From: Psychroserpens algicola
Lineage (GTDB): Bacteria; Bacteroidota; Bacteroidia; Flavobacteriales; Flavobacteriaceae
Direction: 5' to 3'
DNA length: 64,000 nt
NCBI RefSeq assembly: GCF_014526325.1
Contig: NZ_JACNMJ010000001.1
Span: forward strand, 310,001-374,000
In this document: piece by piece, positions 1-64,000 of the stretch
Numbering within the stretch: the first letter of the stretch is position 1
Layout: the number at the start of each line of letters is the position of its first letter
Translations under genes and position numbers: made by a program
Notes under the pieces: model-generated
Databases searched by the model: none
What the model was told of the DNA's origin: nothing
The model's input: only the letters and a program-made list of their open reading frames with translations

Positions 1-957
1 TTTTGTCCAAGCTCCTCCAACTGGACCACCTTCCCAATGTTCGCAAACCCCTTTTAATTTTACATTTTCACCATTCAACCAAAAACCAGTCTCAGTCTTC
101 CATTCTACGGTTTTGAAACCAAAAGTCGTTTCTACCTCATCTATAATTTTTTTTCCATTTAAAATTTGAGTCACAGCCATGTACAAACTTGGACTTTCTG
201 GACTCCAAAGTTTTGGGTTCTCTATTTCGAATTGATAAGTTGGATTGAATACTTTTAATTGTTCACTTTTACGAGTTAATTCGTTTCCTTCTGGTGACAA
301 TAATTTTACCTCATAATTAAGGTTCTTTATGTTGCCGTTAATTTCTGCATCAATGTTCACAATTGCATTTTTATTGGAAATTGAAGGTGTTTTAATAAAA
401 ATACTGTTTGGTTTAAAATGTGTTGGGTTAACTTCTATTAGTTTTACTTGTGCATACATTCCACATGGATGATACCAACGAGCTGAAGGCTCTAAACTAT
501 TATCAACTCTTACGGCAATTGTATTTCTTCCTGCTTTTAAATGCTTAGAAATATCGTATCTAAAACTGATGTAGCCATATGGTCGTTTTCCTAAATGGTT
601 GCCATTGACCCAAACATCGCTGTTCATATAAACGCCATCAAAATTGATGTAGGTGATGCTAGAAAGACTTGTTTTGTTGACATCAAAAGATTTACGATAC
701 CAACCAATACCACCATCGTGATAACCACCACCTTGACCTTGGTCTCCACCTTTCCGCACGCCTTTTTCAAAGGACCAATCGTGTGGTACGTTTAATGTTG
801 TCCAAGATGAATCGTCGATGTTTTCTTGTGAAAAATTGGCGTTATCCTCTAAAATAAATTGCCAATTATTATTGAAATTTGTTACAGACCGCTGCGTATA
901 AACAAGATTTACACCTATGAATAAAAATAGAAGTAATAGCGGTTTTTTTCTTTTCAT
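1..957 (-). CDS. GH2 family glycoside hydrolase, N-terminal part (cut by window edge)
   Basis: Reading from the ATG at 957 gives 319 codons with no stop, so the gene continues beyond position 1. It begins with a signal peptide (MKRKKPLLLLFLFIGVNLVY). A jelly-roll sugar-binding domain follows (motifs VPHDWSFEKG, GGIGWYRKSF, NFDGVYMNSDVWVNG, GYISFRYDISKHLKAGRN), then an Ig-like domain. The start of the catalytic barrel is visible (WLNGENVKLKGVCEHWEGG). This order is that of GH2 beta-galactosidase/beta-glucuronidase-type enzymes. The catalytic residues lie outside the window, so sugar specificity cannot be read. In an ulvan locus it could release a uronic acid or galactose from oligosaccharide ends; that is inference. 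It has its own operator and -7 box just upstream. Confidence 0.88.
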   Translation of the reverse strand, partial: MKRKKPLLLLFLFIGVNLVYTQRSVTNFNNNWQFILEDNANFSQENIDDSSWTTLNVPHDWSFEKGVRKGGDQGQGGGYHDGGIGWYRKSFDVNKTSLSSITYINFDGVYMNSDVWVNGNHLGKRPYGYISFRYDISKHLKAGRNTIAVRVDNSLEPSARWYHPCGMYAQVKLIEVNPTHFKPNSIFIKTPSISNKNAIVNIDAEINGNIKNLNYEVKLLSPEGNELTRKSEQLKVFNPTYQFEIENPKLWSPESPSLYMAVTQILNGKKIIDEVETTFGFKTVEWKTETGFWLNGENVKLKGVCEHWEGGPVGGAWTK

Positions 958-980
958 TTGATTGACCTTGACGCGTCACT

Positions 981-1025
981 CAAACTTAATTTTAAAAATT
1001 ATGAATATAATCCTGTAGTGTCATG
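981..1025 (-). promoter_or_regulatory. Operator site 1 with -7 box, upstream of GH2
   Basis: Plus-strand halves TCCTG at 1011-1015 and TCATG at 1021-1025 lie 10 bp apart. On the gene strand the repeat is followed, after exactly 22 bp, by TAAGTTTG (988-981), a perfect match to the Bacteroidota -7 box TAnnTTTG. The GH2 start codon lies about 24 bp further on. Same arrangement as eleven other sites in the window. Confidence 0.85.
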
Positions 1026-1084
1026 CTTTGACTAAGTTAATTTTAATGCTAAAAATGTGAATTAAATTAGGTTATAAATATGTA

Positions 1085-2530
1085 TTATCTTCTTGGCTGA
1101 TCATTTTGCGAAAACGGTTGACCCCTAGGAAACTGTTCTTCTAATAGTTTTTTCAGTTTCTTTTCTATTTTTTGATGCGTTTTATTTCCTGATAAATTAA
1201 CATAAGCTAACAAACTATTTTGATGCTCATAGAGTTCTGCTTCTAATATTTCATTCGTTACAGAATCTCTCCATTCGGTATATCTCCAGTTACCATCAGT
1301 AACTGTACAACCCATTATTTTTTTACCTCTCGCATAAACACTAAATGCTGCTTCATCCCATTTTTTATTGGGTTTATCAATAACCGAAAGAAAACTTTTG
1401 CCGTCAGAATCTGGTCCTTCCAAACCGCAATACTCAACTAGCGTAGAAAAGATATCCACATTTTCTATTAAAGCATCAGAAGTTTTACCAGTTACTCTTT
1501 TTTTATAGCTCGTTTCTCTACTAACAATTAAAGGCACTCTAACATCTATTTCTAAATTAGATTGCTTACACCATAACGCGTATTCCCCAATTTTATAACC
1601 ATGATCGCTCATAAAAATCACCATCGTATTTTTTCTTAAATCTAGCTTTTCTAAGGTTTCCATGACTTTCCCTACTTGTGCATCTATGTAACTGATTGAA
1701 GCATGATAACCATGTATTAACTCTCGCGTTAAATTATCATCTAAATCACCTTCTTTAGGAATTCCGTGATAGCTTTTTAATTCTCCCCATTTCGGAAGTG
1801 CCAACCTGTAAGCGCCTTCTGGTTTTTGCCTTGATGGAATTTTAAAATCATTTTTATCATATAAATCCCAGTATTTCTTAGGTGCATTATAAGGCAAATG
1901 TGGTTTACTTAAACCTACAAACATTATAAAATTATCGTCTTTTACCTTGTTTAAAGTTTCGATGGCATAATTAGCTGCACGTCCGTCTTTATAGGCGTCG
2001 TCTGGTACATCTGCATCTTCAAAAGCAGGTCCTTTTAAGGGTTTTACGCCTTCGGATTTTAGGCGTTCCATTAATGCTATATTTTCAGGTTTATGGTAAC
2101 TGTTTGCTTCTTTTTCGAAATAGGTTGTCCATTGGTTTTTATCATCACTACCATGATGATATACTTTACCAATACTTACCGTTTTGTATCCATTGTCTTT
2201 GAATAATTGCGGCATTGAAACCACCTCTTTATGCACTTTACGTAGTGGTGTGAAAATACTATAAATACCAAGTGTTTCTGGACGTAAACCTGTTAAAGTG
2301 CTCATTCTGGAAGGTGCACAAATAGCTTGTTGTACATAAGCTTTGTTAAACATAACACCTTCTGAGGCTAGTTTGTCTATGTTTGGTGTCATTGCGGTTT
2401 CGCTTCCATAACAACCTAATTCTGCTCTTAAATCATCTACATAAAAAATTAATACATTAGGTTTTTCTTTTTGAGCAGAAACTGATGTGTATGCACATAG
2501 TATGAGAAGTAAACCTATAATTTTTTTCAT
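1085..2530 (-). CDS. S1 family sulfatase, iduronate-2-sulfatase-like
   Basis: A type S1 (formylglycine) sulfatase that would remove sulfate esters from ulvan oligosaccharides. Counting from the upstream ATG at 2542, the metal-binding DD is at residues 36-37 and the C-A-P-S-R maturation motif at 75-79. The sequence around [18 protein letters not shown] and the late [14 protein letters not shown] motif resemble the iduronate-2-sulfatase group (S1_7). I prefer the ATG at 2530 because it starts a standard signal peptide ([20 protein letters not shown]) and is preceded by an A-rich ATAAAA stretch typical of this phylum; 2542 is possible. It is the last gene of an operon starting at 10153, 36 bp after the preceding stop. 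A formylglycine-generating maturase is needed and is not in the window. Exact substrate position is not determinable here. Confidence 0.92.
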
Positions 2531-2566
2531 TTTTATAACCATTGTATTATGCGATATTGATTCGTA

Positions 2567-4567
2567 CTACTTTTCTATATAGTTTAATAAGATATTTTTG
2601 ACATCGTCGACGTTTCCTTGTTCTAATCCACCATTAGTAGCTCCTGTAATCCAATACAATACCATACCAGCATCTGAACAATCCCACTTTCCTTTTTGGA
2701 ACTTTACGATATTATCTAGTTCTGCCAGCTTTCCTTGAATCCATATGCCTTGAATTCTAGGGTCCGAATGATTTTTTGCCCAATCCCAATCTTCAAGATT
2801 AACTTTTAGCTTAATATTCTGGTCAGGAATCCGAACTTCTTCTACTCCAAAATCTAATATATCTTGCCATTCGTAGAAATCGCCTGCATCATCGTTTGCG
2901 GAATGATGGGTTACGACCTTGACAAATTGATGCTTTTCTTTTGGCGAAGCTTTTAGAGCAAATCCGATGATATCTGGTTCACCTGCTTCGATAATCCAAA
3001 GTGGGTCCTCTGCAGTAGAAATGCTTATGGCATGTGCTAAATCTTTAATCGTCTTTTCCATTTGCCATTTCGCATCTAAAAATGTAAGTGACTCAAAACC
3101 GCCCCATCGTCTTGCAGTCACGTCACAGGAACTTTGCATTAAGGCGTGACGCTCTTTTTCGGCGGACTCTGAGATTCTTTGGTTTCTCATCAAATCACAA
3201 CTGTGTGAGTAATGCACCAATCTGTCCTGTAGTCCTGATGCTCGTAACAAAGCAATAGAAACTGCCGTTCCGCCAAGGTCATCAGGATCTGGTGAATTAC
3301 CATCTGCTACAATGGCAATACGACCTGCAGGTGCTTTAATTATAGGTGCCGTATGTTGCACCACTTCTATGTTGCTTTCGAATGGTGTTTTTATAATCGC
3401 TTTACCTTTACCTACTGGTGCAAAAATGATTCCCGACCAACGTGCTCTAGCCCATTCTTTTCCATCGGCACTGGCTATTTTTGCTACGACTGTAATTTTA
3501 TCACCTTTTTTAAGTTTTACATTTTCCCAAAGCGCATTATTATTTTCGCCTTCTTCAAAAACATCTTTTGATAATGGCGGTTTAAACGTGCCTAATTTTT
3601 TACCATTAATTAATATTTTAAACTCCGATTGCCCATCATTTTCTCCCACACCAACAAATACCAAATCATAGGTTCCATTTTTAAATGTAAAAGTTGTCGA
3701 TGTTTCGGCTTCTTTTTGTTTATTTGGATTAATACCAAGCCATTTGCCACCTGCATGCTTGTAAAATCCTGTACCTTTTATTGGAAAATCATCAATAGGC
3801 AAGGTTTTATTTTCAATATTGGAAGCTGCAATTTGTTTGTAATAGGATTGCATAGGCCAAAGCGTAGTGACCTTTAACCCTTCATCTATTGGAATATATG
3901 AGCTGTCCTTTGTTAGAATAAATTTATCAAACTCAAAACCATCCTCGCGCATACTAAATTGTATGTCATGAACTCCCGCTTTTTCAATATCTAAATAGAT
4001 TTCTTTTGGAACACCACAATGCACTTCTTTTGTACGTTGCTTGTTTTCCCATGTCCATTTATTTTTTCCTTCGCACCATTGCATACGTTGACCATGTTCT
4101 GGCCACTCACCATTTAACCCAACATGTACGCCATTATCTTCGCTTCCAGTACTAAAAGCACGTACCCATACATAATAGCGTCCTGGATTATTTATTCTGA
4201 CTTTATAATGTAAAACACCAATTTCACCAGCTTTATTAGAGAAATTTTCTCCTTGAATGAGCTTATCGGAATGCGTGACTCTAGTATCTGGTAATATTTC
4301 AATATAAGCAGCATTACTTGCTCCTGAATGATGTTGCGAATCTACATCTCGACTTACATGAGACACAGCGTCTTTTGAGGCGATATACCATTGTCTAACT
4401 TCTGATTTACTTTGCTTATTAAAGTATTCGGCTTCAACGGCTACCATGCCATTATTTTCCATAAAAATAATAGCGTCATCAACAATCGGCCTATTGAAAA
4501 TTGTCGATTGGGCATTCAAAAATAAACTTGATACTAGAAGTAAACATATTATAAATTTTAGCTTCAT
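2567..4567 (-). CDS. Carbohydrate-binding protein with C-terminal nucleoside-hydrolase-like domain
   Basis: A 666-residue exported protein (signal peptide to about residue 19, ending LFLNAQ) of no assigned function. Residues about 35-215 (AEYFNKQ, NNPGRYYVWVRAF, FEFDKFILTKD) look like a GH115-C/CBM35-type beta-sandwich. Residues about 255-390 form a second sandwich resembling a sugar-binding module (TFKNGTYDLVFVGVGE). From about 414 on, the segment IAIVADGNSPDPDDLGG carries the Asp-rich metal-binding motif of nucleoside-hydrolase-fold proteins, and the chain ends with ITGATNGG. It lies 9 bp downstream of a GH78 gene in the operon. It may be an unusual glycosidase or an oligosaccharide-processing enzyme; this is inference. 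Domain boundaries are estimated by eye. Confidence 0.72.
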   Translation of the reverse strand: MKLKFIICLLLVSSLFLNAQSTIFNRPIVDDAIIFMENNGMVAVEAEYFNKQSKSEVRQWYIASKDAVSHVSRDVDSQHHSGASNAAYIEILPDTRVTHSDKLIQGENFSNKAGEIGVLHYKVRINNPGRYYVWVRAFSTGSEDNGVHVGLNGEWPEHGQRMQWCEGKNKWTWENKQRTKEVHCGVPKEIYLDIEKAGVHDIQFSMREDGFEFDKFILTKDSSYIPIDEGLKVTTLWPMQSYYKQIAASNIENKTLPIDDFPIKGTGFYKHAGGKWLGINPNKQKEAETSTTFTFKNGTYDLVFVGVGENDGQSEFKILINGKKLGTFKPPLSKDVFEEGENNNALWENVKLKKGDKITVVAKIASADGKEWARARWSGIIFAPVGKGKAIIKTPFESNIEVVQHTAPIIKAPAGRIAIVADGNSPDPDDLGGTAVSIALLRASGLQDRLVHYSHSCDLMRNQRISESAEKERHALMQSSCDVTARRWGGFESLTFLDAKWQMEKTIKDLAHAISISTAEDPLWIIEAGEPDIIGFALKASPKEKHQFVKVVTHHSANDDAGDFYEWQDILDFGVEEVRIPDQNIKLKVNLEDWDWAKNHSDPRIQGIWIQGKLAELDNIVKFQKGKWDCSDAGMVLYWITGATNGGLEQGNVDDVKNILLNYIEK

Positions 4568-4576
4568 TTTTTCAAC

Positions 4577-7348
4577 TTATTTAAGTTTTGATTGAAATGT
4601 GTATGTCCCAGGCTGCACTTCTAATTCAAAAGTATCGTTTCCTGTGGCAATCAACTTCATATTTGAATTATCTTCAAACGTTTTTCCATCAATTTCGAGT
4701 GCTTGGTTTGTGTCAGCAGGAATAATGACTTTAGCCGTTGTATTTGGTGGAATTACGACTTCCAAATCGAACTTCCCTTCCACAATTTCCCATGAAGACG
4801 ATACTTTTCCGAAAGGTGTGTTTAAACTTACCGAAGCAGATGTTAAGGGCTCTTTGGCTTGAGGCGCAATTTTAATGACTTTATATCCTGCTTCCAAAGG
4901 TGCAATGCCTGCAATACGTTCATACATCCATTCACCAATGGCACCATAGGCGTAATGATTTAAACTATTCATGCTCATAGGATTGTAACCTTCGGTTTTG
5001 CTGTAGCTATTCCAACGTTCCCAAATGGTTGTCGCTCCTTGATTGATAGAATAAAACCATGATGGATAGGTTTCATTGAATAATAATTTATAGACCAAAT
5101 CTACCTCACCCATATCGTCTAAAACTCTTGACAACAATGGTGTTCCTAAAAAACCTGTTCTTAGATGATAATCTGCATCTTTAAGCTTGCGCAATAAATT
5201 AGTCTGCGCGTTCTTGATTTTAGATTCAGGCAATAAATCGAATGCTAATGCCAACAAATAAGAGGTTTGCGTTTCAGTAACACCTTTTACTTTTCCTCCA
5301 TCATCAAAAAACTCATCATCAAAGGCTTTTGCTACGGTTTGGTATAGTGCTTCGTATTTAGCTTGCTCTGCTGTTTTACCAAGAACTTCGGCAGTAAGAG
5401 CCGTTAATTTTGCAGAATGCGCAAAAAACGCCGTACCAATTAAATTTCTAGAGGTGTCTCCTCTATTATCACCACTTTCAGGAAAAGGTTGCAACCAATC
5501 TGAAAACGACATCATATTAGAAATATGTTTATTTGATTTTTTTTGATGATACCCAACCCAATTCTTCATCATCTCAAAATTATCTTCTAAAAAACCTACA
5601 TCGCCAGTACGCCTATAAATTTTCCACGGAATAATTGTACACACATCTCCCCAACCTGAGCTTCCAATTTTATTGCCACGCGAATCTGGAACCGTCCACG
5701 GAATTGCACCATCTTCTAACTGTGCTTCCCTAACACTTTGCAACCAACTCGCCCAAAATTTATACACATCTGCATTGAACATGGAAGTTGGCCCGAATAC
5801 CTGCGCATCTCCTGTCCAGCCTAAACGTTCATCACGTTGCGGACAATCTGTAGGGATATCTAAAAAATTACCTCGTAAACCCCAAACAATATTGCTTTGT
5901 AGTTGATTCAATTTATCATGCGAAGAGGTAAACGTACCGTTATCATCAAAATCAGAATATAATACTAGACCTTTAATCCAATCTTTTGAGGGCTCTTTCG
6001 ACGTATCAAATCCGCTAAGTTCTACATACCTGAATCCGTGAAACGTAAACTTAGGTTGGTATTCAATAACTCCATCTTTAGAAGCAATATAATAGTCGGT
6101 AGAATGCGCACTTCTATAATTTTTAGTATAAAACGTACCATCTGGCGATAGCATTTCAGCGAATCTAATTTGAAGCGTATCACCTTTTTTCATCGGAACA
6201 TTGACAACAGGAATACCTACCATATTTTGTTTTAAATCAAATACAGCCGTTCCGTGGTTACTAATTATCTCTTGAGGCTCTAACTCTATTTTACCTTTTA
6301 CAGCAGTGTGTCGCTTTGGCTCTAACCTAACATTATCATCAATAGCTGCAACTTCAACAGATGTCCATTCTTTATCATCAAAATTGTTAGTCGTCCAATT
6401 AGCCATTTCTAAATTCGCATTATAAATTTCGCCATCATAGATTTCTGCGAACTGTAACGGACCATTAGTCATTGCTTTCCAACTACTATCAGAAACTATA
6501 ATTTCTTTGCTACCATCACTCATCCTCATTTCTAACTGTGTTAATACTTTTGGCGAAATGGTATTATCCCATGGTGTTGTTCCCCAAAGTAAACGACCAG
6601 AATACCAACCAGAAGCCAGCTCAACACCAATGGTGTTTTGCCCAGATTCGATTAAATCCGTAACATCATAGGTTAAGGTTTCAATACGTTTGTCATACGT
6701 TGTAAAACCAGGTGACATCGCATCGTCTGAAACGTTTTCACCGTTGATTGACACATCGAACACACCTTTAGCTGTAATGTATAAGCGTGCTGAAGTGACA
6801 TCGTCGGATAATTCAAATCCTTTTCTTAAATACTGTGGTTTATGTATAAGTACTTTTCCTTTTCCACGAATGCTATCCTTAGCGGTATCTAAACCAATCC
6901 ATTGAGCTTTCCAATCACTATTGTTTAATAAACCCAATTCGAAATGATTGGTTTCACTCCACTTTGAAGCTCCATTATCTTGATTCCAATATTTAACTTG
7001 CCAATAAACTTTTTGACGAGATTCGAGGGGTTTTCCTTTGTATGTAATCCAAGTTGATTGCTCAGAAGTTTGCTTTTCTGAATCCCATAAATCGGCATTA
7101 TCAGGTAATAAATTTGGGCTACTAGCTGCTACAATGTGATACGCAGACTGATTTTTATTGCTTTCTGACACAGGTAATTTCCAAGAAAACGTTGGGTTAG
7201 CATCATAAAACCCTAATGGATTTTCAAACCCTTCGGACACTGTTAAATCTTGTGCATTTTCTAATGAGCCTTTAGAGTCACAAGACATTAGGACACTCAA
7301 AAAGACCAAAGCGTATGCTAAATATTTGAAATTGGATTTTTTAAACAT
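4577..7348 (-). CDS. GH78 alpha-L-rhamnosidase, lipoprotein (tandem copy 2)
   Basis: A full-length (923 aa) GH78 that should cleave terminal alpha-L-rhamnose by inversion. The N-terminus is a lipoprotein signal with lipobox Cys at VLMSC. The domain order is an N-terminal fibronectin-like domain (NPTFSWKLP, WDSEKQTSEQSTW), jelly-roll sandwiches (ASGWYSGRLLWG), a concanavalin-like domain (FDLKQNMVG, TFHGFRYVELSGFD), the (alpha/alpha)6 barrel and a C-terminal sandwich. The acidic catalytic motif DCPQRDERLGWTGDAQ is near residue 505 and the WERW general-base region near residue 776, both intact. It is a close paralogue of the gene immediately upstream, 3 bp away, so the pair arose by tandem duplication. 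The two copies may differ in tolerance of sulfated or differently linked rhamnose; not visible from sequence. Confidence 0.95.
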   Translation of the reverse strand: MFKKSNFKYLAYALVFLSVLMSCDSKGSLENAQDLTVSEGFENPLGFYDANPTFSWKLPVSESNKNQSAYHIVAASSPNLLPDNADLWDSEKQTSEQSTWITYKGKPLESRQKVYWQVKYWNQDNGASKWSETNHFELGLLNNSDWKAQWIGLDTAKDSIRGKGKVLIHKPQYLRKGFELSDDVTSARLYITAKGVFDVSINGENVSDDAMSPGFTTYDKRIETLTYDVTDLIESGQNTIGVELASGWYSGRLLWGTTPWDNTISPKVLTQLEMRMSDGSKEIIVSDSSWKAMTNGPLQFAEIYDGEIYNANLEMANWTTNNFDDKEWTSVEVAAIDDNVRLEPKRHTAVKGKIELEPQEIISNHGTAVFDLKQNMVGIPVVNVPMKKGDTLQIRFAEMLSPDGTFYTKNYRSAHSTDYYIASKDGVIEYQPKFTFHGFRYVELSGFDTSKEPSKDWIKGLVLYSDFDDNGTFTSSHDKLNQLQSNIVWGLRGNFLDIPTDCPQRDERLGWTGDAQVFGPTSMFNADVYKFWASWLQSVREAQLEDGAIPWTVPDSRGNKIGSSGWGDVCTIIPWKIYRRTGDVGFLEDNFEMMKNWVGYHQKKSNKHISNMMSFSDWLQPFPESGDNRGDTSRNLIGTAFFAHSAKLTALTAEVLGKTAEQAKYEALYQTVAKAFDDEFFDDGGKVKGVTETQTSYLLALAFDLLPESKIKNAQTNLLRKLKDADYHLRTGFLGTPLLSRVLDDMGEVDLVYKLLFNETYPSWFYSINQGATTIWERWNSYSKTEGYNPMSMNSLNHYAYGAIGEWMYERIAGIAPLEAGYKVIKIAPQAKEPLTSASVSLNTPFGKVSSSWEIVEGKFDLEVVIPPNTTAKVIIPADTNQALEIDGKTFEDNSNMKLIATGNDTFELEVQPGTYTFQSKLK

Positions 7349-7351
7349 GAT

Positions 7352-10153
7352 TTAAAGTTTAGTTTGAAAGTTATATGTTCCTGGTGCTGCTAAAATCTCT
7401 ATTGAATCACTATCAGAACTGATTAATTTTAAATTTGAAGTTTCTTTGAAAGCTCTTCCATTTACGATTAAATTATCTTGTGTTCCATAAGGAATTTGAA
7501 TTTCAGCAGTTGTATTTGGTGGAATAACAACATCAAGGTTAAAAATACTATTTTCTATTTTCCATGACGATGATGCTTTTCCATAAGGCGTTTTTACACT
7601 TGCAGAAGCCGATGTTAAAAACTCGGTATTCGGTAAAGGTGCAATTCTAATTTTCTTATATCCTGATTCTAATGATGCTAAACCAGCTATGCGTTCGTAC
7701 ATCCATTGGCCAATGGCTCCGTATGCATAATGGTTAAGGCTGTTCATGCTTTGAGGATTATAGCCTTCAGCTTTACTGTAGCTGTTCCAACGTTCCCACA
7801 TGGTGGTTGCTCCTTGATTTATGGAATAAAACCAAGAAGGATAGCTTTCCTTAAAGAGAATTTTATACATAACATCTATCTTGCCCATATCATCTAATAC
7901 CTTGGGTAAAATAGGTGTTCCTAAAAACCCTGTTCCTAAATGATAATCGGCTTTCTTAATTTCTTCAAGCAAGTGTTTTTGTGCTTTTAGTTTGGTTTCT
8001 GCTTTAAATAAGTCAAAATTTATGCCTAACAAATAACTTGTTTGAGTTTGTCTGTCTTGTTTAAACCTAGCATTTTCGTCAAAAAATTCATTTTCAAAAG
8101 CGTCGGCAACGGCTTTATATAAGGCTGCATATTTTTTTTCGTCCTCAGTTTTACCTAAAACACCAGCAATTTTAGACAACAAATTAGAAGAATGTGCAAA
8201 AAATGCTGTATTAATTAATTCTTTTGGTGTATCTCCTCTATTTGCTTTTTTAAGCGTTTCAGATGGGTATGGTTGCAACCAATCTCCAAACGAATGCATT
8301 ATCGGTATATATGACTTCTTTTTAACTTTAGATTGATAGTACCCAACCCATTTTTGAGCCGATTCATAACTTTCTTCAAGTACTGTAATATCTCCTGTTA
8401 TATTGTAAATATCCCAAGGAACCATAACACAGGTATCGCCCCAACCAGAACCTCCGTTTTTGTTTTGAAGCACATCTGGCACTATAAAAGGCACTAAACC
8501 GTTTTTGTGTTCAGACTGATTTTCTCGAAGACTTTGCAACCAAGCTGTCCAAAACGCATGGGTATCATAATTAAACAATGCCGTTGGCGCAATGACCTGA
8601 GCATCTCCTGTCCACCCCAAACGTTCATCGCGTTGCGGGCAATCTGTAGGAATATCGAAAAAATTACCTCGCAAACCCCAAGTAATATTCTCTTGAAGTT
8701 GATTTAGCTTATCATGTGATGATGTAAATGTTCCTTTAGCCTCAAAATCTGAATATTGTACTAAACCTTGCACCCAATTTGATTCTGGTTTTACTTCTTC
8801 ATCATAACCACTTAATTCTAAATATTGAAAACCGTGAAAGGTGAATTTAGGCGTATATTCTATAATGCCGTCTTTAGATGCTATATAATAATCTGTGGAA
8901 TGCGCGGAACGGTAATTTTTGGTGTAGAATGTATTATCTGCTAATAGCATTTCAGAAAAACGAATTTTTAAGGTGTCCCCTTTTTTCATCGGCACTGTTA
9001 CTTTTGGAACACCTACCATGTTCTGTTTCAAATTAAAAACAGCCGAATTATCATGTACTGAAATTATTTCCACATCGTCAATAATGGTTTTATTTTTTAC
9101 AGTATAATGCCTTTTTGGTTCAAGTTTTACGTCAGAAGATATTGATTCTGCTTCTATAGTTTCCCAAGACGTATCATCAAATTCTGCATTTCTCCAATTT
9201 GAAATTTCAAGATTTGAGTCGTAAACCTCACCATCATAAATACTTGCTAATCGTATTGGTCCGTTAGTAGTACCTTTCCAAGATTCGTCTGATATAATCG
9301 TTTGTTTAGAACCGTCTTTCATCGTTATTTCTAACTGACATAGAATTTTGGGTGAAGCAAAATTTTCGTATAATGCTTTCCCTCTGCTAATTCTTCCTGC
9401 ATGCCATCCAGAGGCTAACTCAACAGCGATTACATTATTACCTGATTCTAAACATCTTGTAACATCATATGTTAATGTTTCTATGCGATGATTGTATGGC
9501 GTCCAACCTGGTGGCATGACATCATCACTTACATTTTTTCCATTTAAATGCACATCAAAAACACCTTTTGCCGTAATGTATAATCTTGCAAAAACAACAT
9601 CCGAAGACAACTCAAAACTTTTTCGTAAATATTGAGGTCTGTGCATTAAAAATTTTCTAACACCTTTTATGCTATCCTTTGCAGTATCTAATCCTGACCA
9701 TTTGGCTTTCCAATCACTATTATTTAACAAGCCTAATTCAAAAGAATTTATGTCGCTCCAATCAGATACCTTTTCATCTTGATTCCAATACCTCATTTGC
9801 CAAAATACTTTTTGTCGAGATTGTAATTCTGAACCTTCATACTTTACAAAAGTAGATTGAGAACTTTTTTGCTTTTTAGAATCCCACAAATCAGGATTAT
9901 TTGGTAGTAAATCTTTAGAAGATGCCACAACTATTTGGTATGCCGATTGCGATTTAATCTCTTCAGAAACCGGTAATTGCCATGAAAATGTTGGATTGGC
10001 ATTGTAAAATCCCATAGGATTTTTGAAATTCTGAGAAATCGTTAAATTTTCTGCTGAACTACTATAATCTCGATTGCAGGATGGACAGAAAAAAAATGAT
10101 ACAATACAGCACCAAAATAATAAGGGAAATTTTGATTTTTTTGATTGTTTCAT
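7352..10153 (-). CDS. GH78 alpha-L-rhamnosidase (tandem copy 1, operon leader)
   Basis: A 933-residue GH78, first gene of the operon 10153 to 1085. The N-terminus is a hydrophobic signal followed by Cys-rich FFFCPSCNRDYSS, consistent with lipoprotein export. Domains follow the same order as in its downstream paralogue. The catalytic signature DCPQRDERLGWTGDAQ (about residue 508) and the TMWERWNSYS segment (about residue 787) are both intact. N- and C-terminal blocks (ENLTISQNFKNPMGFYNANP; VIPPNTTAEIQIP) are clearly alignable with the neighbour. The operator and -7 box upstream (10209-10253) place it under the shared regulator. The role is removal of rhamnose from ulvan oligosaccharides; specificity is inferred from context only. 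Confidence 0.95.
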   Translation of the reverse strand: MKQSKKSKFPLLFWCCIVSFFFCPSCNRDYSSSAENLTISQNFKNPMGFYNANPTFSWQLPVSEEIKSQSAYQIVVASSKDLLPNNPDLWDSKKQKSSQSTFVKYEGSELQSRQKVFWQMRYWNQDEKVSDWSDINSFELGLLNNSDWKAKWSGLDTAKDSIKGVRKFLMHRPQYLRKSFELSSDVVFARLYITAKGVFDVHLNGKNVSDDVMPPGWTPYNHRIETLTYDVTRCLESGNNVIAVELASGWHAGRISRGKALYENFASPKILCQLEITMKDGSKQTIISDESWKGTTNGPIRLASIYDGEVYDSNLEISNWRNAEFDDTSWETIEAESISSDVKLEPKRHYTVKNKTIIDDVEIISVHDNSAVFNLKQNMVGVPKVTVPMKKGDTLKIRFSEMLLADNTFYTKNYRSAHSTDYYIASKDGIIEYTPKFTFHGFQYLELSGYDEEVKPESNWVQGLVQYSDFEAKGTFTSSHDKLNQLQENITWGLRGNFFDIPTDCPQRDERLGWTGDAQVIAPTALFNYDTHAFWTAWLQSLRENQSEHKNGLVPFIVPDVLQNKNGGSGWGDTCVMVPWDIYNITGDITVLEESYESAQKWVGYYQSKVKKKSYIPIMHSFGDWLQPYPSETLKKANRGDTPKELINTAFFAHSSNLLSKIAGVLGKTEDEKKYAALYKAVADAFENEFFDENARFKQDRQTQTSYLLGINFDLFKAETKLKAQKHLLEEIKKADYHLGTGFLGTPILPKVLDDMGKIDVMYKILFKESYPSWFYSINQGATTMWERWNSYSKAEGYNPQSMNSLNHYAYGAIGQWMYERIAGLASLESGYKKIRIAPLPNTEFLTSASASVKTPYGKASSSWKIENSIFNLDVVIPPNTTAEIQIPYGTQDNLIVNGRAFKETSNLKLISSDSDSIEILAAPGTYNFQTKL

Positions 10154-10208
10154 TTTACAAACACTGAGCTATATTTTTAAAGCTCTTCTAAGATTGACAT
10201 AGTAATTA

Positions 10209-10253
10209 CCAAAGTCTTATTTTTTTACATAAAAACTATCCTGTACTGTCTCG
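10209..10253 (-). promoter_or_regulatory. Operator site 2, upstream of the GH78 operon
   Basis: Half-sites TCCTG (10239-10243) and TCTCG (10249-10253), the second degenerate, are 10 bp apart. After 22 bp on the gene strand comes GACTTTGG (10216-10209), the weakest -7 box of the set (first T replaced by G, seventh base G). The start codon is at 10153. Confidence 0.7.
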
Positions 10254-10291
10254 ATATTTCATTATTTAGAAGCGTATCGTTTTAAAACTAA

Positions 10292-10325
10292 AAAAACCAG
10301 AGATATTAAAATCTCTAGCTTCTTT
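10292..10325 (-). terminator. Probable intrinsic terminator after the ulvan lyase gene
   Basis: AGAGAT (10299-10304) pairs with ATCTCT (10311-10316) around a 6-nt loop, flanked on the left by an A-run that reads as a U-tract in the minus-strand transcript. It lies 25-60 bp past the stop of the lyase gene. The stem is short. Confidence 0.5.
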
Positions 10326-10349
10326 AATTGATTAAGTGTTATTTATAAT

Positions 10350-12803
10350 TTATCTAATCATAAGCTTTGTATGGAAAACCCTTTGATTTTCATCAACAAC
10401 TTTTATAAGGTACAATCCTGATTTAAATTGCCCATTATTTGCAATATCAATTCTATCAGAATTCATAGTATCTTGATAAACAATTTTACCAAGCATATTG
10501 TAAATTATAACATTGGCTTTATTGACACTATTTAACTGAATTGTAAACGCATCGTCAGCTGGATTTGGAAAAATATTTGCCGTAAAGACATCAGCTTCAA
10601 CCTCAGGAGTACTGAGCGTTGTTGATTCTACGATCCATTTTGATCTATCGTCTGTGTTTCCGACATGTTCAATAACACCATTTGCATTGTGATAGATATA
10701 GTTTGAACCGTTTCGAGTTTCGAACTGATACGAACCATCAGTGCTATTATAAATTACTGTAAATTGTTTGTCGGAATCTTCTCTTGGTGCCGCAAAACCA
10801 GTATTAATGATATCATTTGCAGGATTTCCTGCAGCTCTTAAAATACCACGATCAGGCCTTTTACTTTCTATATTATAATAAGCACCAGCCAGTACAAACT
10901 CCCATTCTTTATCGCCAGGAGCGACATTGGTACCATCATCAGCCTCAACCACATCAGCACCTACGGAATGTAAGTACTTTCCTGTGACGAAATTCTTGAT
11001 GCGGTAAATATCACCTGTTAAATCAGTAGGATCAAAAACTTGAATATTAACTGTAATTTCAGTAGAATTCACAGTTGCATTACTCGCGTTATAGGCTACA
11101 GCTTGAATATCATAAGCACCTTCCGTAGTTGGTGTCCAATCTAAAGCGTAAGGTTCTGTGGTATCTTCACCAAATACTGCTCCATTAAGTAAAAACTCTA
11201 CTTTAGAAATACTCCCATTTTCATCTACAGCATCTGCGGAAATTGGTGTTGTTTCTCCTATGTTATAAGTTTCACCATCGAACGGAGAGGTTAACGACAC
11301 TCTAAAAGGTTCTTGTATAATATCTAAATCAATAATTTGAAGATATAATGGTTGGGCGCTACCAGATGCATTTTCCATCATATAATAGTACAGTTTGCCA
11401 TTGGCAATGTGTACCCGACCATGATCAAAGGTTTTTCCTGATGTAGCTTGATATACTGTAGTAAAATTATTAGTACCACCTTCCGTTTTTTCAACTTTAA
11501 CTCTACCATTACTTAAACCAATAATAAAGACATCATCTCCAGCAGTGTAAATAGCATCCGCACCAGAAAAGTTTTCTGAGGTTATAAAATCGGTAGCACC
11601 AGCCGGTTTATAAGTATGTAAATTCTTAGTAACATTAAATTCGTTATCTCTTACTCTGCTAATGATATGTACATCACCATTATCTGTAACCGTCCAATCG
11701 AAACCTTGTACGATGTAAACTTGATCAGTCTGGGTTGTTTGCACATAATCTCCAGGCTCCATTACTTTAATTAAGTCGGCATCGTATAGTGGCAAGCTGA
11801 AACTAGTACCTTCATGATTTTTCCAATTAGAAGCACCAGTTTGATCGTCAGAATACGCATAATATACACCGTTTTGATATTGGTACCTATCATTATTATC
11901 TGCAGAGCGTCGTTGAAAGCCGATTCTCATTTTACCGTTGACGTACTTTATGCTACCATAAAGTCCCCAATTATGAGATACACCAGATTGATTACCAGCA
12001 TTTAAAGCATTAAAATCAATAAAATTTGACCATGTAGCAGTTGTTGCATCGTACTTAGTGAACTTATACTTGCCATTATTATTACCACCTTCACGCATAT
12101 TCATCAAAAGTTCTCCTGCATCATTTAGAAAGAAAGATGGATAAGTTAATCCATCAAATTCATTTTGATTTTCATTACCTGTTAATTTTAAATGCTTGTA
12201 TCCACCACTTCCATTTTGAACGAATTTATCTAAAGTAAATTCGACATCAGAAAGGGTTGCCGTATTTGCAATTGAATAAGAATATCTGAAATAATCATTG
12301 GCTAAACTCCCATCTGATGGTCTTGTTGCACTATAGGCATGCATATCGTACAATAAGTGTATGGTTCCGTCTAAAGGACTTACACCAACAGCAATAGTAT
12401 TGTGAGATTCTCCGAGCCACCACTTATTTTGAAAACCCGTGTGTGTATGCGGAAACTCTATAGTTGCCATGGTACCAGTAACGGTGTTGTAACGCGTTAA
12501 CATGACATGTCTATCTGTTTTTCCACCACGATACCAAGTCATAAACACATAATCTCCGTAAGTCTTTATACAATCGCCATGTGCAGAAATGTTTCGTCCG
12601 AAAACATAGTCGTAAGTAGTGGTACTTCCATTATCAGCTGATGTATTTGGCACTTTGCTTCCATTAAAGTGTAAACCAAAATCTGTAATATGTACTTCAT
12701 TTTCTAAAACGACTTGTCCAAACTGAAGTTGAACAAAGCACAACATGAGAAGAAGGCCTAAATTTTTTCTTAAAAGCTTAATGCCTAGTGTATTTTTTTT
12801 CAT
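10350..12803 (-). CDS. Secreted ulvan lyase, PL24/PL25-type beta-propeller, with beta-trefoil and T9SS domains
   Basis: An 817-residue secreted endo-lyase that would cut ulvan at rhamnose-3-sulfate/uronic acid bonds by beta-elimination. After the signal peptide, residues about 33-500 look like the BNR-type seven-bladed propeller of PL24/PL25 lyases. His134 (GESHN) and His155 (LLYDMH) are 21 residues apart, which fits the catalytic His pair I recall for PL24 but which I could not verify. Next come an Ig-like domain (about 505-590, SPFDGETYNIG), a ricin-like beta-trefoil (about 597-735, DIYRIKNFVTGKYL) and a T9SS sorting domain (about 745-817, NIFPNPADD). The trefoil also occurs twice in the PL28 protein at 33560. 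The gene is a single-gene unit with its own operator and terminator. PL24 versus PL25 assignment is uncertain. Confidence 0.87.
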   Translation of the reverse strand: MKKNTLGIKLLRKNLGLLLMLCFVQLQFGQVVLENEVHITDFGLHFNGSKVPNTSADNGSTTTYDYVFGRNISAHGDCIKTYGDYVFMTWYRGGKTDRHVMLTRYNTVTGTMATIEFPHTHTGFQNKWWLGESHNTIAVGVSPLDGTIHLLYDMHAYSATRPSDGSLANDYFRYSYSIANTATLSDVEFTLDKFVQNGSGGYKHLKLTGNENQNEFDGLTYPSFFLNDAGELLMNMREGGNNNGKYKFTKYDATTATWSNFIDFNALNAGNQSGVSHNWGLYGSIKYVNGKMRIGFQRRSADNNDRYQYQNGVYYAYSDDQTGASNWKNHEGTSFSLPLYDADLIKVMEPGDYVQTTQTDQVYIVQGFDWTVTDNGDVHIISRVRDNEFNVTKNLHTYKPAGATDFITSENFSGADAIYTAGDDVFIIGLSNGRVKVEKTEGGTNNFTTVYQATSGKTFDHGRVHIANGKLYYYMMENASGSAQPLYLQIIDLDIIQEPFRVSLTSPFDGETYNIGETTPISADAVDENGSISKVEFLLNGAVFGEDTTEPYALDWTPTTEGAYDIQAVAYNASNATVNSTEITVNIQVFDPTDLTGDIYRIKNFVTGKYLHSVGADVVEADDGTNVAPGDKEWEFVLAGAYYNIESKRPDRGILRAAGNPANDIINTGFAAPREDSDKQFTVIYNSTDGSYQFETRNGSNYIYHNANGVIEHVGNTDDRSKWIVESTTLSTPEVEADVFTANIFPNPADDAFTIQLNSVNKANVIIYNMLGKIVYQDTMNSDRIDIANNGQFKSGLYLIKVVDENQRVFHTKLMIR

Positions 12804-12845
12804 GCTTTTTCTTTTTTCTTAGCTATAAAAATTCAAAGAATTTTG

Positions 12846-12890
12846 TAAAATTAGTTGAAAAAACGATTGAATGCATCCTGTACAATACTG
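12846..12890 (-). promoter_or_regulatory. Operator site 3, upstream of the ulvan lyase
   Basis: TCCTG (12876-12880) and TACTG (12886-12890) are 10 bp apart. After 22 bp on the gene strand comes TAATTTTA (12853-12846), a -7 box with A for the last G. The start codon at 12803 is 42 bp further on. Confidence 0.82.
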
Positions 12891-12909
12891 AGGAATCTCT
12901 AAATCAATT

Positions 12910-12966
12910 CTATTTCATGTAGAAGATCTCTTATAAAGGAGCAGAAATTGGTGAATTTTCTAGATT
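12910..12966 (-). pseudogene. Remnant of a second rhaM (3' end only)
   Basis: Nineteen codons on the minus strand align without a gap to the last 19 codons of the intact rhaM at 14039-14353. The remnant reads NLENSPISAPL, a TAA stop where rhaM has GAA, then EIFYMK and TAG; rhaM reads NPDNSPVSIPLEEVFYLE and stop. The remnant sits directly after the terminator of the gene at 13040, just as rhaM follows the terminator of the gene at 14446. The rest of the gene has been deleted. No function is expected. Confidence 0.8.
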
Positions 12967-12970
12967 AACA

Positions 12971-13002
12971 AAAAATCCCACCTTTTATATTTTATAAAAG
13001 GT
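12971..13002 (-). terminator. Intrinsic terminator after the 13040 gene
   Basis: A 10-bp perfect stem, ACCTTTTATA (12980-12989) with TATAAAAGGT (12993-13002), is followed in the minus-strand transcript by GGG and a run of six T. It is nearly identical in sequence and position to the terminator after the gene at 14446, part of a duplicated segment. Confidence 0.85.
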
Positions 13003-13039
13003 AGTATAAACTAAAAGTGTTATAAATAAGTTGTATTAA

Positions 13040-13861
13040 TTATTCTTTTATTATTTTTTCACTGAAATTACTAAAGTTTTCTCCTTTTAGTTTTACGATA
13101 TACATACCACTACTAAATGAACTTATATCTAATTTTAATGATGATGTGTTATTTTCTATGTTACTTAACAATACACGTTGTCCAAGTAAGTTGTAAATAG
13201 AAATTTGCTTCACATTTGCAGTTAAACCATCTATTGTTAATTCTTCTTTTACAGGATTGGAGATAAAGATAGAGTTTGTGTCAAACTCATCAATACTTAA
13301 TGTAACAGAAGGCTCATAGTCTAGTTTTAATGCACTTCCACCACTACATTTAACCTCTGTACCTGAAAGACCACTAAGCGGTCCACCAGTAGTATTTTGC
13401 ACTCTTCTTTTAGCTGCACCCCAAGGTGCTGGTGAAAGATTGTTTTCACTAAAAAGTTGAGTCCCTGTACCTCTTGTAGGATTCCACCAATGCAATTGAT
13501 TTGGCACATCTGCAGCATCACGACCTTTGACTACCACTTTAGGATTCGCTTCTGTATCATCAATTTCTACCACTCCTTTGCCAGTAATAACAGATGTGAT
13601 AGTATAATTATTTCCTGATATCTGTTGAATGTCAAATATTTGTCTATTATTTGTCATATCTAATGGCTGATATGTAAGAACCTGAGATGATCCTGGTGCT
13701 AGTGGTGCATCATCTGGTAGTGTCAAATATAGGTCTTGAGTATTTACTTTAATTCTATACGTTCCTGCAGCGCCTGAGCCACCCCAAGCTTGTCCGTTAA
13801 CTTGAATAGCAAATAATGCTAAAACTAATAGCAATAGTGTTTTTTGTAATTTTGTTTTCAT
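13040..13861 (-). CDS. Secreted beta-trefoil-like T9SS protein of unknown function
   Basis: A 273-residue secreted protein, not recognised as any enzyme. The signal peptide ends VNGQ at about residue 24. Residues about 33-185 (GTYRIKVNTQDLYLTLPDD, QIFDIQQISGNNYTITS, QLHWWNP) look like a ricin-type beta-trefoil, a common sugar-binding fold. A T9SS sorting domain follows (about 190-273, FISNPVKEELTIDG, SGMYIVKLKGE). The sorting domain and the 3' flank are clearly paralogous to those of the gene at 14446, although the N-terminal halves differ. It has a private operator, -7 box and terminator, so it is transcribed alone, probably strongly. A role as an extracellular ulvan-binding protein is inferred from fold and regulation. 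Confidence 0.8.
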   Translation of the reverse strand: MKTKLQKTLLLLVLALFAIQVNGQAWGGSGAAGTYRIKVNTQDLYLTLPDDAPLAPGSSQVLTYQPLDMTNNRQIFDIQQISGNNYTITSVITGKGVVEIDDTEANPKVVVKGRDAADVPNQLHWWNPTRGTGTQLFSENNLSPAPWGAAKRRVQNTTGGPLSGLSGTEVKCSGGSALKLDYEPSVTLSIDEFDTNSIFISNPVKEELTIDGLTANVKQISIYNLLGQRVLLSNIENNTSSLKLDISSFSSGMYIVKLKGENFSNFSEKIIKE

Positions 13862-13934
13862 ATGGATTAATTTTAGTCGTTCAATATTTAGTATATAGAC
13901 TCTATTTATCTCAATATTAAACAGTTAGTTTTCC

Positions 13935-13979
13935 CTAAATTATTGTAGGAAGCCAGAGGAACTATCCTGTACTATACTG
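13935..13979 (-). promoter_or_regulatory. Operator site 4, upstream of the 13040 gene
   Basis: TCCTG (13965-13969) and TACTG (13975-13979) are 10 bp apart. After 22 bp comes TAATTTAG (13942-13935) as -7 box. About 73 bp of leader precede the start at 13861. Confidence 0.83.
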
Positions 13980-14038
13980 CAAAACCCATGAACTTCTGTA
14001 ATCTTCGATAAATAACATACATTCGTATGTCTATGCTT

Positions 14039-14353
14039 TCATTCTAAATAAAAAACTTCTTCTAACGGAATTGAAACTGGTGAATTATCTGGATTTACTT
14101 CCATAATATCTGCCATAAAATCCCACCATTTTTTTACGATAGTATTTGATGTTAAATCTTGAGAACCTCCAGAGCCTGACACTTTTTGAAAAGCGAACAA
14201 CGTATGTGTCTCTTCATCTAAAAAAATAGAATACTCTCTAACACCATTAGCTTTTAAAAGTATTTTAAGTTCTAGCCACAACTCGTCATGACGTTTTTTG
14301 TACAGCTCTTTTTGGCCTTTATTGAGTTTCATTTTAAACGCAAGTCTTTGCAT
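14039..14353 (-). CDS. rhaM: L-rhamnose mutarotase
   Basis: A 104-residue protein matching the usual RhaM length and sequence (MQRLAFKMKLNKGQKELYKKRHDELW at the start, KKWWDFMADIM near the end). It interconverts the alpha and beta anomers of L-rhamnose in the cytoplasm, feeding rhamnose isomerase. No signal peptide is seen. The His in KKRHDELW and the tandem Trp WW are typical of the family. It confirms that rhamnose is a product of this locus. It lies 92 bp after the gene at 14446, separated from it by a strong terminator, and no copy of the shared operator precedes it, so it depends on read-through or a weak promoter that I cannot identify. A second copy survives only as a remnant at 12910-12966. 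Confidence 0.95.
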   Translation of the reverse strand: MQRLAFKMKLNKGQKELYKKRHDELWLELKILLKANGVREYSIFLDEETHTLFAFQKVSGSGGSQDLTSNTIVKKWWDFMADIMEVNPDNSPVSIPLEEVFYLE

Positions 14354-14375
14354 AATATTTAAATTCTATATCAAC

Positions 14376-14413
14376 AAAAAATCCCATCTTTTATTAAGTA
14401 TAAAAGATGGGAT
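14376..14413 (-). terminator. Strong intrinsic terminator between the 14446 gene and rhaM
   Basis: A perfect 14-bp stem (14381-14394 with 14400-14413) around a 5-nt loop is followed in the minus-strand transcript by a T-run (14380-14376). It should strongly reduce transcription into rhaM. Confidence 0.9.
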
Positions 14414-14445
14414 AAATTAAAAGTGTTATAAATAAGTTGTATTAA

Positions 14446-15375
14446 TTACTCTTTTATTATTTTTTTAGCAACACTAACACCATTCTCACCTTGTAGTTTT
14501 ACAATATAGATACCACTAGTGAGTATACTTACATCTAATATTGAAGATGACGCGTCATCTTCAATATTACTAGAAATTACTTGTTTTCCTAGTAAGTCGT
14601 AAACAGAAATTTGCTTAATGCTTTGATTTAAGCCCTCTATTGTCAACTGATCTTTCACAGGATTTGTAATAACAACAGAACTCGTATCAAATTCTTCAAC
14701 GCTCAATGGTAAATCCTCTACATAAATCCAACGCATCTCTTGAATTGTACCACCACTTTGCATCAAAACTGGGTCACCTGCCATCGATGGGACTGTACTA
14801 TATCTTAAGTTTCCTTGTGCGTTTCCTCCTGTTGGTGACGGTTTAGCGAATAAGGCATTGTTTCCAGGTCCACCCCAGCCACTTTCTCTTCTTCTTTGAA
14901 ACTGGTCAAAACCGTATGCTTCAGGATTAGGAGCTACAACAGTTGTATCATCTTGTGGAGTGCCAGGTCTAGCATCAATTTGAACTTCAGAATCACCTCC
15001 AGATCCATCATAACTTGCTTGATTTACAACCATAGTCCATTCTCCAGCACCAAGAGAAGTAAGGTCTGCTGTAATTTGTATAAAACCAGAACCAGCTGGA
15101 GCTACATGATCCTGTATAGCCCAATTTTGTGTTACTGCAGCAGCTCCTGTTAATTCAGTTTGCCATATTAAAAGAGGATCACCTTCACCAGCAGAAGCAT
15201 TAATAGTTAAATAAAGTTCTGGAGACAAACCACAAGTTGCAAGCTTATAAACAGCATCACCATTACCACCATCTTCTACACCGAGATATATCTCAGGGCA
15301 TGTCTGACCCTGTACTTGAAGTGCAGACAGAGCAAATAGTAAAAATGCACTAATTTTTAAAGTAATTTTTTTCAT
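14446..15375 (-). CDS. Secreted T9SS protein of unknown function, beta-trefoil-like
   Basis: A 309-residue secreted protein with no recognised enzymatic motif. The signal peptide ends VQGQ (about residue 24). Residues about 25-140 (AVYKLATCGLSPELYLTINAS, QNWAIQDH, GSGFIQIT) have the pattern of a trefoil- or lectin-like beta domain. A Gly/Pro/Arg-rich stretch follows (FQRRRESGWGGPGNNALFAK), then a T9SS domain (about 226-309, VITNPVKDQLTIEG, SGIYIVKLQGE) closely similar to that of the gene at 13040. Its transcription unit has its own operator (15450-15494) and strong terminator. It is probably an extracellular ulvan-binding or surface-adhesion protein, by inference. Paralogy with the 13040 gene is clear at the C-terminus and 3' flank and uncertain at the N-terminus. 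Confidence 0.78.
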   Translation of the reverse strand: MKKITLKISAFLLFALSALQVQGQTCPEIYLGVEDGGNGDAVYKLATCGLSPELYLTINASAGEGDPLLIWQTELTGAAAVTQNWAIQDHVAPAGSGFIQITADLTSLGAGEWTMVVNQASYDGSGGDSEVQIDARPGTPQDDTTVVAPNPEAYGFDQFQRRRESGWGGPGNNALFAKPSPTGGNAQGNLRYSTVPSMAGDPVLMQSGGTIQEMRWIYVEDLPLSVEEFDTSSVVITNPVKDQLTIEGLNQSIKQISVYDLLGKQVISSNIEDDASSSILDVSILTSGIYIVKLQGENGVSVAKKIIKE

Positions 15376-15449
15376 AATTGTTGTTTTTAGTTAATTAAAA
15401 TATTTAATATGCTTTATGTTAAAATATTAATTATGGATTAATATACGTT

Positions 15450-15494
15450 CAATATTAGTCCTAAAAATCAAAAAATCCATCCTGCACTATCCTG
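15450..15494 (-). promoter_or_regulatory. Operator site 5, upstream of the 14446 gene
   Basis: Two TCCTG half-sites (15480-15484 and 15490-15494) are 10 bp apart. After 22 bp comes TAATATTG (15457-15450) as -7 box. The start codon at 15375 is 74 bp downstream. Confidence 0.85.
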
Positions 15495-15556
15495 TTAAAA
15501 TTCGGTATAGATTATTTTGTTTTAATTATTCTTTCGTGTACTATAATTTGCAGTTT

Positions 15557-17143
15557 TTAATCAATCTTAAGCTTGCTTTTCCACCAGATTTCGTTAGGTT
15601 GAAAATCTTTGGACAATACTTTTAGTCTATCCTCTTCTAAGGATGGCCACTTATGGTTTATGGTATTAAGTTTTCTCTTTTCGGCTTTAGCTTTAACGTA
15701 TTCAGCGTCTTCAGTTGGAAACTTAGCATTTGCGTTTTTTAACCATAACATTAAGTTATCACTAAGATTTGTGGCTAATTCTGAATGTTTGGAAATTACA
15801 TTTAATGAGTCATGTTCAGCTGATGGTAATTTATAGAGTTCTTGATGTCCATCTTCCCAATAGTGAATCAGCTTCCATCCATTTTGCTGAATAACCGAAG
15901 AAGGTTCTCCTCCTTGATTCCCATAATGTGGGTAATGCCAATATATTGGTCTGTTTAGGTTTAATTTTTCACCTTTTAATAAAAGCTTAAGGCTTATGCC
16001 ATCTATATGTTGCTTTTGATTTAAAGGTAAATCTGCTAAATCTAAAAGTGTTGGGTAAAAATCAGTTCCACTAACCGGAAAATCTGTTTTAATTCCGCTA
16101 GTATTTAACCAAGGGACTTTTATAAAAAAAGGAACTTTTATACCTCCTTCCCATTGGTAGCCTTTGCCTCCTCTTAAAGGTAAATTACTCGTCGCATAAT
16201 GGTCACCAGAAGCTACCCCTCCGTTATCTGATGTAAATACAACAATGGTGTTATCTGAAAGTCCGTTGGCCTCAAGCGCTTTTATCACAATTCCAACGGC
16301 AGCATCCATGGTTTCTACTAAACCAGCATAAATAGGATTGTCTTGAACTTGACGAATAGGTAAGACACGTTCCATTGCATAACCATTTTCTGTAATCCCT
16401 ATGCTATCAGCTTTATCTCTGTATTTACGCCATTTTCCTTCGGTAGTTTGAATTGGTGCATGTACCGCATAAAATGATAAAAAGGCAAAAAATGAAGAAT
16501 CTTTATGCTTGCCAATAAAATCTGCTGTTTCCTCAGCCAATCTTATCGTTAAGTTCTCTCCTTTATTCCTGTTCTGAATTTTAGGGTTGTTCCAAGGCGA
16601 AAAATAACCTCCTCTCGGCGAGCCAGCATCAATACCTGCAATATTTAAATCAAAGCCATGATTTTCTGGATAAGAGCCTTCACCACCCAAATGCCACTTC
16701 CCTGAAAAAAAAGTCTTGTAACCTTCTTGTTGAAAAGCTTCTGCAATTGTAATATCGTCTTTTGGCAATTGCATCACATATTCGGCTGGTAATAATTTAT
16801 CATTACGATTTCGTTTGCGCCAATCAGTACCTGCCTTTGCGCCAATCCAGTCTGTAATACCATGCCTTGCTGTAAATTTCCCTGTCATAATACTCGCTCG
16901 TGATGGACTGCAAACGCGACTTGAGGCATAGCCATTAATGAATTGTATGGATTGGGTTCCTAACCGATCTATGTTTGGTGTTTCATATAATTTACTTCCT
17001 GTAATACCTAAATCATGATAACCTAGATCATCAACTAGAATGAAGAGGATATTAGGTTTACTATGTTTATTTACCTCCTCTTTTCTACAATTAAAAAAAA
17101 GAATTACACTTATTAACAGTAAACTTCTAAAAATCTTAATCAA
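15557..17143 (-). CDS. S1 family arylsulfatase, lipoprotein
   Basis: A 528-residue formylglycine sulfatase. It has a lipoprotein signal with Cys19 (LFFNC), metal-binding DD at 38-39 (NILFILVDDLGYHD) and the C-S-P-S-R maturation motif at 78-82. Further motifs are GKWHLGG and TSDNGGVASGDHYATSNLPLRGGKGYQWEGG, typical of the arylsulfatase-A-like S1_16 group. It would desulfate ulvan oligosaccharides, probably on the rhamnose, in the periplasm or on the cell surface. It is the last gene of the operon beginning at 21788, 17 bp after the preceding stop. Subfamily is assigned by eye. Confidence 0.93.
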   Translation of the reverse strand: MIKIFRSLLLISVILFFNCRKEEVNKHSKPNILFILVDDLGYHDLGITGSKLYETPNIDRLGTQSIQFINGYASSRVCSPSRASIMTGKFTARHGITDWIGAKAGTDWRKRNRNDKLLPAEYVMQLPKDDITIAEAFQQEGYKTFFSGKWHLGGEGSYPENHGFDLNIAGIDAGSPRGGYFSPWNNPKIQNRNKGENLTIRLAEETADFIGKHKDSSFFAFLSFYAVHAPIQTTEGKWRKYRDKADSIGITENGYAMERVLPIRQVQDNPIYAGLVETMDAAVGIVIKALEANGLSDNTIVVFTSDNGGVASGDHYATSNLPLRGGKGYQWEGGIKVPFFIKVPWLNTSGIKTDFPVSGTDFYPTLLDLADLPLNQKQHIDGISLKLLLKGEKLNLNRPIYWHYPHYGNQGGEPSSVIQQNGWKLIHYWEDGHQELYKLPSAEHDSLNVISKHSELATNLSDNLMLWLKNANAKFPTEDAEYVKAKAEKRKLNTINHKWPSLEEDRLKVLSKDFQPNEIWWKSKLKID

Positions 17144-17160
17144 CTTACAATTTAAGGATG

Positions 17161-18168
17161 TTATATCTTAATAATTTTTTTTACAAAATAATTATTTTTA
17201 TCAGAATTGGATATAAAATAAATACCACTTTCTAAATTACTAATATCAATAATTTCTGATGAATTTGTTGTGTTTATTTTTCGGATGACGGCTCCAGAAA
17301 TATTAAAAATAGTTAAACTAGAATTAATAGATAGGTTACTAATTTCTATTTCCCCCATTGTTGGGTTTGGGTAAATTTTTGTTTCTCGTTTGTTTACATC
17401 ATTTACAGATAGCACGTCATAACAGGAAGATTCTTGATTATTTAAATTAAACGCTGTACTATCAGAAACATCCGTTCTGCGCAATACCATTTTATCCATA
17501 AAAAAGAAACTAGACCTAGCATCTACAATTACGGAATAGTTACCTGGAGCATTAAAAGTGGCCCATATAAACCTAAATGAATTACCATCGTTTGTATTAG
17601 TAACGAAACCCCAACGCTCATCGATAGGGAGGTTTACAGGGTGTCTATTCATAAAGGCTTTGAAATATCCATTAGTACTAGAACCTACTGGACAGTCTCT
17701 ATTTGGATTACTATTACAACTAGGTCTTGGCTCTAACTGAGGAGTAGCTGTTGAATTGTTTTGACTAGTAGCATAAAAGTCATCAGCTACTATACGAAGC
17801 CACGCATCATTGTGTTCTCCTGCTGAAGTACCTGTACCAATTCGTCCTCGCCATGCAAGTCTGTAAGTACCAGGATTATTAATTTTTATATTGTAAGTAA
17901 TTGGAGCTCCAGTTAAATCATTGAAAGACTGTGCTCCATCCCAATATATATAATTTATGGTCGATCCAGATAAATTAGGATCAGCTTCACTGCCAGTTTG
18001 CCAATCTGACCCAGAAGGTAAGACACCAGATTCCATCTCTATTGTTAACAAGCCGTTCTGTTCTTCAAAAGGTAGAGTTCCATCACAAGTTGCTGTTTGA
18101 GAAAACGTTTTATTAAAAACTAATAACAGGATAAATAGAGCTGTAATCTTTATCGTATTATTTTTCAT
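17161..18168 (-). CDS. Secreted carbohydrate-binding-like protein with T9SS domain
   Basis: A 335-residue secreted protein. I start it at the ATG at 18168, which opens a proper signal peptide (MKNNTIKITALFILLLVFNK, then TFSQ) and removes an overlap with the upstream gene; a longer reading from 18213 is possible. Residues about 30-250 form a beta-sandwich-like domain (LLTIEMESGVLPSGSDWQ, INNPGTYRLAWRGRIG, NAPGNYSVIVDARS, FFMDKMVLRR) resembling CBM6/malectin-like carbohydrate-binding domains. Residues about 260-335 are a T9SS sorting domain (TKIYPNPTMGEIEIS, SGIYFIS). No catalytic signature is seen. Its place between GH3 and a sulfatase in the operon suggests extracellular ulvan capture; the ligand is inferred. 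Confidence 0.78.
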   Translation of the reverse strand: MKNNTIKITALFILLLVFNKTFSQTATCDGTLPFEEQNGLLTIEMESGVLPSGSDWQTGSEADPNLSGSTINYIYWDGAQSFNDLTGAPITYNIKINNPGTYRLAWRGRIGTGTSAGEHNDAWLRIVADDFYATSQNNSTATPQLEPRPSCNSNPNRDCPVGSSTNGYFKAFMNRHPVNLPIDERWGFVTNTNDGNSFRFIWATFNAPGNYSVIVDARSSFFFMDKMVLRRTDVSDSTAFNLNNQESSCYDVLSVNDVNKRETKIYPNPTMGEIEISNLSINSSLTIFNISGAVIRKINTTNSSEIIDISNLESGIYFISNSDKNNYFVKKIIKI

Positions 18169-18202
18169 AACTCTTTGATATTCAAAATTAATTATTTTCA
18201 CA

Positions 18203-20374
18203 TTATTTGACATTTATTCTCACTTTTTGTAAATCCTTTTCTAAGGATGATGTCCCAACAGAAATTGTAAAAGTTCCAGGTTCCACAACTTTTTTCATGT
18301 CTTGATTTAAAATATTAAGCTCATCAAAACCTAACTTAAAAGTTACGGTTTTAGTTTCTCCTGGTTTTAAGGTCACACGTTCAAAACCTTTAAGCATTTT
18401 TAAATAACGACCAACAGACGCATAATCATCTCTAACATACATTTGAATCACTTCATCTCCTTCTCTTTGCCCAGTATTTGTGATATCTATAGAAACCGTA
18501 GTTGAACCATCTGCATTAATAGTTGATCTTTCTAGTTTTGGTGAACCATATTTAAAAGTGGTATAACTTAAACCATATCCAAAAGGAAATAAAGGTGACT
18601 TATCTGCATCTTTATATAAACCTTTACCAGAACCTATAAAATCTGGTCGTTCTAAATACGTTACAGGCAACTGCCCTACATCGCGAGGAAAGGACACCGT
18701 AAGCTTACCTCCAGGATTTGTATCTCCAAAGATAGCATCGGCAATAGCATCACCAGAACGCATACCTAGATACCAAGTTTCTAGAATGGAAGGGATATTT
18801 TCTGCTATATAGTTAATCGTTAATGGACGACCATTAATTAAAACAACAATTACTGGTTTTCCTGTTTTGTGGATGGCTTCCACCAATTCATTTTGAACAC
18901 CATACAAATCTAAATTTGAACGGTCTGCACCTTCACCACCTGTCTTTCGCGAACCACCAACGACAAGCACTACAGCATCTGATTTATTGGCTGCCGCAAT
19001 AGCATCCGAAAATCCTTTTTTAGAATTACTCATCAAATCACAACCTTTAGCATAGTTTATTTTCACTTTGCCTTCGGTTTTACTTGTTAATCCATCTAGT
19101 ACTGATGTATAGTATGGTGGCAATCCTGAATATCCACCTAACAAAGAATAGGTGCCTTTACTTGGTCGCTCTTCATGTGCATTTGGACCAATGACTGCCA
19201 AGGATTTAATGTTATTGATATCTAGGGGTAATAAATTATTTTCATTTTTCAATAAAATCATAGCTTTTTTTGCCATTTCGTATGAAAACTCTTGATGTTC
19301 TTTTGTACTAGCATATGCAGTTTCAGGATCAATCTCTTTTGGTTCTGCATCAAATAAACCCAATTTATATTTTGCGGTTAAAATACGCAATGTTGCTTTA
19401 TCGATATACTTCATTAATTCAGGATTCTGCCTTATTGTATCCTTCAATACAGTTGTATGATAGGCAGATAGATCAACACTCTTTCCTATAACTAAGTCCA
19501 TATCAACACCAGCCTTTAACCCTAAAATAGCTGACTTGGCTCTAGTTTCAGAAATAAAATGCATGGTCCCTAATCTCGCAACATCATTATTATCAGAAAC
19601 TATAAAACCGTCGAAACCTAGTTCATCTCTTAATATATCCTTTAGTAACCAAGTATTCATATGGTTTGGAACTCCATTAAAATCTTGATGTCCTGGCATA
19701 ACCGAACCTACCTTTGCTTCCTTTACGGCAGCCTCGAAAGGTGGAAGATAAACCTCTCGCAATCGACGCTCAGACATATCACTAAAACCTCCATTAATAC
19801 CACGTCGATTTTCGGGATATCCAATAAAATGCTTAGCTGTTGCCATCACATGATTTTCATCAAATTGTTCATCACCTGTACCTTGTAAACCTTCGATGAA
19901 TGCAACACCCATTCTAGACACCAAAAATGGGTCTTCACCATAAGATTCTTCAACACGTCCATATCTTGGATCACCAGAAATGACATCTAAATTAGGTGAA
20001 TAGCAATGTGTAACCCCTAAAGCACGCGCTTCTATTGCCGTTTGCGAAGCCATTGTCTTTATTAGTTCAGGTTCCCAAGTAGAGCCAGCGGCAATAGCTT
20101 GAGGATACACAGTTGTATTACCATAGTAATCTAGAACAAGCCATAAGCCATGCAATGCTTCTCCATATTTCATATACGGAATACCGAGTCTATCATTAGC
20201 AGGTGCATCTTGAGTCATTTCGGCAATTTTTTCTTCTAATGTCATTTTACTGAGAAGTGTTTCTACCTTTTCAGCGATATTTGAATCGTCCTGACGTTGA
20301 TCTTGTGCAATCACTTTGCTAGAATTACATCCTAAAATCAAGGCAACAAAACTTCCTAATACTAACTTCTTCAT
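18203..20374 (-). CDS. GH3 family beta-glycosidase, lipoprotein
   Basis: A GH3 exo-glycosidase of 723 residues when started at 20374 (MKKLVLGSFVALILGC, lipobox Cys at 16). A start at 20404 adds ten residues and overlaps the upstream gene by 8 bp. The N-terminal barrel carries AKHFIGYPENRRG and the nucleophile Asp in GFIVSDNND (about residue 260). The C-terminal alpha/beta domain (LLPLDINNIKSLAVIGPNAHEERPS, GGEGADRSNLDL) and fibronectin type III domain (EVIQMYVRDDYASVGR) complete a normal GH3. The nucleophile motif SDNND, rather than the common SDW, is shared with the other GH3 at 42261. Xylose or glucuronate release are options; substrate is not determinable here. Confidence 0.93.
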   Translation of the reverse strand: MKKLVLGSFVALILGCNSSKVIAQDQRQDDSNIAEKVETLLSKMTLEEKIAEMTQDAPANDRLGIPYMKYGEALHGLWLVLDYYGNTTVYPQAIAAGSTWEPELIKTMASQTAIEARALGVTHCYSPNLDVISGDPRYGRVEESYGEDPFLVSRMGVAFIEGLQGTGDEQFDENHVMATAKHFIGYPENRRGINGGFSDMSERRLREVYLPPFEAAVKEAKVGSVMPGHQDFNGVPNHMNTWLLKDILRDELGFDGFIVSDNNDVARLGTMHFISETRAKSAILGLKAGVDMDLVIGKSVDLSAYHTTVLKDTIRQNPELMKYIDKATLRILTAKYKLGLFDAEPKEIDPETAYASTKEHQEFSYEMAKKAMILLKNENNLLPLDINNIKSLAVIGPNAHEERPSKGTYSLLGGYSGLPPYYTSVLDGLTSKTEGKVKINYAKGCDLMSNSKKGFSDAIAAANKSDAVVLVVGGSRKTGGEGADRSNLDLYGVQNELVEAIHKTGKPVIVVLINGRPLTINYIAENIPSILETWYLGMRSGDAIADAIFGDTNPGGKLTVSFPRDVGQLPVTYLERPDFIGSGKGLYKDADKSPLFPFGYGLSYTTFKYGSPKLERSTINADGSTTVSIDITNTGQREGDEVIQMYVRDDYASVGRYLKMLKGFERVTLKPGETKTVTFKLGFDELNILNQDMKKVVEPGTFTISVGTSSLEKDLQKVRINVK

Positions 20375-20396
20375 AAATACACTTTTAATTTTTAAT

Positions 20397-21788
20397 CTAT
20401 TCATAATTTCTTAAACCTGGTACAATTTTAATATTTACTTCTTCTTTATTTTTAGGCCATTTTAGTACAATTAATTTTTGACTGTTGGCATCCCATATAA
20501 AATCTGTTGGGTCAATGTCTTTGGCTATTTTATAAATTTCAAGACCAGTATTTTTTAATGGGTTAAAATACAATATTGATTGCTCATCAATAATTATAGA
20601 AAAACCATCTGGATAATGTCTGTTAGCACCAATAAAAACTTTCGATGCTCCTTTACTATTATCTGGCTTAATTTTGATATCTAAAGTTCTGGTGGCATGA
20701 TTAAAGAAAAAAGATTGAATGTCTCCTGCTATAGCTTGAGGAAAGGGTCTTGATATAACGTCCGTAATATATTTGCGTTCTACTGTCCCAGCATCTGTAC
20801 TATCACTAAAAATAGACCAAGTTGATGATCCACCAGGTAAAAAATGCTGCATGGATCGGTTACCTAAAAACCAAGCCTTAATGGAACCAACTCCCATACG
20901 GTCAAAAACCTCAGCAGTTCTTATATAGAGTTCACGGTATTTTAATTGACCTAATTTACCATCAATCAAAGTATCAGTAGTGGCAAAGGTTGGAAAACCC
21001 CATTCACCAATCAAAATTGGTGTATTCAACATGTCTGATTCCTTATCGAAACGATCCATATTTCGTTTTATGAGATCAATATTATTTTGATATATGTGTG
21101 GTGCAAAAATGATGTTCTTTCTATTAATTGGTGCCTTTATTTCTGAATATTGATTATTGTCTATTTTCTCACCTTTATTCATAAAAATAGATTGAAACAA
21201 TATCATTTTGTTCGCATTAATTTTTTGGCTTTCATCAATTATTTTTTGATATAGCGGAATAAGATATTTGCGTGTTAAATCATCATATGAAATATCCATT
21301 GTTAGCTTTCTAGGTTCGTTTACTACATCATAACCAAGTACAGAATTATTTTTAGAATAGCGATTCCATATCACTTTCCAAGCATCAATATAGGTTTTGT
21401 ATTCTCCTTTATTATTTAGCCAAAATTCTTCCCATATAAACTTATCCACACCATATACCGTCATCTTAAAGACCGTTTTTATGCCATGCTGTCGTCCTAA
21501 ATCAACTAAAGTATCGAGTTTTTTAAGATAATTTGGTTCAAGTTGGCCACCAGGAAAGTTACTTAGTTTGCCCAATTCTAAACGAATAACTTGGGTATTA
21601 GCTCCCATTCGTACCATTCTGGCGTAATCATCACTATCAAAAAACACTTCACCTTTGTGGTCGTTTGTATTGACAACAAATCCTCTTGGAATAATATGAC
21701 GTCCTGTATAATCTCTTAGGCCGTGCTTAATTTGTGCAAAAAAAATGAACGGTATGCATAAGAAAAATAAAAAAAAACGCAGTTTCAT
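20397..21788 (-). CDS. GH5 family glycoside hydrolase
   Basis: A 463-residue exported clan GH-A hydrolase. The signal peptide ends FFAQ (residue 19). The barrel has the acid/base Glu158 in DVVNEP and the nucleophile Glu262 in LIGEWGF, with RGFVVNTNDHKG near the N-terminus and FAPHIYQ before the nucleophile. This pattern resembles GH5 enzymes of the endoglycoceramidase/endoglucanase type. A C-terminal beta-sandwich domain follows (about 350-463). It is the first gene of the operon 21788 to 15557, with operator site 6 about 135-180 bp upstream. I know of no established role for a GH5 of this kind in ulvan breakdown; it may act on a glucuronan- or glucan-like side structure. Confidence 0.87.
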   Translation of the reverse strand: MKLRFFLFFLCIPFIFFAQIKHGLRDYTGRHIIPRGFVVNTNDHKGEVFFDSDDYARMVRMGANTQVIRLELGKLSNFPGGQLEPNYLKKLDTLVDLGRQHGIKTVFKMTVYGVDKFIWEEFWLNNKGEYKTYIDAWKVIWNRYSKNNSVLGYDVVNEPRKLTMDISYDDLTRKYLIPLYQKIIDESQKINANKMILFQSIFMNKGEKIDNNQYSEIKAPINRKNIIFAPHIYQNNIDLIKRNMDRFDKESDMLNTPILIGEWGFPTFATTDTLIDGKLGQLKYRELYIRTAEVFDRMGVGSIKAWFLGNRSMQHFLPGGSSTWSIFSDSTDAGTVERKYITDVISRPFPQAIAGDIQSFFFNHATRTLDIKIKPDNSKGASKVFIGANRHYPDGFSIIIDEQSILYFNPLKNTGLEIYKIAKDIDPTDFIWDANSQKLIVLKWPKNKEEVNIKIVPGLRNYE

Positions 21789-21920
21789 ATTTATTCGTTT
21801 GTGTTTAATAATGAATACTTTCTACTCATCTCCCGCTACTTAAAATATTCAATTAGGTCGAAAAATCACTCTTCCGACCTAATTAAATAAGTGACTAACT
21901 CAAATAAAAAATTATCTCTT

Positions 21921-21965
21921 TAAAGGTATTCATATATGGTAATACCAGCATCCTGTTGTATCCTG
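21921..21965 (-). promoter_or_regulatory. Operator site 6, upstream of the GH5 operon
   Basis: Two TCCTG half-sites (21951-21955, 21961-21965) are 10 bp apart. After 22 bp on the minus strand comes TACCTTTA (21928-21921). The site is back to back with site 7 for the divergent PL28 gene; the first bases of the two cores are only about 40 bp apart. Confidence 0.83.
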
Positions 21966-22006
21966 TTGAGATTATTAACACAACACATATACTTTAGATC
22001 AGTAAT

Positions 22007-22051
22007 CAGTATAGTTCAGGATGGTTCGTTTATTTTTATTATTTATTTTTG
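22007..22051 (+). promoter_or_regulatory. Operator site 7 in plus orientation, upstream of PL28
   Basis: The plus strand reads CAGTA (22007-22011) and CAGGA (22017-22021), 10 bp apart. After exactly 22 bp follows TATTTTTG (22044-22051), a perfect -7 box. It is the only copy in this orientation and it serves the only plus-strand gene, which starts at 22069. Confidence 0.88.
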
Positions 22052-22068
22052 AGAAAAATAGACGATAT

Positions 22069-23016
22069 ATGAAAAATTTCAATTTTAAAATCAAACTGGG
22101 ATTGATTGCCTTATTACTTGTTTTTGTAGCCTTCTCTTCTTGTACAAAAGATGGGCTTGGGTTATCTGAAGACATAATTGTTTATGAAATCCCAGACCCT
22201 GACTCTGACCCAGATCCAGATCCTGTTGTTATAGCTGCTGATGAAGATACAAGCACAGATTTAGCTTGTCCAGTTTCAGGTGAATTCCAGAACGATACTA
22301 CTAGAAATGTAGATGTACCAAACCCTGCTAATGATGGTGAGGTAGATGATAGAAGTTGCTACTCGGATTACTCAGAAAGTATTATTGAAGGTACTACTTG
22401 GGGAATATATAATATTACTGAGGGATCTAATCACTGGGATGCACCAGGAACTTTACAACCTCGAATAGAACGGGCATCAACCATAGCAAACGCTAATGTA
22501 GGGTCATTTGTAAAATTTACAGCAGACTTAAGAATCCTTGAAGCAGCGGATGCAGGATCTTTTGGTCAAGATGGAACTTACATAGCGCAAGCTAAAGGGC
22601 AACATACAGGCGGAGGCGGTTCTCCAGATCCTGCTATATGCTTATATAGAGCACATCCTGTTTATGGTACAGGTATTAATGCTGACAAACAAGTGGCGTT
22701 CGACATTTATGCAGAGCGTATCTTAGAACGCGGAGGAGAAGGAAGTGATGGTAGAGAAGTTGTTTTTCTAACACGCGTAGATAAAAACGAAATAGTTTCA
22801 TTTGAACTAGAAGTAGGATTTAGAGAAGACCCTAGTGATCCTACTTTAAAAATACATTATTGCAATGCTGTAATTGGAGGAGAAGCATTTAATTGGAATA
22901 TCCCAGAACCAGAAAGAGGTACGCAATCAAAAATGAGATATGGTGCTTACCGTGTTAGAGGAGGTAGAGCACAAATTAGATGGGCCAATACCACAATTGA
23001 AAGTGTTAATAATTAA
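22069..23016 (+). CDS. PL28 ulvan lyase, lipoprotein
   Basis: A 315-residue single-domain PL28-type ulvan lyase. I use the ATG at 22069 (MKNFNFKIKLGLIALLLVFV, then AFSSC): the upstream ATG at 22021 lies inside the operator and ahead of the -7 box and so cannot be transcribed from this promoter. After the lipobox Cys comes an acidic Asp-Pro linker, then the lyase domain. Marker segments are [69 protein letters not shown] and [18 protein letters not shown], nearly the same as in the secreted PL28 at 33560. It is probably membrane-anchored and cuts imported or surface-bound ulvan chains. It is the only plus-strand gene and forms a single-gene unit with a shared bidirectional terminator. Confidence 0.92.
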   Translation: MKNFNFKIKLGLIALLLVFVAFSSCTKDGLGLSEDIIVYEIPDPDSDPDPDPVVIAADEDTSTDLACPVSGEFQNDTTRNVDVPNPANDGEVDDRSCYSDYSESIIEGTTWGIYNITEGSNHWDAPGTLQPRIERASTIANANVGSFVKFTADLRILEAADAGSFGQDGTYIAQAKGQHTGGGGSPDPAICLYRAHPVYGTGINADKQVAFDIYAERILERGGEGSDGREVVFLTRVDKNEIVSFELEVGFREDPSDPTLKIHYCNAVIGGEAFNWNIPEPERGTQSKMRYGAYRVRGGRAQIRWANTTIESVNN

Positions 23017-23037
23017 ATATAATTTCTAATTTTAAAA

Positions 23038-23070
23038 TAAAAAAGGTTGGGAAAATTCCAACCTTTTTTA
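23038..23070. terminator. Bidirectional terminator between convergent PL28 and GH78 genes
   Basis: AAAAGGTTGG (23041-23050) pairs with CCAACCTTTT (23058-23067) around a 7-nt loop, with A-run before and T-run after, so it works on both strands. It lies between two convergent genes. Confidence 0.9.
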
Positions 23071-23095
23071 TTTGTTCAAAAACCTATCATAAAGA

Positions 23096-25969
23096 TTAAT
23101 GTTTAGATTGACTTTTTAAGTATTCTATTTTATAAGATCCAGAACCTAATAATAAGGTAAAATCAGATTCTATTTCAACATCATAACTCGTCTCAAATTC
23201 TTTTAAAGTCTTACCGTTTAGCGTAACGAATTTGAATTCATTTTCATTTAAAATAAGTTTTGCTTTTGTGTTAAAGGGCACGTTCAAATCCAGAGTAATT
23301 TCTGAATTGTTAGTAGTCCAATTATTCATAATATCACCATAAGGTGTTGGGACAGATACTTTTGTATTAGTGATGGTACTCGGAAATTCTGGATTTACCG
23401 CAAACATCTTATATCCAGGGTTTGATTCCAAAGACTTTATACCTCCTAAAGATTCGTAAAAGTAAGCTGCAAAACCACTATGCATAGGATGATTTAATGA
23501 ATTGGTCGGTCCTTCCATTTTCTCCCATTCAAACTGTCGCTCTGGCCATGTGGTGAATCCTGAATTCATCACATATGTCTGACTAGGAAAATCAGGTGTG
23601 GTCAATATCTGATAGGCTAAATCTGCCTTTCCGAATTTGGATAGAACCGTATATATGTATCTGTTTCCATGAATTCCTGTAGAATGATGCCCTCCTTTAA
23701 CGTCTACAATATCATGTACTAATCCGTTAACCACATTTTCTATTTCATATTCAGGAACCATATTAAACTGCAATGCTTGAACCGTTGCGGTTTGACTTTG
23801 ATACCATTTGTGTTTTGTATTCGGAATTTCAACTAAAAATTCGTTATTAAATGCGTCTAACAAGGCTTCTTTTTCTTTTTTCATTTGTGCTTCATATGCC
23901 TTATCCTTATTCATCTTTGCGAAGGTTTCCATAATGCCCAAAACATCATAGAAATACGCATTAGCAGAGATAATTGGGTCACATTCCATGGCTGATGGAT
24001 TTTTACGTCTGTCCCAAAGTGGTGGACACCAATCTCCCATACCATCTTGCATGATGCCGTTTTCGCCTTTAAAATTGAGATAGAAATTGGTCAAACCCTT
24101 CATTTCTGGGTAGTACTCCTTGACAATGGCCTCATCGCCATAGTACCTGTAATTATACCATGGTAAATACATCGTTGCCACTCCCCAATCTATTTTTGCA
24201 TAAGTTGATGTGCGCTTTCCAGGCGCAATCATAGTAGGTACTTGAAACTTAATTTCTGGATTATTATGACCCTTGGTTGGACGCATTTGCGTGCGTATGT
24301 CTTCCATATATTTCTTATAGAAATCGTACATGTCATAATTATACAGCGCATACTCACAAAAGGCATGTGCATCTCCTAACCATCCACATTTTTCGCGATG
24401 TGGACAATCTTCTGGAATACCATGCAGATTATCCACTATGGTCCATTTACTGATGCTGTGCATTTTGTTTAATAATTCGTCTGAAGAACTAAAACTTCCA
24501 GTTTCTTGTATATCAGTAGCCACTAAAACTGCTTTAATCATATTGGTATCTGGCTTATTGGAAACACCTTTGATCTTTGCATATCTAAATCCATGATAAC
24601 TGAACTTTGGTTCCCAAGATTCTAAACCATCACCTTTACAGACGTACTTATATATTTGAGGCATCCCATTGGCTCCACCACCTGTTGAACCTTGGAAAAT
24701 GTCTTTACCGTTAGTTAGCAAAGCTTCCGTGGTAATGACTTCAATCAATTGCCCTTCTTTTTCTTTAACATTGAGTTTTACCCAACCTGCAATGTTTTGT
24801 CCGAAATCAACAATCCATTCTCCATCTACACCTTTAAAGACATGTTGAGGTTCAAACTCTTTAAGCTTTTTAATAGGTGTAATTTGCTGAGCACTTATTC
24901 TTTTTAGTTTAGGTGACGTTTCTTTGGCATTTCCCCATGTTTTATCATCATAATCAGCAGTAGTCCAATCACCTAGTTCGAAACGCGCATCATAAGTATC
25001 ACCACCATAAATATTATTAAACACAATAGGACCTGTAGCTTCTTTCCATGTTTCATCCGTGTAGAAATCGGCTTCAGTACCATCATTATATTGCAATTTC
25101 ACTAAAAACTTTACTGTTGGTGCACCATAAGACACCCCTTTTTTATTTGATTCTGGGTCTCGGTTCCATGAAATATTTTGTCCATAGAACCCGTTTCCTA
25201 AAATAATTCCAAAGGCATTTTTTCCTGATTTTAGTTGTTCAGTAATATCATAATTGACATAATAAGCTTGCTTATCGTAGTTTGAAGGCGCAGGATCCAA
25301 TACATGATCACCTACTTTTTCGCCATTTAAATACAACTCGTAATAGCCTAATCCGCAGATATACGCTTGGGCATTTTTAATGGTTTTATCAATAGTAATC
25401 TCATTTCTAAAATAACTAGCCGCAAATCCATCAACAGGTTCTGGTTTTTCCATTCTTCCTGTTTTATAATCTCTGAAACGGTGTTCTGAAGTTCGTGTAT
25501 CATTATTTAAGGTAATCCATTTTGAATTGCCCCAATTTTCAGAAGTCATCAATCCGGTTTGGAATGTCTGAACTTCAGACCAATTTGAAGCGACATCATT
25601 TTCATCCCAAATTTTTACTTTCCAATAGTAGCTTTTCATTGGTTCTATTGCTTTGCCTTCATATTTTACAAAAGTGGACTGCTCACTATTTACTTTATTT
25701 GAATTCCATATATATGCATCATCTTCATTTAATCTTTCTTCTGATGATGCTACCAAAATATGATAGGCTGATTGTGACTTATTATAACCTTCTGCAGTAA
25801 CAATCCATGAAAGAAGCGGTTGTTCACTTTCTATGGTTGATGGGTTTTCTTTGGAATTGACTAACAATTTTTCAAAAGCTATTGACGAATTTGAAGTTGT
25901 TTCTTCACTACATGACATAAAAAGTAATGCAATGAAAACTATAGAAAATATAAATGGCTTCTTTCTCAT
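23096..25969 (-). CDS. Divergent GH78-type alpha-L-rhamnosidase, lipoprotein
   Basis: A 957-residue GH78-family protein with a lipoprotein signal (ALLFMSC). It has the usual N-terminal Ig-like domain, jelly rolls (GLGYYELYLNGEKVGDHVLDP, GNGFYGQN), concanavalin-like domain (SYHGFRYAKIKG), alpha barrel and C-terminal sandwich. The catalytic region reads EDCPHREKCGWLGDAH (about residue 523) instead of the CPQRDERLGWTGDAQ of the tandem pair, and the late segment is FTTWPERQFEW. The acidic residues are thus retained in part but their surroundings differ, which suggests another linkage or substituent. It is the last gene of the operon that begins with the cytochrome-c/DUF1553 protein, after a 31-bp gap. 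Family confident, specificity open. Confidence 0.9.
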   Translation of the reverse strand: MRKKPFIFSIVFIALLFMSCSEETTSNSSIAFEKLLVNSKENPSTIESEQPLLSWIVTAEGYNKSQSAYHILVASSEERLNEDDAYIWNSNKVNSEQSTFVKYEGKAIEPMKSYYWKVKIWDENDVASNWSEVQTFQTGLMTSENWGNSKWITLNNDTRTSEHRFRDYKTGRMEKPEPVDGFAASYFRNEITIDKTIKNAQAYICGLGYYELYLNGEKVGDHVLDPAPSNYDKQAYYVNYDITEQLKSGKNAFGIILGNGFYGQNISWNRDPESNKKGVSYGAPTVKFLVKLQYNDGTEADFYTDETWKEATGPIVFNNIYGGDTYDARFELGDWTTADYDDKTWGNAKETSPKLKRISAQQITPIKKLKEFEPQHVFKGVDGEWIVDFGQNIAGWVKLNVKEKEGQLIEVITTEALLTNGKDIFQGSTGGGANGMPQIYKYVCKGDGLESWEPKFSYHGFRYAKIKGVSNKPDTNMIKAVLVATDIQETGSFSSSDELLNKMHSISKWTIVDNLHGIPEDCPHREKCGWLGDAHAFCEYALYNYDMYDFYKKYMEDIRTQMRPTKGHNNPEIKFQVPTMIAPGKRTSTYAKIDWGVATMYLPWYNYRYYGDEAIVKEYYPEMKGLTNFYLNFKGENGIMQDGMGDWCPPLWDRRKNPSAMECDPIISANAYFYDVLGIMETFAKMNKDKAYEAQMKKEKEALLDAFNNEFLVEIPNTKHKWYQSQTATVQALQFNMVPEYEIENVVNGLVHDIVDVKGGHHSTGIHGNRYIYTVLSKFGKADLAYQILTTPDFPSQTYVMNSGFTTWPERQFEWEKMEGPTNSLNHPMHSGFAAYFYESLGGIKSLESNPGYKMFAVNPEFPSTITNTKVSVPTPYGDIMNNWTTNNSEITLDLNVPFNTKAKLILNENEFKFVTLNGKTLKEFETSYDVEIESDFTLLLGSGSYKIEYLKSQSKH

Positions 25970-26000
25970 TTTAATGGGTGTGGTTTTATTTTTAAATTAA

Positions 26001-27101
26001 TTAAACACGTTCTAATTTTATAGGATAGGCCTTGTTTGCATTCCATTGACAGACGTATAAATTTTCATCATTGTCTATACATACATCGTGGCAATGGCGA
26101 AAAATGGGTTGGTCTTGAACCATGCGTTGTAGTTTTCCCTTCTTATACTTGGGCTTTGTTCCGCCAGGATTAGACACTACTTTTCCTTTTTCATCTAAAA
26201 TAGTTACAAAACCTGATTTTGGACTCGTCTTAAAGGGATGTGTACTTTGGTCGCCTTCTACATAATCGATATCTGAAGACCAACACACGCCTGCGTATAA
26301 GTTTTTATCATGAATGACAGGTCGGCACACAAAGGCTCCAGGTACTTCTATTTGCTCAATATATGTACCATCTAGTGTAAACCGTTTAAAGCAATTTGCA
26401 GCTCTCGATGTGATTAGTAAAGTGGGCTCGCCATCACCTCTGTAATCGATACAAACACCATGTGCCGTTTGAAATTGGTCTTTTTCCGTACCTCTACCAC
26501 TTCCAATTTTTCTAATAAATTCTCCATCTTTTGTAAATTGAAGAATATAATTTGAGCCATAGCCATCTGCTATATAAATATCGCCATTAGGACCAATGGC
26601 GCTCTCCGTTGGCTTAAACGCATCTTTTTTTTCATAAGCGCCATATTGAGATGGATGTTCAATTAGCATGAGTTCTCTACCATCAGTTGTTGTTTTTATT
26701 AAGCTTTCACCTTTGGCATCACAGATAAATAAAAAATCTTCGGAACCGTCATTCCATAGGGACAAACCATGACCACCTTTGTAACGTATTCCCCAAGAAT
26801 CGAGAAGCTTTCCTGATTTATCATAAATTAAAATATTATTCTTGGTGTTGTCACCTACCATAATCAAACGGCCTTTAGAGTCCATAACCATTTCATGACA
26901 ATTTTTTACAGGTGTTACAGCCCTATCTAAATCTCCCCATGATTTATGTACTTTATATTTAAAATCTCCATGACCGATAATGGTGTGATACATTTTCGGC
27001 TTGGATTTTAAAATATTAAAATGGGGAACAATCGCTAAACCTATACCAGCTATGGCTGTAGTATTAATAAATGTTCTACGACTGATTTTAGATTTTGTCA
27101 T
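26001..27101 (-). CDS. Tat-exported NHL-repeat beta-propeller protein
   Basis: A 366-residue protein beginning with a twin-arginine signal (SRRTFINTTAIAGIG). The rest is a beta-propeller of NHL type, with repeats such as VMDSKGRLIMVGD, GPNGDIYIADGYGSNYILQF and CIDNDENLYVCQW. Several His and Cys residues (NCHEM, FRHCHDVCID) could bind a metal or an active-site ligand, as in peptidyl-amidating-lyase-like propellers. It sits 15 bp after DUF1501 and 31 bp before GH78 in one operon. Tat export implies that it folds, perhaps with a cofactor, in the cytoplasm. Function unknown; with the DUF1553 and DUF1501 proteins it forms a recurring module best known to me from Planctomycetes. Confidence 0.82.
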   Translation of the reverse strand: MTKSKISRRTFINTTAIAGIGLAIVPHFNILKSKPKMYHTIIGHGDFKYKVHKSWGDLDRAVTPVKNCHEMVMDSKGRLIMVGDNTKNNILIYDKSGKLLDSWGIRYKGGHGLSLWNDGSEDFLFICDAKGESLIKTTTDGRELMLIEHPSQYGAYEKKDAFKPTESAIGPNGDIYIADGYGSNYILQFTKDGEFIRKIGSGRGTEKDQFQTAHGVCIDYRGDGEPTLLITSRAANCFKRFTLDGTYIEQIEVPGAFVCRPVIHDKNLYAGVCWSSDIDYVEGDQSTHPFKTSPKSGFVTILDEKGKVVSNPGGTKPKYKKGKLQRMVQDQPIFRHCHDVCIDNDENLYVCQWNANKAYPIKLERV

Positions 27102-27116
27102 GATTGTAATACCTTT

Positions 27117-28595
27117 TTAAGCGACATTTTCTTTTGATGATTTTATTTCTTTTCCGAACAAATCCAATATTGGCTGACCCTTTCCGTCTGGTGTGGTGTA
27201 AAATGGTCTGCCTTCTATTTCATAATGGGTTTGAGAATCGATACCCAAAGCATGATAAATAGATTGATGCACCTGATCTATTACTACTTTATTTTCTATA
27301 GAAACACATGGTCTTTCATCTGCTGTTTTTCCGTAAACTAATCCTTTTTTAACACCGCCTCCCCACATTAATATGGAACCGCCATCTGTAAAATGACGAT
27401 GCATCCCATAATGTCGAATATGCTCAATTTTATCTGGTTGTCTGCTTGCTTGATCCTTAACTTCTTCTCCTGGTCTTCCTTCCATTATGGCATCTCTACT
27501 AAATTCACTCGCCAAAATAACTAAGGTTCTATCTAAATGTCCAGATTCGTCTAAATCTTTTATTAATTGCGCTACAGGTCTGTCTATTAAAGCTTTCATT
27601 TGTTTCGCTCTTGTATGTCCGTTAGCATGTGTATCCCAACCTAAAAATGGTTCATATTCTGTTGACACACTAATAAATCTACCTCCATTTTCAACCAAAC
27701 GTTTTGCTAATAAACACCCTAACCCAAAACGACTTGTGTTGTAGGTATCATATTTTTCTTTAGGTTCTTGAGATAAATCAAATACTTTGGCTTCTGGCGA
27801 ATTTAAAAGTCGGAACGACTGTTCCATAGAACGCATTAACGATTCTCTTTGATAGTCACTAGCTTGCTCCATCACCTCACTTTTATTGGCCAGTTCTTTA
27901 TAAAGTTTGTAGCGTGCTTCAAAACGTTTTAAGGACATGCCTTGCGGTGGACGCACACTATCCAAGCCTTCTGATGGATCTGGAATTAAAAATGGACCAT
28001 ATTCACTTCCTAAAAATCCGGCTGTATGGAACGCTTTTAATTCTTCAGCTTCTCCCATAGTAAAACGTTGTCCCATTGAAATAAAAGGTGGAATTACAGG
28101 ATTTGCTGGTCCTAATTCTTTTGCAATCCATGCTCCAATATGAGGTGCTTGAACCGATTGCGGTGGTTCATAACAAGTGTGCCAATGAAATTGATGTCTT
28201 GTATGTAAAATATGTCCTAAATCGGCGGCTTTATAGGATCTTATAATAGCACCTTTATCCATTACATTTCCAATAGATTGTAACCCTTCGGAAAACTCTA
28301 GTCCATCAACTACTGTGGGATGTTTTGGAAATGTACTTAATACTCTATTGGTCTCTAAACCTTTTTTGAAAGGTGCATACGCTTTAGGGTCAAATGTTTC
28401 GGTATGCGCCATGCCGCCTGCCATCCAGAGTAAAATAACACTATCTGCTGTAGCGGCACTTTTCTGAACTTCGGACGAACAGGAACTTAAAAAACTCGCT
28501 AAAGGAATGCTTGTAGCAGAAGCTGCCAAACTTGCTGCGGTCATTTTTTTTATAAATTCTCTACGCGAATTAACTTTGCTATTATTATCCTTCAT
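27117..28595 (-). CDS. DUF1501 family protein, Tat-exported
   Basis: A 492-residue DUF1501 protein with a twin-arginine signal (NSRREFIKKMTAASLAASAT) ending in a lipobox-like FLSSC. Family motifs include SVILLWMAGGMAHTETFDPK near the N-terminus, GWDTHANGHTRAKQM, LVILASEFSRDA, HYGMHRHFTDGGSILMWGGG and the C-terminal HQSIYHALGI. As I recall, DUF1501 is placed in the alkaline-phosphatase/sulfatase clan, but it lacks the C-x-P-S-R formylglycine motif. No biochemical role is established to my knowledge. It follows the DUF1553 gene by 19 bp. Its presence in an ulvan regulon suggests action on a sulfated or acidic sugar; this is inference. Confidence 0.9.
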   Translation of the reverse strand: MKDNNSKVNSRREFIKKMTAASLAASATSIPLASFLSSCSSEVQKSAATADSVILLWMAGGMAHTETFDPKAYAPFKKGLETNRVLSTFPKHPTVVDGLEFSEGLQSIGNVMDKGAIIRSYKAADLGHILHTRHQFHWHTCYEPPQSVQAPHIGAWIAKELGPANPVIPPFISMGQRFTMGEAEELKAFHTAGFLGSEYGPFLIPDPSEGLDSVRPPQGMSLKRFEARYKLYKELANKSEVMEQASDYQRESLMRSMEQSFRLLNSPEAKVFDLSQEPKEKYDTYNTSRFGLGCLLAKRLVENGGRFISVSTEYEPFLGWDTHANGHTRAKQMKALIDRPVAQLIKDLDESGHLDRTLVILASEFSRDAIMEGRPGEEVKDQASRQPDKIEHIRHYGMHRHFTDGGSILMWGGGVKKGLVYGKTADERPCVSIENKVVIDQVHQSIYHALGIDSQTHYEIEGRPFYTTPDGKGQPILDLFGKEIKSSKENVA

Positions 28596-28614
28596 AACTC
28601 AAAAGCGATTCTTA

Positions 28615-31452
28615 CTAGTTTATAAATTGAAATTCAGGCGACATCAAAACCGACCAAATCACATCCTGAACTTGTTCTGAACTTGGTTCATTCCCTAAAG
28701 CTTCAATTAAAATCTTTTGTTCGTCAGAAGATGGATGCCTTCCTAATAATTTCTGATACAGCGCATCTACCATTGCATTGCTATCGTTTCCATAAGTACC
28801 GAACCATTGTTTTGCTCCTTCTTCTAAAATACCATTGAAAAAAGCACCATTTGTAAGTTCCAAAGCTTGCAACAATGTTGCTTGTTCTTCTCTTGTCGTA
28901 GCCACAATTTCTCTATTAGGTCTTCCTAAAGCTTTTAAAAACGGATGTTGTTTTACCAAACTAGCTCTTGCAAAGGTCTCCTTAGGCTCATTAAATGTAA
29001 ATTCTAATAGCTTACTCCAATTATTTGTTCCGTAATCACGTACTTCCATCCATTTACTATCATCAAAATTTAAATTTACCCAGTTACTTTGAGGTGTTTT
29101 CTTTGTACTGACCCAAGTATTATCTGAAAATACCTTAAACGTTTTACCATCCTTAAAATCTACTTTCATCGCAAATAATATACTGGCAGGATTATCAATC
29201 TTTCCTAAGTTATTGCCCTCTATCGCAATCACGTTATTTCCCTTAGTCAAGAGTTTTGTGATATCGAATTTTCCAACATCTGCCCAATTATTGCCTTCTC
29301 CTACTGGCTTTCCGTTAATGAATAATTTATAAGCATCATCCACAGAAATTAAAACGGAAGCTTGTTTTATATCATCTTTTAATAGCTTGAATTCCTTTCT
29401 AAAATACCGCTTACCAGGTAATGGTAATACCGTGTTTGTTAAATCTTTTTCATGATGCCAAATACGTAACGCTTGCATTTTTTCTTCATTAGGATTAAAT
29501 TCTACCGCTACATAAACTGGTGCAATTGTCTGACTAATTGCATCAGAAAATTGTTCTGCACTTAAACGTCTTAAAACAGGTCCTTCAAATACATAATCTT
29601 GCTTTAGATGTTCTGATGATTTATAATTGACTGTAGGCAATTGGTATGCCTTAGAAGTTATAATGCGTTTAATTAGGTGCTTTAAGTCTGTACCTGAATC
29701 AATAAAATCAGCTGCTAACCAATCGAGCAATTCAGCATTCCAAGGTTCATTGTCCATTTCGTCAACAGGTTCAATAATGCCTCTTCCTATTAAACGTTCC
29801 CAAATACGGTTAGTGATGGTTCTGTATAAGCGTCCATTCTTTTTGTCAATCATTATTTTAGAAAGCTTAAAAAGACGTTCTTTTAGAGTTGCACCTTCAA
29901 CACTGCCAAGTTCGGGATATAAAAAATTAACTTTTGCTATTTTACCAATAGGCTTATCACATCTATTGAGTTCTAAAGGCTCTTCAGCAAAAATTGAAGC
30001 AAAACCATAAGCTTGTTCTAAGGTTAGATTACTTACAAAGCTATTATGACAAGACGCACATTTTACATTGACACCCATTAAAGATTGACCTATATTTTGA
30101 GCAGCTTGCATTTCTGTACGTTGACTGGAATTAACCACACCTCTCCATTGAATTCCTTTTATAAACCCCTCTGCTTCTTTGTCTGGATTTAATAATTCAC
30201 TCACCATTTGGTCATAAGATTTATTATGCTTTAATGCCTCATACAACCATCCTGTAATTTGCGATCTACCTTTGGTAATAAAACCTGTCCCACTATAATC
30301 GTTTCGTAATAAATCGTTCCAAAAGCTTAACCAATGTTGTGTATAATTGTCGGAATCATTTAATAAGTCATCTATTAAACCTTCTCGTTTATTAGGATTA
30401 TTATCCGCTACAAACGCATCTATAACTTCTGGTTCTGGCAGTAAACCAACAACATCCATATAGGCTCTTTTAATAAACTTGCGATCATCAACAACAGATT
30501 GCCATGGCACATTTTTAGAATTAAAATAAGTACTTACGATTTTATCTATAGGATGGAATTCGTCTAGAACTTCTGGTAATTCTGGCTTTACTAAAGCCAA
30601 TTCAGCTTCTGGAAATATTTTAACAGCTTGATCCGACCAATGTGCCCCTTCTTCTATCCAAAGTTTTACGAGTGCTATTTCATCTGATGTTAGCAATTTA
30701 CCTTTTGTTGGCATCACGTCCTTATGATTGGCTGGAAGCGAAATACGTTTGTAAATTTCGCTTTCTTCAGGCTTACCTGCAACAACGGCTAATCCTGATT
30801 TTCCTCCTTTAAAAACACCAGCTTTTGTTACGAGAATGAGTTCACCTTTTTGTTTATTTTCACTATGGCATTGATAGCATCTATGTGCAAAAAGCCCCCT
30901 TACTTCTAGGTTTAATTTATCTTTTTGTAATTCTGATAATGTATCTAACGATTTAAGTTCGGCTAGTAAAGCTCCGGATTCCTTACTTGTATAATTATCT
31001 TTATTTCCAGGTAAAATTGAAGAAAGGTAATCTTCTCCATGCGTTAAATTCGCACCTAAATGTCCTGCAATAGTCAATAAAATTACTGTCATGAAAAATA
31101 CAATGCGATAGGCTTTTAAATTTATAGGTGATTTTTTTAAGCTTGATTTCAAAACTAAGGCTGTAATCAAAGCTAAAATTGCCGTGGCAATTCCTGTGTA
31201 TTGATGATTATCTACTAAGATGCCTGTATAGTCTTCTTGAATTTTTAAGAACCAGCCAAACAGTGCCGAAAACACAGCAAAACCTGCACCAATATATACC
31301 ATAAAACTGATGCCATCTCTAAGTCCTTTTCGGTTTCCTTTTAAAGTCAGTAATTCTAAAATAAAACCTATGAATAAAAGCCCAATAGGAAAATGTACCA
31401 ATAAAGGATGTAAGCGTCCAAGAAATTGAAGAATCCAATTTGTGTTTTCCAT
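28615..31452 (-). CDS. Membrane-anchored cytochrome c / DUF1549-DUF1553 protein with inserted jelly-roll domain
   Basis: A 945-residue membrane protein. Residues about 14-135 form several transmembrane helices of DUF2231 type (LLVHFPIGLLFIGFILELL, ILALITALVL). A Planctomycete-type cytochrome c domain follows, with heme motif CYQCH at 192-196 and MPTKGK as a possible Met ligand. DUF1549 (about 298-500) contains a second CASCH at 465-469. DUF1553 begins at about 535 and is interrupted at about 678-810 by a GH2/GH78-like jelly roll (YFRKEFKL, YKLFINGKPVGEGNNW, NVIAIEGNN), then resumes to the end. It leads the operon with DUF1501, NHL and GH78. I infer an electron-transferring or oxidative role on a carbohydrate at the outer face of the inner membrane. 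The -7 box of its promoter ends only 4 bp from the ATG. Confidence 0.87.
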   Translation of the reverse strand: MENTNWILQFLGRLHPLLVHFPIGLLFIGFILELLTLKGNRKGLRDGISFMVYIGAGFAVFSALFGWFLKIQEDYTGILVDNHQYTGIATAILALITALVLKSSLKKSPINLKAYRIVFFMTVILLTIAGHLGANLTHGEDYLSSILPGNKDNYTSKESGALLAELKSLDTLSELQKDKLNLEVRGLFAHRCYQCHSENKQKGELILVTKAGVFKGGKSGLAVVAGKPEESEIYKRISLPANHKDVMPTKGKLLTSDEIALVKLWIEEGAHWSDQAVKIFPEAELALVKPELPEVLDEFHPIDKIVSTYFNSKNVPWQSVVDDRKFIKRAYMDVVGLLPEPEVIDAFVADNNPNKREGLIDDLLNDSDNYTQHWLSFWNDLLRNDYSGTGFITKGRSQITGWLYEALKHNKSYDQMVSELLNPDKEAEGFIKGIQWRGVVNSSQRTEMQAAQNIGQSLMGVNVKCASCHNSFVSNLTLEQAYGFASIFAEEPLELNRCDKPIGKIAKVNFLYPELGSVEGATLKERLFKLSKIMIDKKNGRLYRTITNRIWERLIGRGIIEPVDEMDNEPWNAELLDWLAADFIDSGTDLKHLIKRIITSKAYQLPTVNYKSSEHLKQDYVFEGPVLRRLSAEQFSDAISQTIAPVYVAVEFNPNEEKMQALRIWHHEKDLTNTVLPLPGKRYFRKEFKLLKDDIKQASVLISVDDAYKLFINGKPVGEGNNWADVGKFDITKLLTKGNNVIAIEGNNLGKIDNPASILFAMKVDFKDGKTFKVFSDNTWVSTKKTPQSNWVNLNFDDSKWMEVRDYGTNNWSKLLEFTFNEPKETFARASLVKQHPFLKALGRPNREIVATTREEQATLLQALELTNGAFFNGILEEGAKQWFGTYGNDSNAMVDALYQKLLGRHPSSDEQKILIEALGNEPSSEQVQDVIWSVLMSPEFQFIN

Positions 31453-31456
31453 AAGT

Positions 31457-31501
31457 CAAGTATAATTAACTTATGATTATTTTGTATCCTGTACCTTACT
31501 G
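31457..31501 (-). promoter_or_regulatory. Operator site 8, upstream of the cytochrome-c/DUF1553 operon
   Basis: TCCTG (31487-31491) and TACTG (31497-31501) are 10 bp apart. After 22 bp comes TATACTTG (31464-31457), with C for the first T of TTTG. Only four bases (31456-31453) separate the box from the ATG, so the transcript may be leaderless. An in-frame TGA immediately upstream rules out a longer protein. Confidence 0.82.
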
Positions 31502-31505
31502 TATT

Positions 31506-33422
31506 TTAACTAACAGCTATTGATATAAGTAATTCGTTGACATCTTTTTCAAAGAATATTTCAAAAGGAATAGCTTCAACACCAGGCACCATATTAAAGG
31601 TTCTAGCGCCTTCAATGTCTTTTATTTTGATAGGTGAATTTGCTTTAATAGTGACTAAACCCTCTGGCTTTTGAATGGTGATTTCTGTATCGCTTACGTT
31701 CGTCACAACTTCATTATTTGGTGAAATTATAGGTAAAACAAATGCTGTTGGCTCACTAATGTCTTGTTTTGTACTGACGCTTATTTGTGTTTTATCCGCA
31801 GAGCACTTGTATGTAATATCAAAAGCTGAGGCAGTTTCTGTTACTTCTTCTCGATCTACATTTTTCAACTTAACTTCAGCTAATAATTGAATAGAACCAT
31901 TTTGGTCTTTAGTTGTTACTGTTGCTGGCAAATCGTATAAGTTTGTGTACCAAACGTCATCTTTAACGGTTTCAATTCTTGGTGTTAAACAGATGTCTTT
32001 ATTGGGCTGTACCTGTTGGTTGTTTTTTTCAACCAAAGCATATTCCGCCATACTCGCTGCACATAAAAGTCCTACTTTATTATGATATAACACACCTAAT
32101 GCTCCACCTGAGGCTTGGCGAAAATCCTCTTTGTAATGATACTCTGCATCATAAGCACTTACAGTCCCTCTCCAATCACCTCTTGCGAATAGAAAAACAT
32201 CTAAATCTTTAAAATGTTTTACACCATCTGCGGTCATTCTTGGTAAACTCGTACTTGAATTAATTTCTGGTAAATGCTCCCAATGGTCTAACAATGCTGC
32301 TAAAGGTTTTGCATGTGTAAATGTGTGGTGCACACAAGGTGGAATACCAGCTTTTATAAAACCAGGACCACCATGAATTAAACCATCTGCTGTACAACTT
32401 TGTAATAATTCGGTGTTTTTTACGGCTGCAGTTCCAAATGCAGGGTTGATGTGCGACATCATACCAAAGGCTGGTTGGCTGCCATCACAAGTTCTACTTC
32501 CCCAATACGTCCATTTATACATTCTATTGCCCCAACTATTATCCCAACCACCATCTGGCAACATAAATTCTAAATGGCTATTTAAAGATTTGGTTAGAAT
32601 TTCAAGAAGCTCTTTATCATTTTTTTTAAGTGCATACATTACCAAACTATTTAAGGTTTCTTCTACATTATACCCTAAATCAACACCGTTTAACCCTTTG
32701 TCACTCAGCTTGCTAGAACTCTTTTTACACTCTCCAAATAACAACCCTTCATTTGGTGTAAAATAATCTTTTACTTGTTGCGCTAGTTTATTACTCTTTG
32801 CTTTAAAATCATCTCTTTTAACGACTTCTCCTACTAAATCTAAACCATAAACTGCTGTCCCTGGATAATTAATATTAGTGAAATCAATGGTGAACGTATC
32901 GTAAATGTACTGCCCTGCTTTTTCTAGTCGTTTTGTCCAAGCTGTACGCGTAGCTTCATCTAAAACATGACCATGATAGTGTAATGCTTCTGCTAATGCT
33001 ATAGCTCCAAAAACGGTTATGCCTTTCCAAGATTTCGGGTTTTTAATAACCGTCCAAGCACCATTGTCTTGAGATATATTATTTTCTGCCCAAAGCATAA
33101 CTAACTTAGCCCCTTCAACATATTTTTTATCTCCTGTTTTGTCTGCCATGTATAAAAACGGATATACCGCATCCATACAACGACCATGGATATGCGAACA
33201 AGACGGACAACCTAATGCTCCATGTTCATCTAAATTTGATGGATTATTGATTTGTACTTTCAACATTCCATCTGACCAATCTTTTAATAAACTTGAAATT
33301 AAGTTTTTAAATTCTAAAGAATGTTCTGGATGACTTTCGCAAGCATTAAATAATCCTGCTATGGACAGCGACAAACCTACACCTGCAAGTGTTGATAGTT
33401 GAATAAAGTTGCGTCTTTTCAT
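31506..33422 (-). CDS. Tat-type lipoprotein with heparinase-like (alpha/alpha) toroid and beta-sandwich
   Basis: A 638-residue protein. The N-terminus combines a twin-arginine motif (MKRRNFIQLSTLAGVG) with a lipobox (GLFNAC). The first 400 residues are helical repeats with conserved aromatic and His residues (CPSCSHIHGRCMDAVYPFLYMAD, WTYWGSRTCDGSQPAFG, VHHTFTHAKPLAALLDHWEH). The C-terminal third is beta-rich (ASGGALGVLYHNKVGLLCAAS, then sandwich strands). This is the layout of heparinase II/III-type lyases. An ulvan-oligosaccharide dehydratase (P29_PDnc) that makes unsaturated ends for GH105 is known from Formosa agariphila, and as I remember that locus it lies beside a PL28 gene, as here. 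Homology to it is a hypothesis; a lyase is the alternative. It is a single-gene unit with operator site 9. Confidence 0.75.
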   Translation of the reverse strand: MKRRNFIQLSTLAGVGLSLSIAGLFNACESHPEHSLEFKNLISSLLKDWSDGMLKVQINNPSNLDEHGALGCPSCSHIHGRCMDAVYPFLYMADKTGDKKYVEGAKLVMLWAENNISQDNGAWTVIKNPKSWKGITVFGAIALAEALHYHGHVLDEATRTAWTKRLEKAGQYIYDTFTIDFTNINYPGTAVYGLDLVGEVVKRDDFKAKSNKLAQQVKDYFTPNEGLLFGECKKSSSKLSDKGLNGVDLGYNVEETLNSLVMYALKKNDKELLEILTKSLNSHLEFMLPDGGWDNSWGNRMYKWTYWGSRTCDGSQPAFGMMSHINPAFGTAAVKNTELLQSCTADGLIHGGPGFIKAGIPPCVHHTFTHAKPLAALLDHWEHLPEINSSTSLPRMTADGVKHFKDLDVFLFARGDWRGTVSAYDAEYHYKEDFRQASGGALGVLYHNKVGLLCAASMAEYALVEKNNQQVQPNKDICLTPRIETVKDDVWYTNLYDLPATVTTKDQNGSIQLLAEVKLKNVDREEVTETASAFDITYKCSADKTQISVSTKQDISEPTAFVLPIISPNNEVVTNVSDTEITIQKPEGLVTIKANSPIKIKDIEGARTFNMVPGVEAIPFEIFFEKDVNELLISIAVS

Positions 33423-33447
33423 TGTAGAATGTTATATGGTGATATGG

Positions 33448-33492
33448 GAAAATTAACACTACTTCAAAGAAAAACTGTCCTGTTTTGTCCTG
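33448..33492 (-). promoter_or_regulatory. Operator site 9, upstream of the 31506 gene
   Basis: Two TCCTG half-sites (33478-33482, 33488-33492) are 10 bp apart. After 22 bp comes TAATTTTC (33455-33448) as -7 box. The start codon at 33422 is 25 bp downstream. Confidence 0.83.
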
Positions 33493-33506
33493 TTGTAGTT
33501 ATAAAA

Positions 33507-33540
33507 ACAAAAGAGGCTATCTTTTAAGACAGCCTCTTTT
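33507..33540 (-). terminator. Intrinsic terminator after the secreted PL28 gene
   Basis: AAAAGAGGCT (33509-33518) pairs with AGCCTCTTTT (33531-33540), with further pairing of TCTT and AAGA inside. On the minus strand it is followed by a T-rich run. It separates the PL28 gene at 33560 from operator site 9. Confidence 0.9.
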
Positions 33541-33559
33541 AATTACTCATATCGTTTTA

Positions 33560-35563
33560 TTAATTTATTATCAATTTGGTCTGAACAGTTTTATTATCAT
33601 CCTTTGCAGCACTTACTATGTACAAACCAGGAGTTAAATTTCCATTATTACTAATTTCAATTTTTCCGTTAGTTGTTGAACCCTTAAAGACCACTTTTCC
33701 TAGCATATTGTAAATTGTTACATCTGCATCTAAACTATTGTTTAATGCAATGGTAAAATTTGTATTTGCTGGATTAGGATATACTTTAAGAGACGATACT
33801 GCTAATTCATTATCCTCAACACTTAAAGTTTCACTTGTTGGTATGGCTTCCCATACGCTTCTCATATCTGACTCAGCAGCTGGAATATGTGTTACGGTTC
33901 CATCCACTTCATGATACATAAATCTGCCACTAGTACCAGATTCAAATCTATAGGTATCCTCAGTATCGCTATAATGTAAGGTCCACACTTTATCACCGGA
34001 ACTTGTTGTCGTACCTGTGCTTAAAACTACATAAGGACCTCCTGGACCTCCGGAACCTGGCGCACGTAATATGCCGTTGACTTCACTGTCTATATTAACT
34101 AATGCGCCTTGTTGCACAAAAGTCCAATGAGTGTTTAGCGGTTCACCTGAATCGGTCATCGTAACTGGCGTAGCTGATGCCTCAGCATCGGTTAAGAATT
34201 GACCAGTAGCTACATTTCTAAATCTAAAAACGTCATCACTAGGTGGTGGACCTGAGTTGTCAACAACTTCAACTTTCTCATAAGTTGTATTTGCCCATCT
34301 CATTTGAGCTCTACCACCTCTCACACGATAAGCACCATATCTTATACCTGATTCCGTACCTCTTTCTGGTTCAGGTATATCCCAGTTAAAAGCTTCCCCA
34401 CCAATTACCGCGTCACAATAATGAATTTTTAAGGCTGGGTCATTAGTGTCTTCTCTAAAACCTATCTCTAGCTCAAAATCAATTTCTTCATTTTTATTGA
34501 CTCGCTTTAGAAAAACAACTTCTCTATCGCTACCTGATCCACCACGGACTAATATACGTTCGGCATAAATATCGAACGCCACCTGTTTGTCCGCATTGAT
34601 ACCTGTACCGTAAACAGGATGCGCTCTATATAAACAAATTGCAGGATCTGGCGGCCCTCCGCCACCAGTATGCTTACCTTTCGCTTGTATTAAATAACTA
34701 CCATCTTGGCCAAATGAGCCTCCGTCTCCTACTTCAAGAATTCTAAAAATTCCAGTGAATCTGGCATAACTTCCCACACCTGATTCTCCAGATCTAGGTA
34801 AAGAACGTTCTATTCTAGGTTGTAAGGTGCCTGGAGCATCCCAATGGTTTGACCCATCGGTAATATTATAAACACCCCAAGTTTTTCCATATAAATCAAC
34901 TTCTGAGTAATCGGAATAGCAACTTCTGTCGTCTACAGTTCCAACATTAACAGAATTTGGTATATCTACATTTCTAGTATTATCGTTTTGAAATTCACCT
35001 GAAGCAGGACAAGTTAGATCTGGATTTGTATCTTCATCTGGAGCTGTTTCTAAAGGGGTTTCTGTAAAAGGAATGAGTTCCCAATTACTTCTATCATCAG
35101 TCTCTGGAACTACTATATGTGTTACAGTACCATTTGCATCATGATACATAAATCTTCCACTATTACCCGATTGAAATCTATATGTATCATTCGTTTGATT
35201 ATGTTGTATGCTCCATACTTTATCAGAATCAGTTGCTGGTGCAGATGTAGCCGTACTAACAACTACAAAAGGACCTCCTGGTCCACCAGCACCTGGTCCG
35301 CGTAATATTCCTAAAATTTCACTATCTATATTATAAAATGCACCACTTTCTACAAACGTAAAATGGGTGCTTTGATCTTCTTCACTCAAATTTGTCATGG
35401 TAACTGCTGTTGCACTTACTCCTGCATCTGTTAAATATTGCCCAGTCTCTACATTTCTTAATCTAAAAATATCATCAGAAGGTGGTGCGTCTTGCGCAGT
35501 TATGCCTAGTGAGCATAACATAAAAACCAAAAATAACATGGCCTTAAACGTAATTTTTTTCAT
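33560..35563 (-). CDS. Secreted PL28 ulvan lyase flanked by two beta-trefoil domains, T9SS
   Basis: A 667-residue secreted lyase. The signal peptide ends ITAQ (residue 24). Residues about 28-165 and 438-575 are two copies of a ricin-like beta-trefoil ([30 protein letters not shown]). Between them, about 176-432, is a PL28 ulvan lyase domain ([68 protein letters not shown]). A T9SS sorting domain closes the protein (about 592-667, [12 protein letters not shown]). It would cut extracellular ulvan endolytically, the trefoils holding it on the polymer. Compared with the lipoprotein PL28 at 22069, the lyase domain is nearly the same but the export route differs. It is a single-gene unit with its own operator and terminator. 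Confidence 0.93.
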
Positions 35564-35582
35564 AGCTTTTTTAAATTTTGTT

Positions 35583-35627
35583 TAATGATATTAAATGTAG
35601 CTAAAAAAAGTATCCTGAACTATGCTG
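35583..35627 (-). promoter_or_regulatory. Operator site 10, upstream of the secreted PL28
   Basis: TCCTG (35613-35617) and TGCTG (35623-35627) are 10 bp apart. After 22 bp comes TATCATTA (35590-35583), a weak -7 box. The start codon at 35563 is 19 bp further on. Confidence 0.78.
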
Positions 35628-35640
35628 AATTGAACGATAA

Positions 35641-35668
35641 TTACCTTTTATTTTGTTAAAAGTAAATT
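35641..35668 (-). terminator. Possible weak terminator after the GH106 gene
   Basis: TTAC-C-TTTTA (from 35641) can pair with TAAAAGTAA (35657-35665) around an AT loop. It lies within the intergenic space between GH106 and operator site 10. The stem is AT-rich and imperfect. Confidence 0.35.
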
Positions 35669-35713
35669 TTTAAAGATTAATAAAATATCTAAAAGTATAG
35701 AACAAAGAGCCAA

Positions 35714-38700
35714 TTAATTAAGTGTTTTTATTACCACTGGCCCAATTAAACCCGAATCTTCTAGTTCCGTCTCATTTTTTTTTGGTGGATTGGTTGTCCA
35801 AGTTTTCTTTTGGTCTTTTGGTCTTTGATTATCAAAAATGAGCTGATTTCTCCAGGTATTGGTCACTTTTATCTCTAATTGATTTTCACCATTTGTCACA
35901 AATTCACTAATATCAAAAGTAAAAGGAGGTGCCCATTTTACACCGACTTTCTTATCATTACACCAAAGCTCTGCGATATCTGAGACCGCTCCTAAGTCGA
36001 TAATAGTTTGTTTCCCTGAATATTGTAAATTGAAGGTTTTGGAATATGTTGTGGTTCCTGAATAATGCTTAACAGCATCATTCTCCAATTCGGTAAGTGA
36101 TTTTAATTCTGAAATTTGAATAGACTTCGGAGTATCCCAACGGTCATTAAATGATAATTTCCAATCTGTTTGTAGGGATTGCTCATTGAATGTAATGGTT
36201 TTAGATGTTTTCTTACCATTTTGATAAAAAGTATATACTCCTGCTTTTGAAGCAAGCAAATTATCGCCTTTCCAAGATATGCTCGGAAAGCCTTCTGTAT
36301 CATGAATGTTACACCACCCAGTTTCAGCATTTAAAATAACGGCATTGTCATAAGTTACTTTTGAAGCAAAAGGCAATTTATCACCTTTTGAAAACACTAC
36401 AATTGCACTTCCACTTGGTGCAAAAGATAAGGCCACGTTGGTTCTATCATCTGATGTACTCCAAACTTTAGCATCTTGTTGTTCTCCGTTAAAAGCATTC
36501 CATAGTTGTGGATACACATCTTTAATTCTGAAACTCAATGAAGCATTAACTGGTTTATAATGATTTGAAGCCACAAAATAAATATGGGCATCGGCTGTTT
36601 CTCGGTGAATCCATTTTATATTTAAATCATCTGGAACAATGACATCTTGTGTAATACGTTCCGCTTCTAAAACAGCATCAAGTGATTTTCCCCAATATAC
36701 TTTTCCTTTTCCTACTTGCTTAAAACCTTCGCTTGTATTTCCCCATAACTCATCGGCTATTGCGGCTAATTCTTTTAAATCATTCTCATCATCCATTAAA
36801 CTAGGTGAACCTAATGGCTTATCACCAAGAATTACGGCTCCTGCCAGCACTAATTCTTTTAGTTTCTTTACCGTAGACAATAACATTTCTTTTGAATCTC
36901 TAAGCGTAATGATACGGTAATCTCCAGCATTCTCTACATGAATTTTACCATTTTCAACACTCAACTTATCGTGTAATATTTCAGCATTTAAATAGTCAAA
37001 ACGATAGCCTTTAGGAAATTCATCTAAGTCAAAAGGTGGACGCTCAAAATGGTCTCCATAGTATCTCAATACATCGGCAACATATTCACCTTGTTGCAAA
37101 ACATATTGGTTTCGCGCTAAATAGTCCGTCCAATCTTTCATGTATGGCCACCAAGTTTGTTGACGCACTAATGGAAAACCGATGTTACCTCCAAAACTAG
37201 ATCCTGGAAACACATCAGTTTGTGGTGTATGTGAAAAGGTATGAAACACCAAATGATTGACTCCCTTGGTAAAATTATAGTCGATTAAATATTTTACAGA
37301 AAACGGATGTTCATTCCATTTCACACCTAACTGTGTACAGGCTTCGGCAGCTAAAACTGGCTTATTATATAGGTGAACCGCAGACGCTGCATTAAATATT
37401 GGTTTTGCATATTCTCTTTGGGCAGATGGTTCCTTAGGATACCAAAACTCGGTCATTGGAATATCACTAACACCATAATAGCGCATAGGATCAATAGGTA
37501 AAACTTCGCCTCCTGCACCTTCGGTATATACTTCCGCTCCCATATCGTGCGCCACCGTTGCAAAATGTGTGAAGAAATTATCAATAAATACTTCATCCAT
37601 GGTATGACGTAAATCTCTTAAAAACTTAGTTGTTACTTCAGGGCTTTCAACGATATAACCCATGGTTGCAGGCAAATAGGTTTTCATGCTATAACCTCTA
37701 CGGTTTTCGAACTCGGCAAACATATCTTCAGAATTCATGGTCCAAGTAGGCACATGGCTTTCCCAGCTATCAATTAACAAACCGTGTAATTTTCCATCAC
37801 CAATTGGACCTCCATCTTTAATTAAGTTTCCAATCATACCGTTTCTTAAATGGTTTTCAATGGCAACTTTATCTAACTTACTAGATTCCCAACCCGTAGC
37901 TTCGGGCACTGCAGGTTTATTGGTTAATCGCATGTTGATATGACCAAAACGTACAATGGTCCAATTGCCCTCGGGAACGTCCCAAATTAATTGCCCTTCG
38001 GAAGTCATTTTATCAGAAAGATTAATAATTGCATTAGATTTAATAATAGTGTTTTGGGCATACTCTATTTGTGCATCGTCTTTAAGACGACGCAATACTT
38101 TAGCTGCTTTAGCTTGGTGATTATGTAGTTTCGGATTTGAACTTAATCGAATAAATTCTGGTGCAATATTATGATTACCTTGAAACGTGAACACGAATGA
38201 ATTTGATGTAGTTTCAGGAATCGCCAATGTGAGATGCTTACGACGATCATTCCAATTAGCATCAGGTAGTTTTACCGTTGTAATTGTTTTTAGTTCGCCA
38301 TCAACTAAAGCTTCAACTTTAAGAGCTACATCTACTTTTGGATATTGCGTACCTACAATGATATGACGCAATTGCGGAAACGTAATTGTGCGCAGTGTAA
38401 CAGGGTTTCTAAAGGTTATTTTTGTCCAAGCATCTTGACCATTTACTTTTGAAATACCTTTGGCTCTATATTGTTTTAAAGGTTGATCTAAATACGTATT
38501 TTTCCGTGTAACGATGAGTTTAGAACTTGGGTTAAAGATGGCTTTCCATGGGACTGCGCTATTATTGGTTTCAATTTTTGAAGGATTTAAGGGTTCTAAA
38601 TCATCTCCTTCTGGTGTTGGAAAAGCCAATACTTGAATATCTTGATAGTCATAATCTGGTATTGTATATAACGCATCTAATTCTAAAACCTCATTATAGG

Positions 38701-39187
38701 TTTGTCCACCTGAAACTCTGTAAACTGACTCAACCACCTCGCGTTGTGCCTCTTCCACAGGCACCCAAGGACCACCTGTCATAGACCAACCAGGACAATT
38801 TTGCATGGTAAATTTTAAGCCTAATCGCTTACATTCGTCTGCTGCATGCCTAATCATATCTTCCCATTCTGGTGATAGAATTTTAATAGGATCTACATTT
38901 GGAAATGGTCGTCCGTTTTTATTAAAAAGATGAATACCCTGTAAACCAGCAGCTTTTATAGCTTCTAAATCTAAAGTTAAACCTTCTTTACTAATGTTAT
39001 TTCCGCTAATATGAAACCAAGTTTCAGGATAATATTTTTTAGATGGTGATTTAAATTCGTCACTTAATTCTGTCAATGCTATTGACAATTGCGGATTGTC
39101 ATCCTTATGATTTTGTTCATGGGATTCACAACAAATCAGGCAAAGCGAAACTAGTAAACATAAAAAAATAGAGTACGAGATTTTCAT
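35714..39187 (-). CDS. GH106-type alpha-L-rhamnosidase, lipoprotein
   Basis: An 1157-residue protein with lipoprotein signal (SLCLICC). GH106 hallmarks are YPETWFHISGNNISKEGLTL with KAAGLQGIHLFN near the N-terminus, FTMQNCPGWSMTGGPWV, HGLLIDSWESHVPTWT and EVYTEGAGGE in the barrel, and a C-terminal jelly roll (GAVSDIAELWCNDKKVGVKW, NQLEIKVTNTWRNQLI). The enzyme should remove alpha-L-rhamnose by inversion, complementing the GH78 enzymes. Length and domain count fit the family. It stands alone between operator site 11 and the PL28 unit. Family assigned by motif memory; ulvan as substrate is inferred from context. Confidence 0.87.
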   Translation of the reverse strand: MKISYSIFLCLLVSLCLICCESHEQNHKDDNPQLSIALTELSDEFKSPSKKYYPETWFHISGNNISKEGLTLDLEAIKAAGLQGIHLFNKNGRPFPNVDPIKILSPEWEDMIRHAADECKRLGLKFTMQNCPGWSMTGGPWVPVEEAQREVVESVYRVSGGQTYNEVLELDALYTIPDYDYQDIQVLAFPTPEGDDLEPLNPSKIETNNSAVPWKAIFNPSSKLIVTRKNTYLDQPLKQYRAKGISKVNGQDAWTKITFRNPVTLRTITFPQLRHIIVGTQYPKVDVALKVEALVDGELKTITTVKLPDANWNDRRKHLTLAIPETTSNSFVFTFQGNHNIAPEFIRLSSNPKLHNHQAKAAKVLRRLKDDAQIEYAQNTIIKSNAIINLSDKMTSEGQLIWDVPEGNWTIVRFGHINMRLTNKPAVPEATGWESSKLDKVAIENHLRNGMIGNLIKDGGPIGDGKLHGLLIDSWESHVPTWTMNSEDMFAEFENRRGYSMKTYLPATMGYIVESPEVTTKFLRDLRHTMDEVFIDNFFTHFATVAHDMGAEVYTEGAGGEVLPIDPMRYYGVSDIPMTEFWYPKEPSAQREYAKPIFNAASAVHLYNKPVLAAEACTQLGVKWNEHPFSVKYLIDYNFTKGVNHLVFHTFSHTPQTDVFPGSSFGGNIGFPLVRQQTWWPYMKDWTDYLARNQYVLQQGEYVADVLRYYGDHFERPPFDLDEFPKGYRFDYLNAEILHDKLSVENGKIHVENAGDYRIITLRDSKEMLLSTVKKLKELVLAGAVILGDKPLGSPSLMDDENDLKELAAIADELWGNTSEGFKQVGKGKVYWGKSLDAVLEAERITQDVIVPDDLNIKWIHRETADAHIYFVASNHYKPVNASLSFRIKDVYPQLWNAFNGEQQDAKVWSTSDDRTNVALSFAPSGSAIVVFSKGDKLPFASKVTYDNAVILNAETGWCNIHDTEGFPSISWKGDNLLASKAGVYTFYQNGKKTSKTITFNEQSLQTDWKLSFNDRWDTPKSIQISELKSLTELENDAVKHYSGTTTYSKTFNLQYSGKQTIIDLGAVSDIAELWCNDKKVGVKWAPPFTFDISEFVTNGENQLEIKVTNTWRNQLIFDNQRPKDQKKTWTTNPPKKNETELEDSGLIGPVVIKTLN

Positions 39188-39213
39188 TTTAAAAGACTAA
39201 TTACTAGCGATTT

Positions 39214-39258
39214 TTAAGGTAAAAAGATGCCTATGAAAAACTATCCTGTTTCATCCTG
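39214..39258 (-). promoter_or_regulatory. Operator site 11, upstream of GH106
   Basis: Two TCCTG half-sites (39244-39248, 39254-39258) are 10 bp apart. After 22 bp comes TACCTTAA (39221-39214) as a weak -7 box. The start codon is at 39187. Confidence 0.8.
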
Positions 39259-39293
39259 TACCGATTTATCAATGTGATTTGATTTAGAACTAT

Positions 39294-41039
39294 TTATTGG
39301 ATTTCAACAACTGAACTAGGCTTAAACCCAATACGATGTGCTTGTACTAATAATGTTGCACCTTCGGGTAAGTCTATTGCACTTTGATAAACTTCCCAAG
39401 ATTTGGGAGTCTTTTCGCCTGTTTTGACCACCTTAAAACCTATAGAAGCACCTTTGGTTTCACAATTGATTGTCACTTTCCCATTATCATTAGTAATGAT
39501 AGGATCTAAAGTTACAGGTTGAGCATTATTCCCATTCCACAGTTTTTTAATTAATTCTCCTTCAGGTAGATCAGGATTATCTTTTATGGATTCAAGCCAA
39601 ATATCCATTTCGGCACTCAGCTCATTGAGTTTGTCATGATATTCGGGATTGTCAGCAAGATTATTCAGTTCAAATGGATCAACCGAACAATCAAATAATT
39701 CCTCTTTTGGTTTACTTTCTCTAAACCATTGTCTTTGAGCTTCATTAAGTTTACCTACATCACGCAATCGCAATAATTCTTGCATAGTTGGAATGCGTTC
39801 TCTATATGTTATTGGCAGATAATAGCCTTGTTTTGGTCTGTAGTTTCTAATGTATTTATATTGTTTATCTCGTACTGCTCTGATTGCATCAGTCTCTGCA
39901 TCAAAACGATCTGCTGCTGCATGAATATAATTGCGCTCTTCAGCTTTATAGTCACCTAAAAAAGCCTGCCCTTGCATGTATGGTTTTGGTTCTTCGCCAA
40001 TAAGCGACAACAAAGTTGGTGCGAAATCTACAAAACTAATTAACTGCTTGTCTTTAGTACCTGCTTGCAATTTTTGAGGAAATCGAATAATCATAGGTGT
40101 GTTTAAACCTGAATCGTAAATTAATCGCTTTTCTCTAGGTAAGGGGCCACCATGGTCTCCGTAGAAAAATACAATCGTATTCTCTAGTAAACCATCGTCT
40201 TCCAACTGCTTCAATACTGCTCCCACTTGCCTATCCATTTCCGCAATATTATTGTAGAGTTTCCACATGTCACGTTGGGTTACCTCATTATCTACTAGAT
40301 AAGGTGGAACTTTAAACTTAGTATCCTTAGGAATATGCACAGGTGTTTCTTCTTCGGTCATTCGATTATTGGCATGAGACGCTCCTTTATTTTTCCAATT
40401 ATATAAGCTATCTCCTGCATGATATAATCGTGTTTCAATTTCTCTAAAACCGTAGGGTTCAAACAAACCAGATTCATGTGTTTCGGTGAAGTTTATTACT
40501 GAAAAGAAGGGTTGATCGCCTTTTCTATTTCGCCAATGTGCGTAAGGACTACTCTCGTCCCAAGCTGTAACTGGTGCTTTAAATTGGTAGTCGGTTTTAT
40601 AATTATTGGTGCAATAGTAGTCTGCTTGTCGCAACCATTCGCTTATCATTTTTACGTTAGGCGGCGGCACTGCTTCATAAGCTGGCAGACCTGTTTGATC
40701 CATATTAGAGTTTGTCCGCATATGGTTTGCTCCAATACTTGATGGATACATACCTGTGGCTATCGCAGCTCTGCTTGGTGCACAAACGCCGGACGTTGAA
40801 TATAAATTTGGATATATGACACCCTCTTCAGCCAATTTACTCAAATTAGGAGTTGCAACCGTAGTATCTCCAAAAGGTGGAATATAAGCTCCCATATCTT
40901 CGGTGACTAACCAAAGTATATTTGGGCGTTTGGGTAACTCCAAAGAGACTTCATCCTTAACTTGTGTATTGGATCTTTCATTTGATTGACACCCTACCAA
41001 ACAGACAACAATCATAAGTAATGCTTGAAAAAATTTCAT
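39294..41039 (-). CDS. S1 family sulfatase, N-sulfoglucosamine-sulfohydrolase-like, lipoprotein
   Basis: A 581-residue formylglycine sulfatase with lipobox Cys17 (CLVGC). The metal site reads ILWLVTEDMG, with Glu-Asp in place of Asp-Asp, as in heparan N-sulfatase-like (S1_8) members. The maturation motif C-A-P-S-R is at 86-90. The later motif FFYGDHGGPLPREKRLIYDSG supports the same group. A C-terminal beta segment of about 75 residues (EIQ end) adds a small sandwich (PITNDNGKVTINCETKGASIGFK). It would desulfate ulvan fragments in the periplasm. A hairpin (41061-41095) lies upstream, between GH105 and this gene, and no operator is found there, so expression probably depends on read-through. 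Confidence 0.93.
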   Translation of the reverse strand: MKFFQALLMIVVCLVGCQSNERSNTQVKDEVSLELPKRPNILWLVTEDMGAYIPPFGDTTVATPNLSKLAEEGVIYPNLYSTSGVCAPSRAAIATGMYPSSIGANHMRTNSNMDQTGLPAYEAVPPPNVKMISEWLRQADYYCTNNYKTDYQFKAPVTAWDESSPYAHWRNRKGDQPFFSVINFTETHESGLFEPYGFREIETRLYHAGDSLYNWKNKGASHANNRMTEEETPVHIPKDTKFKVPPYLVDNEVTQRDMWKLYNNIAEMDRQVGAVLKQLEDDGLLENTIVFFYGDHGGPLPREKRLIYDSGLNTPMIIRFPQKLQAGTKDKQLISFVDFAPTLLSLIGEEPKPYMQGQAFLGDYKAEERNYIHAAADRFDAETDAIRAVRDKQYKYIRNYRPKQGYYLPITYRERIPTMQELLRLRDVGKLNEAQRQWFRESKPKEELFDCSVDPFELNNLADNPEYHDKLNELSAEMDIWLESIKDNPDLPEGELIKKLWNGNNAQPVTLDPIITNDNGKVTINCETKGASIGFKVVKTGEKTPKSWEVYQSAIDLPEGATLLVQAHRIGFKPSSVVEIQ

Positions 41040-41060
41040 ATCCTAGCAATTATAAAAAAC

Positions 41061-41095
41061 AAAAAAGGATAATTATTAATTCAATATCCTTTTTT
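41061..41095 (-). terminator. Hairpin between GH105 and the 39294 sulfatase
   Basis: AAAAAAGGATA (41061-41071) pairs with TATCCTTTTTT (41085-41095) around a 13-nt AT loop. It may be a partial terminator or an mRNA-stabilising hairpin, as no promoter signal follows it. Confidence 0.6.
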
Positions 41096-41114
41096 ACTTT
41101 TTTTTAATTTCAAT

Positions 41115-42257
41115 TTATTCTAACTTCAAAATTTCACTTCCTGCCAATAAAAATGCTCCGGTTCCAAAATTTTGCCATGAATCTACTGAGGCTGGTTCTG
41201 GAAAAGCACCAATATTTTGTACCCAACCAACGCGACCATCCTCATGTTGGCAAGCCGCTATAGCGTTCCAAGCTTTAAGCACGGAAGGTGTATGTTTTTT
41301 ATCGACTAAACCATTGTTAATTCCCCAAGCTAAAGCAAACGTGTGGAATCCACTACCACTAACCTCGCCATGATTATAAGATTCTGGACTTAATAAACTT
41401 GTGCGCCATAAGCCGTCTTCTGGTTGAATTTCTAGAATTTTTTCCGCCATTTCTTTGTATAAATTCTCATAAAACGGACGGTGTTCATAGTCCTCTGGCA
41501 TATCTTCTAGAAGTAAAGCTAAACCTGCAATTACCCAACCATTGCCTCTAGACCAAAACACTTTTTTACCATTTGGCTCTTTACTATCCGCTTCCGAACC
41601 TGTCCATACAAAGCGCATATCTCTGGCAAATAATTGCTCTTCTTTGTCATAAAGCTGGTTATAAGTTTCCATATAAAACTTATGCATCTCATCTAAGTAT
41701 TTTTGCTGTTTTGCATGTTTTGCATATAAATTAATCACTGGAGGTGCCATAAACAAGGCATCACACCACCACCATAAAATGGTTCGACCGTATTTACTTT
41801 TATCGGTTCCAGCTTTCCAATTATCATCTTCAAATAAATGAGCATCGAGAAACTTTTTTGTTGGTTCTAAATCCACAAAATTCTTTCTGCCATCGGTCAT
41901 ATCGACATATAAATAGCTGTAAGAAATAGCGACATCATCGGCATGATGCACACGATTAAACGTATTCCAATTATTCCAATACCCTTGATTTTTCAACGCA
42001 GCCATATACATCATGTCTTTTGTTGCCTTATGAGCTCTCGCAACACCTGTATAGTAAGCTCCGTTTGTCCAATCGGTTGGTGCTATTGCTATTATTGGGT
42101 GTGCTTCTTGCCATTCTAAAGCCTTAATCATGGATGCTTTAATTTGTGCTTTATCTACCGTTTTATCTTCTGTAGTTTTCTGTTCAGTAGCTTTTTGAGC
42201 GACCGAACAATTAAAAAGCGTAACAACTGCTATAAGTGTTAATAACGACTTCTTCAT
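41115..42257 (-). CDS. GH105 unsaturated uronyl hydrolase
   Basis: A 380-residue GH105 that removes the 4,5-unsaturated uronic acid left at the non-reducing end by ulvan lyases. The signal region ([20 protein letters not shown], then Q) has both a lipobox-like LFNC and a signal-peptidase-I site, so anchoring is uncertain. The (alpha/alpha)6 barrel carries [14 protein letters not shown] (about 104-117) and the catalytic Asp166 in [26 protein letters not shown] and [17 protein letters not shown] are standard family motifs. It follows GH3 by 3 bp in the operon from 49497. This gene is the direct link between the lyases and the exo-acting enzymes of the locus. Confidence 0.95.
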
Positions 42258-42260
42258 TTT

Positions 42261-44528
42261 TTATTTTTTTAGTTTGAATGTTGTTTCTAAATAGTCTTGA
42301 GACGACGTTCCGATTTTAACGGTATAATCGCCAGGCTCCAAAACTTTATCCATTTTAAGCCCTGTAAATTCTAACATTTTTGGCAGAATCTTAAATGATA
42401 CCGTTTTACTTTCACCAGCGTTTAATTCAATTTTTTCAAAGCCTTTTAATTCTTTATCTGGTCTTACAACGGAACCAATTTCGTCCTTGATGTACATTTG
42501 CACCACTTCTTTAGCTTTTACATCTCCAGTATTTTTTACGGTTACGCTCACTTCAATTTCAGTATCAGGCGTCATATCTTCACTTGATATTTTTATATCT
42601 GAATACTCAAAATTACCATAACTCAATCCATGACCGAATGGATAAATTGGACCGTCCTCTAAAAATAAATATTCTTTTTTATAATTGATTTCTTTCATAC
42701 TGTAATGAAATGGTAATTGCCCAATAGATCTCGGAATAGTAACAGGTGATTTACCAGATGGTGACACTTCACCAAATATAATTTTAGCCGTGGACTCATC
42801 TCCAAATTCACTTAAATCCCAAGTATCTAAAATGGCATCGGCTTCCTTAGCTATTGTATTAATAGATAAGGTGCGTCGGTGTTTTAAAACCACGATAACA
42901 GGTTTTCCTAATGCTTTGATTTTTTCAACAAGTTCATCTTGTGGGCCAACTGGGTCGATAGTTGCGCGATCACCTTTAGTACTGTTACTAAAATATGCTT
43001 CCTTGGCAGTAAACTGATCTCCACCTAAAAATAAAATAGATATATCGGCATTTTTAGCTGCGTTTACTAGTTTATCTATAGCTTTTGGATCTCTCTCCAA
43101 TAGTTTTGGCGCGCCTCCTTTCTCGTTGGTTAAACTAAAACCCTTTTCTGCTACATATCTAATATTCGGTCCAGAAACCGATTCGAACATATTTTTAGTA
43201 TTATCTTTTAACAATGGTCCCAGAAGTGCAATTCTAGTCGACTTTTCTTTATTTAAAGGCAATGCGTTATTTTCATTTTTTAATAAGATAATCGATTCTA
43301 AATCGGATTCTTTTGCTAATTCTAATGACGATTCTGCCCTTACACCTTTCTTTACGGCTTCTATATCTATGTATGGATTATCAAACAATCCTAAGATAAA
43401 TTTTGTTCGCAACACACGTCTTACAGAACGGTCAATTAATTTTTCCAATTCAGGATTTTTCTTCACCATTTCAGATAAATATGAATAAGAATCTTCGGCA
43501 TATAAATCGATATCAATTCCTGCTTCTAGTCCCATTTGTGCTGCAGCCTCTGGTGACTCAGCTACATTCATGAAATAAAATAAACGAGCAATATCATTAG
43601 AATCTGAAACGACATACCCTTCAAATCCCCATTGGTCGCGAAGTACACCTGTGAGCAATTCGGGATTTCCATGGCTTGCAATGCCATTAATGTCACCATG
43701 AGACGCCATTATCCCGATAGTTTTTGCCTCTTTTACAGCCGCTTCAAATGGTGGGTAAATTTCATCAATTAATGTTCTTGGTGAGATCTCAATCGCTGCA
43801 AAATTTGAACCACCCAAAACCTGACCATAGCCTGCAAAATGCTTGGCCACCGCACCTATATGAGTACCATTTCCTAATCCTTCATAATCACCCTGTACAC
43901 CTATTATTGCATTTTTAACCATTTGAGTAGTTAAGTAAGTATCTTCTCCAAAAGCTTCACTCATACGACCAAAACGAGGATCGCGAACAATATCTGCCTC
44001 AGGTGAATGGCACATGTGCATTCCTCTTAATCGTGCTTCTCTGCCGACCACATCCCATTGACGTCTTACTAATTCAGGGTTAAATGAAGCAGCAGACGTT
44101 ATTGGGCGACCGAATTTGGTACAACCTTCGGCATCCACTCCATTGTAAGATTCTGTGACAAACAGTGCTGGAATTCCCCAACGATTGTTTTCAATAATAT
44201 ATTTTTGAAGTTCGTTATTGAGTTTAGCTGCAGCTACAGCATCAATATGTTCTCCTGGGTTTTTGATTCCTGCAATCCCTAATTTTAGTTTTTCAATGAC
44301 TTTCTCGGAAAGTTTTAAGTTGCCGTTCTCATCTGGTTTAGTCCCTATATTGGCATGAAAAATTCGCATTTGTGCTACTTTTTCTTCAAGAGATAATTTA
44401 GGCAATAAGGCTTCAACGCGTTCATCTATTGATAAGGACGCATCTTTATAATCTTTTTCAATTGGTTCAGAGCAAGATAATATCGCTATTGCTAGAACTG
44501 TAAATATTATGAGTGACTTTCTTTTCAT
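42261..44528 (-). CDS. GH3 family beta-glycosidase, lipoprotein
   Basis: A 755-residue exo-glycosidase with lipoprotein signal (LAIAILSC). The barrel shows FVTESYNGVD, AVAKHFAGYGQV and the nucleophile Asp in GYVVSDSNDIARL (about residue 308). The second domain (LPLNKEKSTRIALLGPLLKD, GGDQFTAKEAYFSNSTKGDRA) and the fibronectin type III end (EVVQMYIKDEIGSVVRPDKEL) complete the family layout. It differs from the GH3 at 18203 in length and loops, so the two probably have different substrates, e.g. xyloside versus glucuronide. It lies between GH43 and GH105 in the operon. Confidence 0.93.
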   Translation of the reverse strand: MKRKSLIIFTVLAIAILSCSEPIEKDYKDASLSIDERVEALLPKLSLEEKVAQMRIFHANIGTKPDENGNLKLSEKVIEKLKLGIAGIKNPGEHIDAVAAAKLNNELQKYIIENNRWGIPALFVTESYNGVDAEGCTKFGRPITSAASFNPELVRRQWDVVGREARLRGMHMCHSPEADIVRDPRFGRMSEAFGEDTYLTTQMVKNAIIGVQGDYEGLGNGTHIGAVAKHFAGYGQVLGGSNFAAIEISPRTLIDEIYPPFEAAVKEAKTIGIMASHGDINGIASHGNPELLTGVLRDQWGFEGYVVSDSNDIARLFYFMNVAESPEAAAQMGLEAGIDIDLYAEDSYSYLSEMVKKNPELEKLIDRSVRRVLRTKFILGLFDNPYIDIEAVKKGVRAESSLELAKESDLESIILLKNENNALPLNKEKSTRIALLGPLLKDNTKNMFESVSGPNIRYVAEKGFSLTNEKGGAPKLLERDPKAIDKLVNAAKNADISILFLGGDQFTAKEAYFSNSTKGDRATIDPVGPQDELVEKIKALGKPVIVVLKHRRTLSINTIAKEADAILDTWDLSEFGDESTAKIIFGEVSPSGKSPVTIPRSIGQLPFHYSMKEINYKKEYLFLEDGPIYPFGHGLSYGNFEYSDIKISSEDMTPDTEIEVSVTVKNTGDVKAKEVVQMYIKDEIGSVVRPDKELKGFEKIELNAGESKTVSFKILPKMLEFTGLKMDKVLEPGDYTVKIGTSSQDYLETTFKLKK

Positions 44529-44557
44529 TATTGTTATACTAATTTTAGTGTCTATTT

Positions 44558-45901
44558 TTATTTAAACTTAAATCTATTAATTTTTAAATTTCCAATTGCA
44601 GACGATTTAAAAACTAAACTTATGGTTTGACCATTGTACAATGCTTCCGTATTGAAACTTTTAGTTTTAAAGGCTTTTGTTTTGTTTGAATCAAACTTAC
44701 AGGTTACTAGAAGTTTTCCATTTTTATCACCTTCTCTGACTTCTATCTCTGTATCTGTTTGTGATAGAAATTCAAATTCTATGGTGCTTTTTTTATTTAA
44801 ATTCTGAATGTTTGGATAGGTTACAAAACCATTAGTTACCTTTGCATTTATGGAAAACCCACCCATTACGTTTTCTGTTTTATCTACATTTTTTGCCTTA
44901 AAATAATCTTCAGCTTCTATGGAACCATTATTGGCATCATACTGACCAACACCAATACCATCGACTCTTATCGTTGCCATTTCACCATTGTCTTTATAAT
45001 GCACATAACTTATAAAAGCATCTCTAAAATAACGATTACCGGTTTGACTGATGTCGCAATACACAAAATATGATTGATTATGCCACTCGAAAAAACTACC
45101 GTGACGTCCTTGTAAAAAACCATTTGGCCATGTTGGACTATCATAGCCTTCAGCGAAACTGCTTTCTTTTATGATGGTGTCGACATAATCATATGGTCCG
45201 TATAAATTATCGGACATGGCATAAAAACAGCCCCAAGACAAATAATATTTTCCATTGTACTTATGCACAAACGGTTTATCATCTGTTGGCATATCATTAT
45301 CTTTTCCGTCTCTATTATATGGCCCTCTTGGATTATTAATGATAATCTTTTTTGGTTTCTCAGCCAAACTTATCATATCGTCATTGAGCTTAGCCACATA
45401 ATAATCCCAAACTCCAAAAAAGATATAGTGCTCTCCTTTGTCTTCGAAAATAGACATGTCGTACTCGTGTGTTGGTGTTAAATCTGAAGTTAGCAACGGT
45501 TTTCCAAGTGGGTCTTTCCATGGACCAACAGGTGAGTCACCAACCACAACTCCGGTTTGCTCGTTACCTTCGGAAAAATACCAATAGTACTTTCCATTAT
45601 TATAAGTAGCATCTGTTGCCCAACATCTTGAATAATCCTTTCCAATATACGTGTCTTTTGGATGAAGGATACTTCTTTTGGTCCAATTGACTAAATCTGG
45701 TGACGACCATATCCACCAATCCTCCATGATGAATTTATCATTGGTTATGGATTTATCATGTGAGGCATAAACGTAAGCTGTATCATTAAAAACATGAATA
45801 TGAGGATCGTTTAAGCCTTGGTTTGGCACAATTGGATTTTGAGCGTAAAGTGAAAAACCACACAGAAATAAGAAGACAACATATGGAAACTTTATATGCA
45901 T
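44558..45901 (-). CDS. GH43 family glycosidase with C-terminal carbohydrate-binding domain
   Basis: A 447-residue exported protein (signal MHIKFPYVVFLFLCGFSLYA, then Q). The five-bladed propeller has the base Asp32 in LNDPHIHVFND, the pKa-modulating region (CWATDATY) and later acidic motifs (SFAEGYDSPTW) typical of GH43. From about 325 a CBM6-like beta-sandwich begins (NGSIEAEDYFKAKNVDK). Ulvan contains xylose in place of some uronic acid, and a GH43 beta-xylosidase is part of the known Formosa agariphila ulvan pathway, so xylose release is the most likely role. It is 30 bp upstream of GH3 and 69 bp after the fusion gene in one operon. Confidence 0.9.
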   Translation of the reverse strand: MHIKFPYVVFLFLCGFSLYAQNPIVPNQGLNDPHIHVFNDTAYVYASHDKSITNDKFIMEDWWIWSSPDLVNWTKRSILHPKDTYIGKDYSRCWATDATYNNGKYYWYFSEGNEQTGVVVGDSPVGPWKDPLGKPLLTSDLTPTHEYDMSIFEDKGEHYIFFGVWDYYVAKLNDDMISLAEKPKKIIINNPRGPYNRDGKDNDMPTDDKPFVHKYNGKYYLSWGCFYAMSDNLYGPYDYVDTIIKESSFAEGYDSPTWPNGFLQGRHGSFFEWHNQSYFVYCDISQTGNRYFRDAFISYVHYKDNGEMATIRVDGIGVGQYDANNGSIEAEDYFKAKNVDKTENVMGGFSINAKVTNGFVTYPNIQNLNKKSTIEFEFLSQTDTEIEVREGDKNGKLLVTCKFDSNKTKAFKTKSFNTEALYNGQTISLVFKSSAIGNLKINRFKFK

Positions 45902-45969
45902 GCCCTATGACTTTAATTCTGGATGATTATTCCATTTTTTCATATTGTCCCTTTAGACTTTAATTTTTA

Positions 45970-48900
45970 TTAAAACGAGTTAATTTTTAGCTGTATGGTA
46001 TGTTTTCCAGGTGTTAATCTTATAGATTCAAAAGCAGAAGGTACTTTTTCTCCATTATGGATTAAGTCCTTTCCGTCCAAACCGTTTAACGTAAACTCAG
46101 CCACCATATTCCCTGGAATTTCGATTTCATACGTTTGCAATCTAGCTCCATTATAAGTGTACTTAGCTTTAATTGTTCCTCTCACGGTTGGTACTTCAAT
46201 CTCGCTCGATTTTAACTTACTCATCTGAGGTTTAATCGTTGCTATACCAAATCCTGGTGTTTTAGGTTTTATTCCCCATAATCCGCGAGGAATTACATTT
46301 GCAGGAACAGCTCCCCAAGCATGGTTCCAGTCTAGATTATTCTTGTATTTATTGTCCCAAGCCTCCAGAGTAATAGTAGAACCGATTTTTATCATGTTAT
46401 ACCAACTTCTATCTGAAGTATCCGTTAATAAATCTAGTGCATAATCAGCTTCACCAGCATTGTATAAACCATCCATTAAAAATTGTGCTCCGTAAACACT
46501 ACACGCCATTCCTCTAGATTTTACGTAATTTACAACAGATTCAAAATGTTCTTCTGGCACTAAACCAAAGGCTAAAGGCATCATATTAGCATGAAGCGAT
46601 GCATGGTCTGTACCAATACCATCTACGTAGATACCACGTTCTGCATCGAACATCTGTTCGTTAACCGCTTTTTTAGCTTTAGCCGCTCTATATTCAAAGT
46701 CCATAGCTTCTTGCGTTTTACCAAGAATCTTTGCAAACTCTGCCATAATCTTCATGTTCTCATAAAAAAATGAGTTAATCACAGTACTGTATGGTTTAAA
46801 TACAAAGCCGTCGCGTTCTCCTTTTGTTTTACTACCGTTAAAGTTTGGTCCAGGCCAATCAACGATATCTGTTAATGGCTTTTTATAACCCTCTGGGAAA
46901 CCTAATTTTTTCATGAATTCCGCATCAACTTTAGTCGATGTTATGAGACCATCTTCATTAGATAATTCGAATAAAGATTTATGTTTTAACGCCTCGTAAT
47001 AACGCTCAATAAGTTCGGTATTACCTGTGTACATGTAGTCGGCATAAATTAATAAAGGTACATGTTGTTGCCACTCTGTTGGCCATGTAGGATTTTTCAT
47101 AAAATACTCAATGGTACGTCTTCCTATTGCATATTCTCTATCTGTAGTATAATGACTTAATTGATTTAAATAGGCATCTGCTTCATAAGGAATACGCTCT
47201 CTATCACCATCTACGTATAAGCCATTAAAGGTTGTTGCTTTAATTGAGTATTTACATAAATCCCAAACTTGATTTAAAATTTCATTATTACTCTCAAAAC
47301 TACTAGCTTCTTCATCCCAATAGGTATGAAATGCTAATTGTGTAAAGTCTTCAGCTTTAACATCATTTTGAGCACCTTCTATCTCTGCATACCTGAAAGG
47401 TACTAAGGGTGGAAAACCATTTGGTAAAGGCACAGCTTTGTTTGCTCTTGTGTTGCGTTCGTCTTCATGCACTTTAATCTGATATTTTGTTTGACCCGGT
47501 TTTACATCCACCTTAATTTCTTGATAACGAATATTACTTTTTTTAGGTGGCGTTCTATTTAAATTCCCTTTATCATTAGCCATTTCGCCTACATGTATGG
47601 TTAAGGTATGTGGTGTTTTGGCGTTATAGCTAAAATCCATGGTTGCAAAAGCCGCTTTTCCGAAATCAATGAAATAGAAGTCACCTCTTTTTTCAAACTT
47701 TACTGGTTTAACTTCTGTGGTAACAAATTTATTTTCTGTTGAAATGATGTAACTATCACTCTTTCCAGTAGTAAACTTTTGTGCATCTGCATAGTCAACT
47801 AGTCGGTTGGCTTCATCCCAAATTCTAACTTTCCAATAATAGGTTTTTCCAACTTCTAAGGCTTTACCTTCATACTCAACATTCGTTGATTTTATAGATG
47901 CGACTCTTCCACTATCCCAAACATCTCCGTTATTATTATCAATATGAGTCTTATTTGATGAAACTAGAATTTGATAAGCACCTTGGTATTTTGCACCTAA
48001 TGGGACTGTCCATCCAAATTCTGGTTTTAAATCGAAAATCTTAACATCCTTGCTTGGTTCTCTTATCAATTCTACTGTTAAATCTGTTGGCGCAGCTCTA
48101 TATTCGTTACTATTTTTCTTAATTAGCTCATCAGTTTTTGCTCTTAAATTATCTAATATGTCTCTATATTTCTTCTTGCCAACAAGATTTTTAATTTCTT
48201 GTGGATCTTTCTCTAAATCGTAAAGTTCTTCAATAGATTTATCATTAACATATCTGAAGTATTTCCATTTTTTAGTCCTCACACCTTCACTTGGAGGTAT
48301 TTCTTCAAAATCCCATAAATGCTCAATTAAAATAGTATCTCTTGCGATTGTATTTGCTTCCTTATTAACTATTGGCATTAAACTTTTTCCTTGCCATGAT
48401 TCTGGTGCTTTAACACCTGCCAAATCTGCAATAGTTTGAGGTACATCAATATTTAACACCATATCATTAATATCTTGATGCGTATTTACTCTAGGATCAA
48501 AAACTATTAATGGTACTCTAATAGAGTTATCGTACATTAACCATTTTCCTGCTAGTTTACGTTCACCTAAAAAATAACCGTTATCTCCCATAACTATGAT
48601 AACCGTATTTTTATCAAGTCCCTTTTCCTTTAATTTTGCTCTAATTTTAGCGATTTCTAAATCAATACCAGAAATCATTCGGTAGTACCCTTTTAAACTA
48701 TGTTGGTATTTTTCTGGAGTATCGTAACGCCATGTCCAACGTAACCAGTTAAATCCTTTCTTTACAATTTCAGGTTGTGCGTTAAAGTATTTATCATCGC
48801 CAAGTTCTGGTCCTGGAATGGTGGTATTTTCTAAAAGCTTATCTGTAGTATTTTGCCAGAAGTATTGTTCTGGAGCTCCATCATGAGCATGAGGTGCACT

Positions 48901-49497
48901 AAAACTTAAAGATAAACAGAATGGTTTTTCGTTTGTTGCATTATTATCGATAAAATCGAGTGCTTTTTGACCTGTATAACGCGTTAAGTGGACTGTGTCG
49001 TTATCAAGTGTTTTATAATAATAACCTCTTCTATCCTTATAACGGTTATTTCTGTCGTAAGATTCAAACTCATCAAATTGCTTATCTAAATCATCATAAC
49101 GCACACCATACTTACCATAAAACCCTGTGTGATATCCATTATTTTTAAGAACCGTTGGGTACGATTCATCCATATATTCGCTTCTAATATTTCCTGTTTG
49201 AAAATTGAAGTTATGAGCACGTTCTTGCAAACCCGTTAAAATACTTGCTCTACTTGCCGCACAAATAGGAGTTGTTACAATAGCAGAATTAAAGTAAGTC
49301 CCTGATTCAGCTAGTTTGTCCATTTCTGGAGTCTCAACGTACTTGTTTCCAGCATAACCGATAGCATCAAAGCGTTGATCGTCTGTAAGAATGAAAATGA
49401 TATTAGGCTTTTCAGTTTTGGTTTGTTGTTGAGCATTAGCCATATTCAAACTACACACTACACCTAAAAGCACTAATAAATAACTATTTTTAAACAT
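45970..49497 (-). CDS. Bifunctional S1 sulfatase - GH78 rhamnosidase fusion
   Basis: A 1175-residue exported protein (signal ends ANAQ, residue 22). Residues about 28-475 are a sulfatase, with TDD at 38-40, the maturation motif C-A-A-S-R at 79-83 (Ala instead of the usual Pro) and the late [17 protein letters not shown]. Residues about 480-1175 are a GH78 unit: Ig-like domain ([24 protein letters not shown]), jelly roll, barrel with [18 protein letters not shown] and [10 protein letters not shown], and C-terminal sandwich. It would remove sulfate and then rhamnose from Rha3S ends in one protein. A multimodular sulfatase of this type is known in the Formosa agariphila ulvan locus. It leads the operon running to the sulfatase at 39294, under operator site 12. 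Confidence 0.94.
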
Positions 49498-49557
49498 ATA
49501 TAAACGTCTTAATTGTTTGTTTTAATTTAGATAACTTTGGACTATTATCATAATTTT

Positions 49558-49602
49558 TAAAAATAAGTTTTAATCCTCCGCCTTCTATCCTGTTCTATCC
49601 TG
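49558..49602 (-). promoter_or_regulatory. Operator site 12, upstream of the sulfatase-GH78 operon
   Basis: Two TCCTG half-sites (49588-49592, 49598-49602), each preceded by TA, are the most symmetric copy of the set. After 22 bp comes TATTTTTA (49565-49558), with A for the last G of the -7 box. The start codon is at 49497. Confidence 0.87.
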
Positions 49603-49649
49603 AAAACATAAATGTTATCAATCTATTTGTTTCAGAAACAAGAATTAAA

Positions 49650-49686
49650 AAAAAATCTCACTAAAAAATTTACTTAGTGAGATTTA
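49650..49686 (-). terminator. Intrinsic terminator after the Gfo/DUF1080 operon
   Basis: AAATCTCACTAA (49653-49664) pairs with TTAGTGAGATTT (49674-49685) around a 9-nt loop, followed on the minus strand by a T-run. It isolates this operon from operator site 12. Confidence 0.9.
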
Positions 49687-49706
49687 GTTTTTATTTCAAT
49701 TTTACT

Positions 49707-50903
49707 TTAAAAATCTAAAACGGAAGAGTTCCACTTTACAATTTGGTTATTATACATAGCATCAAGTCCCATTTGCACGCATATTGCAGTTTTTGCACCA
49801 GTAATAATATCCGATTTAGGATGTTTATTATTTAAAATGCCTTCTCTAAAATCTAGTAAGGCTTGTTTTGTTGGATTTAGATGTTCCACATTTATTTGGT
49901 AGCCTTTCTCTTTATCCCATTGAACTGTTGCACCGCTAACGCCATCGACATCTCCAAGAACTCTATTCTTCTTTTGGCCTTCAGGATAAAACCAAGCATT
50001 TTTCATATCAATAATTATAGTGCCTTTATCTCCAATGACCTTTATTTGGTAACCATCTTTAGCATTATTCGTTAAGTAGGTAAATTTTGCTTTAACTCCG
50101 TTTGGATAGCTATAAGTTAAATGTACATTATCATAAGTTTCTCTTCCATCTTTCCAGTAATCCACACCTCCAATACCCATCACTTGGTTTGGGGTTTCGT
50201 TTAGCACCCAATTCACAAAATCGATTTGGTGCGATGCTAATTCGGCCGTCAATCCTCCTGAGAATTCTCGGTACATTCTCCAATTAATAGCCTTTTCAAA
50301 TTGAGGTTCAGGAACTGAACGTCTCCAATTGCCGTGTCTGTTCCACTGGCATTCAAACGCAGTGATATTTCCCACTTTCCCTTCTTTAATAAGGTCAACC
50401 ACATGTGTGTAAAGTCTCGAACTATGATACTGATGACCCGTTTGAAATATGTTTTTAGATTGGTTTGCTTTATTGACGAGTTGCTTTACACCATCATAGC
50501 CTTTTGCTAATGTCTTTTCGCAAAACACATGCTTACCAGCATCAAGTGCATCAACCGCAATTTTTGAATGTAAATGAAAAGGTACTGCGATGATAACAGC
50601 ATCGATATCCTTATTATCTAATAATTTTCGGTAATCTGAATAGCCTTTGGGATTCGAATTAGCTCTGGCTAAACCTTTGTTTAGTCTAAATGGTAAAACG
50701 TCGCAACCAGCAACTACATTTACATGGTCAATTTCGTTAATCATTGACATGAGCCCACCTCCACGAACTCCTGTTCCAATGGTACCAATATTAATCGTTT
50801 CATTAGCATTTATATGAGATAATACATTACCATATAAGTATGAAGACCCAGCTACTACTGCTGTAGCTGCGGCGGTTTTCTTAATAAATGAACGTCTTTT
50901 CAA
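49707..50903 (-). CDS. Gfo/Idh/MocA family oxidoreductase, Tat-exported, EKT variant
   Basis: A 398-residue NAD(P)-dependent sugar oxidoreductase family protein with a twin-arginine-type signal (MKRRSFIKKTAAATAVVAGS). The Rossmann motif is GTIGTGVRGGG (40-50). The family's catalytic E-K-P is replaced by E-K-T (129-131, HVFCEKTLAKGY). The C-terminal alpha/beta domain contains INWRMYREFSGGLTAELASHQIDFVNWVLN. Exported members of this family usually carry a tightly bound nicotinamide cofactor. Last gene of a three-gene operon, 3 bp after a second Gfo-type gene. Together with DUF1080 it suggests oxidation at C3 of a sugar followed by elimination-type cleavage; inference. Confidence 0.9.
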   Translation of the reverse strand: MKRRSFIKKTAAATAVVAGSSYLYGNVLSHINANETINIGTIGTGVRGGGLMSMINEIDHVNVVAGCDVLPFRLNKGLARANSNPKGYSDYRKLLDNKDIDAVIIAVPFHLHSKIAVDALDAGKHVFCEKTLAKGYDGVKQLVNKANQSKNIFQTGHQYHSSRLYTHVVDLIKEGKVGNITAFECQWNRHGNWRRSVPEPQFEKAINWRMYREFSGGLTAELASHQIDFVNWVLNETPNQVMGIGGVDYWKDGRETYDNVHLTYSYPNGVKAKFTYLTNNAKDGYQIKVIGDKGTIIIDMKNAWFYPEGQKKNRVLGDVDGVSGATVQWDKEKGYQINVEHLNPTKQALLDFREGILNNKHPKSDIITGAKTAICVQMGLDAMYNNQIVKWNSSVLDF

Positions 50904-50906
50904 ATT

Positions 50907-52250
50907 TTATAGTTTTATTTCCCAACCAGGTTCGTAAGTTCTAGACCACAATTTCATAGCTTCTCTGTTGTACATCTTACCAGTTTTGTCATCGACATCA
51001 AAACCATTTTTAATTCTAAATGCAATGTTGGCATAATGTACCATAGCCATACTTTTACTAGCATCATCAATTGGTGCTGTTAGTTTGGCTTTACCTCTAA
51101 TAGTATCAAACAAATTTTGAACATGTTGTGTTGACGTATCTCCGCCACCACCTAAAGCGTTTCCTGCTTCTTTTGATGCCGAATTGTACTCTTTTACGAC
51201 TTTACCTCTACGGTCATATAATATATATTTACCTCTATCTACAAATACAGAGCCTTCTGTACCATAAATTACAGTACCTCTTCCTCCTCCATAGGTACTA
51301 TAGCTATTTCTAGATTTTCCATCCCACTTAATGACTTTATTATCTGCAAATTTAAACGTTGCTTCCATATCATCATACATTTCCCAACCATCATCTAAAA
51401 AGTGACGCTTTTCTGCTTCAACATATACATGCTGCGGAAAATCTACTTGCAAAGCCCAACGTGCCACATCCAACTCGTGTGTTCCATTATTACCAGCCTC
51501 AGCTGTTCCATAATCCCAACCATACCAATGCCAATTGTAATTCCATGTTTCGGAAGTATAATTGCGTCTTGGTGCTGGTCCTTGCCATAAATCCCAGTCT
51601 AAACCTTCTGGTATAGCCGCACTATTTTGAACAGGCACTTTACCTCGTCCATTATTATAAAATGCAACTGCCTTGTATGGTTTACCTATGACGCCATTAT
51701 GGATTTCTTTTATAATTTCAATCGTATGACCTGAGGAACGTTGTTGATTACCCATTTGAACCACTTTACTAAAATGCTTGGCTGCTAGCACAAGCTGTTC
51801 ATTCTCGTGCATGTTATGACTACAAGGTTTTTCAACATATACATGCTTCCCTGCTTTCATTGCCATAATCGAACCTGGCGTATGCCAATGGTCTGGTGTG
51901 GCATTAATTAATACGTCAACATTTTTATCGTCTAATACTTTTCTAATGTCATTCTCTAACTTTGGGCTGTAGTCAATATGCTCTCTAAATCCTTTTAAGG
52001 CTTTTAGGCGCTGGCTTTCCATCACATCACACAAGTAACTTAATCTGACATTGCTCGCTTTGGATCCAATAGGTGATTTAAAAGCATTTAAGCGCCTCCC
52101 TAAACCAGCAATAGCAACATTTAAACGATCGTTGGCTCCAATAATATTATTATAGCTTTTTGCGGACATGACATTAATTCCACCTGTTAAACTGACTCCA
52201 ATAGCCGCTGCTGTTGTCTTTTTTATAAAATCTCTACGATTGTTTCCCAT
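50907..52250 (-). CDS. Gfo/Idh/MocA family oxidoreductase, Tat-exported
   Basis: A 447-residue member of the same superfamily with signal MGNNRRDFIKKTTAAAIGVS. The Rossmann motif is AIAGLGRR (about 46-53) and the canonical E-K-P is present (140-142, HVYVEKPCSHN). The second domain has WYGWDYGTAEAGNNGTHELDVARWAL and FADNKVIKWDGKSRN. It is only distantly related to its downstream neighbour, so the pair probably catalyses different steps, for example oxidation and the reverse reduction of a keto-sugar. It starts 4 bp after the DUF1080 gene. Substrate unknown. Confidence 0.92.
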   Translation of the reverse strand: MGNNRRDFIKKTTAAAIGVSLTGGINVMSAKSYNNIIGANDRLNVAIAGLGRRLNAFKSPIGSKASNVRLSYLCDVMESQRLKALKGFREHIDYSPKLENDIRKVLDDKNVDVLINATPDHWHTPGSIMAMKAGKHVYVEKPCSHNMHENEQLVLAAKHFSKVVQMGNQQRSSGHTIEIIKEIHNGVIGKPYKAVAFYNNGRGKVPVQNSAAIPEGLDWDLWQGPAPRRNYTSETWNYNWHWYGWDYGTAEAGNNGTHELDVARWALQVDFPQHVYVEAEKRHFLDDGWEMYDDMEATFKFADNKVIKWDGKSRNSYSTYGGGRGTVIYGTEGSVFVDRGKYILYDRRGKVVKEYNSASKEAGNALGGGGDTSTQHVQNLFDTIRGKAKLTAPIDDASKSMAMVHYANIAFRIKNGFDVDDKTGKMYNREAMKLWSRTYEPGWEIKL

Positions 52251-52254
52251 TTTA

Positions 52255-53643
52255 CTAATTCTTTATTTTTGGAACTTTGATTTTTATATTTCTGAAGGAT
52301 ACTTTATCACCATGATCTTGTAACAATATCTGCCCTTTTTCTAATAGTCCAAAATTCGGCCATTTCTCATATTTACTTTCAGAAACTAATTTTAGAAATT
52401 CTTCACTTCCTCTTTCGTACTCTAAAACCTTAACATCGTTAATCCAATGCTCAACATGATTGTCTATGGATTTTATGTATGCTGTGTTCCATTCACCAAT
52501 TGGTTTGATTGGTTTGTCAGGATTAGCTTGAATTAAATCGTATAATGAACATACGGTTCTACTACCTTCATGAGAACCTAATTTAGCATCTTCATGAAGC
52601 TCATCATCTAGGATTTGATACTCCAAACCAATTGATGAGCCTGGTCCTTTATTAATTTCGGTATCGACGTAATATTTAATACCACTATTGGCTCCTGGTG
52701 TTAATTTAAAATCTACCAACAGTTCGAAACTCGCGTAATCTTCAGTAGTAACGATATCACCACCAGCAGCAGATTCTGCTCCTCCTGTAGATAAGACAAT
52801 CAGTTCTCCATTTTCAATTACCCAACCTTTATCTGGGAATGCATCTAATTTAGCACCTCGCCAGCCATCAGTAGTTTTACCATCCCAAAGCAATTGCCAA
52901 CCTTCCTTCTTTTCTTGAAATGTTAAGGTGTTTTTAGTAACTACAGGCTCTAAAGATGATTTTTTTGAATATTTAGAAAGATTCTCCGTCAAGATTTTAG
53001 CATTCTTCCACATCACTTGCTTGCCAAGCTTATCCTTGTTTTTTCCTATAGAGTGGACTTGTAACCCAAAAAAACCACTTGCTGTTTTATCATCAATTAA
53101 ATAAGACGCAGGTATATTGTTTATCCAAGTTTTTATGGTATCTCCTATGGCTTCAACTCTGTAGTGATTCCATTCATTTTGTTTAAAGGCCTTTTGCGCT
53201 TCAGGATTATTTTCTAGAGTGTGTAGCCATTTACGTCTTTTTTCATCATAAATTCCACCACTCCATGCACGTTTTGATGGATCTATTTCTACTTGATAGC
53301 CATGCACCATTCCATCTCTATAATATGGTAAGCTATTACTACGAATCTGGATTCCTGAATTCATGGTAGAATCGACTTTAAAATCAATTTCAAAAATAAA
53401 ATCTCCATACATTTTATTAGTAGTTAAAAATGTATTTGGTGTATTCGCAGCCGTTGTTCCAATAATGACTCCGTCTTCAACTATATATTTTGCTTCACCA
53501 CCTTTAATATTCCAACCCTCTAAAGAATTGTTATTGATAAGATCTACCCACGGTATTTTATCTTGTTTATTGTTACAAGAAAATAAAAAAACTATAATTA
53601 GAATACTAAATATTACTGATGTAATGGATTGTAATTGTTTCAC
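52255..53643 (-). CDS. Double DUF1080 (3-keto-glycoside hydrolase-like) lipoprotein
   Basis: A 462-residue lipoprotein (signal with Cys at FLFSC). It contains two DUF1080 (PF06439) concanavalin-like domains, about 30-215 (WVDLINNNSLEGWNIKGG, GIQIRSNSLPYYRDG) and about 245-460 (WQLLWDGKTTDGWRGAK, GIKYYVDTEINKGPGSSIGLEYQILDD). DUF1080 proteins are now annotated as 3-keto-disaccharide hydrolases that act on the keto-sugars made by Gfo/Idh/MocA enzymes, matching the two genes downstream. The tandem arrangement suggests one catalytic and one binding domain, or two specificities. It leads the three-gene operon and has no copy of the shared operator. Family assignment firm, reaction inferred. Confidence 0.88.
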   Translation of the reverse strand: MKQLQSITSVIFSILIIVFLFSCNNKQDKIPWVDLINNNSLEGWNIKGGEAKYIVEDGVIIGTTAANTPNTFLTTNKMYGDFIFEIDFKVDSTMNSGIQIRSNSLPYYRDGMVHGYQVEIDPSKRAWSGGIYDEKRRKWLHTLENNPEAQKAFKQNEWNHYRVEAIGDTIKTWINNIPASYLIDDKTASGFFGLQVHSIGKNKDKLGKQVMWKNAKILTENLSKYSKKSSLEPVVTKNTLTFQEKKEGWQLLWDGKTTDGWRGAKLDAFPDKGWVIENGELIVLSTGGAESAAGGDIVTTEDYASFELLVDFKLTPGANSGIKYYVDTEINKGPGSSIGLEYQILDDELHEDAKLGSHEGSRTVCSLYDLIQANPDKPIKPIGEWNTAYIKSIDNHVEHWINDVKVLEYERGSEEFLKLVSESKYEKWPNFGLLEKGQILLQDHGDKVSFRNIKIKVPKIKN

Positions 53644-53731
53644 TTGAATTTATTTTTTAATTAATACCATTTTAAATTACTGTGTGAGATATTGATGCTT
53701 GATCTAAGATAAAGATTATTAATTTTTAATA

Positions 53732-53770
53732 AGAAACCCTCCATTATTTTACTTATAATGAAGGGTTTGA
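53732..53770 (-). terminator. Intrinsic terminator after the SusC/SusD operon
   Basis: AAACCCT-CCATTAT (from 53734) pairs with ATAATG-AAGGGTTT (to 53768) around a short AT loop. It separates the transport operon from the DUF1080/Gfo operon. Confidence 0.82.
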
Positions 53771-53829
53771 ATTATACTTAAAACTATTTAGTTATAATTA
53801 AAGCCTGACTGACCAAATACAAAGTACTT

Positions 53830-54990
53830 TTAGTCCACTGTTAAATCAACAACAAACTCTTCGAATCTCACGTTTCTGTCTCTTATAACTAAGGTATCAT
53901 TTACCTGATGATTTAATTCAAATGTTGCTGTTGTTGTTGAAACTAATGAACCAAAAAAGAATTCCTGAGTGACTTCAACATCTTGTTCTACGTATTGAAA
54001 ATCTAAGTAAATTACGTCTCGAGGTTCTCCTCCCCATTCATCACCATCTTCTACAAAGCTTCCTGTGCCGGTTACGGTAATATTGCTATTTGGATCAGCA
54101 TTAGAAACAGTAATTTCTTCATTCTCGTTAAATGTCAATAGTAAAGATAACTGAACGTCGGTAGGAATACCAGGTCGTCTGACATCAATAGTCGTAGTTA
54201 CTTCACTTCTTCCCGAAGTTGCTAATGGAATAAGTTCATCTTGCACAACAAATTCTGCTCTATACACTGTAGAGCCATCAATGACCTCAGATACTGTTTC
54301 TGTGGGATCTCCATTTGCATAAACCGTAACCGATTCGTTAAACCCTGTAGCTGCATCCTCACCGCGCCTTAAATAGATGGCATCATATTTATTCATATAT
54401 TTAATACCGAAAAGCGTATAATCTTTTGGCAACGGATCCCAATCTTCATCTCTAATTTTTATAGGATCATCAACTAAAGGAACACCTGTTAAAAGCGAAT
54501 CTAGTTCTTCAAAATCTGTAATCCTTAAAGGAATTACATAATGCACTTCTTCAAACTCTGCAAATGACAGTGGATCGTCAAAGAAGGCATCTGAAAGCTG
54601 CACTGGAATGCGCCCACTTATAGAACCCGAAGGAATTGTTACAGGGCTTTCCTGTTCAATAGTATAGTAAGAAGCTGGTAAGATCTTAACATTTACAGTA
54701 TCTACACCTAAGGCAGCAGCATCTATTAAGTCCGGAGCTAACTCAAAATGTACTCTTCGGTCTATATCATTATTATAAACTCCTGACATGACTACACCAA
54801 TTTCAAATCGTCCATTATTATCGTTTTCGTTAAAACCCAAATCATACTCACCCTGAATTATGGTTCTTACGGGTGTTTGAAATGGAAAATACACTGAAGT
54901 TGAGCCAAAGTCGTCAAAATCATTTTCCTGATTTTCGCAAGCTATGAAGCTAAAGACAATTGCGCATATTATTAAATATTTTATTTTCAT
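53830..54990 (-). CDS. SusE-like DUF1735 surface lipoprotein
   Basis: A 386-residue lipoprotein (lipobox Cys19, FSFIAC) with acidic residues just after the Cys, as in surface-exported lipoproteins of this phylum. It contains a DUF1735 domain typical of SusE-position proteins (TSVYFPFQTPVRTII, ASYYTIEQESPVTIPSGSIS, HYVIPLRITD) and a C-terminal beta domain (RDVIYLDFQYVEQDVEVTQE). Such proteins bind glycan at the cell surface beside SusCD. It is the last gene of the transport operon, 38 bp after SusD. Ligand specificity cannot be read from sequence; ulvan is inferred. Confidence 0.85.
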   Translation of the reverse strand: MKIKYLIICAIVFSFIACENQENDFDDFGSTSVYFPFQTPVRTIIQGEYDLGFNENDNNGRFEIGVVMSGVYNNDIDRRVHFELAPDLIDAAALGVDTVNVKILPASYYTIEQESPVTIPSGSISGRIPVQLSDAFFDDPLSFAEFEEVHYVIPLRITDFEELDSLLTGVPLVDDPIKIRDEDWDPLPKDYTLFGIKYMNKYDAIYLRRGEDAATGFNESVTVYANGDPTETVSEVIDGSTVYRAEFVVQDELIPLATSGRSEVTTTIDVRRPGIPTDVQLSLLLTFNENEEITVSNADPNSNITVTGTGSFVEDGDEWGGEPRDVIYLDFQYVEQDVEVTQEFFFGSLVSTTTATFELNHQVNDTLVIRDRNVRFEEFVVDLTVD

Positions 54991-55028
54991 GTCTATTTTT
55001 TTTATCTTTTTAAATATACAAATTTATT

Positions 55029-56753
55029 CTACCAGCCCATGTTTTGCTCAAGTTCAGAAAATTTTAAAATCTCAGAATTTGGAATAGGCATATAAGTTGC
55101 AAATGGTTGGAAATTTCTAATTTCCACAGACGGCAACTCAATATAATTATTTCCGTCAAAAAAGTAACCTCTAGCTGGTTCATCTAAAGGTAATCCCCAT
55201 CTTCTAATATCCCAAAATCTATGCCCCTCAAAACTTAGCTCTATACGACGTTCATTTCTAATAAGATCTCGCATTTCCTCTATAGTTGAAATAGATGCTA
55301 GGTAATTATCTGGTTGTGAAATTCCTGCTCTATTACGTATTGCTGCAATCACATCACGAACGGAAATACCATCAACCTGATGGTCAGGACCTCCAATTTC
55401 ATTAGCAGCTTCAGCTAATATTAAAAACAATTCAGTATATCTAAAATACACATTAGCATGACTTTTACCTTGAGCAGTTCCATTATTATTAATAAGAACA
55501 TCTGGACGTAATAATTTTTTAAGGTAATACCCAGTAGTTGTAGACTGCCCAGGAATAGAATCTAATCTATCATTTCCTCCTCCAAAACCAGTATTAATTA
55601 TACCTCCTCCAAATTCAGCGCCATTAACAACGACATATTTTTCTAGCCTAGGGTCTCGATTAGCATAAGGGTTTTGAGGATCAAAACCATTAGCCGCGGT
55701 TGCAGGAAAGCCGTCTTGCATTGGAAATGCCATTACAAAATTATGTGTTGGATTAATTTCACCGTTTCCATTCACTGAAGGGGGAAACATTCGTTCTTCA
55801 TAATTAAAAGTGTTCCCTCCAATAGATCCACGCCAGAGTGATTCACTACTAAATATATTGTCATCAGATGTATAAAATTCATTACCATTTGGATCTAATC
55901 CAGCAACACCTCCAATAGTATTTAAAACTTGAGCCGCGTTAGTTGCTGCCATATCATAATAGCTTTGACTATCTAAAAACGAAGGACTCGCCGCAAAAAG
56001 TGCCAAACGTGCTTTTAATGCTCTTACTATTTTGCCTGAAATACGTAAATCAAAAAAGTTATCATTTACTATTCCATATTTATCAAAGTCAAAATTTTCT
56101 AAATCTGAATACCATGGATCTACTTGACCTTCGCCCAATCCATAATCTGTTGGCAATAAATTAAGTGCTTCATCAAAATCTGTCATAATAGCCTGAACAG
56201 AAGCTTCAAATGACAAACGTGGTACATTAAAGTTACCATCTGCTTCAATAAATTCAGTATAGTATGGAATACCTAGCAGTTCTCCAGATTCTCCAATACC
56301 TGCATGCGCTTGAAGCACATAAAAATGATGTAATCCTCTCAATGCCAACGCTTCTCCCTTCATGCGCATTTCAAACATTGTGTTAGTTAATGTGTCTCTA
56401 CTCCATTGTGTAACTCCTGTTTCAATTACTTCTAAAAATCTGTTTACCCAGAATACACGTTCAAAACTACCCCAACGGGCTGCAGGATTAAATTGAGCAT
56501 TTAACTCACCAAGCGCCATTCGCTTATAGTTGTTATTTAAAATATTATTAACAGCATCATCGGTAGCTGCTTCAGAAAATGAATATTGATTAACTAAACC
56601 CGTATATCCATTTAATAATACACCTTCAGCTGCATTTGGATTCGTGAGAATATCATCAAAGTCCAACCTATTTTCTTCAATAGGATCTAAATCACAAGAA
56701 ATCATAGCGGCAAAAACCGACATGAGTATTAAATATTTTATTAAATTCTTCAT
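55029..56753 (-). CDS. SusD/RagB family nutrient-binding outer membrane lipoprotein
   Basis: A 574-residue SusD-like protein with lipobox Cys20 (AAMISC). Family features are the N-terminal TPR helices (ALRGLHHFYVLQAHAG), NRDPRLEKYVV, the C-terminal block VYFRYTELFLILAEAANE, VIAAIRNRAGI and RNERRIELSFEGHRFWDIRRW, ending in PIPNSEIL and NMGW. It forms the lid over the SusC barrel encoded 27 bp upstream and captures oligosaccharides for import. The oligosaccharide type is inferred from the surrounding enzymes. Confidence 0.95.
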   Translation of the reverse strand: MKNLIKYLILMSVFAAMISCDLDPIEENRLDFDDILTNPNAAEGVLLNGYTGLVNQYSFSEAATDDAVNNILNNNYKRMALGELNAQFNPAARWGSFERVFWVNRFLEVIETGVTQWSRDTLTNTMFEMRMKGEALALRGLHHFYVLQAHAGIGESGELLGIPYYTEFIEADGNFNVPRLSFEASVQAIMTDFDEALNLLPTDYGLGEGQVDPWYSDLENFDFDKYGIVNDNFFDLRISGKIVRALKARLALFAASPSFLDSQSYYDMAATNAAQVLNTIGGVAGLDPNGNEFYTSDDNIFSSESLWRGSIGGNTFNYEERMFPPSVNGNGEINPTHNFVMAFPMQDGFPATAANGFDPQNPYANRDPRLEKYVVVNGAEFGGGIINTGFGGGNDRLDSIPGQSTTTGYYLKKLLRPDVLINNNGTAQGKSHANVYFRYTELFLILAEAANEIGGPDHQVDGISVRDVIAAIRNRAGISQPDNYLASISTIEEMRDLIRNERRIELSFEGHRFWDIRRWGLPLDEPARGYFFDGNNYIELPSVEIRNFQPFATYMPIPNSEILKFSELEQNMGW

Positions 56754-56780
56754 TTTATTTATTTCAATTTTCTAATTCTA

Positions 56781-59700
56781 TTAAAATGATGCTCTTATAC
56801 CTAAGGTAAAAGATCTAGATAGTGGTGTACTACCTATTCTTAATCTACGAATATCTTTATTTTTTCCTATTTCAAATAAATTAGTTCCAGAAATATTTAG
56901 ACTAAAATCCTGCATACCTATTTTTTTATTAAAAGCATCCTCAAATTCATATGTTATCTGTGCACGGTTAATGTTAAAGTAACTCGTGTCGAATAGCCAA
57001 AACGTAGATTGTCTAAAATTATTTTGATTTGTTTGTGATGATAACCTTGGGAATGTTGCCGTACTTGCAGTTTCTGGTGTCCATCGTCCTAGAACGACTT
57101 CTGAATATTTATCTGCTCCATCTACTGAATAATATTCGTTAAAACTATTATTTAACTTATTACCGTCAGCTCCTGATTGACCTACAGCCAAAACAAAAAA
57201 GTTGAACCTTTTATAATTTAAGTTAAGGTTGAGGGCATAAGTCCATGGGCTACTAGATTGCCCGATTGCTCTTCTGTCATCATTATCTATAATATTATCA
57301 CCATTTAAATCCTGGTATTTTATATCTCCTGGTTGTACGATACCAAATTGTGGAACAGGTAAACCAGCATTTAAATTACCATTTGTATCAAAATCTGCTT
57401 GAGAATAAAAACCTTGATCAACTAATCCAAAAATTGTAGAAATCTCTCTTCCTTGTGTTTGTAGATAATCTTCAGTAAACAATTCAGATCTTACAACTCT
57501 TTCAGTTTGACTATATAGCACGTTTGCACCTACAGTAAATGAAAAATCTCCATAAGTTTTATTGAAATTCATACCGATTTCAAAACCAGTGTATACATTT
57601 TTATTGAAATTATTATACGGTCTAAACGTATCATAAAAAGACGGGAATTGGTCTTGTAAGAATGTTATTTGCTTGTCTAGTTCTGTTTTAAAATAATTAG
57701 CTTCTATCCAAAAAGAATTCATTAAATACGTTTCGAAACCTAAATTTAAGTCTATACGTTCTTCAAATGTTAAATCAAGATTTTCTGCTTGTGAAAGATC
57801 TATTCTTCGATTAGTATTACCATCAGCCCAACTAATATTGTTACCAAAAGAATAGTTTGCATCATATAAATAGTAAGCGCTAGCATCATCATCAACACTA
57901 CCATTAGCATTAAGCGCAGTAATACCACGATCTGACTTTAAAATACCTCCAGAAGCCTTTAACTTAAGGTAATTAATAAATTTACTGTTCTTCAAAAAAG
58001 GTTCTTCACTTATAATGTAAGCTATACCCGACGTTGGTGAAAATGCTCCTCTATTTCCTTTCGCTAGTTTTATTGAATTAATATAGGTTCCTGTAAAATC
58101 AAAAAATAGTTTCTTTTTGTAATCATATGCCATTTGAAAGCCTACGTGTGCATCAACATCAGTTTGAATAACATCATTTCGTCTTTGTGAATTATAAAAA
58201 CCTAATAAAGTAGTATTTATAGAATGGTTCTTAGCAATAGTCCTATCATAATTTATAAGTCCATAAAAACCAAATCGAGATAAAAACCCATTGGTACTAA
58301 TATTTTCTCTCTGATCTTTTAAATCTTCACCAAAAACATTAAGACCTATTATGCTATCACCCTCCCAAATTGGTTCATAGGTTTTAAATTGGTTCTCTAT
58401 AGATAAATTATAAGAATCAAAATAATCAAAACTCACATAGGTTTTAGCCGACAAGCCTTTTGTTATCCTACCTAAATCAAAATTGATTGTGTTGTTAAAC
58501 TGCGTAGAACGAAACACGGTGTCTAGATAGCCACCTGCAATAGCTAAAGCTATGGGTGCATCTGACCCAAACTGTTGAGTTGACCCTAAAAGAAACCCAT
58601 CAAAGGTATTTGCATCTTGTAATATTCCTGCAACTGTAGGGTCACTAACATCTACTAAATCAACGGGTAAAAATGGTGAATAAGCATTTGGTCTTAAAGT
58701 AGTACCAGCGCTTAATAAATCGGCTCTAGACCCTCTATTTGTGCTTATAACTGCAATTCCATCAAGACTGCTTGAAATCCAATCGTTTATTTTAAAATCT
58801 AGGTTACCTCTTACATTAAAACGGTTAGTTCCTGCATTTATATCTTCATTAATATCCACCCATGCATCCTCACGATTCCATCCAACGTTAACATAATATT
58901 GATTTTTATCATTACCACCTGAAAACTCAGCTATAACATTTGTAAAATTGATAAAAGGTTGAACATATTCATTTGAATATAAGTCTACATCGGGATATTT
59001 AAACTTATTAGAACTTGTTCTAAATTCCTGGATAAGTGCTGGATCATAAAAATTATCTAACCCGTCATTATTTCTGGCTTCATTAAAAAGTGTCATATAC
59101 GCCGCTGAACCTAAATAATTTGGCAAGGAGATAGGCGTTCTAATACCAGAACGAATATTAACGTTTACTTCTTTTTTATTAGCATTTCCACGTTTGGTAT
59201 TAATAACAATCACACCATTTCTTCCTTGACTACCATAGAGGGCAACAGAATTAGCATCTTTAAGTACAGTTATCTGCTCAACCTCTTCCATATTTAGGAT
59301 ATTGGGATCACGGCCAATGACGCCATCAATAACAAAAACCGCATCGCCTACACCGCCTATACCTCTAATATTATCAGAACCTCTAACCCCTAAGACGAGT
59401 CCGTTAATATAATCTCTAACCACTTGGGTATTGTCATAAGTTAATCGGTCTTTTGTGTTAATTGAGGATATTGCCCCAACAATATTACGTCTATATTTAG
59501 TGGCTACTCCCATCTTTATTTCGTCATCTTCCGAGGCGAGGAAAGGAGATTTTTTCATTGTAATATTACCTAATATATCAGAAATAGCAATAATGACTGA
59601 TATATAGCCCTTTTTTTCAAGTACAAGGGACTCATCATCTAGTAATTTGATTTTAAACTGTCCGTTAACATCCGAAGATGTCTTATTTCCACTTTGGCTA

Positions 59701-59852
59701 AAAATATCAACTCCATCTATTGGGTTACCTTGCTCATCAACCACAGTTACTGTTACCTCCGTACCATTTGTTTGAGCCATTGCAATATTACAAATGCAAA
59801 ACAGCATTAAGATAAATAGAGTGAATAACCTATATATATTTTTTATCTTCAT
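56781..59852 (-). CDS. SusC/RagA TonB-linked outer membrane receptor
   Basis: A 1023-residue TonB-dependent receptor. I start it at the ATG at 59852, which opens the signal peptide (MKIKNIYRLFTLFILMLFCI, cleaved after AMAQ). The start at 59903 would add 17 non-signal residues and overlap the upstream SusD. Domains: a carboxypeptidase-regulatory-like domain (about 30-100, VTVVDEQGNPIDGVDIFS), a plug (DRLTYDNTQVVRDYINGLVLG, VFVIDGVIG, SVALYGSQGRNGVIVI) and a 22-strand barrel ending in GIRASF. It imports ulvan oligosaccharides across the outer membrane, powered by TonB. Pairs with the SusD 27 bp downstream. Confidence 0.95.
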   Translation of the reverse strand: MKIKNIYRLFTLFILMLFCICNIAMAQTNGTEVTVTVVDEQGNPIDGVDIFSQSGNKTSSDVNGQFKIKLLDDESLVLEKKGYISVIIAISDILGNITMKKSPFLASEDDEIKMGVATKYRRNIVGAISSINTKDRLTYDNTQVVRDYINGLVLGVRGSDNIRGIGGVGDAVFVIDGVIGRDPNILNMEEVEQITVLKDANSVALYGSQGRNGVIVINTKRGNANKKEVNVNIRSGIRTPISLPNYLGSAAYMTLFNEARNNDGLDNFYDPALIQEFRTSSNKFKYPDVDLYSNEYVQPFINFTNVIAEFSGGNDKNQYYVNVGWNREDAWVDINEDINAGTNRFNVRGNLDFKINDWISSSLDGIAVISTNRGSRADLLSAGTTLRPNAYSPFLPVDLVDVSDPTVAGILQDANTFDGFLLGSTQQFGSDAPIALAIAGGYLDTVFRSTQFNNTINFDLGRITKGLSAKTYVSFDYFDSYNLSIENQFKTYEPIWEGDSIIGLNVFGEDLKDQRENISTNGFLSRFGFYGLINYDRTIAKNHSINTTLLGFYNSQRRNDVIQTDVDAHVGFQMAYDYKKKLFFDFTGTYINSIKLAKGNRGAFSPTSGIAYIISEEPFLKNSKFINYLKLKASGGILKSDRGITALNANGSVDDDASAYYLYDANYSFGNNISWADGNTNRRIDLSQAENLDLTFEERIDLNLGFETYLMNSFWIEANYFKTELDKQITFLQDQFPSFYDTFRPYNNFNKNVYTGFEIGMNFNKTYGDFSFTVGANVLYSQTERVVRSELFTEDYLQTQGREISTIFGLVDQGFYSQADFDTNGNLNAGLPVPQFGIVQPGDIKYQDLNGDNIIDNDDRRAIGQSSSPWTYALNLNLNYKRFNFFVLAVGQSGADGNKLNNSFNEYYSVDGADKYSEVVLGRWTPETASTATFPRLSSQTNQNNFRQSTFWLFDTSYFNINRAQITYEFEDAFNKKIGMQDFSLNISGTNLFEIGKNKDIRRLRIGSTPLSRSFTLGIRASF

Positions 59853-59896
59853 TTTTTTCTTTGGATTAGTTATAACGAATTTGTAAAAGACTACCT

Positions 59897-61807
59897 CTAC
59901 CATCCCGGGTTTTGAGGGAAGCCTTCGTAAATTAGAGTTTGCTCAACTGGAAATGGCAACCAATAATGCTGAGGGAACTCACAAATTCTATCTACAAGAA
60001 GTGTTTCTGTGAAATTACTTCTGTCTTGCGGAAAATCTAAGGCTAATTTTCTTCTATATTTATCTAAATGGGCTAATCCCCATCGTCTAATATCTAACCA
60101 TCTGTGCGCTTCATAACTTAACTCAACAGATCTTTCTCTTCTTAATTCATCCATAAACTTGTTGTTATCTCCAACTATATTTGGATGTACATTAGGAATA
60201 CCAGCTCTATTACGTAATAAATTAATAGCGCTCTCTGCTGATAATCCATAAGAACTAGGTGTAGCCATTGCCCCCATTGAAGCATGTAATGCTTCAGCAT
60301 ACATTAAATAAACATCTGTAAGTCTCATATGCATTCGTACCCCTACGTATTGATTTATTATAGGATTCCATCTACTATGATACGTACCGTCAACTTTAGG
60401 GTAAAATTTTGTCCACATATACCCTGTATTATTTTTTATTTTGATGTTTTCAGCACCAGTGCTGCGGTGGAAACCTTTTTGACTTGAATTTTCAAACCAA
60501 AGTTGAGCAGCTACATGCTCTGGTTCCTCAGCTCCTGCATCTATAATATCTCCATCAATAATATGCCATTTGTAAAAACGTGGATCACGGTTTGCAAAAG
60601 GCTGAGTGGGATCGTAAGTTGTTTGTCCATAATTACCACTAAGATCATCTTCTATAGATAGTCCATTAGCCATCCCAAAATTGTTATGAATAAAATTGTG
60701 TGTAGGACTAATAACCTCATATCCAGCAGAATTGGTATGGATAGCTCTATTTACTCCTGATGCCATAAATCTTGTGGCTTGCCCAGTACTGCCACCAGTT
60801 GCAGAGAATATAAACTCTGTACTTCCTGGCCATGTACCAGGAGCTGGTGATCTCCAAAACACATCATCGTAGTTTTCCCAAGAAGCTAATGCATAACGTC
60901 CTTGGTCGGCTAATTGAAGAATTTTTGAAAAAGCCTCAACAGCCATATCACATAACTCTGTATCATAGTCATATGTATTTATACTTACATTGTTACCTTT
61001 CATTAATGGACTTGCTGCTAAAAGCAAGTTTTTACCTTGAAAAGCATATGCCGTACCTTTAGTAAGCCTACCTCTATTTTCGCCTTCTGTTAATTGTCCA
61101 TATGGTTCAAAGTCCCAATTTACTGGCAATAATTCAGCGGCTATTATGTAATCTTCATTAGCTCGTAAAGCAACTTCTTTGTAGGTCTCTGGACGTGGTA
61201 ATTCAAAATCATCTACTATAACTCTATCAATATATGGATAACGTCCCCAAAATTTCATAATCTCATTATGGAAAAATGCTCTAAAAAAATAAGCTTGTCC
61301 AAGAATAACATCTTTTTCTGCTTGCGTTGCATTTACCATTAAATCCCTATTCTCAACATTCTCAATTACAATATTAGCTTTACGGATACCACGTAAGCTT
61401 CCATCATATAACCCAGGTCTTTGTCTATTAAATGAGTTATTGTTTTCGACATTAGCAGAGTTAGTACCTGTTGATCCATAATCTGCATTGTAGTGATTAT
61501 TTAAGTAACAAAAATTATCTCTTATCACATCATAGAATCTTCCAGCATCAATATCTCCACTTGCCTTTGTTGGCCTGTCAACAAATCCATCATCTCCCAA
61601 AAGAAAATCTTGAAAAGTATGCGTTTGCTGTTCATAAGATACTACTAAGGCATACATTTCTTCAACAAAACCTTGTGCATTATTAAAGCTAGAAAATATC
61701 TCCTCTTCATCTATGATGGCATCTGGTGCTACATCTAAATAATCCTCGCATGAAAACGAGAATACAAATCCTAAGATTATGAATATTTTTATCTTATTAT
61801 TTTTCAT
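59897..61807 (-). CDS. SusD/RagB family lipoprotein (second pair)
   Basis: A 636-residue SusD-like lipoprotein (lipobox Cys at FSFSC). It has DVILGQAYFFRAFFHNEIMKFWG, NRDPRFYKWHIIDG, MRLTDVYLMYAEALHAS, INLLRNRAGIP and RRERSVELSYEAHRWLDIRRW, the expected family blocks, and ends in PQNPGW. It is 13 bp downstream of the second SusC and 44 bp upstream of the first SusC, so both SusC/SusD pairs and the SusE-like gene form one operon. Its low apparent similarity to the other SusD suggests that the two pairs import different fragment sizes or sulfation patterns; inference. Confidence 0.95.
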   Translation of the reverse strand: MKNNKIKIFIILGFVFSFSCEDYLDVAPDAIIDEEEIFSSFNNAQGFVEEMYALVVSYEQQTHTFQDFLLGDDGFVDRPTKASGDIDAGRFYDVIRDNFCYLNNHYNADYGSTGTNSANVENNNSFNRQRPGLYDGSLRGIRKANIVIENVENRDLMVNATQAEKDVILGQAYFFRAFFHNEIMKFWGRYPYIDRVIVDDFELPRPETYKEVALRANEDYIIAAELLPVNWDFEPYGQLTEGENRGRLTKGTAYAFQGKNLLLAASPLMKGNNVSINTYDYDTELCDMAVEAFSKILQLADQGRYALASWENYDDVFWRSPAPGTWPGSTEFIFSATGGSTGQATRFMASGVNRAIHTNSAGYEVISPTHNFIHNNFGMANGLSIEDDLSGNYGQTTYDPTQPFANRDPRFYKWHIIDGDIIDAGAEEPEHVAAQLWFENSSQKGFHRSTGAENIKIKNNTGYMWTKFYPKVDGTYHSRWNPIINQYVGVRMHMRLTDVYLMYAEALHASMGAMATPSSYGLSAESAINLLRNRAGIPNVHPNIVGDNNKFMDELRRERSVELSYEAHRWLDIRRWGLAHLDKYRRKLALDFPQDRSNFTETLLVDRICEFPQHYWLPFPVEQTLIYEGFPQNPGW

Positions 61808-61819
61808 TATTTCTCTTGT

Positions 61820-64000
61820 TTAAAAATTCATATTAAAACCAAAGTTAAATCTTTTTAAGGTAGGATAATCACCTCTTGACTGTGCTGTTCCAGATGTATT
61901 AAACTCTCTATCATCGGGCAAATTAGACCATAAAAACAGGTTATTTCCATTTGCGAAAATTTGAAGCTTCTTCAACCCAAGTTTTTCACAGGTCGCTCTG
62001 GGTATATCATAAGCTATAGAAACTGTTCTAAGTCTTGTTAATGATGCATCCAACCAATTATCTCTAGGATTAGTTCCTCCCGGAACTCCAAATGATGGTT
62101 GGGTATCTGTATTATTTGGCGTATCTACGGTCCAATAATCTAAATCTTGCTCAAAGATTAACGGTGTTGAATTACTAAAAGTTTGGTTACTGAACAATCT
62201 AGACGCATTTTGTGTACCATACAACTGCGCTGAAATACTAAACCCTTTGTATTGTGCGCCTAGAGTAAAGCCCCAAGTTCTTTGAGGTTGATTTGGATAA
62301 CCGAAGGGTGCATTATCAAATTCAGAATTATAAATGCCGTCTCCATCAAAATCTACAAGACCATAATATCCAGGACGCACTGTACTTTGATTTTCATTTA
62401 GAGGTGTTGAACTGTAAATATCGTCCCAACTTGTCAATATACCTGCAGGAATGCCTGAACTTCCTTGCCCAATACTGTAACCAGCTTCATTTAGATGAGC
62501 AGCCCGTAAAGCTGGGTCATCTCTTACTATTACTTTATCTATAGCTTGCGTAAAATTAAAATCACCAGATAGAGTTAAACCGTTATCAAAAGTATATCTG
62601 GAACCTAAAACAATCTCATAACCTCTTACCTCAACGACACCTCTATTAACATATGGATTTGCTGCCACAAAATCTGGTGTAGTTTGACTATTAGCAATTA
62701 CAATTTTACTACGATCTTCTGCAAAATAGTCTAACTCTCCAGTTAACAAACCATTAAATAAATTAAACTCAGCACCTATGTTATACTTAACAGCTTCCTC
62801 CCACTGAAGGTCTGGATTTCCAACGAGAGTTTCTCTGTAAAACGTGTAGGGTGAATTTCCTTGATAATCACTTGGCACTAAAAATGCAGAATCACCAGAC
62901 TCCCATTGCGTAATGTAAGTCCATCTTGCTGCTTCATCAGTCGTGATAAAAGTATCATCACCAATAAGACCGTAAGACCCTCTAAACTTAAGTAAATTTA
63001 ACCAATCTACATTTTCCATAAAAGCTTCGTTTGAGACTGTCCAACCCAGTGCTATAGATGGAAATAAGTCGAAACGATATCCTGGACCAAATTGTTCAGA
63101 GCCATTGTATGCACCGTTAATATCTAAAAAGTATCTTGAGTCGTAATTATAAGTGGCTCTTCCTACCCAGTCTTCACGATATGTTGGAAAAGCGAAAATC
63201 CCAGTACCGCTTGCAGCCTCCTGTCTTCTCACTAAAAATAGACCTGTTATGTTATGCTTTTCATCAAAAGTTTTATTATAATTAAATGAAACATCATAAA
63301 CCATTCTTCGTCTTCGTCGGTTTTCCTCTACTTGAATATCTTCTAAAGTCCATGGTGGTTGAACATAACCAAATTGTGTATTATTATCTGGAATAAGTAA
63401 AATCTCTTCATCACCATCAAAAACCCTACTAATTACACCTCCATCAATTAAACGTTGCCTACTTCTCTGTGTATTATCTAGAGAAAATCGTCCTTGAAAC
63501 GACAATCCTTCAGTAATAAAGTCTAAATTTTGTTTTAATATAAAATCAGTATTGATTTGAAATTCTCTAAAAGTGTCATAACCCGAACCCGCTAAAGTAA
63601 TAAATGGGTTGTTATATACATTAAAGGGACTAAAAGGGGCTCCATACACACCATCTGGATACACAGGAGTGTAAAGCGTTGGTGCTATTAAGTAAAGTCC
63701 ATTAGTTACATTACCTAAGTTACCAGGATTCTCTCTAATACCATAAAAACCAGCTAGATTAACTGACAACTCAGTAGTTTTTGTAATGTTAAAATCAATA
63801 TTACTTCTAAAGTTAAATCTATCATATCGATACTCACCTAAATAGCCTCTTCCATTATCGTATCGTCCTCCATCAAAAATATCTTCTACTGTTTGAAAAG
63901 CTAAACTACCAAAATATTTAGCCGTTTTATTACCACCTCGCACAGACAAGTTAACTCTATAATCTTGTGCGTAATCTTTTAACAATTCATCTTCCCAATC
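61820..64000 (-). CDS. SusC/RagA TonB-linked receptor, C-terminal part (cut by window edge)
   Basis: The reading frame stays open to the right edge (DWEDELLKDYAQDYRVNLSV at the edge), so the gene begins outside the window; about 727 residues of the barrel are seen. Typical motifs are RGGNKTAKYFGSLAFQ, SNIDFNITKTTELSVNLAG, GSYGLIGDDTF, DFDGDGIYNSEFDNAPFGYP and the final FNFGFNMNF ending in Phe for Bam insertion. It forms the transporter of the second SusC/SusD pair. The promoter of the transport operon, and whether it carries the shared operator, lies outside the window. Confidence 0.95.
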   Translation of the reverse strand, partial: DWEDELLKDYAQDYRVNLSVRGGNKTAKYFGSLAFQTVEDIFDGGRYDNGRGYLGEYRYDRFNFRSNIDFNITKTTELSVNLAGFYGIRENPGNLGNVTNGLYLIAPTLYTPVYPDGVYGAPFSPFNVYNNPFITLAGSGYDTFREFQINTDFILKQNLDFITEGLSFQGRFSLDNTQRSRQRLIDGGVISRVFDGDEEILLIPDNNTQFGYVQPPWTLEDIQVEENRRRRRMVYDVSFNYNKTFDEKHNITGLFLVRRQEAASGTGIFAFPTYREDWVGRATYNYDSRYFLDINGAYNGSEQFGPGYRFDLFPSIALGWTVSNEAFMENVDWLNLLKFRGSYGLIGDDTFITTDEAARWTYITQWESGDSAFLVPSDYQGNSPYTFYRETLVGNPDLQWEEAVKYNIGAEFNLFNGLLTGELDYFAEDRSKIVIANSQTTPDFVAANPYVNRGVVEVRGYEIVLGSRYTFDNGLTLSGDFNFTQAIDKVIVRDDPALRAAHLNEAGYSIGQGSSGIPAGILTSWDDIYSSTPLNENQSTVRPGYYGLVDFDGDGIYNSEFDNAPFGYPNQPQRTWGFTLGAQYKGFSISAQLYGTQNASRLFSNQTFSNSTPLIFEQDLDYWTVDTPNNTDTQPSFGVPGGTNPRDNWLDASLTRLRTVSIAYDIPRATCEKLGLKKLQIFANGNNLFLWSNLPDDREFNTSGTAQSRGDYPTLKRFNFGFNMNF

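What the first reader, a model, noticed from the sequence alone, without database searches (positions are those of the whole stretch)
981..49602. Twelve copies of one direct-repeat operator with fixed 22-bp spacing to a -7 box: a locus-wide regulon
Directly seen: twelve intergenic sites made of two half-sites related to CAGGATA (gene strand) 10 bp apart, consensus about CAGKATAGTACAGGATA. First core bases on the plus strand are at 1011, 10239, 12876, 13965, 15480, 21951, 22007, 31487, 33478, 35613, 39244 and 49588. In every case, counting 22 bp from the proximal CAGGA places a box related to TAnnTTTG: TAAGTTTG, TAATTTTA, TATTTTTG, TATTTTTA and others, with TA at its start in eleven of twelve. 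No clear -33 element lies in the spacer, so the bound protein would replace -33 contacts. The 10-bp repeat equals one helical turn, as expected for an activator with tandem HTH units (AraC-type hybrid two-component regulators are one candidate). I know of no described operator of this form for ulvan loci.
Basis: partly seen in the sequence, partly recalled or inferred. Interest (0 to 1): 0.9.

Follow-up and report, generated by a model that had tools for sequence, protein, structure and literature searches.

The report
Rhamnose-linked switch for seaweed-polysaccharide genes
A short repeated DNA tag sits at one fixed distance in front of the start signals of a seaweed-degrading gene cluster and of the genes that burn its main sugar, rhamnose, and it travels with one little-studied regulator protein that most likely binds it to switch these genes together.

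Summary
All 12 sites exist; seven more lie outside the window, giving 19 in C8:282-393 kb. A model of the 19 finds no other genome hit above 13.5 bits (these: 21.8-30.5). Each site points at a gene; CAGGATA lies where a -33 element would be, TAnnTTTG at one exact spacing. Of 55 non-redundant sites from relatives, 39 carry the box at that offset and at most 3 at any of 55 other offsets.

The regulator is probably not AraC/HTCS: none is encoded within the regulon's span, the nearest AraC-type gene being 18 kb beyond its last site. The motif tracks a protein with a GntR helix and a LacI-like sensor, divergent from the rhamnose operon: 38 of 38 Flavobacteriaceae genomes with a close ortholog have the motif, against 2 of 121 others (E<=0.0025). 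Among those 38, genomes with PL28 ulvan lyase have a median of 17 sites, the rest 5. So this looks like a rhamnose regulon that has engulfed an ulvan locus. Promoter-locked activation is the best mechanism; repression is not excluded. Some GntR proteins are known to use direct repeats, but I found no described GntR rhamnose or ulvan regulator. There are no binding or expression data.

The parts
1009..1025 (-). Operator CATGACACTACAGGATT; -7 box TAAGTTTG at 981-988; upstream of the minus-strand gene that begins at 957 (C8:307913-310957). Weakest member.
   Evidence: 25.6 bits; leave-one-out 9.9
10237..10253 (-). Operator CGAGACAGTACAGGATA upstream of the GH78 / GH78 / GH115_C-domain / sulfatase run (10153 down to 1085); no TA at the exact -7 position (GACTTTGG, 10209-10216)
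12874..12890 (-). Operator CAGTATTGTACAGGATG; -7 TAATTTTA 12846-12853; upstream of 10350-12803, which has an ulvan-lyase beta-trefoil domain (PF24208)
13963..13979 (-). Operator CAGTATAGTACAGGATA; -7 TAATTTAG 13935-13942; upstream of 13040-13861 (T9SS tail, sub-threshold lectin match)
15478..15494 (-). Operator CAGGATAGTGCAGGATG; -7 TAATATTG 15450-15457; upstream of 14446-15375 (T9SS tail)
21949..21965 (-). Operator CAGGATACAACAGGATG; -7 TACCTTTA 21921-21928; upstream of the GH5-like / GH3 / T9SS-tail / sulfatase run
22007..22023 (+). Operator CAGTATAGTTCAGGATG; -7 TATTTTTG 22044-22051; upstream of PL28 ulvan lyase (true start probably 22069)
   Evidence: (30.5 bits)
31485..31501 (-). Operator CAGTAAGGTACAGGATA; -7 TATACTTG 31457-31464; upstream of the 28615-31452 run (box only 5 bp from the longest frame's start)
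33476..33492 (-). Operator CAGGACAAAACAGGACA; -7 TAATTTTC 33448-33455; upstream of 31506-33422 (no Pfam match)
35611..35627 (-). Operator CAGCATAGTTCAGGATA; -7 TATCATTA 35583-35590; upstream of long PL28 ulvan lyase 33560-35563
39242..39258 (-). Operator CAGGATGAAACAGGATA; -7 TACCTTAA 39214-39221; upstream of GH106 35714-39187
49586..49602 (-). Operator CAGGATAGAACAGGATA; -7 TATTTTTA 49558-49565; upstream of sulfatase-GH78 fusion 45970-49497
55029..64000 (-). Two SusD-family genes and two TonB-receptor (SusC-type) genes, the last running out of the window; the site that faces them is at C8:375072-375088, outside the window

Best explanation
The motif is the operator of a single cytoplasmic regulator: an N-terminal GntR winged helix fused to a LacI/periplasmic-binding-protein-like sensor, encoded by the frame C8:282295-283428 (true start uncertain; analysed from 282394), 27 kb left of the window and divergent from the rhamnose operon. 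The sensor most likely binds L-rhamnose or a product of it. The protein lies on direct repeats of 10 bp on one face of the DNA, the proximal CAGGATA at the -33 position, 20 bp before TAnnTTTG, and most likely recruits sigma-A RNA polymerase (class-II-type activation). Through it, rhamnose released from ulvan would switch on lyases, rhamnosidases, sulfatases, SusCD and the rhamnose, glucuronate and xylose-type pathways together. Shown by computation: operator, geometry, candidate regulon, co-occurrence with the GntR gene, fold class. Inferred: direct binding, ligand, activation.
For: Own genome: 19 sites in C8:282-393 kb at 21.8-30.5 bits; best other hit 13.5 bits (the 19 trained the model, the 12-site matrix found the other 7). 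Of 159 Flavobacteriaceae genomes 38 have a close GntR ortholog (E<1e-120, 54% identity or more); all 38 have the motif at E<=0.0025, against 2 of 121 others (one of the 38 is the training genome). Of 80 named GntR loci 79 hold a site of 19 bits or more in the fetched flank (up to 10 kb): 140 hits against 2 in reversed sequence. This includes genomes without PL28, e.g. G023, whose contig length equals that of the Zobellia uliginosa record; its two strong sites flank the GntR gene. Around the 80 loci only GntR, RhaB-, RhaI- and aldolase-type genes recur in more than half; among the 22 commonest families I saw no other DNA-binding regulator (10 match own-locus genes, 8 of the other 12 were scanned with Pfam). 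Where GntR lies far from the aldolase gene (e.g. G107, G184, G144, G163, G180) the motif still precedes the aldolase gene. -7 box at the exact offset in 39 of 55 non-redundant sites, at most 3 of 55 at any of 55 other offsets (sites chosen on the core only). All 12 PL28 genomes are among the 38 and have a median of 17 sites against 5. GntR helix; LacI-type sensor fold, Foldseek E 1e-11, TM about 0.5.
Against: No binding, footprint or expression data. All 38 close-GntR genomes also have the rhamnose aldolase gene, so another protein conserved with rhamnose use cannot be fully excluded. Five aldolase genomes have only diverged GntR (38-47% identity); four of them fail the motif threshold, but four of the five (all but G067) show core scores of 15.1-23.0 bits near the genes at a loosened cut, so they do not cleanly separate regulator from pathway. 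G043, without a close GntR, has one partial 21.3-bit hit. The flavobacterial GntR AusR is described as a repressor. Most GntR operators are palindromes. The sensor matches Pfam PF13377 only below its cut-off (23.8 against 26.5 bits). Three of 18 long non-convergent gaps in the span have no site. No strong site faces the GntR gene itself.
Confidence: 0.7

Rival explanations
1. The same GntR/LacI-like protein binds the motif but as a repressor that blocks the -33 region and is released by rhamnose.
For: The flavobacterial GntR AusR is described as a repressor; DeoR-type rhamnose regulators, one of them a shown repressor, have predicted direct repeats of 10-11 bp; many of the sensor's nearest folds are LacI-family repressors.
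Against: A repressor operator need not keep one orientation and an exact spacing to the -7 box, yet 39 of 55 sites keep it and at most 3 of 55 show any other given spacing; a TTG occurs in the -33 stretch in only 5 of 55.
Confidence: 0.2
2. Another regulator (AraC-type, HTCS or unknown) that is inherited together with rhamnose catabolism binds the motif; GntR is a bystander.
For: All 38 close-GntR genomes have the aldolase gene; tandem half-sites one turn apart would also suit an AraC domain; B. thetaiotaomicron uses AraC-type RhaR.
Against: No other DNA-binding regulator seen among the 22 commonest gene families around 80 GntR loci (four families not scanned, one scanned without match); none of the genome's 20 HTH_18 matches is in the locus; predicted HTCS and AraC rhamnose motifs repeat at about 21 bp.
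Confidence: 0.08
3. The conserved blocks are a promoter of an alternative (ECF) sigma factor rather than an activator site plus sigma-A promoter.
For: Rigid spacing is typical of a sigma factor's two elements (recalled).
Against: The downstream box is the sigma-A -7 consensus TAnnTTTG known from F. psychrophilum, whose ECF-type motif has a CGT box; a sigma factor does not need two or more 10-bp repeats; arrays of 3-6 units occur.
Confidence: 0.02

Closest known systems
AraR-type GntR/LacI hybrid regulators (Bacillus subtilis AraR)
   Same: GntR winged helix plus LacI-like sugar sensor (AraR's sensor recalled); AraR DNA-binding domain is among the solved relatives (4egy, E 4e-5); sugar regulon
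   Different: AraR binds a palindrome (recalled) and is deposited as a repressor; here a non-palindromic 10-bp direct repeat locked to the -7 box
GntR-family proteins with direct-repeat operators (NanR, FarR, NagQ; MocR-type GabR, TauR, PdxR)
   Same: Direct-repeat operators in the GntR family; some MocR members are activators
   Different: Other repeat sequences and sensor domains; no fixed spacing to a -7 box reported in the passages I read
Rhamnose regulators RhaR/RhaS (AraC), RhaR (DeoR), RhaR (LacI) of Rodionova et al. 2013 (PMC3870299)
   Same: Same pathway; DeoR-type motifs are direct repeats of 10-11 bp
   Different: None of the three families is GntR; the main text has no occurrence of GntR or Flavobacteri
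HTCS regulons of Bacteroides (PMC3878776)
   Same: Direct-repeat operators in front of polysaccharide loci
   Different: Membrane AraC-type hybrids, repeats about 21 bp apart; none encoded in this span
AusR of Zobellia galactanivorans (alginate locus)
   Same: GntR regulator of a marine flavobacterial polysaccharide system
   Different: Described as a repressor of alginate genes; the primary paper was not held, known only from citing text

Membership tests
GntR/LacI hybrid (AraR-type) regulator | N-terminal GntR winged helix | tested here: met
   PF00392, 44 bits against cut-off 27
GntR/LacI hybrid (AraR-type) regulator | C-terminal LacI/periplasmic-binding-protein-like sensor | tested here: met
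   Fold match to LacI-family structures, E 1e-11, model pLDDT 86, TM about 0.5; Pfam PF13377 only 23.8 against 26.5 bits
GntR/LacI hybrid (AraR-type) regulator | Palindromic GT..AC operator | tested here: not met
   Best inverted alignment of the motif 5.29 against direct 10-bp 9.0 and direct 5-bp 9.81
GntR/LacI hybrid (AraR-type) regulator | Binds the operator; sugar ligand | not testable with these tools
   needs protein
HTCS regulon | HTCS gene at the locus | tested here: not met
   20 HTH_18 matches, none in C8:260001-410000; the three with frames over 1300 aa lie at C8:919 kb, C8:1295 kb and C10 (that these are HTCS is inferred from length, domains not checked)
HTCS regulon | Direct repeat about 21 bp apart | tested here: not met
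   10 bp; 21 bp on average in PMC3878776
MocR-type GntR | Aminotransferase-like sensor | tested here: not met
   NCBIfam MocR models match only residues 3-86, the DNA-binding part; sensor fold is LacI-like
Known rhamnose regulator groups (AraC, DeoR, LacI) | Family of the DNA-binding domain | tested here: not met
   GntR domain
Class-II-type activated promoter | Site overlaps the -33/-35 position at fixed spacing, no -33 element | tested here: met
Class-II-type activated promoter | Expression depends on the bound protein | not testable with these tools
   needs mutant and reporter

The most novel reading that the evidence does not exclude
A family-wide rhamnose regulator of Flavobacteriaceae, GntR helix on a LacI-like sensor, works as a promoter-locked activator that stacks head-to-tail on 10-bp direct repeats (up to six units upstream of one promoter), and in ulvan degraders its regulon has grown from one or a few rhamnose promoters to about 20, so that a cytoplasmic monosaccharide signal commands a whole polysaccharide locus.
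Probability: 0.55. Interest if true: 0.75.

Novelty: new variant of a known kind. Interest (0 to 1): 0.62.

Why it matters
How ulvan loci are switched on was not found in the open papers searched here. This names one testable protein, one operator and a list of 19 promoters, and suggests how a small sugar regulon can be extended over a 110-kb degradation locus by planting one 17-bp site per promoter. It would also be a GntR-family operator with a strict -7 spacing, useful as a rhamnose-inducible promoter part for flavobacteria.

Tried and rejected
Chance: rejected. AraC/HTCS candidate within the span: none. Hidden palindrome in the motif: scored, and lower than direct repeats. Reading the five diverged-GntR aldolase genomes as clean negatives: rejected, because weaker sites appear in four of them (whether each is intergenic was not checked); the within-aldolase test (38 of 38 against 1 of 5) is therefore weaker than its p-value. 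The E<=0.0025 cut was chosen after seeing the list; at E<=0.001 it is 36 of 38 against 1 of 121, and at E<=0.02 38 of 38 against 13 of 121, where about 2.4 would be expected by the stated E-values, which the tool calls rough. Genome handles were read off the listings and typed in. Site counts per genome are matches at E<=0.02 under strict filters. The 55 sites come from 35 of the 80 loci, were collapsed from 112 at 75% identity, and still share ancestry. Orthologs were not put on a tree; tests treat genomes (nearly all one per genus) as independent. The HTCS-sized frames could not be checked for domains: the loci held are 3 kb and contain no complete frame of that size. Literature: ten searches, listings read; passages read from PMC3878776, PMC11253607, PMC12125979, PMC12858550, PMC3870299, PMC5320631, PMC9296495, PMC9723704, PMC4494728, PMC8073546; none read whole. 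Most subscription papers are not covered.
Full report
Check of the observation. The window is C8:310001-374000 of a 3.8-Mb genome. All twelve sites are there, oriented towards the next gene. A matrix from the twelve finds exactly them in the window at 15 bits or more, against 0.2 per shuffle in 50 dinucleotide shuffles (best shuffle hit 21.1 bits); leave-one-out scores are 18.5-28.1 bits for eleven and 9.9 for the one at 1009. TA starts the predicted -7 box in 11 of 12.

Extension. The same matrix finds seven further intergenic sites in the 90 kb of flanks that I fetched, at C8:282101, 294236, 375069, 380195, 380280, 392935 and 393069 (starts of the 22-mers), and one hit inside a frame at 269826. 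A 49-column sequence model of the 19 sites gives 19 genome hits of 21.8-30.5 bits, all in C8:282-393 kb, and nothing else above 13.5 bits. By consensus with at most 2 mismatches 10 of 11 genome matches are in the locus, one at C8:663572; with 3 mismatches the count (28) is no better than the reversed pattern (25). Of 18 non-convergent gaps of 100 bp or more in C8:282-394 kb, 15 hold a site; the site at 31485 lies in a 53-bp gap. Three of four divergent gaps hold two sites, one per direction; the fourth, between the rhamnose operon and the GntR gene, holds one, facing the rhamnose operon.

What is regulated. The downstream genes include PL28 ulvan lyases, a protein with an ulvan-lyase beta-trefoil domain, GH78, GH106, GH3 and GH5-type enzymes, sulfatases and SusC/SusD-type genes. 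Outside the window they include the bifunctional rhamnulose-phosphate aldolase/dehydrogenase (above its NCBIfam cut-off) with a rhamnose-isomerase-like gene (below its cut-off) and an FGGY kinase, a symporter with a xylose-isomerase-like gene and another FGGY kinase, glucuronate isomerase, and mannonate dehydratase, D-mannonate oxidoreductase and KduI. These fit routes for rhamnose, glucuronate and xylose, the sugars of ulvan (composition recalled). Operon extents are assumed from gene order.

Geometry. In the 19 own sites no column between the core and the box exceeds 0.35 bits; at the box T is found in 17 and A in 19 of 19. In the 80 named loci I selected sites on the core alone; after collapsing at 75% identity 55 remain, from 35 loci, and 39 of 55 have a good -7 box at the exact offset, against at most 3 of 55 at each of 55 other offsets from -20 to +35. 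The proximal CAGGATA thus lies about where a -33 element would be. The half-sites match as a direct repeat at 10 bp, and also at 5 bp; inverted alignments score lower. In three of the 55 sites the array has 4, 3 and 6 units, all added upstream, none downstream; two further multi-unit sites are in G024.

Which protein. No HTH_18 match lies in C8:260001-410000; an AraC with a cupin lies at 410895. A LacI-type gene lies at C8:260048-261100 and was not tested further. The GntR frame at C8:282295-283428 is divergent from the rhamnose operon with a site in between. Its AlphaFold2 model (pLDDT 86) matches LacI-family structures, its N-terminus GntR structures. In a first set of 57 genomes the full-length hits above 22 bits occur in G000, G023, G024 and G033, all with close GntR genes; G037, of another family and with a 55% ortholog, has weaker sites, and G043, without a close GntR, one partial 21.3-bit hit. 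In 159 family genomes close GntR occurs in 38, the motif in all 38 at E<=0.0025 and in 2 of 121 others. The aldolase gene occurs in 43: those 38 plus five with diverged GntR; four of the five show weaker cores of 15.1-23.0 bits. In several genomes GntR is far from the aldolase gene, which still has the motif in front (G107, G184; G144, G163, G180). 79 of 80 named GntR loci (Winogradskyella, Algibacter, Polaribacter, Zobellia, Flavobacterium and others) have a site of 19 bits or more; 140 hits in all against 2 in reversed sequence. Among the 22 commonest gene families there I saw no other DNA-binding regulator; 8 of the 12 without an own-locus match were scanned with Pfam, one of them without any match.

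Link to ulvan. 12 of 159 genomes have PL28; all 12 are among the 38, and they carry a median of 17 sites against 5 in the other 26 (Mann-Whitney p 1.2e-5; 2.8e-5 without the own genome). G194 is an exception with 4. Some lyase genes that lie apart from the main cluster have a site about 170-230 bp before the start of the lyase-domain match, e.g. G183:C11:61514-61559 before 61749 and G107:C1:1238257-1238301 before 1238499; the listing of sites was cut, so this was not counted over all lyase genes.

Mechanism. Shown: operator, geometry, candidate regulon and co-occurrence. Inferred: the GntR protein binds it, senses rhamnose or a derivative, and activates. Activation is favoured by orientation and exact spacing; repression cannot be excluded without expression data.

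Known context. HTCS motifs repeat at about 21 bp (PMC3878776, passages). Known rhamnose regulators are AraC, DeoR and LacI; DeoR types have 10-11-bp direct repeats (PMC3870299, passages). GntR operators are mostly palindromes with direct-repeat exceptions (PMC4494728, PMC5320631, passages). TAnnTTTG is the sigma-A -7 box of flavobacteria (PMC9723704, passages). I found no GntR rhamnose or ulvan regulator in the listings.

Noticed in passing
22007-22069: The longest reading frame of the PL28 lyase starts inside the operator (22021); the real start is probably the ATG at 22069 (MKNFNFK).
   Followed up: partly
31452-31464: The -7 box of the site at 31485 ends 5 bp before the start of the longest frame, so that mRNA would be nearly leaderless or the frame starts later.
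   Followed up: no
L092-L096 (G024 C30:50001-142552): A paralogous GntR (67-69% identity) lies on the same contig stretch as several sites with an altered distal half (CAGGKTT...CAGGATG): perhaps a paralog-specific operator dialect.
   Followed up: no
L199:2818-2877 (Maribacter MAG): Six 10-bp units in a row ahead of one promoter, only the last at the fixed distance to TATATTTG.
   Followed up: partly
26001-31452: A cluster with PSCyt1/PSCyt2/PSD1 and DUF1501 domains, best known from planctomycetes (recalled), inside a flavobacterial ulvan locus and with its own operator.
   Followed up: no
53643-53830: A 186-bp gap between genes without any site, the only non-convergent gap of 100 bp or more in the window lacking one.
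   Followed up: no
own genus, G001-G022: No close GntR ortholog in the 22 other genomes of the genus searched (two have 35-37% relatives), so the regulator, and perhaps the locus, is patchy within the genus.
   Followed up: partly
L142:8557-9606 and relatives: In many Flavobacterium loci the site near GntR precedes a RhaT rhamnose symporter gene, a one-promoter version of the regulon.
   Followed up: partly
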